From NCBI RefSeq assembly GCF_039696035.1, contig NZ_CP155567.1, positions 3,529,001 to 3,593,000 of the forward strand: DNA of 64,000 bases, written 5' to 3'. Position numbers and translations under genes: made by a program. The stretch is from Microbulbifer sp. SAOS-129_SWC (GTDB taxonomy: Bacteria; Pseudomonadota; Gammaproteobacteria; Pseudomonadales; Cellvibrionaceae). The notes under the pieces were generated by a model. The model did no database searches. It saw nothing but the letters and a program-made list of their open reading frames with translations, and had not been told where the DNA came from. Positions 1 through 64,000 of this stretch are shown here, piece by piece. Within the stretch, counting starts at the first letter, position 1; every line of letters starts with the position of its first letter.

Positions 1-222
1 CTCGGCCGCCTCGCGTCCGGCTGCCATCAGCACCTCGCGGTTGCGCTGCTGCAGGCGCATTTCGGCACTGGCCACCGCATTGGCGCCCAGGCGTAGCGAG
101 TGATGAAAGAAACGCGCCAGGGACAGGATGCCCTGGTGAACCGGCCTACGCGCGACAAACAACGCCACCAGCCCCAACGCAAACCACAGCCAGAGCGGCA
201 GGCTATTGAAGAGTTCGGTCAC
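1..222 (-). CDS. membrane-anchored protein of unknown function, N-terminal part
   Basis: The gene runs off the left edge of the window, so only the first 74 codons are seen. A GTG start at 222 is preceded by a GAGGAGG ribosome-binding sequence seven bases upstream. That fits better than any ATG. The start of the protein is one hydrophobic segment (about residues 8-24, rich in L, W, A and V) followed by a basic RRPVHQG stretch. After that comes a polar, probably helical region rich in E, Q and R. This looks like a single membrane anchor with a cytoplasmic coiled body. No family was recognised, and the frame has no stop to the edge. Confidence 0.7.
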   Translation of the reverse strand, partial: MTELFNSLPLWLWFALGLVALFVARRPVHQGILSLARFFHHSLRLGANAVASAEMRLQQRNREVLMAAGREAAE

Positions 223-428
223 GGTGTTGCCTCCTCGGTTATTGTGATGTTGGATTCATCCTAACAGCACAAGGCAACACAATCGCCCATAAGTTCACAG
301 TTTACGGGGCAAGTGGACTTGCCACGCAGGCCAGGAAGTACAAAATTCAACCAACTCGCGTAGAAAGTGAGCCGCAGCGGGAAACCCGATCAATCGGCCA
401 GTAACCGGGCCGCGAGCGATACGCCCGG

Positions 429-1256
429 TCAGCGGCGCGCCGGTTCCGCTGCCAGCAGCCGATTGACCTCCGCCAGCTTTTTCAGCGCGTGGGGATAGGG
501 ATTGATTGCCACCGCCTTCTCCCAATACGTCCGGGCTTCCGCATAGCGCTTGTGTGCCATCAGAAACTGGGCATAGTTGCCATAGTAAATGGCTGTACCG
601 GGATTCTTGTCGATATTTTCGCGCAGCAGCCTCTCCTGCCCGGAAAAGTCTCTGGTCAGTCTCGCCACTTTCTGCCGGTGGATATTCAGCAGATTCCGCT
701 GGTGCGCGAGTACGACCCGCTGCCCGGCCTCGTCAAAATACGCGGATGCCCTTTGTGCATCGCGCATTTTTTCCGCGACGATACCCCTGAAATACCAGGG
801 ATAAAAACTCTTTGCATCCAGGTCGTGCGCTTTGTTCAGGACTTCCCAGGCCAACTTGTATTTGCCCTCAACAATCAACACCCTGGCGTAATGCGCCTGG
901 GCCTGGCTCAAACCGGGCGCGAGGGATCTCGCCCGCCCGGCGAGCTGCAGGGCCCGCTCCACAGTGCCCGGAACAAATGAGCCGGCGGAATACCAATCAC
1001 CGATATCGTAGCCGGCAACCAGTGTGGCCAGAGACGCGCACAGGTATACCCAGGGATCATCGCGGCGCTGTGCCAGTGGCGCTTTGAGTTCCGTGGCAAC
1101 CTCGCGCAGCAGTTGGTGATCGAATACATTCGCCTCAAGGCGATAATAGGTTTTTTCGAAATCGGAGGACGCATGGCTTTGCGGCGAAGACAGAGTCATC
1201 AGCGTGAACGACAGCAGTGTGATTACGCTACGGAATGACAGCGAACGGAATCCCAT
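429..1256 (-). CDS. secreted TPR-repeat protein
   Basis: The protein has 275 residues with a probable signal peptide (residues 1-29, hydrophobic core then SQSHAS), so it is likely periplasmic. At least two stretches fit the tetratricopeptide pattern of small and aromatic residues: about 118-182 (YARVLIVEGKYKLAWEVL, then FRGIVAEKMRDAQRASAYF) and about 222-270 (GNYAQFLMAHKRYAEARTYW). TPRs bind other proteins; the partner cannot be read here. The ATG at 1256 has a GGGAGAG site at good spacing. It lies 63 bases downstream of the ABC permease gene on the same strand and might be read through from that operon. Confidence 0.8.
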   Translation of the reverse strand: MGFRSLSFRSVITLLSFTLMTLSSPQSHASSDFEKTYYRLEANVFDHQLLREVATELKAPLAQRRDDPWVYLCASLATLVAGYDIGDWYSAGSFVPGTVERALQLAGRARSLAPGLSQAQAHYARVLIVEGKYKLAWEVLNKAHDLDAKSFYPWYFRGIVAEKMRDAQRASAYFDEAGQRVVLAHQRNLLNIHRQKVARLTRDFSGQERLLRENIDKNPGTAIYYGNYAQFLMAHKRYAEARTYWEKAVAINPYPHALKKLAEVNRLLAAEPARR

Positions 1257-1319
1257 TTCAACTCTCCCTGTTGTCAGATTTTTCTATTTATTAGACCAGG
1301 CCGCGCGCAACGACGCTCG

Positions 1320-2426
1320 TCAATCGAGACGCTTGTTAAAGCGCAGTATTGCCAGCGTCATCATCACCGCAATAAACACCAGCAGTGCCAGCCAATCGGG
1401 CCACAGCTCGGTGACGCTGGCGCCGCGCAGCATGATACCGCGGATCAGGCGCAGGAAATGGGTCAGCGGCAGCACTTCGGCAATCCACTGTGCCACCTTG
1501 GGCATGCCATCGAACGGAAACATAAAGCCGGATAGCAGTATCGATGGCAGGAATACAAAAAATGTCATCTGCATGGCCTGGAACTGCGATTGGGCGCGCG
1601 TGGAAATCAGCAGCCCCATGCTGAGGTTGGCGAGAATCAGCAGTATTGCCGCCCAGTAAACATCGATCAGGCTGCCGCGAATCGGCACGCTGAACAGCAG
1701 CGTTCCCAGCAGCAGGATCAGGCTGGTCTGCACCAGGCCGATGACACCGTAGGGCAGCACCTTGCCGACCATCAGCTCGGCCCGGCTGATCGGAGTGGCG
1801 ATCAGTAATTCCATATTGCCACGTTCGCGCTCGCGCACGATCGCCACGGCGGTAAACATCACCATGGTCATGGTGAGAATAATACCGATCAGCCCCGGTA
1901 CGATATTGATCGCGGAAACCCGCTGCGGGTTGTAAAAACTGACGACGCTGATCGGCCGCTTGGGCAGTGGCACGGAGGAATTGCGCGGTTCCGCCGGGTT
2001 GGAATGCAGCGGTATCTGTGCCAGCTGTGAGGCAGCGCTCTGCACCACGGTATCGCTGCCGTCCACCAGTATCTGCACCGCCTCTTCGCCATCGGCCAGG
2101 CGCCGCTCGAAATCCTGCGGAATGGCCACGCCGACACTGATCTCGCCGCGGCGCAGCATGGTCATCAACTGTTCGGGGCTGCTCGCATCGGCCACCGGCT
2201 CAATCACCCCGGTGGCGAGCATATCCATTACCAGCTGTCGCGAGCCGGCAGTGAGCGCCTGATCGGCGATGGCGGCGGGCAGGTGGCGCAGGTTCAGATT
2301 GATCGCGTAGCCGAACAGGATCAGCTGCATGACCGGGATACCGATGATCATCGCCATGGTCACACGGTCGCGGCGGATCTGGCGCAGTTCCTTGATCACG
2401 ATGGCCCAGAGGCGACGCCAATTCAC
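1320..2426 (-). CDS. ABC-2 type exporter permease (YbhS/YbhR-like)
   Basis: The 368-residue membrane protein has the usual ABC-2 layout: one N-terminal membrane helix (about 22-42), a large periplasmic domain (about 45-175), then five more hydrophobic helices to the C-terminus. The stretch VRERERGNMELLIATPISRAELM before the second half is characteristic of the YhhJ/YbhR/YbhS family. Its start overlaps the end of the ATPase gene by four bases, so the two are translationally coupled. E. coli has two permeases (YbhS, YbhR); only one is found here, so it probably acts as a homodimer. The substrate is unknown; related systems export drugs or cations. Confidence 0.9.
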   Translation of the reverse strand: MNWRRLWAIVIKELRQIRRDRVTMAMIIGIPVMQLILFGYAINLNLRHLPAAIADQALTAGSRQLVMDMLATGVIEPVADASSPEQLMTMLRRGEISVGVAIPQDFERRLADGEEAVQILVDGSDTVVQSAASQLAQIPLHSNPAEPRNSSVPLPKRPISVVSFYNPQRVSAINIVPGLIGIILTMTMVMFTAVAIVRERERGNMELLIATPISRAELMVGKVLPYGVIGLVQTSLILLLGTLLFSVPIRGSLIDVYWAAILLILANLSMGLLISTRAQSQFQAMQMTFFVFLPSILLSGFMFPFDGMPKVAQWIAEVLPLTHFLRLIRGIMLRGASVTELWPDWLALLVFIAVMMTLAILRFNKRLD

Positions 2427-3397
2427 GCTGTTTTCTCCCCCGCACTCCCCGGCGATTGTTCCCCGCTGTCGCTGTGCCGGTTGGTCACGGCGACAAACAC
2501 GTCTTCGAGGTTGGGTGGTGTGGCCGCTACCCGGGCTTCGATCGAGGCATCTGCCAGCGCCTGTTCAACGCGCCCGGCGCAGCCTGCGGCATCCGCGCAC
2601 AGGACCCGCAGGCTGTTACCGATCTGCGCGGCGCTGATCACCCCCTCTACGGTGACAATAACCTGTTTGGCGCGCCGCGGCTGCGGGGCGTGCACTTCCA
2701 GTGTGCGGTGTTCCAGGGCGCCGGTCAGTTCCACCGGGCTGCCATCCGCCACCAGGCGGCCGCGGTCGAGAATTGCCAGGCGATGGCAGCGCTCGGCTTC
2801 ATCCATGTAGTGGGAGGACACCAGGATGGTCGTGCCGGCGTCGGCCAGCTCGAACAGCTTCTCCCAGAAATCGCGCCGCGATTCCGGATCCACAGCGCTG
2901 GTGGGTTCGTCGAGAAACAGCAACTCGGGATGATGAATGACGCTGCCGGCCAGCGCCAGGCGCTGCCGCTGACCGCCGCTCATGGTACCGGCGAGCTGGT
3001 CGGCGCGCCCGTCGAAGTGGTATTCGTGCAGCAGTTCGTCGACGCGCTCACGGGTCTGCTGCCGCGACAGGTTTTGCACCGCGGCGAGAAACTCCAGGTT
3101 TTCGCGCACGGTGAGGTCGGTAAACAGGGAGAATTGCTGGGTCATATAGCCGATGCGCCGGCGCAGGGCCTCGGCCTCGTCCGGCACGCGCAGGCCCAGC
3201 ACCTCGATCTCGCCGCTGGTGGGCGTCAGCAAGCCGCACAGCATGCGGATACTGGTGGACTTACCGGAGCCGTTGGGGCCGAGAAAGCCGTACACCTGGC
3301 GCTGTTCGACGGTGAGATCGACATCGTCGACGGCGCGCAACGAGCCGAATGTCTTGGTCAGGCCGCGGGCGCGAATGGCGATATCGCTATCGGCCAT
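2423..3397 (-). CDS. ABC exporter ATPase (YbhF-like, single nucleotide-binding domain)
   Basis: This ATPase powers the adjacent permease. Walker A GPNGSGKS is near residue 40, the Q-loop lies in MTQQFSLFTDL, the signature MSGGQRQRLALA is near 140 and Walker B LLFLDEP near 160, followed by the D-loop SAVDP and a switch histidine (SSHYMDE). The C-terminal 80 residues resemble the regulatory tail of DrrA/YbhF-type ATPases. E. coli YbhF carries two fused ATPase domains; this protein has one. An in-frame ATG at 3406 would add three residues; 3397 is preferred because the product then begins MADSD. The start overlaps the end of the adaptor gene. Confidence 0.92.
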   Translation of the reverse strand: MADSDIAIRARGLTKTFGSLRAVDDVDLTVEQRQVYGFLGPNGSGKSTSIRMLCGLLTPTSGEIEVLGLRVPDEAEALRRRIGYMTQQFSLFTDLTVRENLEFLAAVQNLSRQQTRERVDELLHEYHFDGRADQLAGTMSGGQRQRLALAGSVIHHPELLFLDEPTSAVDPESRRDFWEKLFELADAGTTILVSSHYMDEAERCHRLAILDRGRLVADGSPVELTGALEHRTLEVHAPQPRRAKQVIVTVEGVISAAQIGNSLRVLCADAAGCAGRVEQALADASIEARVAATPPNLEDVFVAVTNRHSDSGEQSPGSAGEKTA

Positions 3398-4442
3398 TAC
3401 TATCACTCGCCAGGTTCTGACTCACCTCGAATGGCACCGGCGGGAAAGTGCCGGCACTCTCTTTTTGCGCCTTGCTGCGCAACGCCGCCGCGCCGAACTC
3501 GGCACGCACCGGCAGCCCGGCGGGCAGGGCCGCGGCGTCCTCGTCCAGCTGGATTTCCGCCAGGTAACTGAGTCGCGCCACGTCGTCGCCGGTCAGCGCA
3601 TAGTAGGGCGTGAATACCGGCTCGTTGCGGATCATGCGGACTTTACCGAGGTAGGATTTGTCCGTGCCCTGCACCCGGACGCGGGCGGTATCGCCCACCT
3701 GCACATCGGCGCGCAGCGGCTCGGGAATATAGACCCGCGCATAGGGTGTGTCGCCCACCAGCATGATCGCAAGCGGCCCGCCCACCGGCGCCTCGTCGCC
3801 GAGTTTGTACGGCAGGTTGTCTACCAGACCGTCTCGCGGCGCCTGTACCTTGAGTTTCTGCAACAGGACTTGCTGCGCTTCGACCTCGGCGCGGGCCTGC
3901 GCCAGGGCCGCCACCCCCTGGGCGATGCGCTCGCTGCGGGTACCGCGCTGCAGTTCCAGCAGTGCGGCCTCGGCAGAGGCCACCTGGGCCGCGGTGGCAT
4001 CGGCGGTCGCCTTGGCCCGGTCGATATCCGCCTGGGAAACATAGTCCTTGTCGCCGAGGGCGTGCAGGCGGCGATAATTGTCGCGCGCCTCCTTCGCATC
4101 GGCCCGCGCGGCCTTGAGGCTGGCACGGGCGCGATCGATCTCTTCGCGGCGCGGTCCGGTGCGCAATTCGTCGAGCTCCGCGGTATTGCGTTCGAGTGTC
4201 GCTTGCGCCGCTGCCAGCTGCGCGCGGGTATGGCTCTCATCGAGCTGCAGCAGCGTCTGGCCGGCATGCACCCGTTCGCCCTCGCGCACCGCAATGGAAA
4301 CAATTTTTTCCGCTGCCGGCGCCGGCAGTGCGATGCGGTCCCACTCAACCGTACCCAGCGCGCTTTCGGGGGCACGCTCACAGCCGCTCAACAGGAGCGA
4401 CAGCAGGCAGGCGGTGTAAACAGCGGCAGTTTTCACGGTCAT
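3387..4442 (-). CDS. HlyD/YbhG-type membrane-fusion lipoprotein
   Basis: This periplasmic adaptor links the ABC exporter to the outer membrane. The N-terminus is a lipoprotein signal with LLSGC, lipidation expected at Cys21. A biotinyl-lipoyl half-motif (EGERVHAGQTLLQLDES) comes before a long alpha-helical hairpin (about 75-215, rich in A, E and R), then the second lipoyl half (VQAPRDGLVDNLPYKLGDEA) and a beta-barrel domain. The order is as in E. coli YbhG. The gene overlaps the TetR regulator upstream by four bases and the ATPase downstream, so the four genes form one transcript. Confidence 0.9.
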   Translation of the reverse strand: MTVKTAAVYTACLLSLLLSGCERAPESALGTVEWDRIALPAPAAEKIVSIAVREGERVHAGQTLLQLDESHTRAQLAAAQATLERNTAELDELRTGPRREEIDRARASLKAARADAKEARDNYRRLHALGDKDYVSQADIDRAKATADATAAQVASAEAALLELQRGTRSERIAQGVAALAQARAEVEAQQVLLQKLKVQAPRDGLVDNLPYKLGDEAPVGGPLAIMLVGDTPYARVYIPEPLRADVQVGDTARVRVQGTDKSYLGKVRMIRNEPVFTPYYALTGDDVARLSYLAEIQLDEDAAALPAGLPVRAEFGAAALRSKAQKESAGTFPPVPFEVSQNLASDSNGR

Positions 4443-5077
4443 GAACGCAACTCCAGTCCGCGCTGTAACAGCGCCAGGGTGTGATGCTGCTGGGCCTCGG
4501 CATCGATGTCATCCGCGTGCAATAGCTTGCGCCATACCGGGGCGCCGGCGGCCGGGAAGAGTGTCAGGCCGATCAGGGATACCGGCAGCAGCCGTGGATC
4601 CAGGTCGGGATTGAGCTTGCCCGCACCCTGGGCGCGGGCAAAGCGCTGCACGAATGTGTCGAGAAACGCCTGCCCCACCTGCTCGATCAGCACCTCCCGC
4701 AAAGCGCCGCCTTCACACAAGACTTCACGCACCCACAGGGCCGGCCACCATGGATTGTCCGCGATGGCACGATTCATCGCCACGACAAAGGCGCTGATCA
4801 GGGCGCCGACATCACCGTCGACGCTGGCGAGCTGCTCCTGCACGCCGCGCAGCAGTGGCAGTATGCGATTGTCGATAACCGCCTGGCGCAGCAGTTCGCG
4901 GTTGCCGAAATAGTAGTGCAATAGCGCCGGGGTGACGCCGGCCTCACTGGCGATCAGCTTGATCGATGCCGCGGCGACGCCTTCGCGGGCATAGCAGGCC
5001 AGGGCCGCTTCGATCAGGCGGCGGCGCAAGTCTTCCGAATCACCGCCGGGGCGGCCGGGCGCGCGTCTTCGGGCCAT
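4439..5077 (-). CDS. TetR-family repressor, CecR (YbiH)-like
   Basis: The N-terminal TetR helix-turn-helix is clear (about residues 15-65, with IASEAGVTPALLHYYFGNRELL), followed by a helical ligand domain similar to that of CecR/YbiH, which controls ybhGFSR in E. coli. It is the first gene of the exporter operon and probably represses its own promoter. An ATG at 5092 is possible but lies only about 11 bases from the predicted transcription start and has a poor ribosome-binding site. The ATG at 5077 is therefore chosen (212 residues). The inducer is unknown. Confidence 0.88.
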   Translation of the reverse strand: MARRRAPGRPGGDSEDLRRRLIEAALACYAREGVAAASIKLIASEAGVTPALLHYYFGNRELLRQAVIDNRILPLLRGVQEQLASVDGDVGALISAFVVAMNRAIADNPWWPALWVREVLCEGGALREVLIEQVGQAFLDTFVQRFARAQGAGKLNPDLDPRLLPVSLIGLTLFPAAGAPVWRKLLHADDIDAEAQQHHTLALLQRGLELRS

Positions 5078-5109
5078 AACCGGTTCTCGCATTCCCCAAT
5101 AGTTTCGTC

Positions 5110-5138
5110 AATTTAATTAATTTTGGAATTAATATCAA
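5110..5138 (-). promoter_or_regulatory. promoter with embedded TetR operator for the exporter operon
   Basis: On the minus strand a -35 TTGATA (5138-5133) and a -10 TAAATT (5115-5110) are separated by exactly 17 bases. The spacer plus one base holds a perfect inverted repeat, ATTAATT-TTGG-AATTAAT (5116-5133). A dimeric repressor bound there would block RNA polymerase directly. Assignment to the adjacent TetR protein is inferred from position. Confidence 0.6.
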
Positions 5139-5585
5139 CTGCAGAGGGTGCCTCGGGGCACGATTGCAGGCCTACCGCGTACCGCCTCCCCGAGCGCCAT
5201 CGCCATCGCCATCGCCATCGCCATGCAATTTAGCGCGCCCTGACGACACTGCACGACCGGTAACACCGCCCGGAAAACTGCCCGGAAAAAACACGGCGGA
5301 CTTTCCTGCAGAATGAAATTACGCGCCCCATCACTTTTTTCCCACTGGCATTTCAATCAGCTAGTAAATGCGCCGAGAGCGTCTACACTCCAAACTATCT
5401 TCTCATTCAATAGGTTTTTCAGCCTATGCGTCTGCGTTCCAACGCGATACAGAATCCTTAAAAATTACAGCGCCAGAACTCGACCTGAATATTCTGGACA
5501 ACGATATTTAGGCGACTGGGTCTCGCGACAATTCAGACGCCTGGAGATGACAAACAGGAAAATTGACCGGCCCACGGAGAGGTGT
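5139..5585. other. intergenic region upstream of csgD
   Basis: About 450 bases without a convincing gene apart from the hexamer repeat. It is more A/T-rich towards csgD (5330-5470) and should hold the csgD promoter. No promoter or CsgD-type box could be assigned with confidence. The csgD frame is open back to 5313, but no good ribosome-binding site supports a start there. Confidence 0.5.
5196..5225. repeat. GCCATC hexanucleotide tandem repeat
   Basis: There are four perfect GCCATC units followed by GCCATG. It lies in the non-coding gap between the exporter repressor and csgD. It produces an apparent (Met-Ala)n reading frame on the minus strand that is not considered a gene. Confidence 0.8.
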
Positions 5586-6179
5586 ATGCCGATAATCTTT
5601 TTTAGCGGCGCAGGGTTACAGGGAGAACTGCTGTTTTCGCTGGTTTCCGAAACCCTCCCATTCGAATGGGAGAAGGCTGAGATCGGCAAACAGCGCAACT
5701 GCCTGCAACACTATACGGCAATTGTCATTGACTGCTGGCAGATGGCTTCCAACTTCGGCTCGGGCAAACTACTCGCCTTCCTGCAGAGCCTGAACCACCC
5801 CAAAATACTGTTAATCAACTATCCCGCGGAACTCTCCGGCCATGTCAGCGACAAGCTGAAAGACCATAAGCTACAGCTGGTGTGTGACACCTCTGCCGAT
5901 CGCGACCACCTGATAAAGAAGCTGAATGCCGCGTTGCAGAGCGCAGAACGGAGCAACACGGATGGACCGCAGAGTGCCCCCCTGCTTACCCGGCGCGAAC
6001 AGGAAATTCTCGCCGAACTGACCACCGGTGAGCCAAACAGCGCCATCGCCTCCAAGCTGCATCTGAGCGAACACACCGTCAAGAACCACATGTACAACAT
6101 TTTTCGCAAGATCGGTGTAAAGAACCGGCTCCAGGCCAGCAACTGGGCAAAACTGCACCTGCAGGCAGAGCGAATATGA
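5586..6179 (+). CDS. csgD: CsgD-like LuxR-family curli regulator
   Basis: This is the transcriptional activator expected for curli genes. The C-terminal LuxR helix-turn-helix (about 133-190: LLTRREQEILAELTTGEPNS, IASKLHLSEHTVKNHMYNIF, KIGVKNRLQASNW) closely follows E. coli CsgD in sequence. The N-terminal 110 residues form a degenerate receiver-like domain with IVIDCW where the phospho-acceptor region would be. The frame is open from 5313, but the ATG at 5586 has a GGAGAGG site and gives 197 residues, near the 216 of E. coli. An ATG at 5547 is an alternative. Its last four bases overlap csgE. It heads the operon rather than lying divergent from csgBA as in E. coli. Confidence 0.88.
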   Translation: MPIIFFSGAGLQGELLFSLVSETLPFEWEKAEIGKQRNCLQHYTAIVIDCWQMASNFGSGKLLAFLQSLNHPKILLINYPAELSGHVSDKLKDHKLQLVCDTSADRDHLIKKLNAALQSAERSNTDGPQSAPLLTRREQEILAELTTGEPNSAIASKLHLSEHTVKNHMYNIFRKIGVKNRLQASNWAKLHLQAERI

Positions 6180-6619
6180 GGGTCTGGCCACTGTTGCTGG
6201 TGTTGCTTTCCATGCAGGCAGCGGCCCAGCAGGCGGCAGATGGCGCCGAAATTAATGGCAAGCCACTGGAGCAGGGCGACGGCAGGATTGAAGACGAAAT
6301 CAGCGGGTTCAATGTGGACCAGACCATCACCCGCACCGGGCACGATTTCGTCCGCTATATGAGTGAATACCGCAACCTGCATTACCCCGACAGCAGTTAC
6401 AACCTGATTGTGCACGAACGGCCATCGGCGCGCTGGGGCAACCTGCTCTGGGTGACCTATAACAACCGGATACTGTTTCGGCGCTTTATCAGCCCGAGTA
6501 CCAACGACATTCAAAAACTGGCAGAGGAAGCATCGACACAGATTCACGAGCTGGTGCTACAGGAAAAACTACGCCGGGCACTATCCGACCACTACGACCT
6601 AGGTAAGGATGAATTCTGA
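6176..6619 (+). CDS. csgE: curli secretion specificity factor CsgE
   Basis: This periplasmic protein caps the CsgG channel and directs curlin subunits to it. The 147-residue product has a signal peptide (about 1-18), then the family core GFNVDQTITRTGHDFVRYMS and the conserved W-VTYNNRILFRR segment. Its length is close to that of E. coli CsgE (129). The start overlaps csgD by four bases and the stop overlaps the csgF start by one, showing tight translational coupling. Confidence 0.93.
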   Translation: MRVWPLLLVLLSMQAAAQQAADGAEINGKPLEQGDGRIEDEISGFNVDQTITRTGHDFVRYMSEYRNLHYPDSSYNLIVHERPSARWGNLLWVTYNNRILFRRFISPSTNDIQKLAEEASTQIHELVLQEKLRRALSDHYDLGKDEF

Positions 6620-7038
6620 TGAAAAGGATAAAACTCGCAGGGATTGTTCTTGCGCCGATACTGCCGCTGGCCAGTGGTATCGCCTCGGCGACCGAACTGA
6701 TCTATCAGCCGGTCAACCCGAACTTTGGCGGCAACCCCCTGAATGGCAGCTACCTGCTATCCAACGCCCAGGCCCAGGACCGACACAAGGACCCGAATTC
6801 GCCGACCGATCTCTACAAACAGCCCACCGCACTCCAGCGATTCACCGACACACTGGAAACACGACTACTGAACCAGCTACTGACCGATGTGGGCAACGGC
6901 AACAGTGGCGAACTCGTCACCAATGACTTCGTTGTACAGATACTCGATAACGACGGCGTACTGAGCATTCTGGTTACCGATCGCAATACCGGCGACAAGA
7001 GTGAAATCACCGTAAGCGGCCTCGACCCGACCAATTAA
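6619..7038 (+). CDS. csgF: curli assembly component CsgF
   Basis: CsgF sits at the outer face of the CsgG pore and couples secretion to nucleation by CsgB. The 139-residue protein has a signal peptide (about 1-24) followed immediately by the family signature ELIYQPVNPNFGGNPLNGSY, the segment that plugs into CsgG. The C-terminus carries the conserved DGVLSILVTDRNTGDKSEI beta region. The start codon is shared with the stop of csgE. Confidence 0.95.
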   Translation: MKRIKLAGIVLAPILPLASGIASATELIYQPVNPNFGGNPLNGSYLLSNAQAQDRHKDPNSPTDLYKQPTALQRFTDTLETRLLNQLLTDVGNGNSGELVTNDFVVQILDNDGVLSILVTDRNTGDKSEITVSGLDPTN

Positions 7039-7100
7039 TTACAGATCCGACATCGCCAATAAATTTAACGATCCGCAGTGCTCTGCAGGAGAGATGTGTA

Positions 7101-7970
7101 ATGGATAAAATAAGTAAACGGCTGTTCGTGCCGCTGCTGGCCCTTGTGGTCACGCTCGGCGGCTGTTCATTGGCAAAAACTACCGGCGATGCGCTTTTCG
7201 GGCCCGGCACTTCCGAGGCCAGCCTGACACCGCGCACCCAGACTTATCGCGATCTGCTCAACCTGCCGAAACCCCGGGGCAAGATTCTTGCGGCGGTGTA
7301 CAATTTTCGCGATCAGACCGGCCAGTACAAGCCGTCGCCCGCCAGTAGTTTCTCTACCGCGATCACCCAGGGCGGGGCGTCCATGTTGATGAATGTCCTC
7401 AACGAATCCGGTTGGTTTATTCCACTGGAGCGCGAGGGTCTGCAGAATCTCCTGACCGAACGCAAGATCATCCGCGCGGGGCTGCAGAAGCCCAACGTAC
7501 CGGCCAACAACGCAGATCCCCTGCCCTCGCTGGTCGCGGCCAACGTACTGCTTGAAGGGGGTATCGTCGCCTATGACTCGAATATTCGTACCGGTGGCGC
7601 CGGCGCACGCTACTTTGGTATTGGCGCTGCCGACCAGTATCGTGTCGACCAGATTACCGTCAATCTGCGTGCCATCGATATCCGCAGCGGGCGGGTACTG
7701 CACTCGGTGCTGACCTCGAAAACCGTCTATTCCAAGGAAATCACTACCGGCGTCTACCGCTTCATCGATTTCCGTCGCCTGCTGGAACTGGAAACCGGCG
7801 TCACCACCAATGAGCCCGCGCAGCTGGCAGCACTATCAGCGATGGAATCGGCCGTCATACATCTTATCGGCGAGGGCATCATCGCCCACTCCTGGGCACT
7901 CGAAAACCCCCAGGATATCGACAATCCGGTGCTGCAGTACTACCTCAACGAGAGCACCGCCATCATGTGA
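7101..7970 (+). CDS. csgG: curli secretion channel lipoprotein CsgG
   Basis: This outer-membrane lipoprotein forms the nonameric channel that exports curlins. It has 289 residues, with a lipobox VTLGGC (Cys22) and the family sequences VYNFRDQTGQYKPSPASSFS, ITQGGASMLMNVLNESGWF and PLEREGLQNLLTERKI near the N-terminus. The transmembrane segment around YRVDQITVNLRAIDIRSG also matches CsgG. Upstream is an AGGAGAG ribosome-binding site. It follows csgF by 62 bases and precedes csgB by 67. Confidence 0.96.
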   Translation: MDKISKRLFVPLLALVVTLGGCSLAKTTGDALFGPGTSEASLTPRTQTYRDLLNLPKPRGKILAAVYNFRDQTGQYKPSPASSFSTAITQGGASMLMNVLNESGWFIPLEREGLQNLLTERKIIRAGLQKPNVPANNADPLPSLVAANVLLEGGIVAYDSNIRTGGAGARYFGIGAADQYRVDQITVNLRAIDIRSGRVLHSVLTSKTVYSKEITTGVYRFIDFRRLLELETGVTTNEPAQLAALSAMESAVIHLIGEGIIAHSWALENPQDIDNPVLQYYLNESTAIM

Positions 7971-8037
7971 TCAATGTCTGGTGCCCGAAGCAGAGCATGT
8001 GCGCGGGGCCAGATACAGGATAATCTGAGGTACAACT

Positions 8038-8592
8038 TTGCGCTCCCTCAAAACGGACAATCTCCCGCGGAGTGTATTCGCACTGACCGCGGCGCTGTGT
8101 GCCAGCAACCTGGCATATACGGCAGATCTCGATACCGCCACTTCGGATCTTGCCGCCGGTAGTGAGCTGGACACCACGCATACGTTCAACCCGGTGGCCA
8201 ACCTGGCCGTGGTCTACCAGGAGGGCGAATTCAATCTCCTGAAGGCCAGCCAATCCGGTCTGCTGAATTATCTCTCGGCGCAGCAGCGGGGCAGCAAAAA
8301 TGTCCTGGTGGCACAGCAGGCCGGCAGTGAGAACGCCATCGTGTCCCGCCAGCTCGGGCAGAGCAATATCGCCGCGCTATACCAGTTTGGCTACGAAAAT
8401 TACATTCTGCTCGAGCAGATCGGCTATTCCCACCAGGCGGATATTTCCCAGATCGGGATACAGAACACCGCCACCGTCAAGCAGGTAGGCGCCGTCAATT
8501 CTGTCGACATCTATCAGAGTGGTAACGATCTGCATACCGACGTAAAACAGATTGGCAACGCCATCACCACGTCCGTTAAGCAATACGACTGA
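8038..8592 (+). CDS. csgB: CsgB-like minor curlin (nucleator)
   Basis: This is probably the surface nucleator for amyloid fibres. It has 184 residues with a signal peptide (about 1-30) and a linker, then about five to six curlin repeats of the form Q-x-G-x2-N-x5-Q (for example SQIGIQNTATVKQVGAVNSV). The repeats are less regular and more charged than in the downstream curlins, and the protein is the shortest of the five, which fits CsgB rather than CsgA. The start is TTG, supported by a GAGG sequence upstream; no ATG is available. The assignment as nucleator rests on position after csgG and on length. Confidence 0.8.
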   Translation: MRSLKTDNLPRSVFALTAALCASNLAYTADLDTATSDLAAGSELDTTHTFNPVANLAVVYQEGEFNLLKASQSGLLNYLSAQQRGSKNVLVAQQAGSENAIVSRQLGQSNIAALYQFGYENYILLEQIGYSHQADISQIGIQNTATVKQVGAVNSVDIYQSGNDLHTDVKQIGNAITTSVKQYD

Positions 8593-8614
8593 ACAGGTTG
8601 CAGGGAGCAATGAT

Positions 8615-9505
8615 ATGAAAAGCACACCGATCGCTGTCGCAGCGTTGTTGCTGGGATTTTCCGCAGCGGTCAGCGCCTCTGACAACAACACGACGCAGTA
8701 CCAAAATGGCAGCGGCAACACCGCCAATGCAGAGCAGGCATATCCGTCGACCAGCGGAAGTACCATTGAGCAGAAGCAGCGCGGTGATTACAACGTTATC
8801 GATGCACAGCAACGAGACGAGAGCGACAGCCAAATCCGCCAGGTTCAGGACGGTGCCCTGAATAAGGCCGGGGTGTTACAGCAGGGCGGCTCCAACAACA
8901 GCATTGAGGTATACCAGACCGGCCTGAACAATGAAGTGGTTGCGACGGAGTCGGTCTCCTATGGGGACACAGCCAAGGTCGCTCAGCGGGGTTACAGCAA
9001 TAGCGCGGAAATCGATCAGGTGGGCGGCGTCGGTAATACAGTGGCGATTCAGCAGCGGGGTCTGAGCAATAGCGCCAAAACAACACAGAATGCGAGCTAC
9101 GGCTCACGGGGATTGACATCTCAGGATGGCAGCGGCAACGACAGCCGCATTTTTCAATCCGGCCCGGTACAGCTGGCAGATGTCAGTCAGCGCGGGGATT
9201 TCAATAATGCCACCGTCGACCAGCAAGGTAACTATCAGGCGGCCGATATCGACCAGAGTGGGTTTTCCAACGATGCAACCATCGCCCAGGTCGACTGGTA
9301 CAACAGCGCGGTGGTCACACAGGATGGCTTTTTCAATCGTGCCATCATTTCGCAATCCGGTGCCTACGGGTTGGGCGGCAGCCATCTCAGTGTCGTCAGC
9401 CAGTCCGGAACCCTCAATGACGCCGTTATCATTCAGGCCGGCTATGGCGAATCTTCCGTTGTCACCCAGATTGGCAGCGGCAATACCACCAATATTACGC
9501 AGTAG
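8615..9505 (+). CDS. CsgA-like major curlin, paralogue 1
   Basis: The 296-residue secreted amyloid subunit has a signal peptide ending near VSASD and about a dozen curlin repeats, Q-x-G-x-x-N-x-A-x5-Q, ending in GSGNTTNITQ. E. coli CsgA is about 151 residues with five repeats, so this one is roughly twice as long. The frame is open from 8552, but the ATG at 8615 has a GGGAG site and begins directly with the signal peptide. It lies 22 bases after csgB and is probably co-transcribed. Its signal peptide (MKSTPIAVAALLLG) differs from those of the next three paralogues. Confidence 0.88.
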   Translation: MKSTPIAVAALLLGFSAAVSASDNNTTQYQNGSGNTANAEQAYPSTSGSTIEQKQRGDYNVIDAQQRDESDSQIRQVQDGALNKAGVLQQGGSNNSIEVYQTGLNNEVVATESVSYGDTAKVAQRGYSNSAEIDQVGGVGNTVAIQQRGLSNSAKTTQNASYGSRGLTSQDGSGNDSRIFQSGPVQLADVSQRGDFNNATVDQQGNYQAADIDQSGFSNDATIAQVDWYNSAVVTQDGFFNRAIISQSGAYGLGGSHLSVVSQSGTLNDAVIIQAGYGESSVVTQIGSGNTTNITQ

Positions 9506-10057
9506 GCACCTAAATCCTTTTGCCGCGTCGTCGCGCGGCCCTCGCCCAATTTCCGGCCAACTGCTGGCAAGGCTGTGTTCCGCGGCCGCCACTCCCACCC
9601 GACGTTTGACGGATTATTGCGCCCTCCCCTCTTTCCCCGCGCTTCGTAGCTAGAAGCGGCAATTAGAAGCGGCAATTTCAACCCGTATAGCCTGTAAATC
9701 CACATCTGTTCAAAAAACGAACTTTTTTCCTAGTGTTTCGACACTTCCCTCCTATAGCGACTCCCAATAGTGGCGACAAGACTCAGGAAGAGCCTGATCA
9801 ACCATTGATCAATTTGGTCTCATTTTAATCAAGTGCGCGTTTTTATGACTTCGTTTTCATCGACGGCCACAACCGTAGCGAATTCGAGGCCCCGGAGAAT
9901 CGGTCGTAAAGCACAGAAATCCACTGGTATTACGCGGAGCGCCACCCAGCGAAGGGCAAGCTTCGCACTTGCGCAATCAAGTGGTGACGGGAACGTCACC
10001 CTCAAATCAGTATTAGCTGTACTCGTTATTCCAACGTCAGAAGTAAAGGAGCAACTC
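9506..10057. other. intergenic region between curlin genes 1 and 2
   Basis: There are 552 bases between the two curlin genes. Visible features are a 13-base direct duplication (TAGAAGCGGCAAT, 9651-9676), a short GTTC-A6-CGAAC hairpin near 9709, and a strong palindrome at 9795-9811. The second curlin frame is open into this region, but its signal peptide starts at 10058, so an independent promoter for curlin 2 is likely here. Confidence 0.5.
9795..9811. promoter_or_regulatory. palindromic putative operator upstream of curlin 2
   Basis: TGATCAA-CCA-TTGATCA is a perfect inverted repeat with 7-base arms, about 250 bases before the second curlin gene. It is the size of a dimeric regulator site. 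The binding protein is unknown; CsgD is one candidate by context only. Confidence 0.35.
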
Positions 10058-10939
10058 ATGAAGACGTTTACCCCCATCGCCGCCGCAGTGCTTTTTGCCG
10101 TCAGCGGTAGTGTGCTCGCAGCCAATAACACTGCGATCCAAACCCAGTTAGGTGCAGGCAACGAGGCGGATGCCGACCAGTCTGGATACGGCGTCAATTA
10201 CAACACCATCATTCAGACCCAGGTAGGTCTCGGCAACTACGCCGGCGCGCTGCAAACCTACGGTGAAGAAGGCAGCAGCATTCTCCAGACCCAATTTGGC
10301 GGCTGGAACGGTGCTTTTTCACTGCAAGCCGGCGGTGAATACAACGATGCAACTGTCTTCCAGTTCGGCCTCGGTAACAACGCTGAAACCACCCAACTGG
10401 AACAACATCACAGTAACGCGATGGTTACCCAGTTCGGCGAGGCCAACGACGGTGAGGTCTACCAGCATACCGGTGGCTACAACACCGGTGAGGTGATGCA
10501 GAACGGTGTATACAACCACGCCAAGGTCAGGCAGACATACAGCCTCGGTTCCTATGCCCTGATCGATCAGGACGGCCATGCCAACCACGCCAAATCCGAT
10601 CAATCCGGCCTGCACCAGACCTCGGCTGTGTACGAGAACGGTCACGGCAACGGTGCTTACACCAAGCAGGTATGGGGCGGCTTCAATGACTCCCTGGTTG
10701 TGCAGAACGGCACCTACAACGTGGCCGGCGTCGAGCAGGAAGGTTTCCTGAACCACCAGTTCACGGTGCAGACCGGCTTCGACAACTTTGCCGGCACCCA
10801 TCAGTTTGGGTTTAACAACTGGGCCCTGACGACCCAGCTGGGCGGCTGCAACACCCACATGACAACTCAGGTAGGCCTGAATGAGACCGCTGTTTCCACC
10901 CAGGTCGGGTTCGGCAACTTCGGCAATATCATGCAGTAA
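10058..10939 (+). CDS. CsgA-like major curlin, paralogue 2
   Basis: A 293-residue secreted curlin. The signal peptide (MKTFTPIAAAVLFAVSGSV, cleaved near LAANN) is almost the same as in paralogues 3 and 4, which points to duplication. The mature region holds roughly a dozen repeats with the Q/G/N/Q ladder of curli, and is unusually rich in His, Tyr and Trp for a curlin (EQHHSN, HQFGFNNWAL, GGCNTHM, including a single Cys). The ATG at 10058 has an AAAGGAG site. The open frame back to 9833 is not used because it would bury the signal peptide. Confidence 0.88.
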   Translation: MKTFTPIAAAVLFAVSGSVLAANNTAIQTQLGAGNEADADQSGYGVNYNTIIQTQVGLGNYAGALQTYGEEGSSILQTQFGGWNGAFSLQAGGEYNDATVFQFGLGNNAETTQLEQHHSNAMVTQFGEANDGEVYQHTGGYNTGEVMQNGVYNHAKVRQTYSLGSYALIDQDGHANHAKSDQSGLHQTSAVYENGHGNGAYTKQVWGGFNDSLVVQNGTYNVAGVEQEGFLNHQFTVQTGFDNFAGTHQFGFNNWALTTQLGGCNTHMTTQVGLNETAVSTQVGFGNFGNIMQ

Positions 10940-10961
10940 CTGAGTCAGTGTAACCCTTGAG

Positions 10962-10990
10962 AAGGGTGGTCCCCGGGCCACCCTTTCTTC
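10962..10990 (+). terminator. terminator after curlin 2
   Basis: The 8-base stem AAGGGTGG / CCACCCTT (10962-10969 and 10978-10985) is followed by a T-rich TTCTTC. It ends 23 to 46 bases after the stop of curlin 2. Partial read-through into curlin 3 is possible because the next gene starts only 92 bases later. Confidence 0.6.
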
Positions 10991-11081
10991 ACATCGGCGA
11001 AATGATGCTGCGCGGCCCGAAAGGCACAGCGCTCAATCACCGCGAAGCCATCCTTTGAGGTTCGATGTAAAGGAGCTAAAC

Positions 11082-11963
11082 GTGAAGTTACTAACCCCCA
11101 TTGCTGCAGCAATCCTGATGACTGCGAGTGGCAGCCTGCTTGCCGCAAGCAACACGGCAGAACTCAATCAGGACGGCAGCAACAATACGGCGTCAGTGGA
11201 CCAGAGTGGTCCCGGCACCATCGGCAATACGGTACTGCAAACGCAATCCGGCTCATCCAACAATGCCGTGGCAACGCAGCAGTATGAGGTCGGCAGCCAT
11301 ATCTACCAGGTGCAGGATGGCCATCTCAACGACGCCTACTCGCTACAAACCGGCGGCACCAACAATGTCGCTGCGATTACCCAGTACGGTGTCTACAACC
11401 ACGCAAATACGATGCAGTCTGGGACCAGCGGCAGTGAGGCGCGAATCCTTCAGAACGGATACAGCAACGATGCAGATATCATTCAGGTTCTGGGCGCGGA
11501 CAATGTAGCTGTGATTCACCAGACCGGCGCCATGCACGGCGCGTCTATCGGCCAGTACACGAGCTACAATTCCGACGCCTACATCTATCAGGATGGAGAG
11601 GATAACTACGCGAATATCGTGCAGTCCGGCATTGATCACTACGGCAAGATAAGCCAGGACGGCATCTACAATCACGCCTACCTTGAGCAGAGCGGCCAGA
11701 GCAACGAAGCGGACATTACGCAGTCAGGCTTCGGCAACGACGCCAATGTGATGCAGACCTCGTGGTACAACTCTGCCGCCATCAATCAGGATGGCTATCA
11801 CAACTCGGCAGATATCCTGCAGAATGGTTTTGGTGGTGGACACCTTGCCATCATCAATCAGGCCGGTGCGCTCAACGAGGCACTGATCATCCAAAACGGC
11901 TACACCGAAACGGCGATTATCAATCAGGCTGGCAGCAACAACACTGCCACAATTGTTCAGTAA
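11082..11963 (+). CDS. CsgA-like major curlin, paralogue 3
   Basis: The 293-residue secreted curlin has a signal peptide (VKLLTPIAAAILMTASGSLL) like that of paralogue 2 and about a dozen curlin repeats ending GSNNTATIVQ. The GTG at 11082 is chosen because AAGGAG lies seven bases upstream and the signal peptide then begins at once; a TTG at 11055 in the same frame is a poorer choice. Like its neighbours it should be exported through CsgG after Sec transport. The C-terminal part (YNSAAINQDGYHNSADI, GGGHLAIINQAGALNEA) closely parallels paralogue 1, more than paralogue 2 does. Confidence 0.88.
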   Translation: MKLLTPIAAAILMTASGSLLAASNTAELNQDGSNNTASVDQSGPGTIGNTVLQTQSGSSNNAVATQQYEVGSHIYQVQDGHLNDAYSLQTGGTNNVAAITQYGVYNHANTMQSGTSGSEARILQNGYSNDADIIQVLGADNVAVIHQTGAMHGASIGQYTSYNSDAYIYQDGEDNYANIVQSGIDHYGKISQDGIYNHAYLEQSGQSNEADITQSGFGNDANVMQTSWYNSAAINQDGYHNSADILQNGFGGGHLAIINQAGALNEALIIQNGYTETAIINQAGSNNTATIVQ

Positions 11964-12491
11964 TCGCACCAGCCATACAGGCAACCCAAAAGCGGCGCTT
12001 GATTTCTCAGAGATCAACGCCGCCTCCGTCTCGCCGCTTTTCTTGCGGGCGAATGTGCGAGTTCGCCCCTTCCACTTAAACCGCTTCCCCTGCTTCCGAT
12101 GCCGTATGGTGAAGAGACTTAACGCGGCTGTCCGCAACCAAACCCCACACTTTCTTCCCAACAAAAATCGCACTTCTGTCCCATGGCGGTTCAGTTCTAG
12201 AGCAGCGAGTATTTATGTAATCACAAACTATTTCATTGTCGAAAGCAGCAGTACGAATTAATGAATCAGTTTCAGAGCAAAGCATTCCGGCTCTCGCAAT
12301 TCCCCGAACCGGACATTCCTATTCCCCTTCCCGAATTTCGGCACCCACAGCCTTACCCGACCTCTCCAACAGGAATCGATGTCGACTGGCCGAAGTCCCA
12401 TTTGGCGTTCGCCTGAATGCCATTGCAAGCCGGCCTTAACCGCGCTGGCAGTTCTCAACGTCAGAAGCTCAATGTAGTAATGGAGAAACTC
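11964..12491. other. intergenic region between curlin genes 3 and 4
   Basis: 528 bases with no gene seen. The first 80 bases hold a terminator-like hairpin. The middle (12190-12260) is A/T-rich and may carry the promoter of curlin 4. The curlin 4 frame is open back to 12417, but the signal peptide starts at 12492. Confidence 0.5.
11988..12045 (+). terminator. terminator-like hairpin after curlin 3
   Basis: A 10-base stem, AAAAGCGGCG (11988-11997) with CGCCGCTTTT (12032-12041), encloses a smaller imperfect hairpin and ends in TTTTCTT. It lies 25 bases after the curlin 3 stop. Confidence 0.5.
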
Positions 12492-13370
12492 ATGAAGACG
12501 TTAACCCCGATCGCCGCAGCTCTCGTGTTTGCTCTCAGTGGCACCGCCCTCGCGGCGGGAAACACCGCCACACAAACTCAGGCAGGTATTGGCAACTCGG
12601 CCACCGCCACGCAATCCGGCCCACTGACCATCAACAACAGCATTGATCAGCAGCAGTCCGGATTTTTCAATAATGCCAATGCAACGCAGAGCGTGCAGTT
12701 CGGCAGTTCCATCTTGCAGGTTCAGAATGGCGCCGGGAACAGCGCCTCATCCCTGCAGACATTCGGCGCCAACAACTCCGCCATGAGTATGCAGACCGGC
12801 ATCGGCAACAGCAGCAGCACAGCGCAATCGGTGCAACTGGGCAGCTCCATCGTTCACACGCAGAGCGGTTTCGGTAACCACGCCTCCACCATGCAGACCG
12901 CCGGTTTCGGCAACACTTCCACTATCGACCAGTCCGGCGGCTTCAACCACGCTTATGTCAACCAGTTCCTGAGCTTCGGCAGTAACGCATCTGTCACCCA
13001 GAACGGCCTCGGCAACCACGCGAAAGCCAATCAAAGCGGTGTGGCACAGAACACCACCATTGGCCAGCAGGGCGCCTTTAACAGCGCCACGACCACCCAG
13101 TTGTATGGTCTCAATAACGACGCGGACATCATGCAGTCCGGTATCGCTAACGATGCCGATGTGATCCAGGGCGGCTTCAACAATTCGGTCATGGGGGTTC
13201 AGACGGGCGTGGCCAACCATCTGAACGTTTCGCAAAACGGGGTCGGCAACCTGGCAACTTCCACCCAGGCCGGCCTGCTCAACCATCTGTACATTTCTCA
13301 AACCGGCTTTAATGAAGTCGCCGTCGCCGCCCAGACCGGTATCGGCAACCACGGTGTGATTTCGCAGTAA
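12492..13370 (+). CDS. CsgA-like major curlin, paralogue 4
   Basis: The last curlin of the cluster, 292 residues, has the shared signal peptide (MKTLTPIAAALVFALSGTA). It has about a dozen short, very regular repeats (GIGNSSSTAQSVQLGSSIVH, GLGNHAKANQSGVAQNT) and is the most canonical CsgA of the four, being rich in Gln, Asn, Ser and Gly with few charges. A GGAG site stands six bases before the ATG at 12492; the upstream in-frame ATG at 12417 is not supported. A bidirectional terminator follows immediately. Confidence 0.88.
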   Translation: MKTLTPIAAALVFALSGTALAAGNTATQTQAGIGNSATATQSGPLTINNSIDQQQSGFFNNANATQSVQFGSSILQVQNGAGNSASSLQTFGANNSAMSMQTGIGNSSSTAQSVQLGSSIVHTQSGFGNHASTMQTAGFGNTSTIDQSGGFNHAYVNQFLSFGSNASVTQNGLGNHAKANQSGVAQNTTIGQQGAFNSATTTQLYGLNNDADIMQSGIANDADVIQGGFNNSVMGVQTGVANHLNVSQNGVGNLATSTQAGLLNHLYISQTGFNEVAVAAQTGIGNHGVISQ

Positions 13371-13387
13371 ACCCAGCAAAATCAGGC

Positions 13388-13422
13388 AAAAAAAAAGGGC
13401 GGCCATTACAGGCCGCCCTTTT
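13388..13422. terminator. bidirectional terminator between curlin 4 and greA
   Basis: The stem GGGCGGCC / GGCCGCCC (13397-13404 and 13411-13418) has a 6-base loop, nine A on the left and TTTT on the right. It can end the curli transcript on the plus strand and the greA transcript on the minus strand. Confidence 0.9.
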
Positions 13423-13442
13423 CGCTATGGAGCTTGTACCGG

Positions 13443-13919
13443 TCAGATATGCTTGACTTCGTCGATCTCGTACTCCACCGCACCCGATGGCGTATTCACC
13501 ACGACGATATCACCAATCTCCTTGCCAATCAGGGCGCGGGCGATGGGTGAGTTCACCGAAATCTTCTGGTTTTTCACATTCGCTTCATCGTCACCGACAA
13601 TCTTGTAGGTCACTTCTTCATCGTTGTCCATGTGGATGATGGTAACGGTAGTGCCGAAGATCACCTTGCCGCTCGGCTCGATCGCTTTCACATCAATAAC
13701 CTGGGCCAGCGACAGCTTGCCCTCGATTTCCTGGATACGCCCCTCGATAAACCCCTGCTTTTCACGCGCCGCGTGATACTCGGCGTTTTCTTTCAGGTCG
13801 CCGTGTTCGCGCGCCTCGGCGATCGCCTGCACGACTGCGGGGCGCTCGACCTTCTTCAGGTTTTCCAGTTCGGCACGCAGTGCGTCAGCGCCTTCGGTGG
13901 TCATTGGTACCCGGTTCAA
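13443..13919 (-). CDS. greA: transcription elongation factor GreA
   Basis: GreA rescues stalled RNA polymerase by stimulating transcript cleavage. The N-terminal coiled coil carries the conserved [17 protein letters not shown] with the acidic tip residues; the C-terminal domain has the FKBP-like [11 protein letters not shown] and [12 protein letters not shown] segments. A TTG start at 13919 is chosen: it has GGAGG seven bases upstream and gives 158 residues, the usual GreA length, beginning [10 protein letters not shown]. An ATG at 13943 would add eight residues but has poorer spacing. It lies downstream of carAB as in pseudomonads. Confidence 0.95.
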
Positions 13920-14002
13920 TGTGGGACCTCCAGATTTATTCATTAGAAAACCGGACCTCCCCTGTCGGTGAAGCCCGGTCGCTTATTCACAATAGATTTT
14001 TC

Positions 14003-14031
14003 CCGCGGGCCGGCATCTGGCCGGCCCGCGG
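14003..14031. terminator. GC-rich hairpin between carB and greA
   Basis: CCGCGGGCCGG / CCGGCCCGCGG forms an 11-base stem directly after the carB stop. There is no T-run on the minus-strand side, so it may stabilise the carB 3' end rather than act as an intrinsic terminator. Confidence 0.4.
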
Positions 14032-14042
14032 TGCCACAAGCG

Positions 14043-17000
14043 CTATTCCGGCAGCTTGACCACCTGCCGGTGCAGATCCTGCAGGCGGCGCACCTTCAGG
14101 GGCTGGCCCTGCTGCATCGTCAGCGCCATCGCCTTACCGGCAGCCAGCGTGGTGGTGTAGCACACCTTGTGGTTCTCCGCACTGCGCCGGATATCAGCGG
14201 AATCGCGAATGGCCTGCCGCCCCTCGGTGGTGTTGATCACCAGGGCAATCTCGTCGTTTTTGATCATATCGACGATATGCGGGCGCCCTTCACTCATCTT
14301 GTTGACGGTTGTAACGGGAATGTCGCTGTCTTGCAAGACCTTGGCGGTACCCCGGCTGGCCACCAGCTCGAATCCGAGCTGCGCCAGATCCCGCGCCACG
14401 CTGAGCACCTCGGGCTTGTCGAAGTCGCGCACCGAGATAAACACCTTACCGGACTCCGGCAGCGTGTCGCCAGCGGCCAGCAGGCCCTTGCCGAAGGCTT
14501 CGGCGAAACTCTCGCCAACGCCCATGACCTCGCCGGTGGATTTCATTTCCGGGCCGAGGATCGGATCCACTTTCGGGAACTTGTTGAACGGGAATACCGA
14601 TTCCTTGACGGAGAAATGCTCCGGCACGATTTCCTTGGTAAAGCCCTGATCCGCCAGGCTGATGCCGGCCTGGCAGCGCGCCGCCACCTTGGGCAGGGAG
14701 GTGCCGATGCACTTGGAGACGAACGGCACGGTGCGCGATGCCCGCGGGTTGACCTCGATCACGTAGATCTCGCCATCCTGGTAGGCCAGCTGGGTGTTCA
14801 TCAGGCCCACCACGCCCAGCTCGCGGGCCATGGCCTTCACCTGCTCGCGCATCAGGTCCTGCACCTCGGCCGGCAGGCTGTAGGGCGGCAGCGAGCAGGC
14901 GGAGTCACCGGAGTGCACGCCACACTGTTCGATATGCTGCATGATCGCACCGATCACCACATCCTGACCGTCGGAGACCGCATCGATATCCACCTCGATG
15001 GCGGCATTGAGGAAGTGGTCGAGCAGCACCGGCGCATCGTCGGACACCTGTACCGCCTCTTTCATGTAAGTCTTGAGCTCGTCTTCCTTGTAGACGATCT
15101 CCATCGCGCGGCCGCCGAGTACATAGGAGGGGCGTACCACCAGCGGGTAGCCGACATCCTTGGCGCGCTGCATCGCTTCGGCTTCGGAGCGCACAATGGC
15201 ATTTTGCGGCTGCTTGAGGCCCAGGCGCACGATCATCTGCTGGAAGCGCTCGCGGTCTTCGGCGCGGTCGATCTGCTCCGGCGTGGTACCGATAATCGGC
15301 ACGCCCTCGGCGGCGAGGAAACGCGCCAGATTCAGCGGCGTCTGGCCACCGAACTGCACAATCACCCCCTCCGGCTTTTCCTTGCGCACGATCTCCAGCA
15401 CATCCTCGAGGGTGACCGGCTCGAAATAGAGGCGGTCGGAGGTGTCGTAGTCGGTGGAGACCGTCTCCGGGTTACAGTTGACCATGATGGTCTCGTAACC
15501 TTCCTCGCGCATTGCCAGTGCCGCGTGCACACAGCAGTAGTCGAATTCAATGCCCTGGCCGATACGGTTGGGACCGCCGCCGAGCACCATGATCTTTTTC
15601 TTGTCAGACGGATTCGCTTCGCACTCCTCATCGTAGGTGGAGTACATGTAAGCGGTGCTGGTGGCAAACTCGGCCGCACAGGTGTCCACCCGCTTGTAGG
15701 ACGGGAACACCCCCAGTTTGTGGCGGAACTCGCGCACGGTTTTCTGGCTCACACCGAGTAGCTTGGCCAGGCGCATATCCGAAAAACCCTTGCGCTTGAG
15801 GAAGCGCATGGTCTGGGTATCCAGGGCCGAAGTCGGCATCGACTTGAGCGGCTCCTCGATCTTGATCAGCTCCTCGATCTGCACCAGGAACCAGGGATCG
15901 ATGCCGGACAGTTCGTACACCTGCTGTACGCTCATGCCCATGCGGAAGGCGTCACCCACATACCAGATGCGCTCGGCACCGGGTACGGACAGTTCCCGGC
16001 GCAGGGTTTCTTCGGCGCCCTCTTCGTTCGGGTCGACTTTGCTTTCCAGGCCGAAACTGCCCACTTCCAGGCCGCGAAGTGCTTTCTGCAGGGATTCCTG
16101 GAAAGTGCGGCCGATGGCCATCACTTCACCCACGGATTTCATCTGCGTGGTCAGGCGCGCGTCCGCTTCGCCAAACTTCTCGAAGGTAAAGCGCGGAATC
16201 TTGGTCACGACGTAGTCGATGCTCGGCTCGAAAGACGCCGGGGTGGCACCGCCGGTGATGTCGTTCTGCAGTTCGTCGAGCGTATAGCCCACTGCCAGCT
16301 TGGCGGCGACCTTGGCGATCGGGAAGCCGGTGGCCTTGGAGGCCAGCGCCGAGGAGCGGGATACCCGCGGGTTCATTTCGATCACCACCATGCGGCCGGT
16401 TTCCGGGCACATGCCGAACTGCACGTTGGAACCGCCGGTTTCCACGCCGATCTCGCGCAATACCGCGAGGGACGCGTTGCGCATCAGCTGGTATTCCTTG
16501 TCGGTCAGCGTCTGCGCCGGGGCCACGGTGATGGAATCGCCGGTGTGCACACCCATCGGGTCGAAGTTTTCGATCGCGCACACGATGATGCAGTTGTCGT
16601 TGCGGTCGCGAACCACCTCCATCTCGTACTCTTTCCAGCCGAGCAGGGATTCATCGATCAGCAGTTCGTTGGTAGGGGACAGGTCGAGGCCGCGCTTGCA
16701 GATTTCCTCGAACTCCGGCCAGTTGTAGGCCACACCGCCGCCGGAGCCCCCCATGGTGAAGGACGGGCGGATGATCACCGGGAAACCGAACTCTTCCGGA
16801 ACCTTCTTCGCCTCTTCCATGGAATGCACGATCTTCGCGCGCGGCGTCTCCAGGCCGATGGCTTTCATCGCCTTGTCGAACAGGTCACGGTCCTCGGCCT
16901 TTTCGATCGCGTTCTTGTCCGCGCCGATCAGCTCCACACCGAACTTGTTGAGAATGCCATGCTTGTCCAGATCGAGCGCGCAGTTCAGCGCGGTCTGGCC

Positions 17001-17273
17001 GCCCATGGTGGGCAGCACCGCGTCCGGGCGCTCCTGCTCGATGATCTTGGCCACATTGCGCCATTCCACCGGTTCGATATAGGTGGCATCGGCCATGGCC
17101 GGGTCAGTCATGATGGTGGCCGGGTTGGAGTTCACCAGGATCACCCGGTAGCCCTCTTCCCGCAGTGCTTTACAGGCCTGGGCGCCGGAATAGTCGAACT
17201 CGCAGGCCTGGCCGATCACGATGGGACCGGCGCCGATAATCAGAATGCTTTTGATGTCTGTGCGTTTTGGCAT
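14043..17273 (-). CDS. carB: carbamoyl-phosphate synthase large subunit
   Basis: With CarA it makes carbamoyl phosphate from bicarbonate, glutamine-derived ammonia and two ATP, for pyrimidine and arginine synthesis. Its 1076 residues match the family. It begins [20 protein letters not shown] and has two ATP-grasp halves (about 1-400 and 555-935), the second beginning [20 protein letters not shown]. Between them is the oligomerisation domain, and a C-terminal methylglyoxal-synthase-like regulatory domain (from about 936, [14 protein letters not shown]) is where UMP and ornithine act in relatives. It follows carA by 127 bases on the same strand, with a palindromic repeat in the gap. Confidence 0.98.
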
Positions 17274-17324
17274 CTTTCTTCCGTTTCACTCCGGCCGCGG
17301 CCGGTTGCGCTGAGATTCTTTTGT

Positions 17325-17381
17325 GTAGGAGCCCGCCGTGCCGGCGAAGCGTCGACATTCGCCTGCGGGGCAGGCTCCTAC
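17325..17381. repeat. REP-like palindrome between carA and carB
   Basis: GTAGGAGCCCGCC at the left and GGCAGGCTCCTAC at the right form an imperfect palindrome of about 57 bases (GTAGGAGCC...GGCTCCTAC, inner CCGGCGAA / TTCGCCTG). This form, with terminal GTAGGAGC and an inner GGCGAA, is typical of REP sequences in pseudomonads and relatives. Confidence 0.65.
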
Positions 17382-17400
17382 GCACTGCGTGGATGGCGGC

Positions 17401-18585
<1,185 letters not shown>

Positions 18586-18640
18586 ATTGATCTCCAATCT
18601 TCAGAACTGCTTGCGGGCGGATTTTGCGGACGCTAATTGT

Positions 18641-18677
18641 AAAAAAGCGAGATGAAACCCCTCAGTCTCATCTCGCT
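18641..18677 (-). promoter_or_regulatory. putative carAB leader attenuator
   Basis: Read towards carA, a 10-base perfect stem AGCGAGATGA / TCATCTCGCT (18677-18668 and 18655-18646) is followed by six U. It is a good intrinsic terminator only 55 bases before the carA start. No promoter is seen between it and carA. A -10-like TAGAAT lies upstream at 18830-18825. A 12-codon frame (18671-18633, MRLRGFISLFYN) overlaps the stem and runs through the U-tract. Pyrimidine-linked attenuation upstream of pyr and car genes is known; here it is inferred. The hairpin might instead just end the upstream yfiR-like transcript. Confidence 0.5.
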
Positions 18678-18905
18678 CTTTTGAATTATTCACGCGCGGC
18701 TCTCACTTTTTGTGGCCGGCGCTTGCCGCCGGCGATGACCGGGCAGCCTCACCGCAGGATACCTTCCGGGGCAGGAAACCTGCCGGGAGGGGGGTGTTGC
18801 GGGGCCAGCCCAAACCGGGCGCAGATTCTACGCGAAATCGCACCGGCACACCAGAGGCAAACGCTCCCACCCCCCTGGCGCCGCAAACATCTCTCGACCA
18901 GGAAG

Positions 18906-19493
18906 TCAGTGCCGTTTGCGGCCCAGCCGGAACAGGCTGTCGCCCATTTTCAGCTCCGCGCGATCGAGCATGGTCTTGTTCAGCTGCAACGCCACATGAT
19001 TGCCATAGCCCGTGAAGCCGACGATGCCGCCGGTAGCGGCGAAGCGGTCGGCATCGCTTACGGTCAGTACCGGGAAGAACTCGAGCGCTCCCACCGCCTT
19101 GACCAGGCTGCTGCGCTTCATCTCCCCCAGCACCAGGATCTGGCAGCGGCGGGCGCGAATCAGCTCGCCCAGTGCCACCCGCTCCAGCTCGACCTCGCGC
19201 CCGGCCACCCGGTGGTGAGAGAGGCGCTCGGCGAGCGGATCGCGCAACTCATCACCGCCCATCAGGCAGATACGGAAAGGGGCATCGGTTCCGGAAAACA
19301 CTTCGATGGGCCACTGCACATGGTGGGCAAAATGCACGATGTAATCGACCATGGCGCGCCGCCCCGCGGCGCTGTCGGACAGCAGCGGCGCGGCCTGCAC
19401 ACTGGTGGCCAGCACCACGAACAGCAGCACCGTCAGGTGTAACAACGCCAACCCGAGCGTATCGAGGATACTGCGCGATTTTGGATGTCTCAT
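18906..19493 (-). CDS. YfiR-family (DUF4154) periplasmic protein
   Basis: The 195-residue protein has a long N-terminal hydrophobic signal (about residues 9-33, ending VQAAPL) and a DUF4154-type body: YIVHFAHHVQWPIEVFSGTD, FRICLMGGDEL, LAERLSHHRVAGREVEL, then CQILVLGEM. The C-terminal GGIVGFTGYGNHVALQLNKT is the conserved end of YfiR. In Pseudomonas, YfiR restrains a membrane diguanylate cyclase; no cyclase gene is next to it here, so that role cannot be assumed. The ATG at 19493 is favoured over the open frame to 19715 because it starts the signal peptide. Confidence 0.85.
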   Translation of the reverse strand: MRHPKSRSILDTLGLALLHLTVLLFVVLATSVQAAPLLSDSAAGRRAMVDYIVHFAHHVQWPIEVFSGTDAPFRICLMGGDELRDPLAERLSHHRVAGREVELERVALGELIRARRCQILVLGEMKRSSLVKAVGALEFFPVLTVSDADRFAATGGIVGFTGYGNHVALQLNKTMLDRAELKMGDSLFRLGRKRH

Positions 19494-19809
19494 GGTGCGT
19501 CCCGAGCCGCCCGCGGCCGGCGGCGTTGCACTGCCACTGCGATCGCCATCCATGGCGACACGGCGAAAATGGTGCGCCCGCCGGCGGTCGCTGGCGGGGA
19601 TCGGCCGAAGATGCGTTTCCGCGGCGCGGGTCACCGAGGTGACTGCGACCCGCAGTAGGAAGGTTAGTCGCGGCGCGGCCAGATCGCCAAGCCGCGCCGG
19701 CGGCCGTGACGCCAACCGGCGCCTCGGTCAATACCGCGTGGAGGGCCCTATCCGCGCGCGGCGGCAGCGGGCGACAACCCGCCCCGCACCACCGCCGCGA
19801 AGCGCAGAT

Positions 19810-21222
19810 TTACTCGTCGTGCGCCGGCGCTTCCACACCGGCGGCCACGGCCGGGCGCCATTTCAGCGCCTTCTCGATGGAAACAATCATCGAGCTCGCC
19901 ACATCTTTGCGTGTAGCGCTCTCGATGCCCTCGAGACCCGGTGACGAATTCACCTCCAGCAACAGCGGGCCCTTGCGCGAGCGGATGATATCGACGCCGG
20001 CCACCTTGAGCCCCAATACCTTGGCCGCCTTGATCGCCAGGCGCTTTTCCTCCGCCGTCACCTTGACCACCGAGGCGGTGCCGCCCTGGTGGATATTGGC
20101 GCGGAACTCCCCCGGCGCAGCCTCGCGCTGGATCGCCGCCACGACCTTGCCGTCGATGACAAACAGGCGCAGGTCGCGACCCTGCGCCTCACGGATAAAC
20201 TCCTGCACCAGCAGGTTGGCCTTCAGGGCCTTGAACGCATTGATCACCGACTCGCCCGCCTTGCGCGTCTCCGCCAGCACCACGCCGCGGCCCTGGGTGC
20301 CTTCGAGCAGTTTTACGATCAGCGGTGCCCCGCCGACCATTTCGATCAATTCGTTGGTATCCACCGGCGAATTGGCGAAACCGGAGGTGGGGATATTCAG
20401 GCCGTTCTGTTGCAGCAGCTGCAGCGAGAACAGCTTGTCGCGCGACTGGCTGATGGCCGCCGAACCATTCAGCGCAAAAACACCGATACTCTCGAAGTGG
20501 CGCGTCAGCGCACAGCCGTAAAACGTCTGGCTGGGGCGGATGCGCGGGATCACCGCATCCAGGTTATTGAGAATGCGGCCGTCGCGGTAATGCACTTCCG
20601 GCTCATCCGGATCCAGCTTCATATAGCACTGGCGAATATCCAAAAAGCTCATGCGGTGGCCGCGCTCGGCACCCGCCTCCATGATGCGCTGGTTGCTGTA
20701 CAGATCCGGGTTGGACGCCAGCAGGCCGATGCGCAGGCCGGTACCGGCAATATGATGCTCGTCGCGGTAGAACTCCTCCAGCTGGCTCGACGGCAGATCG
20801 CCGAGACAGAAGCTCTCCGACGGATCCACCAGCATACGCCCGAGCATCGCCTCGCGGCCGAGCAGCATCCGGTAGCCCATGGTGTCGCGATTGGTCAGGG
20901 TCAGCTCGATATCCCAGACACTGCCGCCGATCGACAGCGCGGTGCGGATCACCGGGCGCTTCTCGCTGTCGCCCGAGGAGCTGCGCACCAGGCGCTTGTC
21001 CAGCAGGCGCGCCTCGCAGCGTACCGAGGGACGGCGCTGGTGTTGCAGCGGGTGCGCCTCGAAACTCACCCAGGGCTCGCCGTCGCGCTTGAATGTCTGG
21101 ATGTTGTAGGCGTGCAGGGACGACGTCTTGGCGCCGGAATCAACCCTGGCCTTGACCGCAGGCACTCCGAGCCCGGGAAAGCCGCACCACTCTTCACTGC
21201 CGACAATTAACTTATTTTCCAA
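19810..21222 (-). CDS. RimB-like protease domain fused to RimK-like ATP-grasp ligase
   Basis: This is a two-domain protein of 470 residues. Residues 1-150 match the putative ATP-dependent zinc protease family (RimB, DUF785): VKARVDSGAKTSSLHA carries the aspartyl-protease-like DSGA, and GYRMLLGREAM is also conserved. Residues about 163-455 are a RimK-type ATP-grasp ligase (GVFALNGSAAISQSRDKLFS, PLIVKLLEGTQGRGVVLAE, VAGVDIIRSRKGPLLLEVNS, PGLEGIE). RimK adds glutamate residues to ribosomal protein S6. The start is TTG with GAGGAG nine bases upstream; no ATG is available. Confidence 0.88.
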   Translation of the reverse strand: MENKLIVGSEEWCGFPGLGVPAVKARVDSGAKTSSLHAYNIQTFKRDGEPWVSFEAHPLQHQRRPSVRCEARLLDKRLVRSSSGDSEKRPVIRTALSIGGSVWDIELTLTNRDTMGYRMLLGREAMLGRMLVDPSESFCLGDLPSSQLEEFYRDEHHIAGTGLRIGLLASNPDLYSNQRIMEAGAERGHRMSFLDIRQCYMKLDPDEPEVHYRDGRILNNLDAVIPRIRPSQTFYGCALTRHFESIGVFALNGSAAISQSRDKLFSLQLLQQNGLNIPTSGFANSPVDTNELIEMVGGAPLIVKLLEGTQGRGVVLAETRKAGESVINAFKALKANLLVQEFIREAQGRDLRLFVIDGKVVAAIQREAAPGEFRANIHQGGTASVVKVTAEEKRLAIKAAKVLGLKVAGVDIIRSRKGPLLLEVNSSPGLEGIESATRKDVASSMIVSIEKALKWRPAVAAGVEAPAHDE

Positions 21223-21307
21223 TCCGACTCACTCCTCGTGTAGGTGGCTGAGCTGCTGCAGGTGCGCGGCGCACACCAGATCAACTTCTCGGTGCGTACC
21301 GCGCACC

Positions 21308-22813
<1,506 letters not shown>

Positions 22814-22910
22814 AAACACCCGGGTTTATCGCGAAGCCTACTTTGGCGCCAGCACTGCGCCCTCGCGGCGCTGCTAACCTTTATCCATATGGATGATTGG
22901 AGCGCCAACC

Positions 22911-23360
22911 ATGCAAGCACTTTCCAGTCCCGCCGCCCTCGGCCGCCTGCTGGCCTTCGTGTTCTGCGCCAGCCTGTTCTTTTCCACCGTGCAATTACAG
23001 GCGGATGAAAAGGGCCTCGGGGACGACTTCTGGGAAAAATACGATGACATCGCCGACTGGGTCAGCCTGCGCCTGCAGCTGACACAGGAACAGGAAAAGA
23101 AGGTGTTGCCGATCCTCCACGAGAATTTCGAAAAGAAGAAGGCGATGCTGAAAAGTTACGGCTTCCTGAGCGGCAGCCTGCCTGAACTGACGCACAAACA
23201 GAAAGAGGAAATCGATGCCAAGATGGTCGAAATCCGCGCAGAGACCCGTATCCAGCTGGCGGAGCTGCTGAGCCCGCAACAGATCCGGGAGCTGAAGAAG
23301 ATTCAGCGCGAATATCACGAAGAATTCCGCCGGCGGCTGGATGCGCTGGAGAAGAAATAG
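22911..23360 (+). CDS. small periplasmic helical protein with Spy/CpxP-like features
   Basis: The 149-residue product has a signal peptide (about 1-31, cleaved near LQADEK) and an all-helical, highly charged body. Two segments, LRLQLTQEQEKKVLPILHEN and ELLSPQQIRELKKIQREYHE, resemble the LTxxQ repeats of Spy/CpxP periplasmic proteins, which act as chaperones or stress sensors. The similarity is short and the assignment tentative. The ATG at 22911 is chosen because it opens the signal peptide; an ATG at 22893 would add six residues. Both have only moderate ribosome-binding sites. Confidence 0.7.
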   Translation: MQALSSPAALGRLLAFVFCASLFFSTVQLQADEKGLGDDFWEKYDDIADWVSLRLQLTQEQEKKVLPILHENFEKKKAMLKSYGFLSGSLPELTHKQKEEIDAKMVEIRAETRIQLAELLSPQQIRELKKIQREYHEEFRRRLDALEKK

Positions 23361-23382
23361 CCTGCGCAGATCCACGGGTGTG

Positions 23383-24213
23383 GTGCCAGCTGCGACACGG
23401 GCGAACACAAGGTTCGCCCCTACAGATCGCCCGCGGCATTCTTATCCACAGATGCACTACAGAGCGCCACAGGCACTGAACGCTGTCGGGGTGGCGAAGC
23501 CTGTTCCGTAGGGGCGGACCTTGTGTCCGCCCGAACCCCGGTGCCAGCTGCGACACGGGCGAACACAAGGTTCGCCCCTGCAGATCGCCCGCAGCGTTCT
23601 TATCCACAGATGCACTACAGAGCGCCACAGGCACTGAACGCTGTCGGGGTAGCGAAGCCGGTTCCGCAGGGGCGGACCTTGTGTCCGCCCGAACCCCGGT
23701 GCCAGCTGCGGCAAGGGCGAACACAAGGTTCGCCCCTACAGATCGCCCGCGGCGTCCTTATCCACAGATGCGCTACAGGGCGCCACAGGCACTGAACGTT
23801 GTCGGTGTGGCGAGGCCTGTTCCGTAGGGGCGGACCTTGTGTCCGCCCGAACCCCGGTGCCAGCTGCGACACGGGCGAACACAAGGTTCGCCCCTACAGA
23901 TCACCCGCGAAGTTCTTATCCACAGATGCACTATAGAGCGCCGATGGCACTGAACGTTGTCGGTGGGGCGAAGCCTGTTCCGTATGGGCCGACCTTGTGT
24001 CCGCCCGAACCCCGGTGCCAGCTGCGACAAGGGCGAACACAAGGTTCGCCCCTACAGATCGCCCGCGGCGTCCTTATCCACAGATGCGCTACAGGGCGCC
24101 ACAGGCACTGAACGTTGTCGGGGTGGCGAGGCCTGTTCCGTAGGGGCGGACCTTGTGTCCGCCCGAGCCCCGGTGCCAGTAACGCAAAGGGGCGAACACA
24201 TGGTTCGCCCCTT
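23383..24213. repeat. tandem array of 158-bp units, five full copies plus a partial
   Basis: GTGCCAGC recurs at 23383, 23541, 23699, 23857, 24015 and 24173, exactly 158 bases apart each time. Each full unit holds a palindrome GGGCGAACACAAGGTTCGCCC (first copy from 23399), a perfect DnaA box TTATCCACA, and an inverted partner palindrome GGGGCGGACCTTGTGTCCGCCC (first copy about 23511-23532). The units differ at only a few positions, so the expansion is recent. The paired palindromes look like a REPIN-type element. Short apparent reading frames in the array come from the repeat and are not genes. Confidence 0.93.
23442..24082 (+). promoter_or_regulatory. five perfect DnaA boxes at 158-bp spacing
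   Basis: TTATCCACA occurs at 23442, 23600, 23758, 23916 and 24074, all in the same orientation. Spacing of 158 bases is close to 15 turns of B-DNA, so all sites face the same side of the helix. The match to the consensus DnaA box is seen directly; binding of DnaA is inferred. Confidence 0.6.
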
Positions 24214-24251
24214 TGGGAAACTTCCTGCGGATGCAGGAAAGCACTATGCCG

Positions 24252-25376
24252 TTACAGCTTCATATCCCCAAAGAAGTTTTTCACCCCTTCAAACCAGCCG
24301 GTCTGGCGCGGGGAGTTTTTCTTCTCGCTCAGGGTGTCCGCGAAAGCTTCCAGCAATTCTTTCTGCTTGCCGGTCAGGTTGACCGGGGTCTCCACCACCA
24401 CGCGGCACAGCAGGTCGCCCGGAGCACCGCCACGCACCGGAGTGACGCCTTTACCGCGCAGGCGGAACAGCTTGCCGGTCTGGCTCTCGGCGGGAATCTT
24501 CAGCTTGACCTTGCCATCCAGTGTGGGCACTTCCAGTTCGCCGCCGAGCGCCGCGGCGACAAAGCTGATCGGCACTTCGCAGTACAGGTTCTTGCCGTCG
24601 CGCTGGAACAGTTCATGCTCCTTGACCACTACCTGCACATACAGGTCGCCGGCGGGGCCGCCGTCCGGGCCCGCTTCACCCTCGCCAGACAGGCGGATAC
24701 GATCGCCGGTGTCCACGCCCGGCGGTACCTTGACCGACAGCGTTTTGGTCTCTTCCACGCGACCACGACCGTGGCAGCTGGAACAGGGATCGGAAATGAT
24801 GGTGCCGCGCCCGCGGCAGTTGGGACAGGTCTGCTGGACCGAGAAAAAGCCCTGCTGCATGCGCACCTGACCGATACCGCCACAGGTACCACAGGTTTGC
24901 GGCTGGGAGCCCGGCTTGGCGCCGGAACCGTGGCAGGTGTCACAGGAAGCCAGTGTGGGCACCTTGATCTTGACCGTGGTGCCGCGCACCGCGTCTTCCA
25001 GATCCAGCTCCAGGTCATAACGCAGGTCGGAGCCGCGCGCCGGCCCGGCGCGACGGCCACCACCGCCGCCACCGAAAATATCGCCGAACACGTCGCCGAA
25101 GATATCGGAGAAACCACCGAAGCCACCGGCACCGCCGCCGCCCATCTGCCCTTCGACACCGGCGTGGCCGAACTGGTCGTAGGCGGCTTTCTTCTGCGGG
25201 TCGGACAGCACCTCGTAGGCCTCGTTGGCCTCCTTGAATTTGTTCTCCGCCTCTTTGTCATCGGGATTGCGGTCCGGGTGATATTTCATCGCCACCCGGC
25301 GGTAGGCCTTTTTCAGCTCCTTTTCATCCGCCCCCTTGGAGACACCGAGGACTTCGTAGTAATCGCGTTTGGACAT
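24252..25376 (-). CDS. dnaJ: chaperone DnaJ (Hsp40)
   Basis: DnaJ is the co-chaperone that delivers clients to DnaK and stimulates its ATPase. The 374-residue protein has all domains: J domain (1-70) with the HPD motif in [10 protein letters not shown], a Gly/Phe-rich linker (about 75-125, [17 protein letters not shown]), and a zinc region with four CxxCxGxG-type motifs ([32 protein letters not shown]). The C-terminal client-binding domains follow. It lies 132 bases downstream of dnaK, with a strong hairpin in the gap. Confidence 0.98.
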
Positions 25377-25456
25377 ATCGAGTGTGTTCTTTTAACGGCG
25401 TTTTTTAACGACATAAGGCGCGGCGGCTCTCACCGAACCCCGCGCCTTCTCAATCC

Positions 25457-25493
25457 CCCCGGCAGGAGCCAGCCGAGCTGGCTGCTGCCGGGG
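25457..25493 (-). other. strong hairpin between dnaK and dnaJ
   Basis: CCCCGGCAGGAGCCAG (25457-25472) pairs with CTGGCTGCTGCCGGGG (25478-25493) at 15 of 16 positions. It has no U-run on the minus strand, so it may be an RNA processing or stability element that sets the DnaK:DnaJ ratio rather than a terminator. Confidence 0.45.
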
Positions 25494-25508
25494 CAGACAA
25501 GTGGTTGC

Positions 25509-27452
<1,944 letters not shown>

Positions 27453-27526
27453 CAGTTGAATCCTCACTTGTGTTTCGCGCCTGCGGCACGGGGCCCGGCT
27501 GCGTATTTCTATTCAGGGTTGCCAGC

Positions 27527-27555
27527 TATATTGGTGCCGGCCCTACGATTTCAAG
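27527..27555 (-). promoter_or_regulatory. candidate sigma-32 promoter for dnaK
   Basis: On the minus strand CTTGAA (27555-27550) is followed after 15 bases by CCAATATA (27534-27527). The -35 is consensus; the -10 departs from CCCCATNT at two places. It lies 75 bases before dnaK and downstream of grpE, so dnaK could be transcribed separately during heat shock. Confidence 0.5.
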
Positions 27556-27613
27556 GGGCTTTCGCCCAAATCTCTTGCCCGATCCTGTCCGCAGACCGGC
27601 CGGACCGCCCGTG

Positions 27614-28252
27614 TTACGGGGCTTTGCTCACTACCACCATCGCCGGGCGCACCAGGCGGCCGTTCAGGCGGTAACCCTTCTGGAACACCTCCAGCACGGT
27701 ATTCGGCTCCACCTCGCCATTGGGCACCTGGGTCATGGCCTGGTGCAGTTCCGGATCGAAGGGCTCGCCGGCCGGATCCAGCACCTCGACGGCAAACTTG
27801 CCCAGGGTGTCGACGAAAGATTTGTGAGTCAGCTCGATGCCTTCGATGACGGCCTTGTTGGCCTCGTCGTCCGCGTCGATGCTCGACAGTGCCCGCTCCA
27901 GGTTATCCACCACCGGCACCAAGTCCTGCAACAGCTTCTCGACGGCGAACTTGCGCGCTTTGTCCACGTCCTGCTGGGCGCGGCGGCGCGCGTTCTGCGC
28001 CTCGGCCTGCGCGCGCAGGGCCATATCCTTTTCGATCACCAGCTGCTCCTGCAGGCCGACAATCTGGGCGTGCAGCGCCTCGGCGCTGTCAGCCTCCGCG
28101 TGCAGGGCCTCCTCGGCCTGGTGCTGCTCGTCGGCGGAAGGCTCCTCGATCTCGGCGCCCGCCGGCTCGGGTTCGGGCGTGTGCTCGTCGGTCAGGCTTT
28201 CCGGCTGTACCGCTTCCTCTACTTGGTCTTCTTCGCTGCGCTCTCTGGCCAC
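27614..28252 (-). CDS. grpE: nucleotide exchange factor GrpE
   Basis: GrpE releases ADP from DnaK. The 212-residue protein has a very acidic, disordered N-terminal 65 residues, a long coiled coil (about 70-125: LHAQIVGLQEQLVIEKDMAL) and the beta-domain signature region (ALSSIDADDEANKAVIEGIE, then FDPELHQAMTQVPNGEVEPN and GYRLNGRLVRPAMVVV). It is the first gene of the chaperone operon, with a heat-shock promoter 68 bases upstream. Confidence 0.97.
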   Translation of the reverse strand: MARERSEEDQVEEAVQPESLTDEHTPEPEPAGAEIEEPSADEQHQAEEALHAEADSAEALHAQIVGLQEQLVIEKDMALRAQAEAQNARRRAQQDVDKARKFAVEKLLQDLVPVVDNLERALSSIDADDEANKAVIEGIELTHKSFVDTLGKFAVEVLDPAGEPFDPELHQAMTQVPNGEVEPNTVLEVFQKGYRLNGRLVRPAMVVVSKAP

Positions 28253-28319
28253 TGCTCTCTCCGTCGCGTCAGTTACTGGTTATCGGTGGTGTTGCCCGTA
28301 TCACAGGCACTGCAGCCCT

Positions 28320-28347
28320 ATATGGGGCCCCGCCCCCATAGTTCAAG
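28320..28347 (-). promoter_or_regulatory. sigma-32 heat-shock promoter of grpE
   Basis: CTTGAA (28347-28342), a 14-base spacer, then CCCCATAT (28327-28320) on the minus strand. This is essentially the consensus for RpoH promoters (CTTGAAA, 13-15 bases, CCCCATNT) and lies just ahead of grpE. Confidence 0.88.
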
Positions 28348-28423
28348 TGGTCTTTTGCGGTCTCCGCCCACGGGTTACACGCAGGTTAATGTGCGCCGCC
28401 AGCGCTGGCGAACCCCCATTAAT

Positions 28424-28443
28424 TACTGTATAAATAACCACTA
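28424..28443 (+). promoter_or_regulatory. LexA box upstream of recN
   Basis: TACTGTATAAATAACCACTA matches the palindromic LexA consensus (TACTGTATATATATACAGTA) at 16 of 20 positions. It lies 26 bases before the recN start, over or next to an A/T-rich -10 region (TATAAAAT). RecN belongs to the SOS regulon in other bacteria. Confidence 0.7.
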
Positions 28444-28469
28444 TAAAATAGCCACAGAAGCTTATTTCT

Positions 28470-30137
28470 ATGTTGCTGCACCTGTCGATCAGTCAATTCA
28501 CCCTGGTGGACCAGCTGGAACTGGAGTTCGGCGCCGGCACCAGCACCCTCACCGGCGAGACCGGCGCCGGTAAGTCCATCACCCTCGATGCCCTCGGCCT
28601 CGCCCTCGGCGACCGCGGCAATGCCGAGCTGGTGCGCGCGGGCGCCAAGCGCGCGGACATCCACGCGACCTTTGATATCAGCGATCACCCCCAGGCCGCC
28701 GCCTGGCTCGAGGAGCAGGAGATGGACGCCGGCCGCGAGGTGATCCTGCGCCGCGTGATCGGCGCCGACGGCCGCTCCCGCGCCTACATCAACGGCCAGC
28801 CGGTGACCCTGCTGCAGCTGCGCGCCCTCGGCGAGCAGCTGATCGATATCCACAGCCAGCACGAACACCAGTCGCTGCTGAAGAAGGACACCCACCGCCG
28901 CCTGCTCGACGAGTACGCCGAGGCCCAGGAGGCCGCCGCCGAAACCCGCATCCACTACAAGACCTGGCGCGACCAGCACCGCCGCTACCGCGCCCTAGCC
29001 GACAGCGCCGAGGAAACCCAGGCGCGCCGCGAGCTGCTGGAATACCAGCTGCAGGAGCTGGAACAGCTGAACCTGCAGCCCGGTGAGGTGGAGGAACTGG
29101 AGAGCGAGCAGCGCCGCCTCGCCAACGCCGGCGAGATTCTCAGCGGCAGCTACCAGCTGGCCGCAATGCTGTCCGGCGGCGAGGGCGACATCGCCGAGCA
29201 GCTGCACCGGGCCCTGCAGCTGGTTTCGGCGATGCCGGCGCAGTCGCCGGCACTGGCCGAAGTCGCGCAGATGCTCGATAGCGCCCGCATCCAGGTGGAC
29301 GAGGCCGCCGGCACCCTGTCGCGGCATATCGACGGCTTCGAAATGGACCCGGAGCGCCTCGCCGAGGTGGAAGAACGCCTCAGCGCCGTTTACCAGACCG
29401 CGCGCAAGCACCGGGTGCAGCCGGACGAACTGGCCGGCCTGCAGCAGCAACTGCAGACCGAACTAGACGAAATTGGCGCCCCGGATGCACTGGATCGCCT
29501 CGCCGCCGAGTGCGAGCAGCTGGAGCAGCAGTTCCGCGCCAGCGCGGCCAAGCTGAGCGCGCAGCGCGTCGATGCCGCCACACGCATGGCGGCCGCGGTC
29601 AACGCGCAGCTGGCGGACCTCGCCATGCCGCACGCCCGCGTCGAGCTGGCCCTGCAACCACTGGAGAAACCGGCGGCCAGCGGCCTCGAGGAAGTGGAAA
29701 TCCTGATCGCCACCAACCCCGGGCAGCCGCCGCGCAGCCTGGGCAAGATTGCCTCCGGGGGCGAGCTGTCGCGGGTCAGCCTGGCCATTCAGGTGGTCAC
29801 CGCGCAGACCTCGCGCACACCGACGCTGGTATTCGATGAAGTGGACGTCGGCATCGGCGGCGCCACCGGCGACGTGGTCGGGCGCCTGTTGCGCCAGCTG
29901 GGCGAATCCCGCAACGGCCGCGCCGGCCAGGTGATCTGCGTGACCCACCTGGCGCAGGTGGCCGCCCGCGCCCACCGCCAGTACCTGGTGGAGAAGCACA
30001 GCGACGGCGATGCAGCCTTCGTGGCCCTGCGCGAATTGAAAGGCGACGAACGCAGCGGGGAGATCGCGCGCATGCTCGGCGGCGAGACCACCGCCCAATC
30101 CCTGGCCCACGCCGAGGAAATGCTCACGCGCAGCTAG
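28470..30137 (+). CDS. recN: DNA repair protein RecN
   Basis: RecN is an SMC-like ATPase acting in double-strand break repair. The 555-residue protein starts MLLHLSISQFTLVDQLELEF, has Walker A TLTGETGAGKS (about residues 27-37), a Q-loop in DIHSQHEHQSLL, two coiled-coil arms with a short hinge, and at the C-terminus the signature IASGGELSRVSLAIQ with Walker B PTLVFDEVDVGIGG. It is read divergently from grpE, as in many gammaproteobacteria. An adjacent LexA-like site suggests damage induction. Confidence 0.98.
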   Translation: MLLHLSISQFTLVDQLELEFGAGTSTLTGETGAGKSITLDALGLALGDRGNAELVRAGAKRADIHATFDISDHPQAAAWLEEQEMDAGREVILRRVIGADGRSRAYINGQPVTLLQLRALGEQLIDIHSQHEHQSLLKKDTHRRLLDEYAEAQEAAAETRIHYKTWRDQHRRYRALADSAEETQARRELLEYQLQELEQLNLQPGEVEELESEQRRLANAGEILSGSYQLAAMLSGGEGDIAEQLHRALQLVSAMPAQSPALAEVAQMLDSARIQVDEAAGTLSRHIDGFEMDPERLAEVEERLSAVYQTARKHRVQPDELAGLQQQLQTELDEIGAPDALDRLAAECEQLEQQFRASAAKLSAQRVDAATRMAAAVNAQLADLAMPHARVELALQPLEKPAASGLEEVEILIATNPGQPPRSLGKIASGGELSRVSLAIQVVTAQTSRTPTLVFDEVDVGIGGATGDVVGRLLRQLGESRNGRAGQVICVTHLAQVAARAHRQYLVEKHSDGDAAFVALRELKGDERSGEIARMLGGETTAQSLAHAEEMLTRS

Positions 30138-30270
30138 GGCCGGCTCACACTAAACCGACTGTGGATTCACGGAAATTGCCGGGATCTCGACGGAAAAGAC
30201 CTAAAATGACCGAGAACTGCAATAAGGGCCACCCTATACTGCTGCGCTTTTGGCAATTCCGACCCGATCT

Positions 30271-30864
30271 ATGCAAAGAACGATTTTCAACACGCCCATC
30301 GTGACCCCGATCCTGCGCCAGCTGGCGCGGCTGATGCTGAAACTGCACGGCTGGCGCGTGGTGGCCGACCGCCAGGCGCTGGAACTGAAAAAGTACGTGC
30401 TGCTGGGCGCTCCCCACACCACCAACTGGGATGGTTACTACTTCATCCTCACCGCCCTCAAGCTCAAGCTGGTGCCCCAGTGGATGGGCAAGGACAAGCT
30501 GTTCGCCTTCCCGCTGGGCGGCATCATGCGCTGGTTCGGCGGCATCGCCGTGGACCGCAGCAAGGCCAACAACCTGGTAGAGGCCACCATCACCCAGTAT
30601 CGACAGCGGGATTCCCTGGTTATCGCCGTGCCGCCAGAGGGCACGCGCGGCGCAGCCGAGCGCTGGAAGACCGGCTTTTACCATATCGCCCGCGGCGCGG
30701 CGGTACCGGTGGTGTGCGGTTTTATCGACTTCCCGAAAAAGGAGGTGGGGCTCGGCCCGGTGATGCAGATGGGGGAAAACCTGGCCGCGGAGCTGGCGCG
30801 CCTCGGCGAATTCTACGCCGGCAAGATCGGCAAATTTCCGCAGCGCTACACGCCACCGGTTTGA
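30271..30864 (+). CDS. PlsC-type acyltransferase (lysophospholipid acyltransferase family)
   Basis: The 197-residue protein carries the acyltransferase blocks: APHTTNWDGYYF (the H-x4-D catalytic pair as HTTNWD), GIMRWFGGIAVDRSK, and VPPEGTRGAAERWKTGFYHI (the EGTR substrate motif). It resembles the short group that esterifies lysophospholipid or glycerol phosphate; the actual acceptor is not evident. A short hydrophobic N-terminus may bind the membrane. The ATG at 30271 begins MQRTIFNTP; a TTG at 30250 would add seven residues. It lies 133 bases after recN. Confidence 0.85.
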   Translation: MQRTIFNTPIVTPILRQLARLMLKLHGWRVVADRQALELKKYVLLGAPHTTNWDGYYFILTALKLKLVPQWMGKDKLFAFPLGGIMRWFGGIAVDRSKANNLVEATITQYRQRDSLVIAVPPEGTRGAAERWKTGFYHIARGAAVPVVCGFIDFPKKEVGLGPVMQMGENLAAELARLGEFYAGKIGKFPQRYTPPV

Positions 30865-30894
30865 GTGTCTGGTGAACGGGCCGCTGCCCCGCGC

Positions 30895-31029
30895 GGGCGG
30901 ACACCAGGTCCGCCCCTGCGGCAGTCGCGCGGCGTACTACAAGCGCTCAATGCCTCGGGCGGCCTGTCGTAGTGTCGGTGGGGAAAATCTCTGCCGCTGA
31001 CCGGCAGGGGCGAACCTGGTGTTCGCCCG
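30895..31029. repeat. pair of inverted REP-like palindromes
   Basis: GGGCGGACACCAGGTCCGCCCC (from 30895) and GGGGCGAACCTGGTGTTCGCCC (31007-31028) face each other across about 90 bases, in the intergenic space between two converging genes. They are the same kind of palindrome pair that is amplified in the 158-bp array at 23.4-24.2 kb, so this is a single-copy relative of that unit. It lacks the DnaA box. Confidence 0.75.
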
Positions 31030-31047
31030 AACGGAGGATGACTGCGC

Positions 31048-31458
31048 CTAGCTCCCCTTCTTCTTCACGTACAGCACCAGGCTGTGCCCGGTCAGCTCGT
31101 AGCCGTGCTCCGCGGCAATCTGCTCCTGTAGCTTCTCGATCTCTTCATTGTGGAATTCGATCACCTTGCCGGAATCCGTACACACCATATGGTCGTGGTG
31201 GTCACCGCGATCCAGCTCGAATACCGAGTGGCCGCCATCGAAGTTGTGGCGCATGACCAGGCCGGCGCTCTCGAACTGGGTCAGCACCCGGTACACGGTG
31301 GCCAGCCCTACGTCCTCGCCGGCATCCAGCAGCATCTTGTAAACGTCTTCCGCGCTCAGGTGCATTTCGCTGGCATTTTCCAGCAGCTGCAGGATTTTGA
31401 CCCGCGGCAGGGTGACTTTGAGGCCGACTTTACGCAGTTCCTGATTTTCGTTAGGCAT
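31048..31458 (-). CDS. fur: ferric uptake regulator Fur
   Basis: Fur is an iron-responsive repressor of iron-uptake genes. Its 136 residues cover the N-terminal winged helix (LRKVGLKVTLPRVKILQLLE, then GLATVYRVLTQFESAGLV) and the metal-binding dimer domain (FDGGHSVFELDRGDHHDHMV, GKVIEFHNEEIEKLQ). The first Cys of the E. coli CxxC is present (MVCTDS), the second is Ser, as in some pseudomonad Fur proteins with a different structural zinc arrangement. It is divergent from bamE, the same arrangement as in Pseudomonas (fur-omlA). Confidence 0.97.
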   Translation of the reverse strand: MPNENQELRKVGLKVTLPRVKILQLLENASEMHLSAEDVYKMLLDAGEDVGLATVYRVLTQFESAGLVMRHNFDGGHSVFELDRGDHHDHMVCTDSGKVIEFHNEEIEKLQEQIAAEHGYELTGHSLVLYVKKKGS

Positions 31459-31800
31459 GTATCTGTTTTTTCTCTAGCGTATTTCAGTGATTTGGCTGTT
31501 CGCGCAGCGCACCCACATCCCCCAAGGCACCCAGCCGCGTTGGGCGGGCGCAAAAAGGCGCCTGTCAGCGCGCAAACACTTCGGGTATTATCCCACGTCC
31601 AACGGAGTCAGCGGAACCCCGGACCACCGCTACCCCCGGCAGCAGCTGCCGCCAGGGGAACTTTCCCGGCCGGCAGGCAACTATTCTGTTTGGCCGTGCG
31701 CATCAATGCCGCTGCACGGCCTTGACGATAAGGGCCCTGCCCGCCGCCGGAACCACCGGGTCGAGATACCGCCGACCGAGAACCGATAATGGAGCAATGA
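31459..31800. other. divergent fur-bamE intergenic region
   Basis: 342 bases without a gene. A GGGTATTATCCC sequence near 31581-31592 reads as a -10-like element on both strands (TATTAT / ATAATA) and could serve divergent promoters. No convincing Fur box was found by eye. Confidence 0.35.
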
Positions 31801-32142
31801 ATGCCGTCTTCCCTGAAAATCCTCGCTATCGCCGGCCTCTGCGCGCTGCTCGGCGCCTGCAGCCTGTTCAAGTTTCCCGGAGTTCACCGCATCGTGGTGC
31901 AGCAGGGCAATATCGTTACCCAGGAGATGGTTAACCAGCTCAAGCCCGGCATGACCCGGCGCCAGGTGCGCTTTGTCCTCGGCACACCGCTGGTCGAGGA
32001 TACCTTCAACCCCAACCGCTGGGACTACATCAACCGTGTGCGCGACCCGCGTGGCAATGTCACCCAGAAGCGCTTCACCGTTTACTTCAAGGGCGACCAA
32101 CTGAGCGCCACCAGCGGCGACTGGCAGCCGGCCGGCTGGTAG
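31801..32142 (+). CDS. bamE: outer-membrane assembly lipoprotein BamE (OmlA/SmpA)
   Basis: BamE is a small lipoprotein of the BAM complex that folds outer-membrane beta-barrels. Its 113 residues have a lipobox LLGAC (Cys20), then IVVQQGNIVTQEMVNQLKPG, MTRRQVRFVLGTPLVEDTF and RWDYINRVRD, all characteristic of the SmpA/OmlA fold. The ATG at 31801 is preceded by a weak AATGGAGCA site. It is divergent from fur. Confidence 0.95.
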   Translation: MPSSLKILAIAGLCALLGACSLFKFPGVHRIVVQQGNIVTQEMVNQLKPGMTRRQVRFVLGTPLVEDTFNPNRWDYINRVRDPRGNVTQKRFTVYFKGDQLSATSGDWQPAGW

Positions 32143-32163
32143 TAAGCCCTCACCGACTGCCAG

Positions 32164-32496
32164 TTACGATTTCTGCTCCGCCTGTCGCTGGGCTTTGGCG
32201 GCGCGCTGCTTGCGCGCCTCCTTGGGATCGGCGATCAGCGGGCGATACACCTCCACCCGGTCACCGGGCTGCAGTACATACTCAGCCGCGCCCGCCAGCC
32301 CCTTGGTTCCCAGCGCCTGGCCGAAAATACCGAGTTTGGCCGTGGCCGGATCCACCTCCGGATACTCCTCCGGAATCCCCGAGCGGATCAGTGCCTCCTG
32401 CGCCGTGGTACCCGGCTTGACCAGCAGGCGCATCAGGCGCTGCTCGTGGGGCAGTGCGTAGACCACCTCCACCGCGATTGTCTCGTTCTTCGTCAT
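32164..32496 (-). CDS. rnfH: RnfH-family ubiquitin-like protein (UPF0125)
   Basis: A small protein of 110 residues with a beta-grasp fold: IAVEVVYALPHEQRLMRLLV, GTTAQEALIRSGI, KLGIFGQALGTKGLA and QPGDRVEVYRPLIADPKEAR are the family blocks. The function is unknown, though it is nearly always beside ratA. The ATG at 32496 overlaps the last four bases of ratA; the longer open frame to 32667 merely runs antiparallel in register within ratA and is not used. The C-terminus is a basic tail (RKQRAAKAQRQ). Confidence 0.92.
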   Translation of the reverse strand: MTKNETIAVEVVYALPHEQRLMRLLVKPGTTAQEALIRSGIPEEYPEVDPATAKLGIFGQALGTKGLAGAAEYVLQPGDRVEVYRPLIADPKEARKQRAAKAQRQAEQKS

Positions 32497-32933
32497 TGTG
32501 CCTTTCCGTAAACTTCCTCGGCGCGCGCGCACATGGCACCCACCATCTGATTGGCCAGATCGCTGAACAGTTTGCCTGCGGCGGCGGCCACCAGGCGGTT
32601 CTTCAGGTGAAACGCCAGGGCGAAACTCACCTTGCAGGCGCCCTCGTCCAGTGGAGTGAACAGCCACTCACCGCGGAACTGCTCGAAGGGGCCATCCACC
32701 AGGGTCAGCTCCATACGCCGCGGCCGCTCGAGCCGGTTGCGGGTGACGAAACTCTGGCGCACGCCAGCGCGGGACAGATCGAGGCGTGCCTCCAGGGTGT
32801 CGTCGTCGCTGTACAAAATTTCCGCACCGCGACAGCCGGGTAAAAACTGCGGATAGCTGGCCACGTCGTTGACCAGATCGAACATCTGCTCCGCACTAAA
32901 CATCACCAGGGCGCTGCGTTCTATTTCAGTCAT
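32493..32933 (-). CDS. ratA: RatA-family SRPBCC protein (ribosome association toxin family)
   Basis: This 146-residue START/SRPBCC-fold protein is of the RatA/coenzyme Q-binding (COQ10) family. It begins MTEIERSALVMFSAEQMFDL and continues VNDVASYPQFLPGCRGAEIL, with the typical GPFEQFRGEWLFTPL centre and an amphipathic C-terminal helix (FSDLANQMVGAMCARAEEVY). E. coli RatA was reported to bind 50S subunits and block 70S formation, but many family members are thought to act with ubiquinone. It is coupled to rnfH by a four-base overlap and lies near smpB. Confidence 0.93.
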   Translation of the reverse strand: MTEIERSALVMFSAEQMFDLVNDVASYPQFLPGCRGAEILYSDDDTLEARLDLSRAGVRQSFVTRNRLERPRRMELTLVDGPFEQFRGEWLFTPLDEGACKVSFALAFHLKNRLVAAAAGKLFSDLANQMVGAMCARAEEVYGKAQ

Positions 32934-33282
32934 TGTTCCTGCTTATTTCAAACCTGCCGGCAATATTGCCTGTATTGTGCCGCGAGCGGGCGATTTTGCC
33001 AGACGGCGCTACTCAAGCCCCGCATTTCCTGCAACAATCGTATCTTTATACCTGCTGTTTGGTGCCGGCCACCCGTGCCCTGTACCGGACATCGCCCGCA
33101 AATTGCTGGCCGACGTCCGCTTTACGCAGGTACGCGCGTTGAGCGACGTTGCCGACAGGCGTTATGCCGGTATTTGGCGAGCTCGAGTCGGCCCTCCGCC
33201 ACAGCGGCGCATTGCCGTGCCATGGAGCCAGGCCGATCAACAGCAGGCAAGTAATTCCAGAAAAAATAATAGCGAGAGTACT
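32934..33282. other. intergenic region between ratA and the NSS transporter gene
   Basis: 349 bases between divergent genes. The transporter frame is open through this stretch, but residues encoded here have no family similarity. A/T-rich sequence at 33245-33275 (AGAAAAAATAATAG) lies just before the transporter start. No promoter was assigned with confidence. Confidence 0.4.
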
Positions 33283-34710
33283 ATGGCCGCAGCGAGAGAA
33301 CATTTTGGATCACGCCTAGGGTTTATCCTGGCCGCCGCCGGGTCTGCCGTCGGCATCGGCAATCTGGTGTCATTTCCGGTCGCCGCGACCAAGAGCGGCG
33401 GTGGCGCCTTCCTGGTGGTGTACGCCATGTTCGTGATCTTTGTGTGCCTGCCGGTGATGATGGCCGAGCTGGCGCTGGGCCGCAAATCCGACAAGGACCC
33501 GGTGGGCGCCTACCGGCAGATGTCCGGCGGTTCGCGCCTGTGGCGGATTCCCGGCTGGCTCGCGCTGATTACCCCCTTCATGATCGCTGTCTTCTACCTG
33601 GTCGTCACCGTGTGGGTACTGGGCTACCTGGTGGAAACCCTGATGGGTAACCTGGACGCGCTGACCACCGCCGACTACTTCGGCAACTTCATCAACTCGC
33701 CGATGGTATTCGTCTACCTGGCCATCCTGATGGTGATGATCAACGGTATTCTCGCCCTCGGGGTCAAAGACGGCATCGAGCGCGCTGCCAAGACCCTGAT
33801 GCCGATGCTGTTTGTGATGCTGGTGGCACTGGTGATCTTCGTCCTCACGCTCGATAACGCCGGCCTGGGTGTGCGCTACTACCTGATCCCGGACTTCAGC
33901 AAGATCGACGCCGCCGTGGTCAGCAAGGCCATGGCGCAGGCCTTCTTCTCGCTGTCGCTGGGCATGGGGATCATGATCACCTACGGTTCCTATATGAAGA
34001 AGCACGACTCGATCCCCGGTTCCGCCCGCGCCGTCGCCGTGACCGATACCCTGGTGGCGTTTATCGCCGGTCTGCTGATCCTGCCGAGCATCTTCCACTT
34101 CAACCCGAATATCGACCCCTCGGAGCTGAGTGACTCCTCCGCCGGCATGATCTTCCTGTTCCTGCCGAAGATCTTCCTCGCCCTGCAGAGTAGCATCGGC
34201 TATTTCGGGGCCAGCGCCTTCGCCGCACTGTTCTTTTTCCTGGTGCTGGTCGCCGCGCTGACCTCGCTGGTGTCGATTATCGAGGTGCCGCTCGCCACCC
34301 TGCGCGACGAGCGCGGTATGGAGCGCAAGAAGGCCATTTACCTGGTGGGCGCCGTGCAGTTTGTACTGGCGGTCGGCTGCGCCGTATCATTCGGCATGGT
34401 GCAGTGGTTTACCCAAACCGCACAGATTGCCGGCCAGGACAAATCCTTCTTCGACCTGATCGAACTGGTCTTCTACGATACTATTTTGCCGCTGAACGGC
34501 CTGCTGATCTGCCTGTTCGCGATCTACAAGTGGAAGCGTGTCAACCTCGACCAGGAACTGCAGGATGGCGACCCCAAGTTCGCCGGCTCGTTTTCCCAGA
34601 AATATGTCAATTTCTCCCTGGGCACCTTTATTCCGTTGATCCTGTTCCTGGTCTTCGTCAATACGGTGGCCCTGAAATTCTTCGGATTTAACCTGTTAGA
34701 CCTTATTTAA
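33283..34710 (+). CDS. sodium-dependent transporter, NSS (SNF) family
   Basis: Inner-membrane symporter of 475 residues with about 11-12 hydrophobic helices. The first helix carries the neurotransmitter:sodium symporter signature FGSRLGFILAAAGSAVGIGN, which forms part of the Na+ and substrate sites; FFSLSLGMGIMITYGSYM in helix 6 is also conserved. Bacterial relatives (LeuT, TnaT, MhsT) carry amino acids; the substrate here is not clear. The ATG at 33283 is chosen because it lies 10 codons before the first helix. Confidence 0.92.
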   Translation: MAAAREHFGSRLGFILAAAGSAVGIGNLVSFPVAATKSGGGAFLVVYAMFVIFVCLPVMMAELALGRKSDKDPVGAYRQMSGGSRLWRIPGWLALITPFMIAVFYLVVTVWVLGYLVETLMGNLDALTTADYFGNFINSPMVFVYLAILMVMINGILALGVKDGIERAAKTLMPMLFVMLVALVIFVLTLDNAGLGVRYYLIPDFSKIDAAVVSKAMAQAFFSLSLGMGIMITYGSYMKKHDSIPGSARAVAVTDTLVAFIAGLLILPSIFHFNPNIDPSELSDSSAGMIFLFLPKIFLALQSSIGYFGASAFAALFFFLVLVAALTSLVSIIEVPLATLRDERGMERKKAIYLVGAVQFVLAVGCAVSFGMVQWFTQTAQIAGQDKSFFDLIELVFYDTILPLNGLLICLFAIYKWKRVNLDQELQDGDPKFAGSFSQKYVNFSLGTFIPLILFLVFVNTVALKFFGFNLLDLI

Positions 34711-34719
34711 GTTGTATTC

Positions 34720-35199
34720 ATGGCCAAAAAGAAAAAGGCACAAACTTCCAACACCATCGCCCTCAACAAGAAGGCCCGCCACGACTACTTCATCGAGGAG
34801 AAGTTCGAGGCCGGCCTGGAGCTGCAGGGCTGGGAAGTAAAGAGCTGCCGCGAGGGCAAGGCGCAGCTCACCGACAGTTACGTGATCTTCAAGAATGGCG
34901 AGGCCTGGCTGCTGGGTGCGCGCATCCAGCCGCTGCCCAGCGCCTCGACCCACTTCGTCACCGAACCGGATCGCACCCGCCGGCTACTGCTCAACAAGCG
35001 TGAGCTGTCCAAACTGATCGCCGCGGTAGAGCAGAAAGGCCACACGGTTGTGGCCACCGCGCTCTACTGGAAAAAACACCTGATCAAGTGCGAGATCGCG
35101 CTGGCCAAGGGTAAGGCCATGCACGACAAGCGCGATACAGAGAAAGCGCGCGACTGGAACCGCGAGAAACAGCGCCTGATGCGCACCGATCACCGCTAG
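34720..35199 (+). CDS. smpB: SsrA-binding protein SmpB
   Basis: SmpB binds tmRNA and brings it to stalled ribosomes. The 159-residue protein has the beta-barrel blocks [20 protein letters not shown] and [19 protein letters not shown], then [40 protein letters not shown] and the basic C-terminal helix ([12 protein letters not shown]) that lies in the mRNA channel. It starts nine bases after the first NSS gene and has no strong ribosome-binding site. The ssrA gene itself is 1.5 kb downstream. Confidence 0.98.
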
Positions 35200-35276
35200 C
35201 CCCGCCCCCACCCCGGTGGGGCCAGAGGGACCCACAGCGGTAAGACAACAATAACGAAGAAATAAAGAGAGTTACG

Positions 35277-36641
35277 ATGAGTGCACCGCGAGGAAAATTC
35301 AGCTCCAACTTCGGCTTCCTGATGGCCGCGGCGGGTTCCGCCGTGGGCCTCGGCAATATCTGGGGCTTTCCCACCAAGGCCGCCGGCAACGGCGGCGCCG
35401 CCTTCGTGGTGGTTTACCTGGTGCTGGCCTTTCTGCTCGCCTACCCGGCGCTGATGGCCGAACTGACCATCGGCCGCCATGCCCGCAGCAATATGGTCCA
35501 GGCCCTGCGCGGCATCGCCACGGGGCCCATCAGCCGGTTTGTCGGCACTGTCGCCGGCCTCGGCGGTATCCTCGTGGCGTCGCTGATCCTCAGCTTTTAC
35601 GCCATCGTCGCCGGCTGGATGGTGGCCTACCTGGCCGAGCCATTTGCCTCGCTGGTTGGCGCCAACCATGTTGCCGACTGGCTCACCGGCGACAGCGCCG
35701 CGCGCAACCTGACCATGACCGCTATCTTCAGCGGGTTCACCATGCTGATCATTGCCAGCGGCGTGGAGAAGGGTATCGAGCGCTGGTCCACCGTACTGAT
35801 GCCGGCTCTAATCATCCTGCTGTTGCTGCTGATCGTGTATGTGCTGACCCAGGACGGCGCCATGGAGGGCCTCCAGGTTTACCTGATGCCCGACTTCAGC
35901 CAGTTCACGCCGGAACTGCTGATTTCCGCCATGGGCCAGGCGTTTTTCTCGCTCTCGCTCGGCGTCGGCACCATGCTGATCTACGGCTCCTACCTCAGCC
36001 GCCAGGAGAGCCTGCCGCGTCTCGGCGCGCTGGTCACCCTGATCGACGTGGGCATCGCCTTCACCGCCGGCCTGCTGATCATCCCGGCCATGTATGTGGC
36101 CCAGAACGCGGGTACACAGATCTTCTCCGACAGCGGTGAACTGATCGCCGGCCCCGGTCTGATTCTGCAGGTACTGCCGGCCCTGTTCGACACCATGGGC
36201 ACCACTGGCCTGTTCGTCGCCATCGCCTTCTTTGCCCTGATGGTGATCGCCTCGCTCACCTCCTCCATCTCCATGCTGGAGGTGCCGGTGGCCTTCTCGA
36301 TCGAGAACCTGGGCATGAAGCGCAAGCCGGCCACATTGCTGATGGGGCTGATCATCTTCGGGCTCAGCAACATGATCATCTTCAACGTCTACAACTCTGA
36401 CGACCCGCTCACGATGATTGCCAGCATCAGCACCGAGTACGGCCAACCGCTGCTGGGTGTCGTACTGTGTGTCTTTGCCGGCTGGATCCTGCGCAGGAAC
36501 CAGCTGCTGGAGGAGCTGAAGCAGGGCCACGAACATATCGAGCAGACCCTGTTCTGGAAGGTCTGGCCCTGGTATGTACGCATCGTCTGCCCGCTGCTGA
36601 TCCTGGTCGCCTTTGCCGTCTCCCAGGGGCTGATCGGCTAG
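35277..36641 (+). CDS. sodium-dependent transporter, NSS (SNF) family
   Basis: A second symporter of the same family as the gene before smpB, 454 residues and about 11 membrane helices. Helix 1 holds FSSNFGFLMAAAGSAVGLGN followed by IWGFPTKAAGNGGAAFVVVY, and helix 6 FFSLSLGVGTMLIYGSYLS. Sequence differs clearly from the first copy (for example IWGFP against LVSFP), so this is not a recent duplication. The substrate is unknown, with amino acids most likely. The ATG at 35277 has an AAGAGAG site. Confidence 0.92.
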   Translation: MSAPRGKFSSNFGFLMAAAGSAVGLGNIWGFPTKAAGNGGAAFVVVYLVLAFLLAYPALMAELTIGRHARSNMVQALRGIATGPISRFVGTVAGLGGILVASLILSFYAIVAGWMVAYLAEPFASLVGANHVADWLTGDSAARNLTMTAIFSGFTMLIIASGVEKGIERWSTVLMPALIILLLLLIVYVLTQDGAMEGLQVYLMPDFSQFTPELLISAMGQAFFSLSLGVGTMLIYGSYLSRQESLPRLGALVTLIDVGIAFTAGLLIIPAMYVAQNAGTQIFSDSGELIAGPGLILQVLPALFDTMGTTGLFVAIAFFALMVIASLTSSISMLEVPVAFSIENLGMKRKPATLLMGLIIFGLSNMIIFNVYNSDDPLTMIASISTEYGQPLLGVVLCVFAGWILRRNQLLEELKQGHEHIEQTLFWKVWPWYVRIVCPLLILVAFAVSQGLIG

Positions 36642-36739
36642 CGCAGCAATAATGACCAGACAGCCGCAGACAGCCATACACGGGTATTGTTTGCGGCCGT
36701 TTTCGGGTATAATTACCTGACACAAGTGAGTTTCTTTCC

Positions 36740-37128
36740 GGGGATGACTTGGATTCGACGCCGGTGACGAAACCATGGGTGCATGCCGTGAGGGTAGCGA
36801 ATCACGTAAATCCAAAGCTGCATTTTATTAGTTGCCAACGACGACAACTACGGTGCCCAACTGGCTGCGTAAGCAGTCCGCGAAGCACTAACTAAGGGTT
36901 CGCCCTTAGCGGCCTTCAGTAAGGTTCCAGTACCGCGCTGCAGGCTGTCATACAGAACTGGATCGTCCTGAAGCGTGCCTGACGTGGATGGCCTAAAACT
37001 TATTCAGGCTCGCTCTTAACGTCCTGCCCGCTGGGCTGTATAGAGTTAAATCAATAGGCGGAACTAAGCATGTAGAGCCTCTGGCAGAGTGCTGACGGAC
37101 GCGGGTTCGACTCCCGCCATCTCCACCA
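36740..37128 (+). ncRNA. ssrA: tmRNA (SsrA)
   Basis: This RNA rescues stalled ribosomes with SmpB. The 5' end GGGGATGACTTGGATTCGAC and the 3' end GGGTTCGACTCCCGCCATCTCC plus encoded CCA form the tRNA-like domain; GGGGATG pairs with CATCTCC as a 7-base acceptor stem. The tag frame (36834-36872) starts at GCC and encodes ANDDNYGAQLAA followed by TAA, in agreement with gammaproteobacterial tags. The 3' end is a common integration site for islands, and a copy of it is found about 9.8 kb downstream. Confidence 0.97.
37096..37121 (+). repeat. attachment-site core in the 3' end of ssrA
   Basis: CGGACGCGGGTTCGACTCCC then GCCATC, the T-arm and acceptor end of tmRNA. It recurs with one change at 46933-46958, so the two behave as the ends of an inserted segment. 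Confidence 0.75.
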
Positions 37129-37132
37129 AATT

Positions 37133-37168
37133 AAAAAGGCCCGTTACCGCAAGGTAACGGGCCTTTTT
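37133..37168 (+). terminator. ssrA terminator
   Basis: AAAAAGGCCCGTTACC / GGTAACGGGCCTTTTT is a 16-base perfect stem with a GCAA tetraloop, right after the tmRNA 3' end. Confidence 0.95.
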
Positions 37169-37699
37169 AATTTGTCGGGCTGTCGCGAGTAGAACGCTTA
37201 GCGAGGGTTCGATCAGCGCGCCCCGCGCGCTAAGACAGCCGCAGGCTGCCCCGCAGGGGTGAGGAGCACAGCGACGAATCACTCCCGCCATGCGGACTCG
37301 CAGCCCCCCCAAATTCCGAACGAAGGGGAACCCCCAATCGAATGAGATGGCGGGAGTTGAATTCAGTGCTCAGGTGTCGATCAACGAGCCCCTAATCTAA
37401 TCGCGCTCGTTTTTACTGAATGCCAGAATCAGCCTGACCCCAAATACGCTGAAGGCTTTTCACGTTTTCGTTCATTACACTGGGAAACACGCCTTCACGG
37501 TGCGTACAGCGGCCAGCCAAATACTTCAAATAGTATCCAACTTGTTGTCGCATTTTACACCACTTGAAAATAACTAAGCACGTTTCCGTGTGCCACACTT
37601 TCTCGCAGAAATTAAGTTACCCGTTTCCCGCCGTCAAAAACAACGTGTTTGGAATTCCGATACTCGCTAACAGAGAGGGGAATATCTCCAGAGGATAGA
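37169..37699. other. scar region A after ssrA
   Basis: There are 531 bases between the ssrA terminator and the cis/trans isomerase gene. From 37175 to 37300 the sequence is related to two later places: CGATCAGCGCGCC...CTAAGACA (37210-37237) recurs in altered form at 50421-50446, and GAGGAGCACAGCGACG...CTCCCGCCATGCGGA (37261-37296) recurs at 59773-59808. These look like decayed ends of earlier insertions. The rest (37380-37699) is A/T-rich and should include the promoter of the next gene. A 61-codon minus-strand frame at 37413-37598 is not convincing. Confidence 0.55.
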
Positions 37700-40009
37700 A
37701 TGACTACTCATAAATCCAGGAATTTTTTCCTATATTTGGCATTGATATCTTTTTCCTTGATCGCGATTGTTACTTCCAGAAATTCCAATGCAGAAGAAAT
37801 TTCATTCACCACTCAAGTAAAGCCAATTCTTGATACAAAATGCGTTTCCTGCCATGCATGCTACGACTCTCCTGCTCAGCTGGATCTTACTAGCACCAAA
37901 GGAATTGCGCGTGGAGCGATAAAGTTCGACCCCTACGTACCTCGACTTAAACCGACCGATTCAACGATCTTGTGGGCCAGCCCAAAATCCACGGAAGAGT
38001 GGCGTAAGATGGGTTTCTTCTCCGTTACCGAAGGCGGCGGAAACTCGATAATGGCAAAAATGCTCAGGCTCGGCCACGACAACCCAGTCGAATCCAATGC
38101 GCGTTTCCCAACGGGGATCGACATCGACTCGCTCACACGGCGGAATGTGATGCCGAACGAAGCGGAAATCGATAACTATGTAAAAGCGCGGCCGCTTGAG
38201 GGGATGCCACTGGCAGTGACAGCGCTTTCCAGTGAGGAATACCGGGTTTTGATGGAATGGCTTAAACAAGGTGCTCCGCTCGAAAATGTCACACCGCAGC
38301 CAACCACTGCAGCAATCGCGAAAATTGCTGAATGGGAGGAATATCTCAACGGCGCAGATAACCGTTCCCAGTTGGTTGCTCGGTACATCTACGAGCACGC
38401 AAATTCATTTAGCGTAAGATTCGACGACAGCGGCACCTTCTACCAGCTAATTCGCTCTACGACCCCCAGTGGTAAGTCGCCTGTTCCAGTCGCGGCGAAA
38501 ATGCCGAACGACCCGGTCGATGGCAAGTTCTACTACCGCCTTCAGCCGATTGTGCGCACCCGCTGCGCAAAGCTGCATCAGCTCCTGCTGGACGCAAGCG
38601 GTGACAAACTCTCCCGATACAAGGCAATCTTCAATGAGACCAGCTGGGACGTGAAAACCTTACCCGGCTACTCTGTCAGCGAGCGCTGGGACCCGCTCAA
38701 CGTGTTTGCATCGATCCCGGCAAAAGCCCGCTGGAAATACCTGCTGGAGGATATCTGGCTACACCGGGCCAGTATCGTCTGGGGACCTTCTTGCCGGGGG
38801 CAACTGACTGTCGGCTCAGTGCGGGACCAAGAATGGGATTTTTTTGAAGATCCGGAAACATCGCTCTATGTAAACGATGCCGAATATCGCGCTGAACTAG
38901 CACCCTATCTCGCGCCGCCGGCGTCACCAGAAGACATCGTATCTTTCCTTAACTGGTTGAGAGAATTCGCCGAGAAACGCCGGGAAGTACTTGATCGTGC
39001 AGCGGCGCGGCTGGCGGAGGGCCACCAAGCTCGCATTACCGATATCTGGGCTGGGGAAAAGCCTGGTGACACGCCGATGATTTCAATTTTTCGCAACGGC
39101 GATAATGCATTCGTTTCTAAGCGCGGCGCGGCAGTCGGTGACTTCCCCAAAACAAGTTGGGTCCTCGACTTGCCACTGCTCGAACTGATGCTTTACAACG
39201 GTGCCGTCGTCAATTTCGATCTGTTCGGCGATGTAGGTTCATGGTTGGCGCTTCGCGAGGGCTTTGGACTTTTGCGCCGCACTGCGGAGTCGAACTTTCT
39301 GCGCTTCCTGCCCGCAGATCAGCGTCAGGAAATTTACGACAGTTGGTACGGCGGCAAGCTCACCGAGCTGCGTCGAGCCCGATTACTCGATTTTGGCCCG
39401 GACACCACGGTGCCGACGGCCATCAAATTCAAGACGGACGACCCCAAAACAGAATTCCAAAAAATGCTGCTCGAACACGTCCGTTTCACGGAGAAAGCTG
39501 ACCCGATCAATCGGTCCGTAACCGGAGATAGCCCAGGACACCTGATTGAGACCCTGCGTTCGATTACCAATGCATCGAAACAGCAGCCCGACTGGCGCAA
39601 ATTCAAGACACTATTGCCGGAAGCGACCCTATTGCTAATTGAAGCGCCAGGCAAAGATCCGCGTGTCTACACGATGTCACTTAACCGTGATTTCCTCACC
39701 AAAGGCGCTGCAACGAGCCTGCTCCAGGAAGAAAATCCGAGCAAAGCCACAGTTACCATCTACCCGGGTATCCAGACCGCATACCCCAATTTTTCCTTCC
39801 GGATTGCGGAATCGGAACTGGACGACTTCGCGAAGGCGCTGATCGCGGCTGAGACAGCAGATGACCTGGAGTCGATTGTAAAACGGTGGGGCGTACGACG
39901 TTCCAGCCCTGTCTTCTGGCACGTCATGCAGAGCTTCACCGACTATGTCCGTCGTATAGATCCCCTTAAGGCCGCCACGTTCGACATCAATCGCTACAAG
40001 AACCTTTGA
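37700..40009 (+). CDS. fatty acid cis/trans isomerase (Cti-like)
   Basis: A periplasmic haem protein that converts cis to trans unsaturated fatty acids in membrane lipids under solvent or heat stress. Its 769 residues begin with a signal peptide (about 1-33), then FTTQVKPILDTKCVSCHACY with the CxxCH haem site and DSPAQLDLTSTKGIARGA, both typical of Pseudomonas Cti. The length also agrees (about 766). The ATG at 37700 has an AGAGG site; the open frame from 37649 has none. The DNA is visibly richer in A/T than the core genes, which supports transfer. It is followed nine bases later by a porin gene. Confidence 0.85.
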   Translation: MTTHKSRNFFLYLALISFSLIAIVTSRNSNAEEISFTTQVKPILDTKCVSCHACYDSPAQLDLTSTKGIARGAIKFDPYVPRLKPTDSTILWASPKSTEEWRKMGFFSVTEGGGNSIMAKMLRLGHDNPVESNARFPTGIDIDSLTRRNVMPNEAEIDNYVKARPLEGMPLAVTALSSEEYRVLMEWLKQGAPLENVTPQPTTAAIAKIAEWEEYLNGADNRSQLVARYIYEHANSFSVRFDDSGTFYQLIRSTTPSGKSPVPVAAKMPNDPVDGKFYYRLQPIVRTRCAKLHQLLLDASGDKLSRYKAIFNETSWDVKTLPGYSVSERWDPLNVFASIPAKARWKYLLEDIWLHRASIVWGPSCRGQLTVGSVRDQEWDFFEDPETSLYVNDAEYRAELAPYLAPPASPEDIVSFLNWLREFAEKRREVLDRAAARLAEGHQARITDIWAGEKPGDTPMISIFRNGDNAFVSKRGAAVGDFPKTSWVLDLPLLELMLYNGAVVNFDLFGDVGSWLALREGFGLLRRTAESNFLRFLPADQRQEIYDSWYGGKLTELRRARLLDFGPDTTVPTAIKFKTDDPKTEFQKMLLEHVRFTEKADPINRSVTGDSPGHLIETLRSITNASKQQPDWRKFKTLLPEATLLLIEAPGKDPRVYTMSLNRDFLTKGAATSLLQEENPSKATVTIYPGIQTAYPNFSFRIAESELDDFAKALIAAETADDLESIVKRWGVRRSSPVFWHVMQSFTDYVRRIDPLKAATFDINRYKNL

Positions 40010-40018
40010 GTCGGGGCG

Positions 40019-41596
40019 ATGGAAATGGGAAGAAGGATGGCGAAAGCAGCTGAAACACTGACCACTCACGTAGTCACTGCCACTCGAACCGCAGCCTGTG
40101 CCGCAGTCTTATGCTGTGCACTTGGCGTAGATCCCAGTCGCGCAGGTGAAAATATCAGCGGTTTCACTTATCTGGATAATCCAACCACGGAGACAACCGC
40201 TGAGACTTTCGGGCCTACGAGTTCTAACTGCCTCTCGATTGCCAACGTCGCCCCTGTCTTGCTGCCGTACGTCAACAACGGACCGGTATTTGGCTTGCCG
40301 GGAACGATCGTCGGTGATATCTCCGAACGCACTCAGCTAACCGGTGACTGGGGTGGGCAGCGCACTGCTCTGGCCGAGAAGGGTGTGTTCATGGATGTCT
40401 ACACAACATTCGCTTACCAAAGCATAACTTCTGGGGGACTCGATGAAGTCGATGCCTCGATCAATAACGTTCAGATCTCAATTAACGTCGATACTGGCCG
40501 CGCCGGGCTGTGGCGTGGCGGTGTACTCCACTTTACCGCGCAGGGACGCACCGGCTCCTCATTTGACGATCAATTTGCCGTGGGCAGCTCCATACCTCAG
40601 TATCTAGATCTCCTGTTACCGGGCGCAAAGCTGGACAACGATATATACCCCTCAGATTTCTACCTTCTACAATCGATCACTCCGAAAACCGGGGTGATCG
40701 TCGGCGTCATCAACGGTCTGTACCTACCAGATCAAACGCTGTTCGGTGACGCGCATCGGTATGCATTCACCAACTTCAGTTTTAACAAGAACCCCCTATT
40801 TGCAAACTTCTTCGGCCCCACCGCAGTGGCAGCTCTCGGCGCTTACGCACCGTCGGAGTCACTTGTATTCACTGGTGGAGTTCTTGATCCCTACACCGTG
40901 GCAAATGATTATTCCGATACGTTCGACGCGGTCAATCTCTACGGCCAAGCAACATTCACTTATAGTGCCGGGGGACGACCCGGGCAAGTCACAGGAGCGG
41001 TAAATTGGACCAATCAAGAAAAGCTAAACTTGGATGACCCGTTTGAGCCATTTACACCGCTGCAAATTGCGGAACTGTTGACTACTACCGATCTATCAAT
41101 AAGCGACCTTGACCTTTCACTCAACAACATCGACTCAAGCTATTTCGCCATAGGAAATTTTTCGCAATACCTGTTGGTAAAGGACGACCCGACCAGTATC
41201 AAAGAAAAACTTAAGAGTGGTCAGCAGCTGCGCGGACTGGGGCTATTTGGCCGCTTCGGGTATGCACCCGAAAAGTCCAATGTTCTGGCAGCACACGCAA
41301 GCCTTGCACTTTATGGACGCGGACTTTCAAACCAGCGACCGATTGACAGCTTCGGTGCTGGCGTTTACTACAACAGAATAAGCCGAGGGCTCACAGATGG
41401 CCTAAGTGATCTAACTCTTGGCGCCATAGATGTGGATGACGAAGTAGGCATTGAGGCATTTTATGACTTCGCGTTAACGCCGGCAGTTCGCTTAATCGCC
41501 AGCTATCAGTGGATTCAGAATCCATTGCTCGCGCAAGTGGTTTCGAATGAGGACCATGCAAATGTCTTCTTTGCACGCATTAGTGTTGCCTGGTAA
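40019..41596 (+). CDS. OprB-family carbohydrate-selective porin
   Basis: An outer-membrane beta-barrel of 525 residues with a probable signal peptide (about 1-42, ending SRAGEN). The OprB start LTGDWGGQRTALAEKGVFMD is present near residue 105, followed by alternating beta segments (GLWRGGVLHFTAQGRTGSSF, LYGQATFTYSAGGRPGQ) and a C-terminal strand ending in Trp (VFFARISVAW), the signal for BAM insertion. It is in an apparent operon with the isomerase gene, an unusual pairing. The first ATG (40019) or a later one (40025/40037) could be the start. Confidence 0.85.
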   Translation: MEMGRRMAKAAETLTTHVVTATRTAACAAVLCCALGVDPSRAGENISGFTYLDNPTTETTAETFGPTSSNCLSIANVAPVLLPYVNNGPVFGLPGTIVGDISERTQLTGDWGGQRTALAEKGVFMDVYTTFAYQSITSGGLDEVDASINNVQISINVDTGRAGLWRGGVLHFTAQGRTGSSFDDQFAVGSSIPQYLDLLLPGAKLDNDIYPSDFYLLQSITPKTGVIVGVINGLYLPDQTLFGDAHRYAFTNFSFNKNPLFANFFGPTAVAALGAYAPSESLVFTGGVLDPYTVANDYSDTFDAVNLYGQATFTYSAGGRPGQVTGAVNWTNQEKLNLDDPFEPFTPLQIAELLTTTDLSISDLDLSLNNIDSSYFAIGNFSQYLLVKDDPTSIKEKLKSGQQLRGLGLFGRFGYAPEKSNVLAAHASLALYGRGLSNQRPIDSFGAGVYYNRISRGLTDGLSDLTLGAIDVDDEVGIEAFYDFALTPAVRLIASYQWIQNPLLAQVVSNEDHANVFFARISVAW

Positions 41597-42054
41597 ATGC
41601 CCACCTACTTGTCGCACGCACAGAAAATGTACAACATTAAAAAGCGCTGCAAATAGTTTTGAAAGGCAATTCGGCAACTAAAAAAAATTGAGAGCCAGGT
41701 ATATTTGGTGCGCTTCGCGATCGCACAGACTTCGACTCCAAATAGCGGAGTTGAATAGGTGGAACCGAGACAAAGGAACACCAATAGGAACACCACCTTA
41801 AGATTGACAACAAATTCCTGTTATTTTTCAATGACTTATAACAACAATCCTGCTCCCGCCATCGTACGATCGGCATGCTACCAAGCTTCATTAAGCATCT
41901 GGGTTAATGGATATTCCTGCCAAAACTTTACTCGGCCCCCAATTATTTAATCCACCAGTACCGCGTGCAATTTCGCAGTGCTGATGGATAGCATCTCGGA
42001 ATTTCTAGATATACAGCCTGGCCGAAACTAAATGGCTGCGGACCGGCTTCACGG
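41597..42054. other. intergenic region between modules 1 and 2
   Basis: 458 bases between converging genes. It contains the boundary sequence D (41728-41794). Otherwise it is A/T-rich with no gene seen. Confidence 0.5.
41728..41794 (+). repeat. boundary repeat D, related to the sequence at 59661-59727
   Basis: A 67-base stretch starting GACTTCGAC and containing TGAATAGGTGGAA and ACACCA...TAGGAACA matches 59661-59727 at about 53 of 67 positions with no gaps. It divides the isomerase/porin module from the sulfatase module. Confidence 0.65.
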
Positions 42055-43794
42055 TTATTCCCCCATGTGGCTCGTGGTCTTTTGCTCCTTCATCTGTTGG
42101 ATGATTTGGTCGAGATTGTAGCTCGCAGGGGCCTGGAGCGGCGGGAACTTCTTGTATGTCTCAAGTTCCTTTAACCACATCAGTTGCCCGATCGGCAACA
42201 GGTTCCAATCGTAGATATAGGCTGTGGAAGGCGCACCCAGCGCGCCGCCAACCGCCAACGCACTCTTGTTATTGAGCACATTCTCCTCGAAAGGATCACG
42301 CCTGATATTGTCCACCTGGGTCCAGTGGTACGTCTGCACACCCATGAAGCCGCCCTCGGCATTATCGGGGGCCATGGCGAAATAGAATTTCCAGTTCTTG
42401 TAACGGACCGCCGAGGGGTGCGAACCGCTGTAGTAAAAGATGTAATCGCGCGCGGAATCTCCCTTACCCTCCAGGTAGGCACGCTGGTCGACACCGTCCA
42501 GTGTCGTCTTGACGATCCCTGGATACTTGCCGGCCTCGATCTGTTGCTTCAATCCGTCGCCAGAGGGACCGCCGGCAATATTGACCAGAGTGGGCACCCA
42601 ATCGAGGGCCGAGAAGATCCCGTTCATCACCCCGCCCGGTTTTATGTGCCCCGGCCAGCGCACTAGCAGCGGCAAACGCATACCACCCTCCCAGGTGGTC
42701 AGCTTACCGCCCCGGAAGGGTGTGACACCGCCATCCGGATAGGTGATGGTTTCGGCGCCATTATCGGTGGTGAAGATGATGATTGTGTTGTCGAGCTGCC
42801 CCATGTCCTCGAGCTTTTTGAAGACGTAGCCGATGTTGTCGTCGAGCTGCTTCATGCCGGCTTCGTTGAGGCCCCAGTCCTTGCCGCCCTTCTCTCCGAG
42901 CATATCCAGGTATTTGTCCGGGAGCATGGTGGTGACGTGCATACGCGCCGGGTTGTAGTAAACAAAGAATGGCTTGCCCGTCTTCTTGGGGTCATTTCGA
43001 TCGAGGAAATCAATCACCTTTGCGGATATTTCCTCATCCACGGTTTTCGACCGCTCTAGTGTCAGCGGCCCCTCGTCTTTGCAGGTCTGGTTCTTCTCCG
43101 TGCCGTCTGAGGAAGTGCACCAGATGACGGGGCGCGGAGGCGTCATACACAGCCCGTCCTTGGGGTCGATGGCACCCGGCGGGTCCGAAAGGCCCTTGAC
43201 TGGGGTGTTTTTGCAGGCCGGCACGACGGCCTGGTCGGTCGGCGTCTTGTTGATATCCGGAAAGCTCACGCCCTGCATGGCGTCCAAATGGTACAGATAG
43301 CCCCAGAACTCCTGAAAGCCGTGCGCAGTGGGCAATGAGGAGGTCTTGTCGCCGAGGTGGTTCTTACCAAACTGGCCCGTGTTGTAGCCAAGATCTTTAA
43401 GAAACTTGCCGATGGATGGTGTGCCGGGCAACAGGGAGCTGGTCGCACCAGGAAGCTGAGGCAGGAGCATTCCCGCGCGCAAAGGATTCATGCCGGTGAC
43501 GAACGCTGTGCGCCCGGAAGTGCAGCTCTGCTGTCCGTAATAGTCCGTGAACAGCACACCCTCTTTTGCGATGCGGTCGATGTTGGGCGTCTCACCCACC
43601 ATCAGCCCGCGGTGGTAGGCACCAACGTTAAAGATCCCGACATCATCCGGCATGATGAACAGAATGTTGGGCTTCTTGCCATCCGGCTCCGCTGCAGCAG
43701 CCGGCACGCTGTTAGCGACTATTGCCAACGCGCCAAGGCTGAAGACAAGCGCCGCTCTGCACAGACTGGCTAGCAGTTTCGATTTCCTTATCAT
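42055..43794 (-). CDS. secreted sulfatase (arylsulfatase family)
   Basis: A periplasmic or exported sulfatase of 579 residues. The signal peptide spans about 1-35 (PAAAAEP), then NILFIMPDDVG gives the metal-binding Asp pair. The active-site motif is QQSCTSGRTAFVTG with Cys91 as the residue converted to formylglycine; Ser at the third position of C-x-(P/A)-x-R is less usual. Later blocks include TPFRGGKLTTWEGGMRLPLL and VRWPGHIKPGG, normal for arylsulfatases. The neighbour is an alkylsulfatase, which suggests shared use of organic sulfate esters. No formylglycine-generating enzyme is encoded in the window. Confidence 0.88.
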   Translation of the reverse strand: MIRKSKLLASLCRAALVFSLGALAIVANSVPAAAAEPDGKKPNILFIMPDDVGIFNVGAYHRGLMVGETPNIDRIAKEGVLFTDYYGQQSCTSGRTAFVTGMNPLRAGMLLPQLPGATSSLLPGTPSIGKFLKDLGYNTGQFGKNHLGDKTSSLPTAHGFQEFWGYLYHLDAMQGVSFPDINKTPTDQAVVPACKNTPVKGLSDPPGAIDPKDGLCMTPPRPVIWCTSSDGTEKNQTCKDEGPLTLERSKTVDEEISAKVIDFLDRNDPKKTGKPFFVYYNPARMHVTTMLPDKYLDMLGEKGGKDWGLNEAGMKQLDDNIGYVFKKLEDMGQLDNTIIIFTTDNGAETITYPDGGVTPFRGGKLTTWEGGMRLPLLVRWPGHIKPGGVMNGIFSALDWVPTLVNIAGGPSGDGLKQQIEAGKYPGIVKTTLDGVDQRAYLEGKGDSARDYIFYYSGSHPSAVRYKNWKFYFAMAPDNAEGGFMGVQTYHWTQVDNIRRDPFEENVLNNKSALAVGGALGAPSTAYIYDWNLLPIGQLMWLKELETYKKFPPLQAPASYNLDQIIQQMKEQKTTSHMGE

Positions 43795-43994
43795 TTCCGG
43801 TTCCCCTCCACTTATGGGGTACTTGCGTTTCAGGACGGCAATCCCTCACTGAGCTGCCTGTACTCTTACGTGTATGCGTTCCAGAATCCGCGGCACTTCG
43901 GCGTGCAGGGGCACTTCGTGCTTAGGAGTACGCGCATGTTCATCGCACGCGAACGTCGGTCATCGGCGCACGCGGGCGCTGACTCTGCTGTTTC

Positions 43995-45980
43995 CTATTT
44001 CGTCCCCATCGGCAGCACCACTTGATACCAGGGATCAAACGTATCCAGCAGAGAGACGAACTCTTCAAACTTCTTGGCGTCACCATCGAGTTTGATCGAG
44101 CCCTTGGTAACCCCTTGTTCCACCTTCAGCTTGCCGCCAATGATCTCATTCAAAGTATCCCGGCTCATGGTGATACTGGCATCGGCGTCCTTCGCCTGCT
44201 GATCCTTGTGGTACTGCAGAACGCCGTACTGCACCACCAGCAGGTACTTGTCCTTGGTGTCTGGCAATTCCAGATTCATCTTGATGGTCTTGCCTTCCGC
44301 CTTGGGACCGTTGAGACGAATCGACAGGTAGTCGAAGAACAGTTCCAGCGGCATGGCAGCGACCGTGTCCGGGCTGGCGAATACCGCGATCGGCATGGGT
44401 TTGACGCCTTCGCGCAAGTCCTTGGCCGCACTCATGTACCAGCCACGCCAGGTGCCCGCCTCAGCCTGGTAACCGAGCTGCTCACTGGCATCCGCCATAA
44501 GATTGCGCTCTTTCATGTTACCGGGATCGGCATAGACCACCTGCATCAACACCTGCATCACCCAGCGGTAATCGCCCTTGTCATAGTCTGCCTGGGCCTT
44601 CTTGATAATGGCGTCGGCGCCGCCCATGTAGTCGACGTATTTCTTGGCGGCCTCGACCCGCGGCAGTGGATGCAGGGTAGCGGGGTTGCCGTTAAACCAG
44701 CCAAAGTGCTTGTCGACGGCGGCCTTGACGTTGTGATTGGTAGTGCCGTAGTAACCGCGCAGCCCCCATTCGGATTGCAGTTCCTTGGGCAGCTGGAGCA
44801 TTTCGGCGGCCTCGACCATATCGTAGCCAGCGTTTGCCAGACGCACCGACTGGTCGTTGATGTACTTGTAGGCGGCGGACTGCCTGACCAGATGCTCGCT
44901 GATACGCTCTTTGCCCCAAATAGGCCAGTGGTGCGGTGCGTACAGGACTTCTGCCTCTCTTCCCCAGCGCTCATTTGCCAATTTCAGGTACTTGGCCCAG
45001 TTGTAGGCACTGCGCACCTTGGCCCCGCGCAGGCTGTACACGTTGTGCTGGGTGTGCACCGCGTCCTCAGCGGTGGACAGCGCCTTGTACTTGGGGATGT
45101 AGAAAAACATCTCCGCCGGCGCCTCGGTGTCCGGAGCCAGCATGAACTCGAAATCCAGACCGGCGATGGTCTCCTTCTGGACCGGTTCCGTGATCACGTT
45201 GGTCGGCACGGCGAAGGTGATGGTTCCCCTGGAGTTAATCAGGCCCAAGCCGCTTGTCACGCTCCCGGTGGGGCCTGGCTCTACCAGCTGGCTGTATTGG
45301 TAGCCGCTGAGACGGGTCTGGCGGTTGCCGCCTATCACGTTTTCGTTGAGTGCCGCCTCCGTGAAACCAGTCGGCGCGTAAATCTTGACCTTGCCGGAGT
45401 CGATATCCTCCTGGCTCACCACCCCCTTAACGCCGCCATAGTGATCAATGTGAGAATGGGAGTGGATTACCGCTACGACGGGCTTGTCGCCGCGATGTTT
45501 GCGGTAGAGATCCAGCCCCGCCTTGGCGGTCTCGGCAGAAACCAACGGATCCATGACGATCACGCCGTTGGGGGCCTCGATGAAGGTAATGTTGGAGATG
45601 TCCAGACCGCGAACCTGGTAGATGTGGTCGGTCACTTTAAACAGGCCGGTGTAGTGCTCCATGACCTGAGCCTGTCGCCACAGGCTGGGGTTGACCGTGT
45701 CCGGCGCCGGCTTGTCACCACGAAGAAAATCGAACTTGGGCAAATCCCAGACGATGTCGCCCTTGGCGTTCTTGACCACACCGTTGTTTTCCAGCGGGGC
45801 GATGAACCCTTTCTTGGAATCCTCGAAGGCCTGCTTGTTGTTAAACGGCAGCTCCTTGAGCACCGCCGCGTTGGCCGCCTTGGTGGCCGCGGTGGCTGGT
45901 TTTGCGGTGTCGGCCCCCATGACAGACTGAGCGACACCGATGGCCAATAAAAACGATAGCGCTGTGCGCGTCAGTTTCAT
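43995..45980 (-). CDS. SdsA-type alkyl sulfatase (metallo-beta-lactamase fold)
   Basis: A secreted zinc hydrolase that cleaves primary alkyl sulfates such as SDS. The 661-residue protein has a signal peptide (about 1-22) and a metallo-beta-lactamase domain with HSHSHIDHYGG (residues 173-183), AEDAVHTQHNVYSLRGAKVR and a further ligand region APHHWPIWG. These are followed by the alkylsulfatase dimerisation domain (HFGWFNGNPATLHPLPR) and a C-terminal SCP2-like domain (from about 540) for the alkyl chain. Order and length match Pseudomonas SdsA1. It lies 200 bases from the arylsulfatase on the same strand. Confidence 0.92.
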   Translation of the reverse strand: MKLTRTALSFLLAIGVAQSVMGADTAKPATAATKAANAAVLKELPFNNKQAFEDSKKGFIAPLENNGVVKNAKGDIVWDLPKFDFLRGDKPAPDTVNPSLWRQAQVMEHYTGLFKVTDHIYQVRGLDISNITFIEAPNGVIVMDPLVSAETAKAGLDLYRKHRGDKPVVAVIHSHSHIDHYGGVKGVVSQEDIDSGKVKIYAPTGFTEAALNENVIGGNRQTRLSGYQYSQLVEPGPTGSVTSGLGLINSRGTITFAVPTNVITEPVQKETIAGLDFEFMLAPDTEAPAEMFFYIPKYKALSTAEDAVHTQHNVYSLRGAKVRSAYNWAKYLKLANERWGREAEVLYAPHHWPIWGKERISEHLVRQSAAYKYINDQSVRLANAGYDMVEAAEMLQLPKELQSEWGLRGYYGTTNHNVKAAVDKHFGWFNGNPATLHPLPRVEAAKKYVDYMGGADAIIKKAQADYDKGDYRWVMQVLMQVVYADPGNMKERNLMADASEQLGYQAEAGTWRGWYMSAAKDLREGVKPMPIAVFASPDTVAAMPLELFFDYLSIRLNGPKAEGKTIKMNLELPDTKDKYLLVVQYGVLQYHKDQQAKDADASITMSRDTLNEIIGGKLKVEQGVTKGSIKLDGDAKKFEEFVSLLDTFDPWYQVVLPMGTK

Positions 45981-46015
45981 TTTTGCACGTCCTTGTTTCC
46001 TTACTTGGCTATTAT

Positions 46016-46591
46016 TTATCGACCCCTCCGGCCGGTCATGGATACCGTTTTCAGTACGTTGCTGATGGCTATTTTTTCTCTCTCGTTTCCGTCGATAAGG
46101 AGCATGCCATCCGCCACGGCACGGTCGACCGATAATTTGCCGGCCAGCACTTGCATCAATACCGGCTCCCCGGTGAGCACAACAGACTCCCCTGCGGCCG
46201 GGCCGTCGGTGTGGATGTCAACGCGAATATTGCCGTCAGACCGCGAGTAGCGGGCCCATAGCTGACTCTCCACGTAACCAAGTGAGAAGCTCGCCGGCAG
46301 TTCCCCGGCGGCGGGTGATGCAGCGAGCACTTTCTTAAATGACTGCAGTTGATGCTGCGTATCGGCGTAGTTGGCGCTGCCTTTGCTTGGCGCCGCAAGG
46401 GCTGGGGCCTCAATAACACCATTGTCCGCGGCTCTGCGCAGAGCCACCGCTAAAGAGAAAGAACCGGGGTACATGCGATCGAGGGATAGCTCTAAAGCAT
46501 GAAAGGCGCAACCGATCGCTGCCGGTGCTGCACCCGCCATAAGTATGCTGCATAGAACAAATGGTAAATAACCGCTCAATGGCTTTTCCAT
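46016..46591 (-). CDS. exported protein of unknown function, weak SCP2-like C-terminus
   Basis: A 191-residue protein with an N-terminal hydrophobic segment (about residues 5-28) that may be a signal peptide. The last 60 residues (VVLTGEPVLMQVLAGKLSVD, then DGMLLIDGNEREKIAISNVL) resemble the end of SCP2-type lipid-binding domains, where a glycine-rich turn precedes a helix; this is a weak likeness. It is directly upstream of the alkylsulfatase on the same strand (35 bases between them) and may help bind or present alkyl substrates. No family was firmly recognised. Confidence 0.6.
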   Translation of the reverse strand: MEKPLSGYLPFVLCSILMAGAAPAAIGCAFHALELSLDRMYPGSFSLAVALRRAADNGVIEAPALAAPSKGSANYADTQHQLQSFKKVLAASPAAGELPASFSLGYVESQLWARYSRSDGNIRVDIHTDGPAAGESVVLTGEPVLMQVLAGKLSVDRAVADGMLLIDGNEREKIAISNVLKTVSMTGRRGR

Positions 46592-46869
46592 AAAGCCAGT
46601 AAAGCACGGTCACCCCGAAACGTGGCTGATGGGTGCTGACTGAAATGCCAAAAAATTATAGCTGGCTAGGGGCTAGCAAGCAGGAGGGGTCCCGACTCTT
46701 CTCCCCGGTGGGCGTCATCGGAACCTTGCACCTGCGCCTTTAAAACGTCGGACATGCCCAATTTTCAGGTTCATTATTGGCGTAGATTTTCGCCGGCATT
46801 TCCAATTGCGAGTGCAAGTTCAGGAAGTGGGTGGCGCAGGTCAAAAAGTAATGGGCAGGCAGCATTTTT

Positions 46870-46958
46870 TGTAACACCAGTTGTAACACTAGCACGGGAG
46901 ACCCGCACCAAACGCCCGAATTATAACGGCTGCGGACGCGGGTTCAACTCCCGCCATC
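46870..46958 (+). repeat. attachment-like scar B, copy of the ssrA 3' end
   Basis: TGTAACACCAG (46870-46880), shared with scar C, is followed by CGGACGCGGGTTCAACTCCC and GCCATC (46933-46958), identical to the ssrA 3' end at 25 of 26 bases. There is no tmRNA around it, so it is best read as the far end of a segment inserted at ssrA. The TGA of the LysR gene lies at its right edge. Confidence 0.75.
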
Positions 46959-47871
46959 ACGCAAACTCGTCCCGCTGCTCCACCAGAAAATCAATCAAAG
47001 CCCGTATCTTGGCGGGCATCTGCGCCCTTGAAGGCACATACAAAAAGAACCCCGGAAAAGGCCTGCACCAGCTTTGCAACACCCTCACCAACGAGCCTTC
47101 GGCGAGATACGGCCTTACGCAAAGATCCAGGTGCTGCACGACCCCCACGCCATGGAGAGCAGCGCGCAGCATACTTTCGTCATCATTGAACACCCCGTTT
47201 CCCTTCGGTTCGAAAATCAGGGTGCGCTTTTCAGCATCCGGCGACGTGAAGGACCAGCGGTCGATGAGACCACTGGAGGTAAAACGAAAGGCAAGGCAGT
47301 TATGTTGCAGTAAGTCATCGGGTGTTTCCGGAGTGCCGTGTTTAGCGAAATATTCCGGAGAGCCGACGATCGCCATCGACATCGGCGGTGATACCGGTAC
47401 AGCCACCATTTGCTCCTCGAGACTCTCACCCAGACGAATTCCGACGTCCATGCCACTGGAAATGATATTGGAAAGGCCATCATTCATTACCAGTTCCAAC
47501 GTTATTTTGGGGAAGCGCGCCAGAAACTCCTCCATCTTTGGCTCCAGCAATAACCTGGCAGCCACTCGCGATGTATTGATGCGTATTACCCCGGACGGTT
47601 CAGCTTGCGATTCCCCCACCTCTGAGACCGCCTGGTCAATTGACTCAATGGCTGGTGAAAGTACATCAAACAGCCGCTGCCCCTCCTCTGTTAGCGACAT
47701 GCTGCGCGTACTCCGATTCAGTAACCGCACATTCAGCTGCTGCTCCAGTGATTTCAGGTGCTGCGAAAGCGCCGCACGGGAAACACCCATTTCAGCCGCA
47801 GCCTTGGTAAAGCTGCGGTGATGAGCGATATGGGCGAACCATGCCAGGGAAGGAAGGAGCGACGGGTCCAT
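46957..47871 (-). CDS. LysR-family transcriptional regulator
   Basis: A 304-residue regulator with an N-terminal winged helix-turn-helix (about 1-60: FTKAAAEMGVSRAALSQHLK, SLEQQLNVRLLNRSTRSMSL) and a periplasmic-binding-like effector domain. The ATG at 47871 (MDPSLLP) is chosen; a TTG at 47877 is possible. It is divergent from the hydrolase gene 169 bases away and probably controls it. The stop codon lies in the att-like scar B, so the final residues (DEFA) may have been set by the junction; the overall length is still normal. Confidence 0.9.
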   Translation of the reverse strand: MDPSLLPSLAWFAHIAHHRSFTKAAAEMGVSRAALSQHLKSLEQQLNVRLLNRSTRSMSLTEEGQRLFDVLSPAIESIDQAVSEVGESQAEPSGVIRINTSRVAARLLLEPKMEEFLARFPKITLELVMNDGLSNIISSGMDVGIRLGESLEEQMVAVPVSPPMSMAIVGSPEYFAKHGTPETPDDLLQHNCLAFRFTSSGLIDRWSFTSPDAEKRTLIFEPKGNGVFNDDESMLRAALHGVGVVQHLDLCVRPYLAEGSLVRVLQSWCRPFPGFFLYVPSRAQMPAKIRALIDFLVEQRDEFA

Positions 47872-48039
47872 CAGCAATCCAATTGTAAAGTTTTGCTTAC
47901 CACTATGTTCAAGATTAGCACCTTTTTCAATGCCAATTGGATGCCTATTATTCGTTCACCAACTGCGAGTCGCCGGTTGGGGCCCACGTCAGTTGGGCAA
48001 TGCGTCAGCGACCACCCCAAACCGTAATTGGAGAAGACT

Positions 48040-48957
48040 ATGCAAACGGTCATGATCAAGAACCAGTACTGGGACATCGCAGCCAACATCTACTTTCCCC
48101 CCGGCTTTGATGACCAGAAGCAATACCCGGCCATTATCAGCGCTCACCCCATCGGGAGCTGCAAGGACCAGACAGCGGGCAACGTTTATGGCGAAGCCCT
48201 CCCGAAGGAAGGTTTTGTCGTCGTTGCTTTCGACCGCAGCACACAAGGGCAGAGCGGCGGTGAGCCCCGCTATATAGAAGACCCGGCGTTGGCCGTAGAA
48301 GACTTCAGCCGCGTAACCGACTATTTGGTGACTCTGCCGTACGTGGATGCCGACCGCATCGGGGTGCTGGGGATCTGCGGCGCCGGCGGCTATGCCATCA
48401 ATGCGACCATGATCGAGCGCCGCATCAAGGCCCTTGTCAGCATTACTGGTGTCAATTACGGCCGCCTGTGCCGTGAAGGCTTCAGTGGTTTCGACCCCAT
48501 CGGCCAGATGGAAGCGGTGGCTGCGCAACGCACCGCCGAGGCCAAGGGGGAAGCACTCAAGGTCGACCTGTTCGTACCCCCTTCCCTGGAAGCGGCAGCC
48601 GAAGCGGGTATTACCGACGTCGACGTGCTTGGTGCCACCGACTACTACCGTAATCGCTGTGTCAACGACAATGCCGGCACGCGCGCATTGTTCTCCCGTC
48701 GCGCCGCCTCCGCTGCCTGGGATGCCTTCCATCTGGCCGAGACCCTGCTGACAGCGCCGATGATGGTGGTGGTCGGCGACATACCTGGTGGCTTTGGTGC
48801 CTATCGCGATGGCCTGGAGATTTACGCGCGCGCTGCGTCGAAGATCAAGGAACTGGTGGTCGTCGAGGGTTACTCCCACTACGACCTGTATGACCAGCCG
48901 GAGCCAGTGTCTCAGGCTCTGGCCAAGTTAATCCCTTTTTATAAGGAAAACCTGTAA
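48040..48957 (+). CDS. alpha/beta hydrolase with Cys nucleophile (YcjY/dienelactone-hydrolase-like)
   Basis: A 305-residue cytoplasmic hydrolase. The nucleophile elbow is GVLGICGAGGYA with Cys (about residue 113) in place of Ser, as in dienelactone hydrolases and YcjY-type proteins. An acid region and a C-terminal catalytic His (VEGYSHYDLYDQ) follow. The oxyanion segment is AHPIGSCKDQTAG. No signal peptide is seen. The ATG at 48040 has a GGAG site; a TTG at 48028 would add four residues. It is followed by an Old Yellow Enzyme gene on the same strand and divergent from a LysR gene, a common regulator-plus-detoxification layout. The substrate is unknown. Confidence 0.85.
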   Translation: MQTVMIKNQYWDIAANIYFPPGFDDQKQYPAIISAHPIGSCKDQTAGNVYGEALPKEGFVVVAFDRSTQGQSGGEPRYIEDPALAVEDFSRVTDYLVTLPYVDADRIGVLGICGAGGYAINATMIERRIKALVSITGVNYGRLCREGFSGFDPIGQMEAVAAQRTAEAKGEALKVDLFVPPSLEAAAEAGITDVDVLGATDYYRNRCVNDNAGTRALFSRRAASAAWDAFHLAETLLTAPMMVVVGDIPGGFGAYRDGLEIYARAASKIKELVVVEGYSHYDLYDQPEPVSQALAKLIPFYKENL

Positions 48958-49059
48958 CAGCAGCGTGAGGGAGTGGATTCACCGCGCCCAATTCGATAGT
49001 CGCTTCAGACACTTGTGAGTCGCTTATTTCGGCAAACGACACCATCGGAGTTATTCAAG

Positions 49060-50223
49060 ATGACAGTCAAACATTCCGACACAGTATTTGAGTCTTTTAC
49101 CTTTAAAAATGGCACAACCCTACGCAATCGAATTGTGATGGCACCAATGACAACGTGGTCAGCCAACCCGGATGGAAGCGTGTCCGAGCAGGAGCTTGAC
49201 TACTATCGCCACCGCGCCAACGGTGTCGGCCTGGTGCTGACGGGATGTGCCCACGTAATGGAAAACGGTATTGGCTTCACGGATGAGTTTGCGGCACATG
49301 ATGACCGATTCATCCCGAGTTTGCGCAGTCTGGCCCAGGCCGCAAAGAGCGGCGGTGCTCCAGCCATCCTGCAGATATTTCATGCGGGGAATAAGGCGGT
49401 CCCTGATCTGGTACCCGGCGGTAAAATCGTGAGTGCCAGTGCATTGAAGGCGCAACCAGGTCCATTCAACAGCGGGGAAGTTACGAGCCACGCACTGACG
49501 CATGAGGAAATCCTGGAAGTCATCCATGCGTTTGATGAGACAACCCGACGTGCCATCGAAGCCGGATTTGATGGTGTTGAGCTGCATGGCGCACATGGAT
49601 TCCTGATCCAAAACTTTTTCTCGCCTATGTTCAATCAGCGTACAGATGAGTGGGGCGGCTCGCTGGAAAACCGTATGCGCTTCCCTTCGGCCCTGGTGAA
49701 GGAAGTACGAAAGGTCATCGACACGCACGCCAGGCAGCCATTCCTGCTCGGGTATCGCATTTCGCCCGAAGAGTCTGGCGAAGGCGCACTGAGGATTGAC
49801 GACTCCTACGCACTCATTGATCAACTGATCGAGAGCGGATTGGATTACGTACATGTTTCGCTAGCGGACATTCTGAAGGCGACACCGATCAATGCCACGG
49901 CAGGTCAGCTGACTGCGGAATTGCTAACTGAGCACGTGGCCGGCCGCGTACCCGTTATCGCAGCGGGCAAGATCCGCACACCTTCGGAAGCAGAGGACGC
50001 CCTGAACCTTGGCCTGTCACTGGTCGCCGTGGGAAAAGGGCTGGTGATGAACCCCGACTGGGTGGAGCTGGCACGAAGTCAGCGGGCCAGTGAGATTGAT
50101 ACGGAGTTAGCGCCTGAAAAAATCTCCGAAATCGTGATCCCTGACAAGTTGTGGGGGGTCATCGAGGCTTCCCGGGGCAACGGCTGGTTTCCGCTACGTG
50201 AAGATGATCTCGTTGGCGCTTAA
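49060..50223 (+). CDS. Old Yellow Enzyme family NADH:flavin oxidoreductase
   Basis: An FMN-dependent ene-reductase of 387 residues. The TIM-barrel start NRIVMAPMTTWSANPDGSVS, the active-site region GVELHGAHGFLIQNFFSPMF, and NQRTDEWGGSLENRMRFP are all conserved in OYE proteins; VIAAGKIRTPSEAEDALNLG carries the phosphate-binding end. The likely role is reduction of electrophilic alkenes, quinones or nitro compounds. The ATG at 49060 follows a GGAG at slightly long spacing. It lies 102 bases after the hydrolase and is probably in the same LysR-controlled unit. Confidence 0.92.
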   Translation: MTVKHSDTVFESFTFKNGTTLRNRIVMAPMTTWSANPDGSVSEQELDYYRHRANGVGLVLTGCAHVMENGIGFTDEFAAHDDRFIPSLRSLAQAAKSGGAPAILQIFHAGNKAVPDLVPGGKIVSASALKAQPGPFNSGEVTSHALTHEEILEVIHAFDETTRRAIEAGFDGVELHGAHGFLIQNFFSPMFNQRTDEWGGSLENRMRFPSALVKEVRKVIDTHARQPFLLGYRISPEESGEGALRIDDSYALIDQLIESGLDYVHVSLADILKATPINATAGQLTAELLTEHVAGRVPVIAAGKIRTPSEAEDALNLGLSLVAVGKGLVMNPDWVELARSQRASEIDTELAPEKISEIVIPDKLWGVIEASRGNGWFPLREDDLVGA

Positions 50224-50651
50224 CCAGAATCCTGACGAATTGGGTGGCGGAGAGTTGTCTGTTCCGGGCGTTACGGAAGTAAAAGTAGGCAGCATGGATT
50301 ATGCACAACCTGAAGCAGACACGGGTGCCCTCCTCTGATGGGGAAAGGCGCCTTTTATGTAACACCAGCCAGGGAATCCCTCCCGAAGCGCCCGTCTTGT
50401 AAGGCCTCGGGACGCGAGTCCGATCAGTGCGCAGCCCGCTAAGACAAAAGTAGGCTATCCGGTACAGCGTAGGTCACCAGAGCGGCTGTCAGGGACGAAG
50501 CCGGTATCTGCGATCAAGGTGGCTGGCATCACCTTGGCGTGGCCGGCTACTGTGATACCCCACGCCAGACACCACCACTGCCGTGCTCCCCGCGGCCAGC
50601 CCGCCGGCTACCGCACGCGGAGCTATTGCAAGTAGAAACGGAAAAATCAAA
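50224..50651. other. intergenic region with scar C
   Basis: 428 bases between modules 3 and 4. TGTAACACCAG (50358-50368) repeats that of scar B; after it GGGACGCGAGTCCGATCAG (50410-50428) resembles a decayed ssrA end, and CGATCAGTGCG...CTAAGACA (50421-50446) repeats scar A. No gene is seen. Confidence 0.55.
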
Positions 50652-50987
50652 TCACCGCGCCACGATACCGTAGGACAGGACATAGCCTTCCGAGCTGAGA
50701 AAAATCTGTAGCTCCTCTTCGCCCGCGCTGGTCTTGGTAGTCGCGGTCACAATCCACAGGCGCTGATTGTTTACCTGCTCCATTGAAGCATTGAGGGGCT
50801 TGCCGGCCCAAACCCCGTCGATTTTTCCTGCCTCGACCAGCCGCGTCACTTCCCGGCTGGCAAGGCCCGCGGCTTCCACCATGGAAACCGAGGACCCGTT
50901 TTCGAGACCATGGTCACCGTGCGCAGACACGCCGTTGGCGAACAGCAGTGCAGTCAATATGCAGGCAATACGGATTATATTTTTCAT
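50652..50987 (-). CDS. small periplasmic protein (DUF6488-like)
   Basis: The 111-residue protein has a signal peptide (about 1-22) followed directly by HGDHG, a His/Asp cluster that could bind a metal, then a helical segment (MVEAAGLASREVTRLVEAGK) and a beta region (QRLWIVTATTKTSAGEEELQ). It resembles small proteins placed beside RND metal efflux genes, but the family name is from memory and uncertain. It is the last gene of the metal-efflux module, 47 bases after the membrane-anchor gene on the same strand. Confidence 0.65.
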   Translation of the reverse strand: MKNIIRIACILTALLFANGVSAHGDHGLENGSSVSMVEAAGLASREVTRLVEAGKIDGVWAGKPLNASMEQVNNQRLWIVTATTKTSAGEEELQIFLSSEGYVLSYGIVAR

Positions 50988-51034
50988 ATCTTTGTCCCTG
51001 GGGTTTTATAGCAATTGCACCGTGGTGATTTTCA

Positions 51035-51589
51035 CTACTGTTTCAGGCCGATAACGTCGTAGAAACCTTTTGTCGATAGGGTTACGGTCACCGTTTCCGG
51101 GCCATTATTTTTCCAGTACCAGCCGTGCGAGCCGTCAAACGGGGTGGTCAGGGAACCGCGCATCTCGGCGGCGGTGGCAATGGCGAAACTTTCAAAGTAC
51201 CCGGTGGTGTCCCCGGTGGGTTCACCGTGGAAATCAAAGTAAAGGGGGCCGTTCTCCGTGCTCCACTCGTATTGCATATGACCGTGCTTGGCCAGGTGCA
51301 GCTTGTACTCCAGCCCTTTACCCGCAGGCACCTCGATAGTGACCCTGTCGGTACGATAGGCGAGCGCTTGCCCCTGGTCTTGCGCTTGCCGTTCTTCCGG
51401 CCGCGCTGCCGCGACCTCCTCGGTATTGAGTTGGGTCAGCCCCAGCGCGCCGCCGATGCCCGTGGGATCAATATTGTATTCAGCCGGAAGAATAATGGTG
51501 GTCAGGGTAACCACTGCCAGCGCGGCAGCGGCCACGGTGGCCTTGAGCAGGGTTTTGGCCGGTGGTACCGGCATTGCATTGTCTTGCAT
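51035..51589 (-). CDS. membrane-anchored accessory protein of the metal-efflux module
   Basis: A 184-residue protein with one membrane segment (about residues 13-35) and a periplasmic beta-rich domain (VTIEVPAGKGLEYKLHLAKH, MQYEWSTENGPLYFDFHGEP, HGWYWKNNGPETVTVTLSTK). Several His, Trp and Tyr residues might coordinate metal. Similar single-pass proteins occur next to CzcA/CusA genes and HupE-like genes. The function is not known. It lies 43 bases after the HupE-like gene on the same strand. Confidence 0.65.
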   Translation of the reverse strand: MQDNAMPVPPAKTLLKATVAAAALAVVTLTTIILPAEYNIDPTGIGGALGLTQLNTEEVAAARPEERQAQDQGQALAYRTDRVTIEVPAGKGLEYKLHLAKHGHMQYEWSTENGPLYFDFHGEPTGDTTGYFESFAIATAAEMRGSLTTPFDGSHGWYWKNNGPETVTVTLSTKGFYDVIGLKQ

Positions 51590-51632
51590 GTTTACCTCTG
51601 TTTATTTATTTGAGTTCAGTCGAAGGGCTTTT

Positions 51633-52328
51633 TCAGCCGACGAAATAGCCGGTCATCTGGTATCCCACCAACATCAGGCCGCCGCTCATCAACAGCGCAT
51701 TGGTGGCGGTGGAGAAACGCAGGAAGCTGTCGAAACGCCGCCAGTAATTGATCGCGAGGAGAATGAACGCCAGCGCCAGGAACTGGCCCAGCTCTACCCC
51801 CACGTTGAACGCGAGAATATTCGCCACCAGCCCGTCGTCAGAAAACTCGAATTCCTGAAGTTTGGTCGCCAGGCCAAAGCCGTGAAACAGCCCGAAAATC
51901 AGCACCGCGGCCTTGGTATTGGGCTGGTAACCGAGCACTCGCTTGAAGCCACCCAGGTTGTCAAACCCCTTATAGACAATGGACAGCCCGATAATGGCAT
52001 CAATCAGGTAGGCGTTGACGTGGGTATTGTTCAGCACCCCGAACAGCAGCGCCAGGCTGTGGCCCAGCGTGAAGAAGCTGACATAGACCAGAACATCCCG
52101 GGAGCGGTACAGGAAGAAAATGACCCCGATCAGAAACAGTAAATGGTCGTAGCCTGTCACCATGTGCTTGGCGCCGATATACAGAAACGGAATGATCGAT
52201 ACCCCTTCATTCCCGGCCAGATAGGCCCTGGTGGCGTCGTCCACCCCATGAGCGAGTAGCGGCATCGAAGCCAGCATGCCGAATCCCAGTGCCAGTATGC
52301 CCAGCACCCATTGATATCGTTTGAACAC
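51633..52328 (-). CDS. HupE/UreJ-like membrane protein
   Basis: An integral membrane protein of 231 residues with a leading hydrophobic segment and about six further helices. HMVTGYDHLLFLIGVIFFLY carries the HupE/UreJ_2-type motif G-x-D-H-x-L-F, and FTLGHSLAL and FGLFHGFGLA add conserved His; such sites bind Ni or Co in HupE proteins. A GTG start at 52328 is chosen since it has a GGAGG site and precedes the first helix; the open frame continues to 52991 only as an overlap with the RND gene. It follows that pump on the same strand. Confidence 0.82.
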   Translation of the reverse strand: MFKRYQWVLGILALGFGMLASMPLLAHGVDDATRAYLAGNEGVSIIPFLYIGAKHMVTGYDHLLFLIGVIFFLYRSRDVLVYVSFFTLGHSLALLFGVLNNTHVNAYLIDAIIGLSIVYKGFDNLGGFKRVLGYQPNTKAAVLIFGLFHGFGLATKLQEFEFSDDGLVANILAFNVGVELGQFLALAFILLAINYWRRFDSFLRFSTATNALLMSGGLMLVGYQMTGYFVG

Positions 52329-52402
52329 TGCAATTACCTCCGGTTTATTGTTCGTAGACTTCTCGTCACTGGCCACCGGCGCTGCCGCTGGCCTATTTAT
52401 TT

Positions 52403-55567
<3,165 letters not shown>

Positions 55568-56806
55568 TTAGTGATCGTGGGACGCGCCGGATTTTTCGAT
55601 GTCGGCCTTGATGATGTAGCTGTTCCCGGTGACATACTCCGTACCCGGCTTCAATCCCCCGAGTACCTCGACCCAGTCGCCCGCCTCGCGGCCCAGCTCC
55701 AGCATGCGCACCTCGTATTCATCCCCAACCTTGGCGTAGACCACGGTGAAATCCCGGAACGGCTGCAAACCGGAACGCTTGACCGCCAGCGGCACCTCGT
55801 ATTCGGCAACCTGGATATCCCCGGATACAAAGGCCCCGGGCGCGAGATCTACCGGGGGATTCTTCAGGGCTACACGCACTACACTGGATTGGTTGCGACG
55901 GATCATGGTGTCGACCTGCCGCACCGCGCCTTGTAACTCGGTATCGATTCCGCGTATCCGCAGTGCAACCGGTGCCCCCTGCTTGATACGGGCTCGCGTG
56001 GCCGGGAATACCTCCAGCTCGGCGAGTAGCGCATTGCTATCCGCGATTGTCAGCAAGGTGCGGCCCTCGGTCTGCTCACCGGGGTTGGCCTGGCGCTGCA
56101 ACACCACCCCATCGATCGGGGAGACAATGGTGTAGGTCTTGAGGTTTTCATTGCTGTTGACCGCGATCAGCGGCTGCCCCTTAGCAACCCGCTGCCCCAG
56201 ACCGACCTTGACCGCTTCCACGGTGCCGTTAAAGCGCGCGCTGATCAGCCGGACCCGCTCGGGGTTCATCACCAGGCGGCCGAATGCGCTGCTGGTCTCC
56301 CGCATCACTGCGGGCCCGGCAATACCGGTGCCGATATCCATCGCTTCCGCAATACTCGGTTCAATCCGGGTGCGGCCTTCAAAGTTGTCGTACTGCCAGC
56401 GGTGGCTCTTGCCCTTGTATCTGGCCGTGAGCGTGACAACGAACGAGTGCGGCTCGTAAATTACCGTGTCCCCGCGCAGAAAATCGCTCTGCGGGGCAAA
56501 ACCGATCTGGTCCTCCACCCCTCCGAGCCTGGTGAGCACTACTTTGAGTTCAACCTGACCCGGGTCCACCGGCTTGCCGCCGTCGGTAATCCACACGCGG
56601 AATTCCGGCGGCACCCCGGTTTCGAAAATACTGAGTTCAACCGCGAAATCGTCCTCGCGCAGCATGCGGCCGCGGTGCGGGCCCTTCTCCGGTTCCGGTT
56701 CACCCTGTTCGGCAGCCGCACCGGAAGCCTGGAGGTTTGCGCTATAAGTCAGGCCCCACGACAGCATCGCGGCGAAGACCAGACTGGAAAAAATCACAGA
56801 TTTCAT
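55568..56806 (-). CDS. RND efflux periplasmic adaptor (CzcB-like)
   Basis: Membrane-fusion protein of 412 residues that joins the RND pump to the outer-membrane channel. It has a signal peptide (about 1-30), then the CzcB-like GPHRGRMLREDDFAVELSIF segment and an extra N-terminal beta domain. A lipoyl domain (VEAVKVGLGQRVAKGQPLIA, SPIDGVVLQRQANPGEQTEG) and beta-barrel follow, and the C-terminus is VTGNSYIIKADIEKSGASHDH, with a His/Asp end. It overlaps the TolC-type gene by four bases and ends nine bases before the pump gene. Confidence 0.9.
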   Translation of the reverse strand: MKSVIFSSLVFAAMLSWGLTYSANLQASGAAAEQGEPEPEKGPHRGRMLREDDFAVELSIFETGVPPEFRVWITDGGKPVDPGQVELKVVLTRLGGVEDQIGFAPQSDFLRGDTVIYEPHSFVVTLTARYKGKSHRWQYDNFEGRTRIEPSIAEAMDIGTGIAGPAVMRETSSAFGRLVMNPERVRLISARFNGTVEAVKVGLGQRVAKGQPLIAVNSNENLKTYTIVSPIDGVVLQRQANPGEQTEGRTLLTIADSNALLAELEVFPATRARIKQGAPVALRIRGIDTELQGAVRQVDTMIRRNQSSVVRVALKNPPVDLAPGAFVSGDIQVAEYEVPLAVKRSGLQPFRDFTVVYAKVGDEYEVRMLELGREAGDWVEVLGGLKPGTEYVTGNSYIIKADIEKSGASHDH

Positions 56807-58122
56807 TTTTCGTTCTCGCTTATCTGTGCCAGGGACAGGCCGGTGAGTTTTTCGATTTCAATCAGGTTCAGGCGCGCGCGATACCGGGCCTGAAGGAGCG
56901 ACAAGCGCGCATCAATCAGTGCCTGCTGCGCCGACGCCAGCTCGTAATAACGGTATTTGCCCTGCCGATAGGCGCTGCGGGTATCCGCAAGCGATCGCTC
57001 CAGGCTCGGAATAATCTTTGCCGTCAGTGCATCGCCAACGTGACGGCTGTGCAGCAGCTGCTGGGCCATCACATATACCCGTGTTTCCAGTTCTATCGCC
57101 TTGGCATGCATTTCCGCGCGGTAGCGGTTCTGTTCCGCCTTCAGCGCTGCGACCTGGCCGCGATTGCGATCGCGCCGCCCGAGCGGGACCGCCACGCCGG
57201 CAACCAGGCTGTAGTCATTGGCAGCTTCCAGTCGCCGGATACCGGCGTCGATGCGCCACTGGATGCCGGCTTCCGCGCGCGCCAGTGCGATCTCCGCGTC
57301 GGCCACCCGCTCGCGGCTCAGAAAGATGGCGAGATTCGGGTTAGCGGCAACCCGCTGGCGCAACTGCGCAATATCTAGCGGTGGAACCGGCGCGGAAAGG
57401 GAACCCGCGACGGCGCCGAACCGCGGCGTCCGCTCGCCCCATTGCGCCGCCAAGCGGTACCTGGCGATTTGCAGTTGGTGTGCAATGTCTTCCACCGCCA
57501 GGGTGCGCCGCGCCACTTCGGCTTGTGCGCGTGATGCATCGGCTTGCGGGACTTTTCCCGCGGCGACCTGACGACGAATATCCACCAGCACTGCCCGTGA
57601 CTGGGCCAGCGCGTGCTGCGCCAGCACCTGGCGCTCCTGCTGTGCCATGGCCTGGAGAAAATAGCGCGCAGTATCCGCCGCGACGTCCAATTCCAGAATC
57701 TGCCGTTGCGTCTCGATCACCGAGGTTTTGCTGCGGGCCGCGTCAACGCGCCGGTCGATCAATTCGCCCTGTAACAGCCAGGTGATCCCCAGCGTTGTCT
57801 GCGCGCTTTCCGCCGCCGTAAAGTCTCCGCTGCCGGCCACATCCTCGACCATCAGACTCAACTCCGGACGCGGGCCAACCCCGGCCTGCGCAGCCAACGC
57901 ATCGGCCGCTTCGAGCTGGTATTCATATCCGGCCAGTGCCGGGTGACTCTGCAGCGACTGCAGAACAGCCTGCTCGAATGAGAGCCGCGACGACGCCAGA
58001 TTCTCCTGCGCCCACGCGGTGCCGAGTAGGCTCCAGAGAGCCAGGAGTGCCCCCGCGCGCACGGCAAAAAACCGACCTGCGATCGGTTTTTTATCGACAC
58101 GTTTCCGTAAGTTGTCTCGCAC
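56803..58122 (-). CDS. TolC-family outer-membrane channel (CzcC-like)
   Basis: Outer-membrane factor of 439 residues with a signal peptide (about 20-39, ending GTAWAQ) and two repeats of the OEP fold, each with long helices (SFEQAVLQSLQSHPALAGYE, and the second from DIAQLRQRVAANPNLAIFLS). RARLNLIEIEKLTGLSLA near the end is a standard OEP feature. It is the first structural gene of the CzcCBA set, starting 10 bases downstream of the M56 peptidase gene, all in one transcript. Confidence 0.9.
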   Translation of the reverse strand: MRDNLRKRVDKKPIAGRFFAVRAGALLALWSLLGTAWAQENLASSRLSFEQAVLQSLQSHPALAGYEYQLEAADALAAQAGVGPRPELSLMVEDVAGSGDFTAAESAQTTLGITWLLQGELIDRRVDAARSKTSVIETQRQILELDVAADTARYFLQAMAQQERQVLAQHALAQSRAVLVDIRRQVAAGKVPQADASRAQAEVARRTLAVEDIAHQLQIARYRLAAQWGERTPRFGAVAGSLSAPVPPLDIAQLRQRVAANPNLAIFLSRERVADAEIALARAEAGIQWRIDAGIRRLEAANDYSLVAGVAVPLGRRDRNRGQVAALKAEQNRYRAEMHAKAIELETRVYVMAQQLLHSRHVGDALTAKIIPSLERSLADTRSAYRQGKYRYYELASAQQALIDARLSLLQARYRARLNLIEIEKLTGLSLAQISENEK

Positions 58123-58131
58123 TTTGCTTCC

Positions 58132-59106
58132 TTAATGAGAGAACAGGGTTTCGATGAAGTGGTGGAGTGCATCCACCGAAACGAGGCAGCTGCCTGTCAG
58201 CAGAAGAAAAGGAATGCCGATCAGAAGTCGCGGGAGTGAGCGCCCTTTATCGTCGGCGAGCAGGTAGTGCACGCGCGCATCGAGTTGGTCCAAGGCAAAA
58301 TGGCAGCAAATCGGAGAACCGGTATTGCCCGCGTACATACCATTGGAGAGCCGTGTCACCTTGAGCAGGGTCTGGGCGATGAAAGTGTCGCTCCACCCCT
58401 GGCGATACACTTGTTCATCGGCGCACTGCTCCATGCACAACATCATCTGCCGGTTGAGATAGTTGCGCGAACCCTGCGGAAAAAAGCCGGCGAACAATGC
58501 AAACAGTAATTTTTTGAGCGGATCGTAGCGCCGGGCATGCGCCTCTTCGTGCAGACGGACTACCGCGAACTCCTCCGATGAAATGCCATCGCGCAAGCCA
58601 CTGGTATAGAAGCCGCGCGGCCGGAGCAACCCGCTGGTAAATGCCTGCGCCCGCGGTGAGCGGATAATCGATACGTCGCCCGCTTCGCGCTCACAGACTT
58701 GCAGCAATAACCGGAGCTGTGAAACATGCCGGTAGGCACGTCGGCAGCTGCGCACCAGCAACAGCGCACTCAGCGACAGGAACCCCAGCGTGGATATACC
58801 GTGCCAGCTGTAGAGATTGAAAGCGTGAATGTGATGCCAGTGTGCCAGGCTGGCCGCGGGCCCCCCGAGGGCCTCCGGGAACACCAGTATCACTGCGGCA
58901 GCGCTCGCCGCCAGCCAGGGCAGCAGCACGGCGCTCCACAGCAACGGGCGTCGCGCATTCGCGGAAAGACGCACAGAACTGCGGAAAAATTTTGCAGAAT
59001 GGGAAATTGCCGCGCAAATCCCGGCCACCAGCAGAATTCCAACCAGCAGGCAGAGGGCCGCAATGGTCAACAGGTTCAACCAGAGTGCCGGTTGCCCCAG
59101 TATCAT
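58132..59106 (-). CDS. M56-family membrane metallopeptidase (BlaR1-like, no sensor domain)
   Basis: A 324-residue membrane protein with hydrophobic helices at about 10-35, 55-75, 95-115 and 285-310. The zinc-protease motif HEEAH lies in FAVVRLHEEAHARRYDPLKK, followed by CMEQCADEQVYRQG with the third ligand. BlaR1/MecR1 proteins have an added penicillin-binding sensor of about 250 residues; this protein ends after the last helix. It probably cleaves or inactivates the adjacent BlaI-type repressor after an unknown signal. It overlaps that gene by four bases and stands at the head of a metal-efflux operon. Confidence 0.85.
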   Translation of the reverse strand: MILGQPALWLNLLTIAALCLLVGILLVAGICAAISHSAKFFRSSVRLSANARRPLLWSAVLLPWLAASAAAVILVFPEALGGPAASLAHWHHIHAFNLYSWHGISTLGFLSLSALLLVRSCRRAYRHVSQLRLLLQVCEREAGDVSIIRSPRAQAFTSGLLRPRGFYTSGLRDGISSEEFAVVRLHEEAHARRYDPLKKLLFALFAGFFPQGSRNYLNRQMMLCMEQCADEQVYRQGWSDTFIAQTLLKVTRLSNGMYAGNTGSPICCHFALDQLDARVHYLLADDKGRSLPRLLIGIPFLLLTGSCLVSVDALHHFIETLFSH

Positions 59107-59489
59107 GCGTCGCCACCCTGCTGGCGTTTCGCCTTCTGCGCCTCGATCAATTGCTCGAGCTGTGCCAGCTGGGACTCGCTCAAGTCCGAGGAAATTGAGG
59201 TAAAGGCCGCAACGAGGCCGTTATCGTCATCGACGAACTCCCGAGTCACGTCCTGGATAAGCTGACCGACAAAAGCATATCGCTCTACCGCCGGGCGGTA
59301 TTGGAACGCGTGCCCCTGCTTCTCCCGCGTCAACAGGCCTTTCTTGAACAGGCGATCGAGCGTGCTCTGGATGGTGTTGAGCGAGCCGCCGCGGGCCTTG
59401 CTGAGCTGCGCATGCACCTGCTTGGCATCCGCGGAGTCCGCGTTCCAGAGGTACTGGAGAACCTGTTTTTCGAGATCACCTAGCCGCAT
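59103..59489 (-). CDS. BlaI/MecI/CopY-family repressor
   Basis: A winged-helix repressor of 128 residues, the family length, beginning MRLGDLEKQVLQYLWNADSA. The recognition region is VHAQLSKARGGSLNTIQSTLDR and the wing GLLTREKQGHAFQYRPAVER; a C-terminal helical dimer domain follows (LSESQLAQLEQLIEAQKAKR). Relatives control beta-lactamase or copper genes and are removed by an M56 protease. Here the pair heads czc-type genes. The ATG at 59489 is favoured over the frame start at 59531 since the extra 14 residues precede the conserved start. Confidence 0.87.
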   Translation of the reverse strand: MRLGDLEKQVLQYLWNADSADAKQVHAQLSKARGGSLNTIQSTLDRLFKKGLLTREKQGHAFQYRPAVERYAFVGQLIQDVTREFVDDDNGLVAAFTSISSDLSESQLAQLEQLIEAQKAKRQQGGDA

Positions 59490-59529
59490 GCCGCTTAGCT
59501 CACCTGTTAGAATGGTCAGTCTGGCAGGC

Positions 59530-59559
59530 ATACTAAACGCCCCAAAAACCGATCGTCAA
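59530..59559 (-). promoter_or_regulatory. putative promoter of the BlaI-M56-czc operon
   Basis: TTGACG (59559-59554), an 18-base spacer and TAGTAT (59535-59530) on the minus strand, about 40 bases before the BlaI-type start. No clear TACA-N2-TGTA operator was found by eye. Confidence 0.5.
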
Positions 59560-59660
59560 TAGGTTTTTCTGGCGGGTAATAACAAGCTGGCAGCGGACTG
59601 GCGTTCAGGCCCGGGAAATACTGATGACCGAGCAGTTCAGGCGTGCCCCGAGATCACACT

Positions 59661-59808
59661 GACTTCGACGCCAAAATGCGGATGTGAATAGGTGGAATTA
59701 CATCAAAGGGACACCAGTAGGAACAACGGCGAACCCGACCGATGCACGCATGCGTATTGAGATCGCGGCGCGGAAGAGCACAGCGACGAGGCGCTCCCGC
59801 CCTGCGGA
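59661..59808 (+). repeat. boundary scar E
   Basis: 59661-59727 matches boundary D (41728-41794) at about 53 of 67 bases, and 59773-59808 matches 37261-37296 beside ssrA at 31 of 36. It marks the right end of the accessory region; apparent core genes follow. Confidence 0.65.
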
Positions 59809-59862
59809 ATCCCAGCAAACCTCATAACCCGCAGTGCTTACTCTGACTGAGAGTGCGCCTTC

Positions 59863-60579
59863 TCACCCAACCAGCAACTGCAGCGCCGCATAACTCTCGC
59901 TCACATCCGGCGCACGGAGCTTGCGCGTTGCCAGGTAGTGGGCATTGAACACCGAAAAGTAGTGCCGCAGGGTCTCGGCAGAGGCATCCTCACCAGCCAG
60001 CATCAAACAGCTGATGGCGGCCTCGGCGGTAGAAAAGCGGTCGCTTTTGCCAGAATCTCGCACGGCGTAGGACTTCACCAGCGTGTCGGGCAGGCTCAGG
60101 CAGGGGAGCCCATCCAGCCAGCGGCTCAGGCCAACCATGCGGCTGCACTGCTTCCAGGTTCCATCGAGCAGTATCAATGTGGTCTTTTTGGCCGTGGATG
60201 GCAGGCTGCGGGCAACTTCCCTCGAACTGTTGTTGGCCCCGTCTGCCGGAAATACCACAAAGCAATTCCGCTCCGGGTCGTTCAGCAGCGCTTTCAGTTC
60301 CTGTGGTGCTTCGAGCCGATTCCACACGAACGCTTGCGTATCCGGAAACACGTCAACAACCAGGCGGCCGGTGTTAGTGGGCTTGAACAACTCCTTGCGG
60401 TGCAGCAGCAACACAAATTCTGTGGTGCTTTCCGCCGTAGGCCTCCAGGCGCACATACAGGCGAATTCGCCCATCTGGCAGTCGGCACAGCGCTTTACGT
60501 TTGTGCCTTTGGCCTGGAAAGGCCTGGTGGACCTGGCAAGCTCCTGGTCTCTAAGACGAGTGTAAGTAGTGGAACGCAT
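59863..60579 (-). CDS. DTW-domain tRNA-uridine aminocarboxypropyltransferase (TapT-like)
   Basis: DTW-domain enzymes transfer the 3-amino-3-carboxypropyl group from SAM to uridine in tRNA (acp3U47 by TapT in E. coli). The 238-residue protein has an N-terminal Cys cluster (KRCADCQMGEFACMCAW), TEFVLLLHRKELFKPTNTGR and the family motif LILLDGTWKQCSRM, the D-G-T-W form of the DTW box. The C-terminal STAEAAISCL is also conserved. The ATG at 60579 begins MRSTTYTRLRDQE; a start at 60597 would add six residues. It stands alone right after the boundary scar. Confidence 0.85.
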   Translation of the reverse strand: MRSTTYTRLRDQELARSTRPFQAKGTNVKRCADCQMGEFACMCAWRPTAESTTEFVLLLHRKELFKPTNTGRLVVDVFPDTQAFVWNRLEAPQELKALLNDPERNCFVVFPADGANNSSREVARSLPSTAKKTTLILLDGTWKQCSRMVGLSRWLDGLPCLSLPDTLVKSYAVRDSGKSDRFSTAEAAISCLMLAGEDASAETLRHYFSVFNAHYLATRKLRAPDVSESYAALQLLVG

Positions 60580-60672
60580 AACAAACTGTAAAAACAAAAT
60601 GGAGTCAGTCGCCGGAGCGGAAGAGCCGGGGTGCTGCAGGGGTATTGAATCTCAACCAGAGCGCCGCTGACT

Positions 60673-60990
60673 TTACGTGCTGGAAACTTTCATCAGCACC
60701 AATCCGGAAACAATCAGAATTGCGGCAACGACTCTCATCGCGTTCACCGGCTCCGCCAGAAATACAATGCCCACGAGAAAGGCCCCGATAGCACCGATAC
60801 CCGTCCAGATGGTGTAAGCGGTACCGAGTGGGATACTCCTCATGGCGACGGACAACAGCCAGAAACTGCCCAGCATGGTGACCAGCGTGATGAGGGTAGG
60901 TACGAGCCGGGTGAAGCCGTGGGATTGCTTCATGGAGTACGCCCAGACAACTTCCAGGGCTCCGGCAATGAGAAGGTAGAACCAGGGCAT
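60673..60990 (-). CDS. SMR-family guanidinium exporter SugE/Gdx
   Basis: A small four-helix inner-membrane antiporter of 105 residues. The N-terminus MPWFYLLIAGALEVVWAYSM has the essential Glu13, and KQSHGFTRLVPT distinguishes the SugE/Gdx subtype (guanidinium) from EmrE-type drug exporters. GTAYTIWTGIGAIGAFLVGI forms helix 3. The SMR dimer exchanges guanidinium for protons. A GGAG site lies six bases before the ATG, and a guanidine-II riboswitch precedes it, which strongly supports the substrate. Confidence 0.93.
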   Translation of the reverse strand: MPWFYLLIAGALEVVWAYSMKQSHGFTRLVPTLITLVTMLGSFWLLSVAMRSIPLGTAYTIWTGIGAIGAFLVGIVFLAEPVNAMRVVAAILIVSGLVLMKVSST

Positions 60991-61009
60991 GGACTGCTCC
61001 GTTTCAAAC

Positions 61010-61066
61010 AGGGCCAGGTCGTCCTGGACATCACTACCCGGAATGGGGGAGGTCGTCCTCCTTCAA
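61010..61066 (-). promoter_or_regulatory. guanidine-II (mini-ykkC) riboswitch
   Basis: On the minus strand two small hairpins with identical ACGA loops follow one another: GGAGG-ACGA-CCTCC (61061-61048) and CCAGG-ACGA-CCTGG (61027-61014). Paired stem-loops with ACGR loops define the guanidine-II class. The second hairpin ends about 20 bases before the sugE ribosome-binding site (GGAG), so guanidine binding may free that site for translation. The mechanism is inferred from the class. Confidence 0.88.
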
Positions 61067-61290
61067 TTGGCGGCACAATAAACCACGGACGAATTTTGAT
61101 CAATAGGGCCACTCCCGGCGGTGCCACAGCCCTGCGGCACCATGACCACACAGTCACAACCCACACCCCCGCTACAGGTGCTCCCGCCTCCCCCGGTACA
61201 CGGAATCCGGTATAGCCCGGTAACTCGCGACATGCCTGGAGATGCCTGAAAGACTCCTGAGCCCAGCCGGGGAGGGTCGAGAGAAAAGCT

Positions 61291-61319
61291 TTGACTTAGC
61301 TCGAAGGTGGGCCTAAAGT
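61291..61319 (+). promoter_or_regulatory. promoter of the cold-shock gene
   Basis: TTGACT (61291-61296), a 17-base spacer and TAAAGT (61314-61319). It predicts a leader of about 140 bases before the ATG, similar to the long leaders of E. coli cspA-type mRNAs. Confidence 0.65.
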
Positions 61320-61465
61320 GCCGGTAGTCAAATGTAAGCCTCTTGTTTAAATCCTCAGTTTCGTCGCATTCCCTTTTCTTCGTCCTGTAGCATCTAAATT
61401 CCAGTCTTTATTTTGCTGCCCATGCCCCACAAAGGCATCCCTTTATTTGTTTACAGGAAATGACC

Positions 61466-61675
61466 ATGTCCAACACAACGACCGGCACTGTTAAGTGGTT
61501 TAACGAATCCAAAGGCTTCGGCTTTATTGAACAGAAGTCTGGCCCCGACGTATTCGCGCATTTCAGCGCGATTGCAAGTTCAGGCTTTAAAACCCTGGCT
61601 GAAGGCCAGGCGGTTGAGTTCTCCGTAACTCAAGGCGCTAAAGGCCCGCAAGCTGAAAATATTGTTTGCATCTGA
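61466..61675 (+). CDS. CspA-family cold-shock protein
   Basis: Single cold-shock domain of 69 residues that binds single-stranded RNA and DNA. It has [18 protein letters not shown] with RNP1 (KGFGFI), then RNP2 as DVFAHFSAI, and ends in [10 protein letters not shown]. The ATG at 61466 is chosen since AGGA lies seven bases upstream; an ATG at 61460 would overlap the ribosome-binding site. A long untranslated leader and its place ahead of rnr, itself cold-induced in E. coli, suggest a cold response. Confidence 0.95.
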
Positions 61676-61694
61676 GCCTGACGGCTCGAATATA

Positions 61695-61822
61695 CAGCAG
61701 CCCCTAACAGGTCTGCTGCCGAGTGGCCCGGGAGGCCACTCCGGTTAAGATACCACCCGTAGGTTATACGGGTGACTTAACCGGAAGGATGGGCATTTAC
61801 GCTGATCACAGCTTGAATGCCC
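61695..61822 (+). other. series of four hairpins between csp and rnr
   Basis: Four stem-loops follow one another: CAGCAG/CTGCTG (61695-61718), AGTGGCC/GGCCACT (61722-61740), CCGGTTAAG/CTTAACCGG with an inner CACCCGT/ACGGGTG (61741-61784), and GGGCATT/AATGCCC (61791-61822). None ends in a clear U-run. They could form a 3' stability structure for the csp mRNA, a small RNA, or part of an rnr leader. Confidence 0.5.
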
Positions 61823-61957
61823 GACTGCAATACCCCTCAACGCTGTTGAGCAACCTCCGCCTGCATACCTTGCCGAGTAACACCTGATCTGTCCTTACAC
61901 ATCACTGAAGTTTTTACCAAGCGCAAACTTATTGGCGGTTTTTCCCGAGAGGAAATC

Positions 61958-64000
61958 ATGAGTAAATCCCCAATAGCTGCGTTTGATCCGCAAGACGCCA
62001 AAAAATACAGTCACCCGATTCCCGCACGCGAGTTCATTATGAGCTTGCTCGAAAGCAATAAAAAAGTACTCGATCGGGAGCAGCTGGCGAAAGTCCTGGA
62101 CCTCTCTTCTGATGAACAGAAAGAGGCACTGCGTCGTCGTTTGCGTGCAATGGAGCGCGACGGACAAATTCTTTTCGAACACCGCAAAGGTTATAGCCTG
62201 GTCAAACCGGAAGATCTGGTGAGCGGGCGTGTAATCGGGCACCCGGACGGTTTCGGCTTTCTGAACAGTGATTCTTCTGAGGAGGACCTGTTTTTATCCG
62301 ACAACGAAATGCTGACGGTGTTTGACGGTGATCTCGTGCAGGCACGTATCAGTGGTACCGACCGCCGCGGCCGCAAAACCGGCATTATTGTGAATGTGCT
62401 GGAGCGCAATACCACGCATCTGGTCGGCCGCCTGCAGTTTGAAGAGGATCATTACTTCCTCAAACCGGAAAACAGTCGTATTGCCCACGAAATTGACCTC
62501 GATCGCGACCAGTTGATGGGCGCCAAACCGGGACAGTATATTTCTGTAGCGATCATCGATTTCCCCAGCCGCCGCTACAATGCCTTCGGGCGCGTAACCG
62601 AGTTGCTCGGCGACGCCATGGGCCCCGGCATGGAGATCGATGTCGCCATCCGCAGTCACGACATTCCCCATAACTGGCCACAGGACACCCTGCGCGCAGC
62701 GAAGCAGCTGGGCCATAAAGTGCCCGAGGCAGACAAACTGCACCGCGCCGACCTGAGAGAACTGCCGTTCGTCACCATCGACGGTGAAGACGCCAAGGAT
62801 TTCGACGATGCGGTGTACTGTGAGAAAGCCGCAACTGGCGGCTGGCATTTATTTGTAGCGATTGCCGATGTCTCCCACTACGTTGCCCCGGGTAGCGCAC
62901 TCGACCGGGAAGCACAGAAGCGCGCGACATCCGTGTATTTTCCCGGCCGCGTGGTACCGATGCTGCCGGAATCACTCTCCAATGGTTTGTGCTCGCTCAA
63001 TCCACAGGTAGACCGTCTGGTGATGGTGTGCGAGATGACATTCAGCAAAGCCGGGAAAATGACCGCCTACACCTTTTCCGAGGGTGTTATTCACTCCCAT
63101 GCGCGGCTTACCTATAACCAGGTGAATGCCTTTATCACCGCACCGGATTCCGGTGTGGGACGAAAGACCGCCCGCCAACTCAAAGACACGGCGCCGCATA
63201 TTCAGGCGCTGCACGGGCTTTACACGGTTTTGAAGAAAGCCCGCACTAAACGCGGCGCGATGGATTTTGAAAAGACCGAAGTGCAATTCAAATTCACGGA
63301 AGACCGCAAGATCGAGCGAATACTCCCGGTAATCCGCAACGATGCGCACAAGATGATTGAGGAGTTCATGCTGAGCGCCAATGTGGCCACGGCCGACTTC
63401 CTCAAGCGGCAGAAGATACCGACCCTGTATCGCGTGCACGACGGCCCGCGGGACAAGAAACTAACCAGCCTACGCGTATTCCTGAAGGACAAGGGACTCA
63501 AGTTGGGCGGCGGCAACAAGCCTTCGACCGCGCATTACGATCAGCTGCTGAGTCGTATTGGCGAGCGCGGCGATGCGCAAACGATCCGCACCATGATGTT
63601 GCGATCCCTCAGCCAGGCGGAGTACAGCCCGGACAATCGGGGCCATTTTGGCCTGGCGTATTCCGCCTATGCGCACTTCACCTCACCCATTCGCCGGTAC
63701 CCGGACTTGCTGGTGCACCGAGCCATTCGGTCGGTGATTCGCCAGGAACAACAGCGCAACCCTGTCCGTCGCGCGCTCAAATTTTTCTTCGGCGCGGGCG
63801 ATGCACCGGTGCAACGTTTCGATGACGCAAAACCCCTCGCGCCTGCAAAAAGTTACCCCTACGACAAGCCGGCGATGCAGACCCTCGCGGTACATTGCTC
63901 TAACGCTTCGCGCCGCGCGGACAAAGCGAGCTGGGATGTAGAAGCCTGGCTAAAATGCGAGTATATGCAGGACTTTATCGGTGACACCTTTCACGGGGTT
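61958..64000 (+). CDS. rnr: ribonuclease R, N-terminal 681 codons
   Basis: Processive 3'-5' exoribonuclease able to unwind structured RNA, also involved in tmRNA maturation and trans-translation decay. The gene is cut by the window edge; RNase R is usually over 800 residues. Seen in order are the N-terminal helix-turn-helix (DREQLAKVLDLSSDEQKEAL), two cold-shock domains (from about residue 88, GRVIGHPDGFGFLNSD), and the RNB catalytic domain with the metal-binding Asp cluster FVTIDGEDAKDFDDAVYCE (about 270-288). SSNG-type LPESLSNGLCSLNP and TSPIRRYPDLLVHRA follow. The ATG at 61958 has a GAGGA site. Confidence 0.97.
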   Translation, partial: MSKSPIAAFDPQDAKKYSHPIPAREFIMSLLESNKKVLDREQLAKVLDLSSDEQKEALRRRLRAMERDGQILFEHRKGYSLVKPEDLVSGRVIGHPDGFGFLNSDSSEEDLFLSDNEMLTVFDGDLVQARISGTDRRGRKTGIIVNVLERNTTHLVGRLQFEEDHYFLKPENSRIAHEIDLDRDQLMGAKPGQYISVAIIDFPSRRYNAFGRVTELLGDAMGPGMEIDVAIRSHDIPHNWPQDTLRAAKQLGHKVPEADKLHRADLRELPFVTIDGEDAKDFDDAVYCEKAATGGWHLFVAIADVSHYVAPGSALDREAQKRATSVYFPGRVVPMLPESLSNGLCSLNPQVDRLVMVCEMTFSKAGKMTAYTFSEGVIHSHARLTYNQVNAFITAPDSGVGRKTARQLKDTAPHIQALHGLYTVLKKARTKRGAMDFEKTEVQFKFTEDRKIERILPVIRNDAHKMIEEFMLSANVATADFLKRQKIPTLYRVHDGPRDKKLTSLRVFLKDKGLKLGGGNKPSTAHYDQLLSRIGERGDAQTIRTMMLRSLSQAEYSPDNRGHFGLAYSAYAHFTSPIRRYPDLLVHRAIRSVIRQEQQRNPVRRALKFFFGAGDAPVQRFDDAKPLAPAKSYPYDKPAMQTLAVHCSNASRRADKASWDVEAWLKCEYMQDFIGDTFHGV

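Follow-up and report, generated by a model that had tools for sequence, protein, structure and literature searches.

A probable accretion array of integrase-free modules downstream of ssrA in Microbulbifer sp. SAOS-129_SWC

The zone following the tmRNA gene ssrA in the marine bacterium Microbulbifer sp. SAOS-129_SWC is, with considerable confidence, an accretion array, in which elements were inserted repeatedly in one orientation and have since decayed. Four junctions (at 41.7–41.86, 46.85–46.96, 50.34–50.43, and 59.64–59.82 kb of the window, that is, the whole 64,000-nt stretch of DNA analysed) lie downstream of ssrA in the same orientation, and each consists of arm-type repeats at the left followed by an ssrA-derived core or a core-bearing remnant. 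They separate functional gene sets (isomerase/porin; sulfatases; LysR/hydrolase/OYE; metal efflux) just as the earlier note had described, while its count of four modules fell short: the zone has at least five, counting one ended by a decayed core and terminator past the window. The features are listed below.

36740–37128, + strand: ssrA (tmRNA), placed by ARAGORN and Rfam RF00023, whose 3′-end forms the ancestral attachment core
37129–37174, + strand: ssrA terminator
37175–37291, + strand: postTerm, the repeat that follows the terminator; it contains a second core (37282–37291) and is the target of module 1
37649–40009, + strand: module 1, fatty acid cis/trans isomerase (CTI; PF06934)
40019–41596, + strand: module 1, OprB-like porin (PF04966)
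41707–41863, + strand: junction J1, type A arm (AACACCA pair at 41777–41795) and core CTCCCGCCATC at 41853–41863
42055–43794, − strand: module 2, sulfatase (PF00884)
43995–45980, − strand: module 2, alkyl sulfatase (PF14863/PF14864)
46016–46591, − strand: module 2, ORF with no Pfam or PHROGs family
46851–46958, + strand: junction J2, type B (c100 integrase) arms with a pair at 46873–46891, and a 26-nt copy of the ssrA 3′-end at 46933–46958
46957–47877, − strand: module 3, LysR regulator (PF03466/PF00126), whose stop codon abuts the J2 core
48028–48957, + strand: module 3, alpha/beta hydrolase-like protein (PF02129)
49015–50223, + strand: module 3, old yellow enzyme (OYE) family oxidoreductase (PF00724)
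50338–50429, + strand: junction J3, decayed type B arm followed by a hybrid that joins the left half of the core to the right half of postTerm
50652–50987, − strand: module 4, DUF6488 protein (PF20098)
51035–51589, − strand: module 4, ORF with no family matched
52403–55558, − strand: module 4, CusA/CzcA heavy-metal RND transporter (TIGR00914, above cut-off)
55568–56806, − strand: module 4, CusB-like membrane fusion protein (PF16576)
56803–58122, − strand: module 4, outer membrane efflux protein (PF02321)
58132–59106, − strand: module 4, BlaR1-like M56 peptidase (PF05569, weak match below the curated cut-off)
59103–59531, − strand: module 4, CopY/BlaI-type repressor (PF03965; TIGR02698 below cut-off)
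59640–59816, + strand: junction J4, type A arm at 59640–59725, then decayed postTerm and degenerate core (59764–59816)
59863–60597, − strand: module 5, DTW-domain protein (PF03942)
60673–60990, − strand: module 5, SMR transporter (PF00893; best NCBIfam match SugE, below its cut-off)
61014–61064: guanidine-II riboswitch, module 5
61958–64000, + strand: module 5, accessory second RNase R (TIGR02063 above cut-off), gene end at 64231 past the window
64253–64344: junction J5, the outermost, past the window end, decayed core and terminator

The GC content of modules 1–5 is 51.7, 57.1, 56.1, 60.7, and 55.9%, respectively, against 62.8 and 61.6% in the flanks, the value of module 4 being near that of the flanks. 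Five proteins of the zone compared with phage families gave no match below E = 0.045.

Junctions and attachment cores

The J2 core is identical to the ssrA 3′-end at 25 of 26 positions, which bears out the copy previously noticed at 46.93 kb, and the J1 core is an exact 11-mer match to the same end. Further boundaries had been proposed at 37.2, 41.75, 50.4, and 59.7 kb; the pairwise repeats between them are real, but the J3 and J4 cores (50.4 and 59.7 kb) are badly degenerate. The 41.7 and 59.6 kb boundaries have 86 nt in common at 77% identity (BLAST: 77 nt at 79%, E = 6e-13), those at 37.25 and 59.76 kb 53 nt at 79% (BLAST: 44 nt at 84%, E = 4e-7), and those at 46.85 and 50.34 kb 28 nt at 79%. 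Two patterns, both picked after the repeats had already been seen, were compared with 200 dinucleotide shuffles of 36740–62000: the 10-mer CTCCCGCCAT occurs five times on both strands, the copy of ssrA itself included (shuffles: mean 0.105, maximum 2), and the paired AACACYA arm motif twice (shuffles: 0). A search of 101 kb of the genome's own sequence revealed no additional arm pair.

The locus was then set against the genus, represented by 48 Microbulbifer genomes (this one, G000, and 47 others). Homology to G006 and G022 begins at 41853, the edge of the J1 core, and homology to G011 stops at 46958, the edge of the J2 core. The earlier note had predicted strains in which single modules are missing and the junctions are clean; core-edge breaks were found at these two of the four junctions only, and an unoccupied site was found for module 1. 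Its CTI occurs in one of the 48 genomes, and in G022 its target is uninterrupted (score 375 with the flanks joined vs. 285 uninterrupted); the joined-flank score was the higher in three of seven genomes and not in the other four, and the result was clear only in G022. Repeated insertion at the tmRNA site is supported by the genus comparison, with the correction that module 1 was inserted not into ssrA but into a repeat with a core, some 150 bp beyond it. Other species carry one to three copies of postTerm, and in several relatives a terminator resembling that of ssrA sits after the distal island core. A fresh attR was considered for the repeat at 64.25 kb and rejected: in eight genomes this repeat, or its terminator, comes after the accessory RNase R gene, and it is old.

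Integrases and arm types at the ssrA site

The zone yielded no tyrosine recombinase, in agreement with the earlier note: all five PF00589 matches of the genome lie elsewhere, although this search returned no match of XerC/D strength here and its sensitivity was therefore incomplete. No zone ORF scanned had a Pfam recombinase match, tblastn of the zone with the c2 and c100 integrases of relatives gave a best E of 0.035 and no convincing remnant, and at E ≤ 1e-10 the genome lacks any relative of c100. Genes for integration or transfer are missing from the main ORFs of the zone, where a conjugative element was not seen either. With a cognate integrase not found, the array in the present genome has most likely lost its mobility.

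Relatives, in contrast, do carry integrases beside such boundaries, as had been predicted. An integrase gene of type c2 or c100, encoding an Arm-DNA-bind_3/Phage_integrase protein, is adjacent to ssrA in 17 of the 48 genomes. Close relatives of c100 (78% or more) occur only in G033 and G027, in both directly after ssrA, and their islands terminate at the right in the type B arm of the 46.9 and 50.4 kb junctions; the repeats at their left ends are similar but weak in the type B profile (E = 0.01–0.02). This profile, trained on sequences from five other species that were selected for likeness to J2 or J3 and hence not wholly independent of them, finds J2 (E = 1e-23), J3 (E = 2e-14), and, outside the training set, the attR of the G027 integrase island (E = 4e-6). 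It also matches G013 at +29.4 kb, where the core part is absent (E = 3.5e-7). The J2 arm alone had genome-wide matches in only three of the 48 genomes at E ≤ 0.001, and in other genera inspection by eye of the stretch from ssrA to the c100 relatives showed no AACACYA pair.

The c2 integrase lies directly after ssrA in the 15 further genomes and has its own arm type, since a profile from six c2 islands recovered nine of nine held-out islands at E ≤ 0.006; this profile has no match in G000 at E ≤ 0.01. Type A arms (41.7 and 59.6 kb) are absent from the other 47 genomes. Arm patterns were also met in viral contigs (type B in one, type A in seven) and were rejected: these stretches held no match to the ssrA-linked integrases at E ≤ 1e-5, and by eye the type A matches resembled coding coincidence.

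In the proposed mechanism, the tyrosine integrases of the elements would recognise the ssrA 3′-end or the core copies just downstream, and every insertion would leave a distal scar of integrase-specific arm repeats and then core. Each module would have arrived on such an element and subsequently lost its left end together with the integrase; homologous recombination probably reshuffled parts afterwards. The later loss of integrase genes, also suggested previously, would have left no convincing remnant in the zone; c2 fragments lie directly after ssrA in five relatives, in G018 just before the LysR–hydrolase cluster. Because none of the four junctions has a left arm, the insertion of intact elements was not seen directly.

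Shared module parts and competing origins

Parts of modules 2 and 3 show 90–98% DNA identity to other species, where their gene neighbours differ. The module 2 sulfatase is 91.6% identical to that of M. elongatus (G011), compared with 77.6–83.7% for five comparison genes, and a 56% identical homologue of the alkyl sulfatase lies within the integrase-bearing island of G033. The shared left edge of module 2 (42048) is not at a core. The module 3 hydrolase reaches 97.8% with G014 (comparison genes 85.4–92.5%), 97.4% with G018 (82.3–89.4%), and 97.4% with G032, where RNase R was the sole comparison gene (82.1%). Module 3 is a mosaic (LysR 83–85%, hydrolase 97%), which indicates that ordinary recombination is also at work in the zone, and what adjoins its right end varies from species to species. 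The sole homologue found for module 4, in G037, spans 52470–57992 and reaches neither edge of the module, the edges of which are given solely by the degenerate-core junctions J3 and J4. In relatives, terminator–postTerm units are duplicated around modules, and postTerm units stand in tandem repeat.

It is conceivable, if unlikely, that the integrase-less modules travel by themselves, being recombined in trans by the integrases of other ssrA elements, which would make the zone cassette-like with one right-end attachment site per module. The presence of right arms only, the duplicated units, and the changing neighbours of module 3 would suit such traffic, as would the sharing of module 2 and 3 parts among G000, G011, G014, G018, and G032, none of which has a close c100. 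On the other hand, known integrases of this class usually require arms on both sides, and homologous recombination could explain the sharing. We think it improbable, too, that such an array extends genus-wide, its integrase-free cargo being excised and inserted through single right-hand sites and its duplicated core-bearing repeats offering places to land that leave the tmRNA gene untouched. Alternatively, the zone might have grown at an intergenic site that tolerates insertion, through homologous recombination together with ordinary insertions, the att-like sequences being old repeats that only mark recombination points. The mosaic module 3, the tandem postTerm units, and the several homology ends that fall within modules are compatible with this; we nevertheless consider it very improbable in view of the core-edge breaks at two junctions, the single orientation, the constant spacing between the core and the integrase-specific arms, and the islands with integrases that occupy this site in relatives.

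The rnr gene was considered as the native right edge and dropped, as another RNase R, of 49–52% identity, is present in 48 of 48 genomes, and the ssrA-linked copy occurs in 26. The rnr near ssrA is an accessory second RNase R that was probably carried as cargo. In 20 of the 48 genomes, ssrA has a second RNase R downstream of it, so part of the zone is old, which would suit a fixed cluster of vertical descent with chance repeats. Such descent would have kept the same modules in the same order; instead, CTI is confined to one genome, the gene orders elsewhere differ, and the repeats go far beyond the shuffles, which leaves it next to no probability.

Relation to known islands and significance

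Dehalococcoides already provides examples of tandem ssrA islands, about half of which lack integration genes. Several islands there follow ssrA, with direct repeats of the ssrA 3′-end as their boundaries, and of 31 islands 15 have no integration module and may be either fixed or cis-mobilizable (McMurdie 2011, PMC3146451). The recombinase in that case is of the serine type (DsiB) and the repeat is 20 bp long, whereas in Microbulbifer the integrases are tyrosine enzymes with arm-type sites, the cores are in part degenerate, and a second core downstream of ssrA serves as a target. A review describes CIMEs as elements that lost their integration genes, kept their att sites, and are stacked with others at one gene (PMC5704250). 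The Microbulbifer zone resembles them in its lack of integration and transfer genes, but CIMEs keep attL and attR, whereas these modules have right arms and core only. The review lists Pavlovic 2004 among its references.

Islander-type islands carry tyrosine integrases, occupy tRNA or tmRNA genes, and have a displaced fragment of the gene at their distal end (PMC4383910). The copies of the target-gene 3′-end at the distal boundaries J2 and J1, degenerate at J3 and J4, fit this description, as does, for module 1, the unoccupied site in G022; such islands, however, carry an integrase, usually beside attL, and none was found in the Microbulbifer relics. Integron cassette arrays, which have attC sites and an adjacent integron integrase, place a single recombination site in direct orientation after every module; here, core and arms resemble those of phage integrases, and no integrase was found at the locus.

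The zone offers a well-resolved case of islands stacking up and decaying at one site. As rnr illustrates, what resembles a gene of the core neighbourhood may, in a zone of this kind, prove to be an accessory copy. The arm repeats point to the integrase family behind a scar even after the integrase is lost, so that relic modules become assignable, and two integrase families with their own arm types in many species provide a system for asking whether integrase-free modules still move.

Boundary repeats behind ssrA

The window corresponds to bases 3529001–3593000 of a single 4.63 Mb contig, and SmpB of this genome is 97% identical to that of M. hainanensis and 96% to that of M. donghaiensis. The ssrA gene is present in all 48 Microbulbifer genomes, and the DNA downstream of it was compared in the 47 others, over about 19 kb in most, 39 kb in five (G012, G013, G022, G032, and G037) and over a shorter distance in those whose contig ends early (G014, G016, G019, G020, G023, and G034). 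Because these stretches are limited to about 19–39 kb or less, a gene missing from a stretch is not necessarily missing from the genome. The modules behind ssrA are separated by these junctions:

41707–41863, J1, after module 1 (fatty acid cis/trans isomerase, CTI, and porin)
46851–46958, J2, after module 2 (sulfatases)
50338–50429, J3, after module 3 (LysR, hydrolase, and old yellow enzyme, OYE)
59640–59816, J4, after module 4 (metal efflux)
64253–64344, J5, decayed outer junction, after module 5 (DTW, SMR, RNase R)

The boundary repeats described in the earlier note were borne out: the tool-called repeats agreed with them and shuffled sequences did not reproduce them, the patterns for the shuffle test having been picked after the repeats had been seen. 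J1 and J2 share a layout, in which two AACACYA arm repeats 12 bp apart are followed by a spacer of about 57 bp and the core CTCCCGCCATC, a copy of the ssrA 3′-end. Within 101 kb of the own genome, the arm pair has just two copies, at 41777 and 46873, and six matches were found in 929 kb of the 47 other genomes, four at junctions of the J2/J3 type, called type B (G004, G011, G032, and G033), and two away from such junctions (G009 and G023). J3 retains a single arm repeat, the arm pair of J4 is degenerate, and J1–J4 are all in the same orientation.

Integrases next to ssrA and their site types

Two integrase families, c100 and c2, lie directly after ssrA in relatives, and the representative of each contains Arm-DNA-bind_3 and Phage_integrase domains. 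c100 occurs in G033 and in strain HZ11 (G027), all other near-full-length matches (E ≤ 1e-10) being at most 33% identical, and 15 genomes have an intact c2 (14 from ORF calls and G042 with an open frame). A distinct, putative recombinase-like ORF directly follows ssrA in G013. Fragments of c2 occupy this position in M. litoralis (G018), G029, G030, G031, and G040; two in-frame stops interrupt the copy of G040, and the 47-residue fragment of M. litoralis precedes the LysR–hydrolase cluster. Stutzerimonas azotifigens, a Pseudomonas, and a Cellvibrionales MAG (L049, L063, and L043) also carry relatives of c100, with 48–49% identity, downstream of ssrA. The PF00589 search of the own genome listed no match of XerC/XerD strength, though many relatives show such matches; they were masked or missed.

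The c100 islands carry TGTAACAC-type repeats at their left and right ends, and the c2 islands, among the ends listed, GACGGGTT-type repeats at 13 right and 5 left ends, with the variant GTGGGGTT in G011 and G019. The type B profile, trained on sequences of G033, G011, G004, G005, and G032 that were originally found via likeness to J2 or J3 and are thus not independent of the junctions, picked up J2, J3, and the attR of G027, as well as a partial site in G013. The c2 profile, trained on 6 islands, recovered all 9 islands left out of training, with E ≤ 2e-13 for five and weaker values in G038 (2e-7), G019 (3e-6), G011 (6e-4, spanning the core end only), and G028 (0.006). It also matched orphan sites with no adjoining integrase, for example in G023, G032, G022, and on contig C41 of G014. 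Since J2 and J3 are recovered by the type B profile and the c2 profile search of the own genome found no c2-type site, J2 and J3 are read as probable scars of a c100-family integrase. J1 and J4 form a third type (type A), assigned to neither family.

Homology breaks, transfer, and the target of module 1

Homology of M. elongatus (G011) to module 2 stops at 46958, the final core base. Module 3 homology starts at 46957–46962 in G018, G014, G004, G032, and G044, and at 46943, within the core, in M. aggregans (G005) and G022. To the right of J1, homology of G006 and G022 starts at 41853, the first core base, and a short G005 match starts 38 bp further right. Joining the flanks of module 1 restored about 245 bp of the G022 sequence (score 375 versus 285); the gain was small in G025 and G014, and there was none in G005, G023, G046, and G004.

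The ssrA terminator is followed by a core-bearing, hairpin-rich repeat of about 120 bp (postTerm; 37175–37300 and relatives), present in 1–3 copies in 21 of the 48 genomes. In these 21, the ssrA zone contains long matches to it that end in ...CTCCCGCCAT and are at times tandem; one match above 50 bp is on C41 of G014, a contig with zone genes, and one of 52 bp is distant from ssrA in G033. By eye, postTerm resembles a core into which about 80 bp has been inserted. Module 1 inserted into postTerm, leaving ssrA and its terminator intact. In M. hainanensis (G014), the junction after module 3 consists of a type B arm and the left half of the core fused to the right half of postTerm, followed by a different gene. 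In G006, another insert, about 1 kb long and carrying a c2-like core, comes after the module 1 site.

The sulfatase DNA of module 2 is 91.6% identical to that of G011, where the comparison genes (recN, smpB, two symporter genes, and RNase R) show 77.6–83.7%; the alkyl sulfatase of G011 is mostly lost, leaving a 46-residue remnant of 100% identity. Hydrolase DNA of module 3 reaches 97.8% in G014 versus 85.4–92.5% for comparison genes, 97.4% in G018 versus 82.3–89.4%, and 97.4% in G032 versus 82.1% for RNase R, the sole gene compared, and in the same three genomes OYE shows 90.2–92.7% and LysR 83.1–85.0%. The CTI of module 1 was found in one of the 48 genomes. GC content is 51.7–60.7% in the modules, and the flanks have 62.8% and 61.6%. 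At 58132–59531, ahead of the metal-efflux genes, lie a gene for a CopY/BlaI-type repressor and a weak match to a BlaR1-like M56 peptidase.

Outer edge and overall reading

61014–61064, minus strand, guanidine-II riboswitch upstream of the SMR transporter gene
61958–64231 (L007:958–3231), past the window end, accessory second RNase R, 757 residues

RNase R works together with tmRNA. Relatives of the ssrA-linked enzyme (at least 68% identity) occur in 26 of the 48 genomes; 20 of those genomes carry the gene on the same contig as ssrA, up to about 36 kb downstream of it, and another RNase R of 49–52% identity lies away from ssrA in all 48. A decayed unit follows the accessory gene in eight genomes, the own one included, as core plus terminator in six and as terminator alone in G022 and G032. 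Gene order shared by several genomes (c5, c6 onward) begins at about 67.8 kb.

In the Microbulbifer literature on genomic islands, the terms ssrA, tmRNA, and integrase are absent from the main text of PMC12388028. Stacked ssrA islands have already been published for Dehalococcoides, 15 of 31 being devoid of integration genes (PMC3146451), and a model in which decay precedes accretion has been published (PMC5704250). The zone is very probably an accretion array, built by repeated integrase-mediated insertions at the ssrA 3′-end or at core copies downstream of it.
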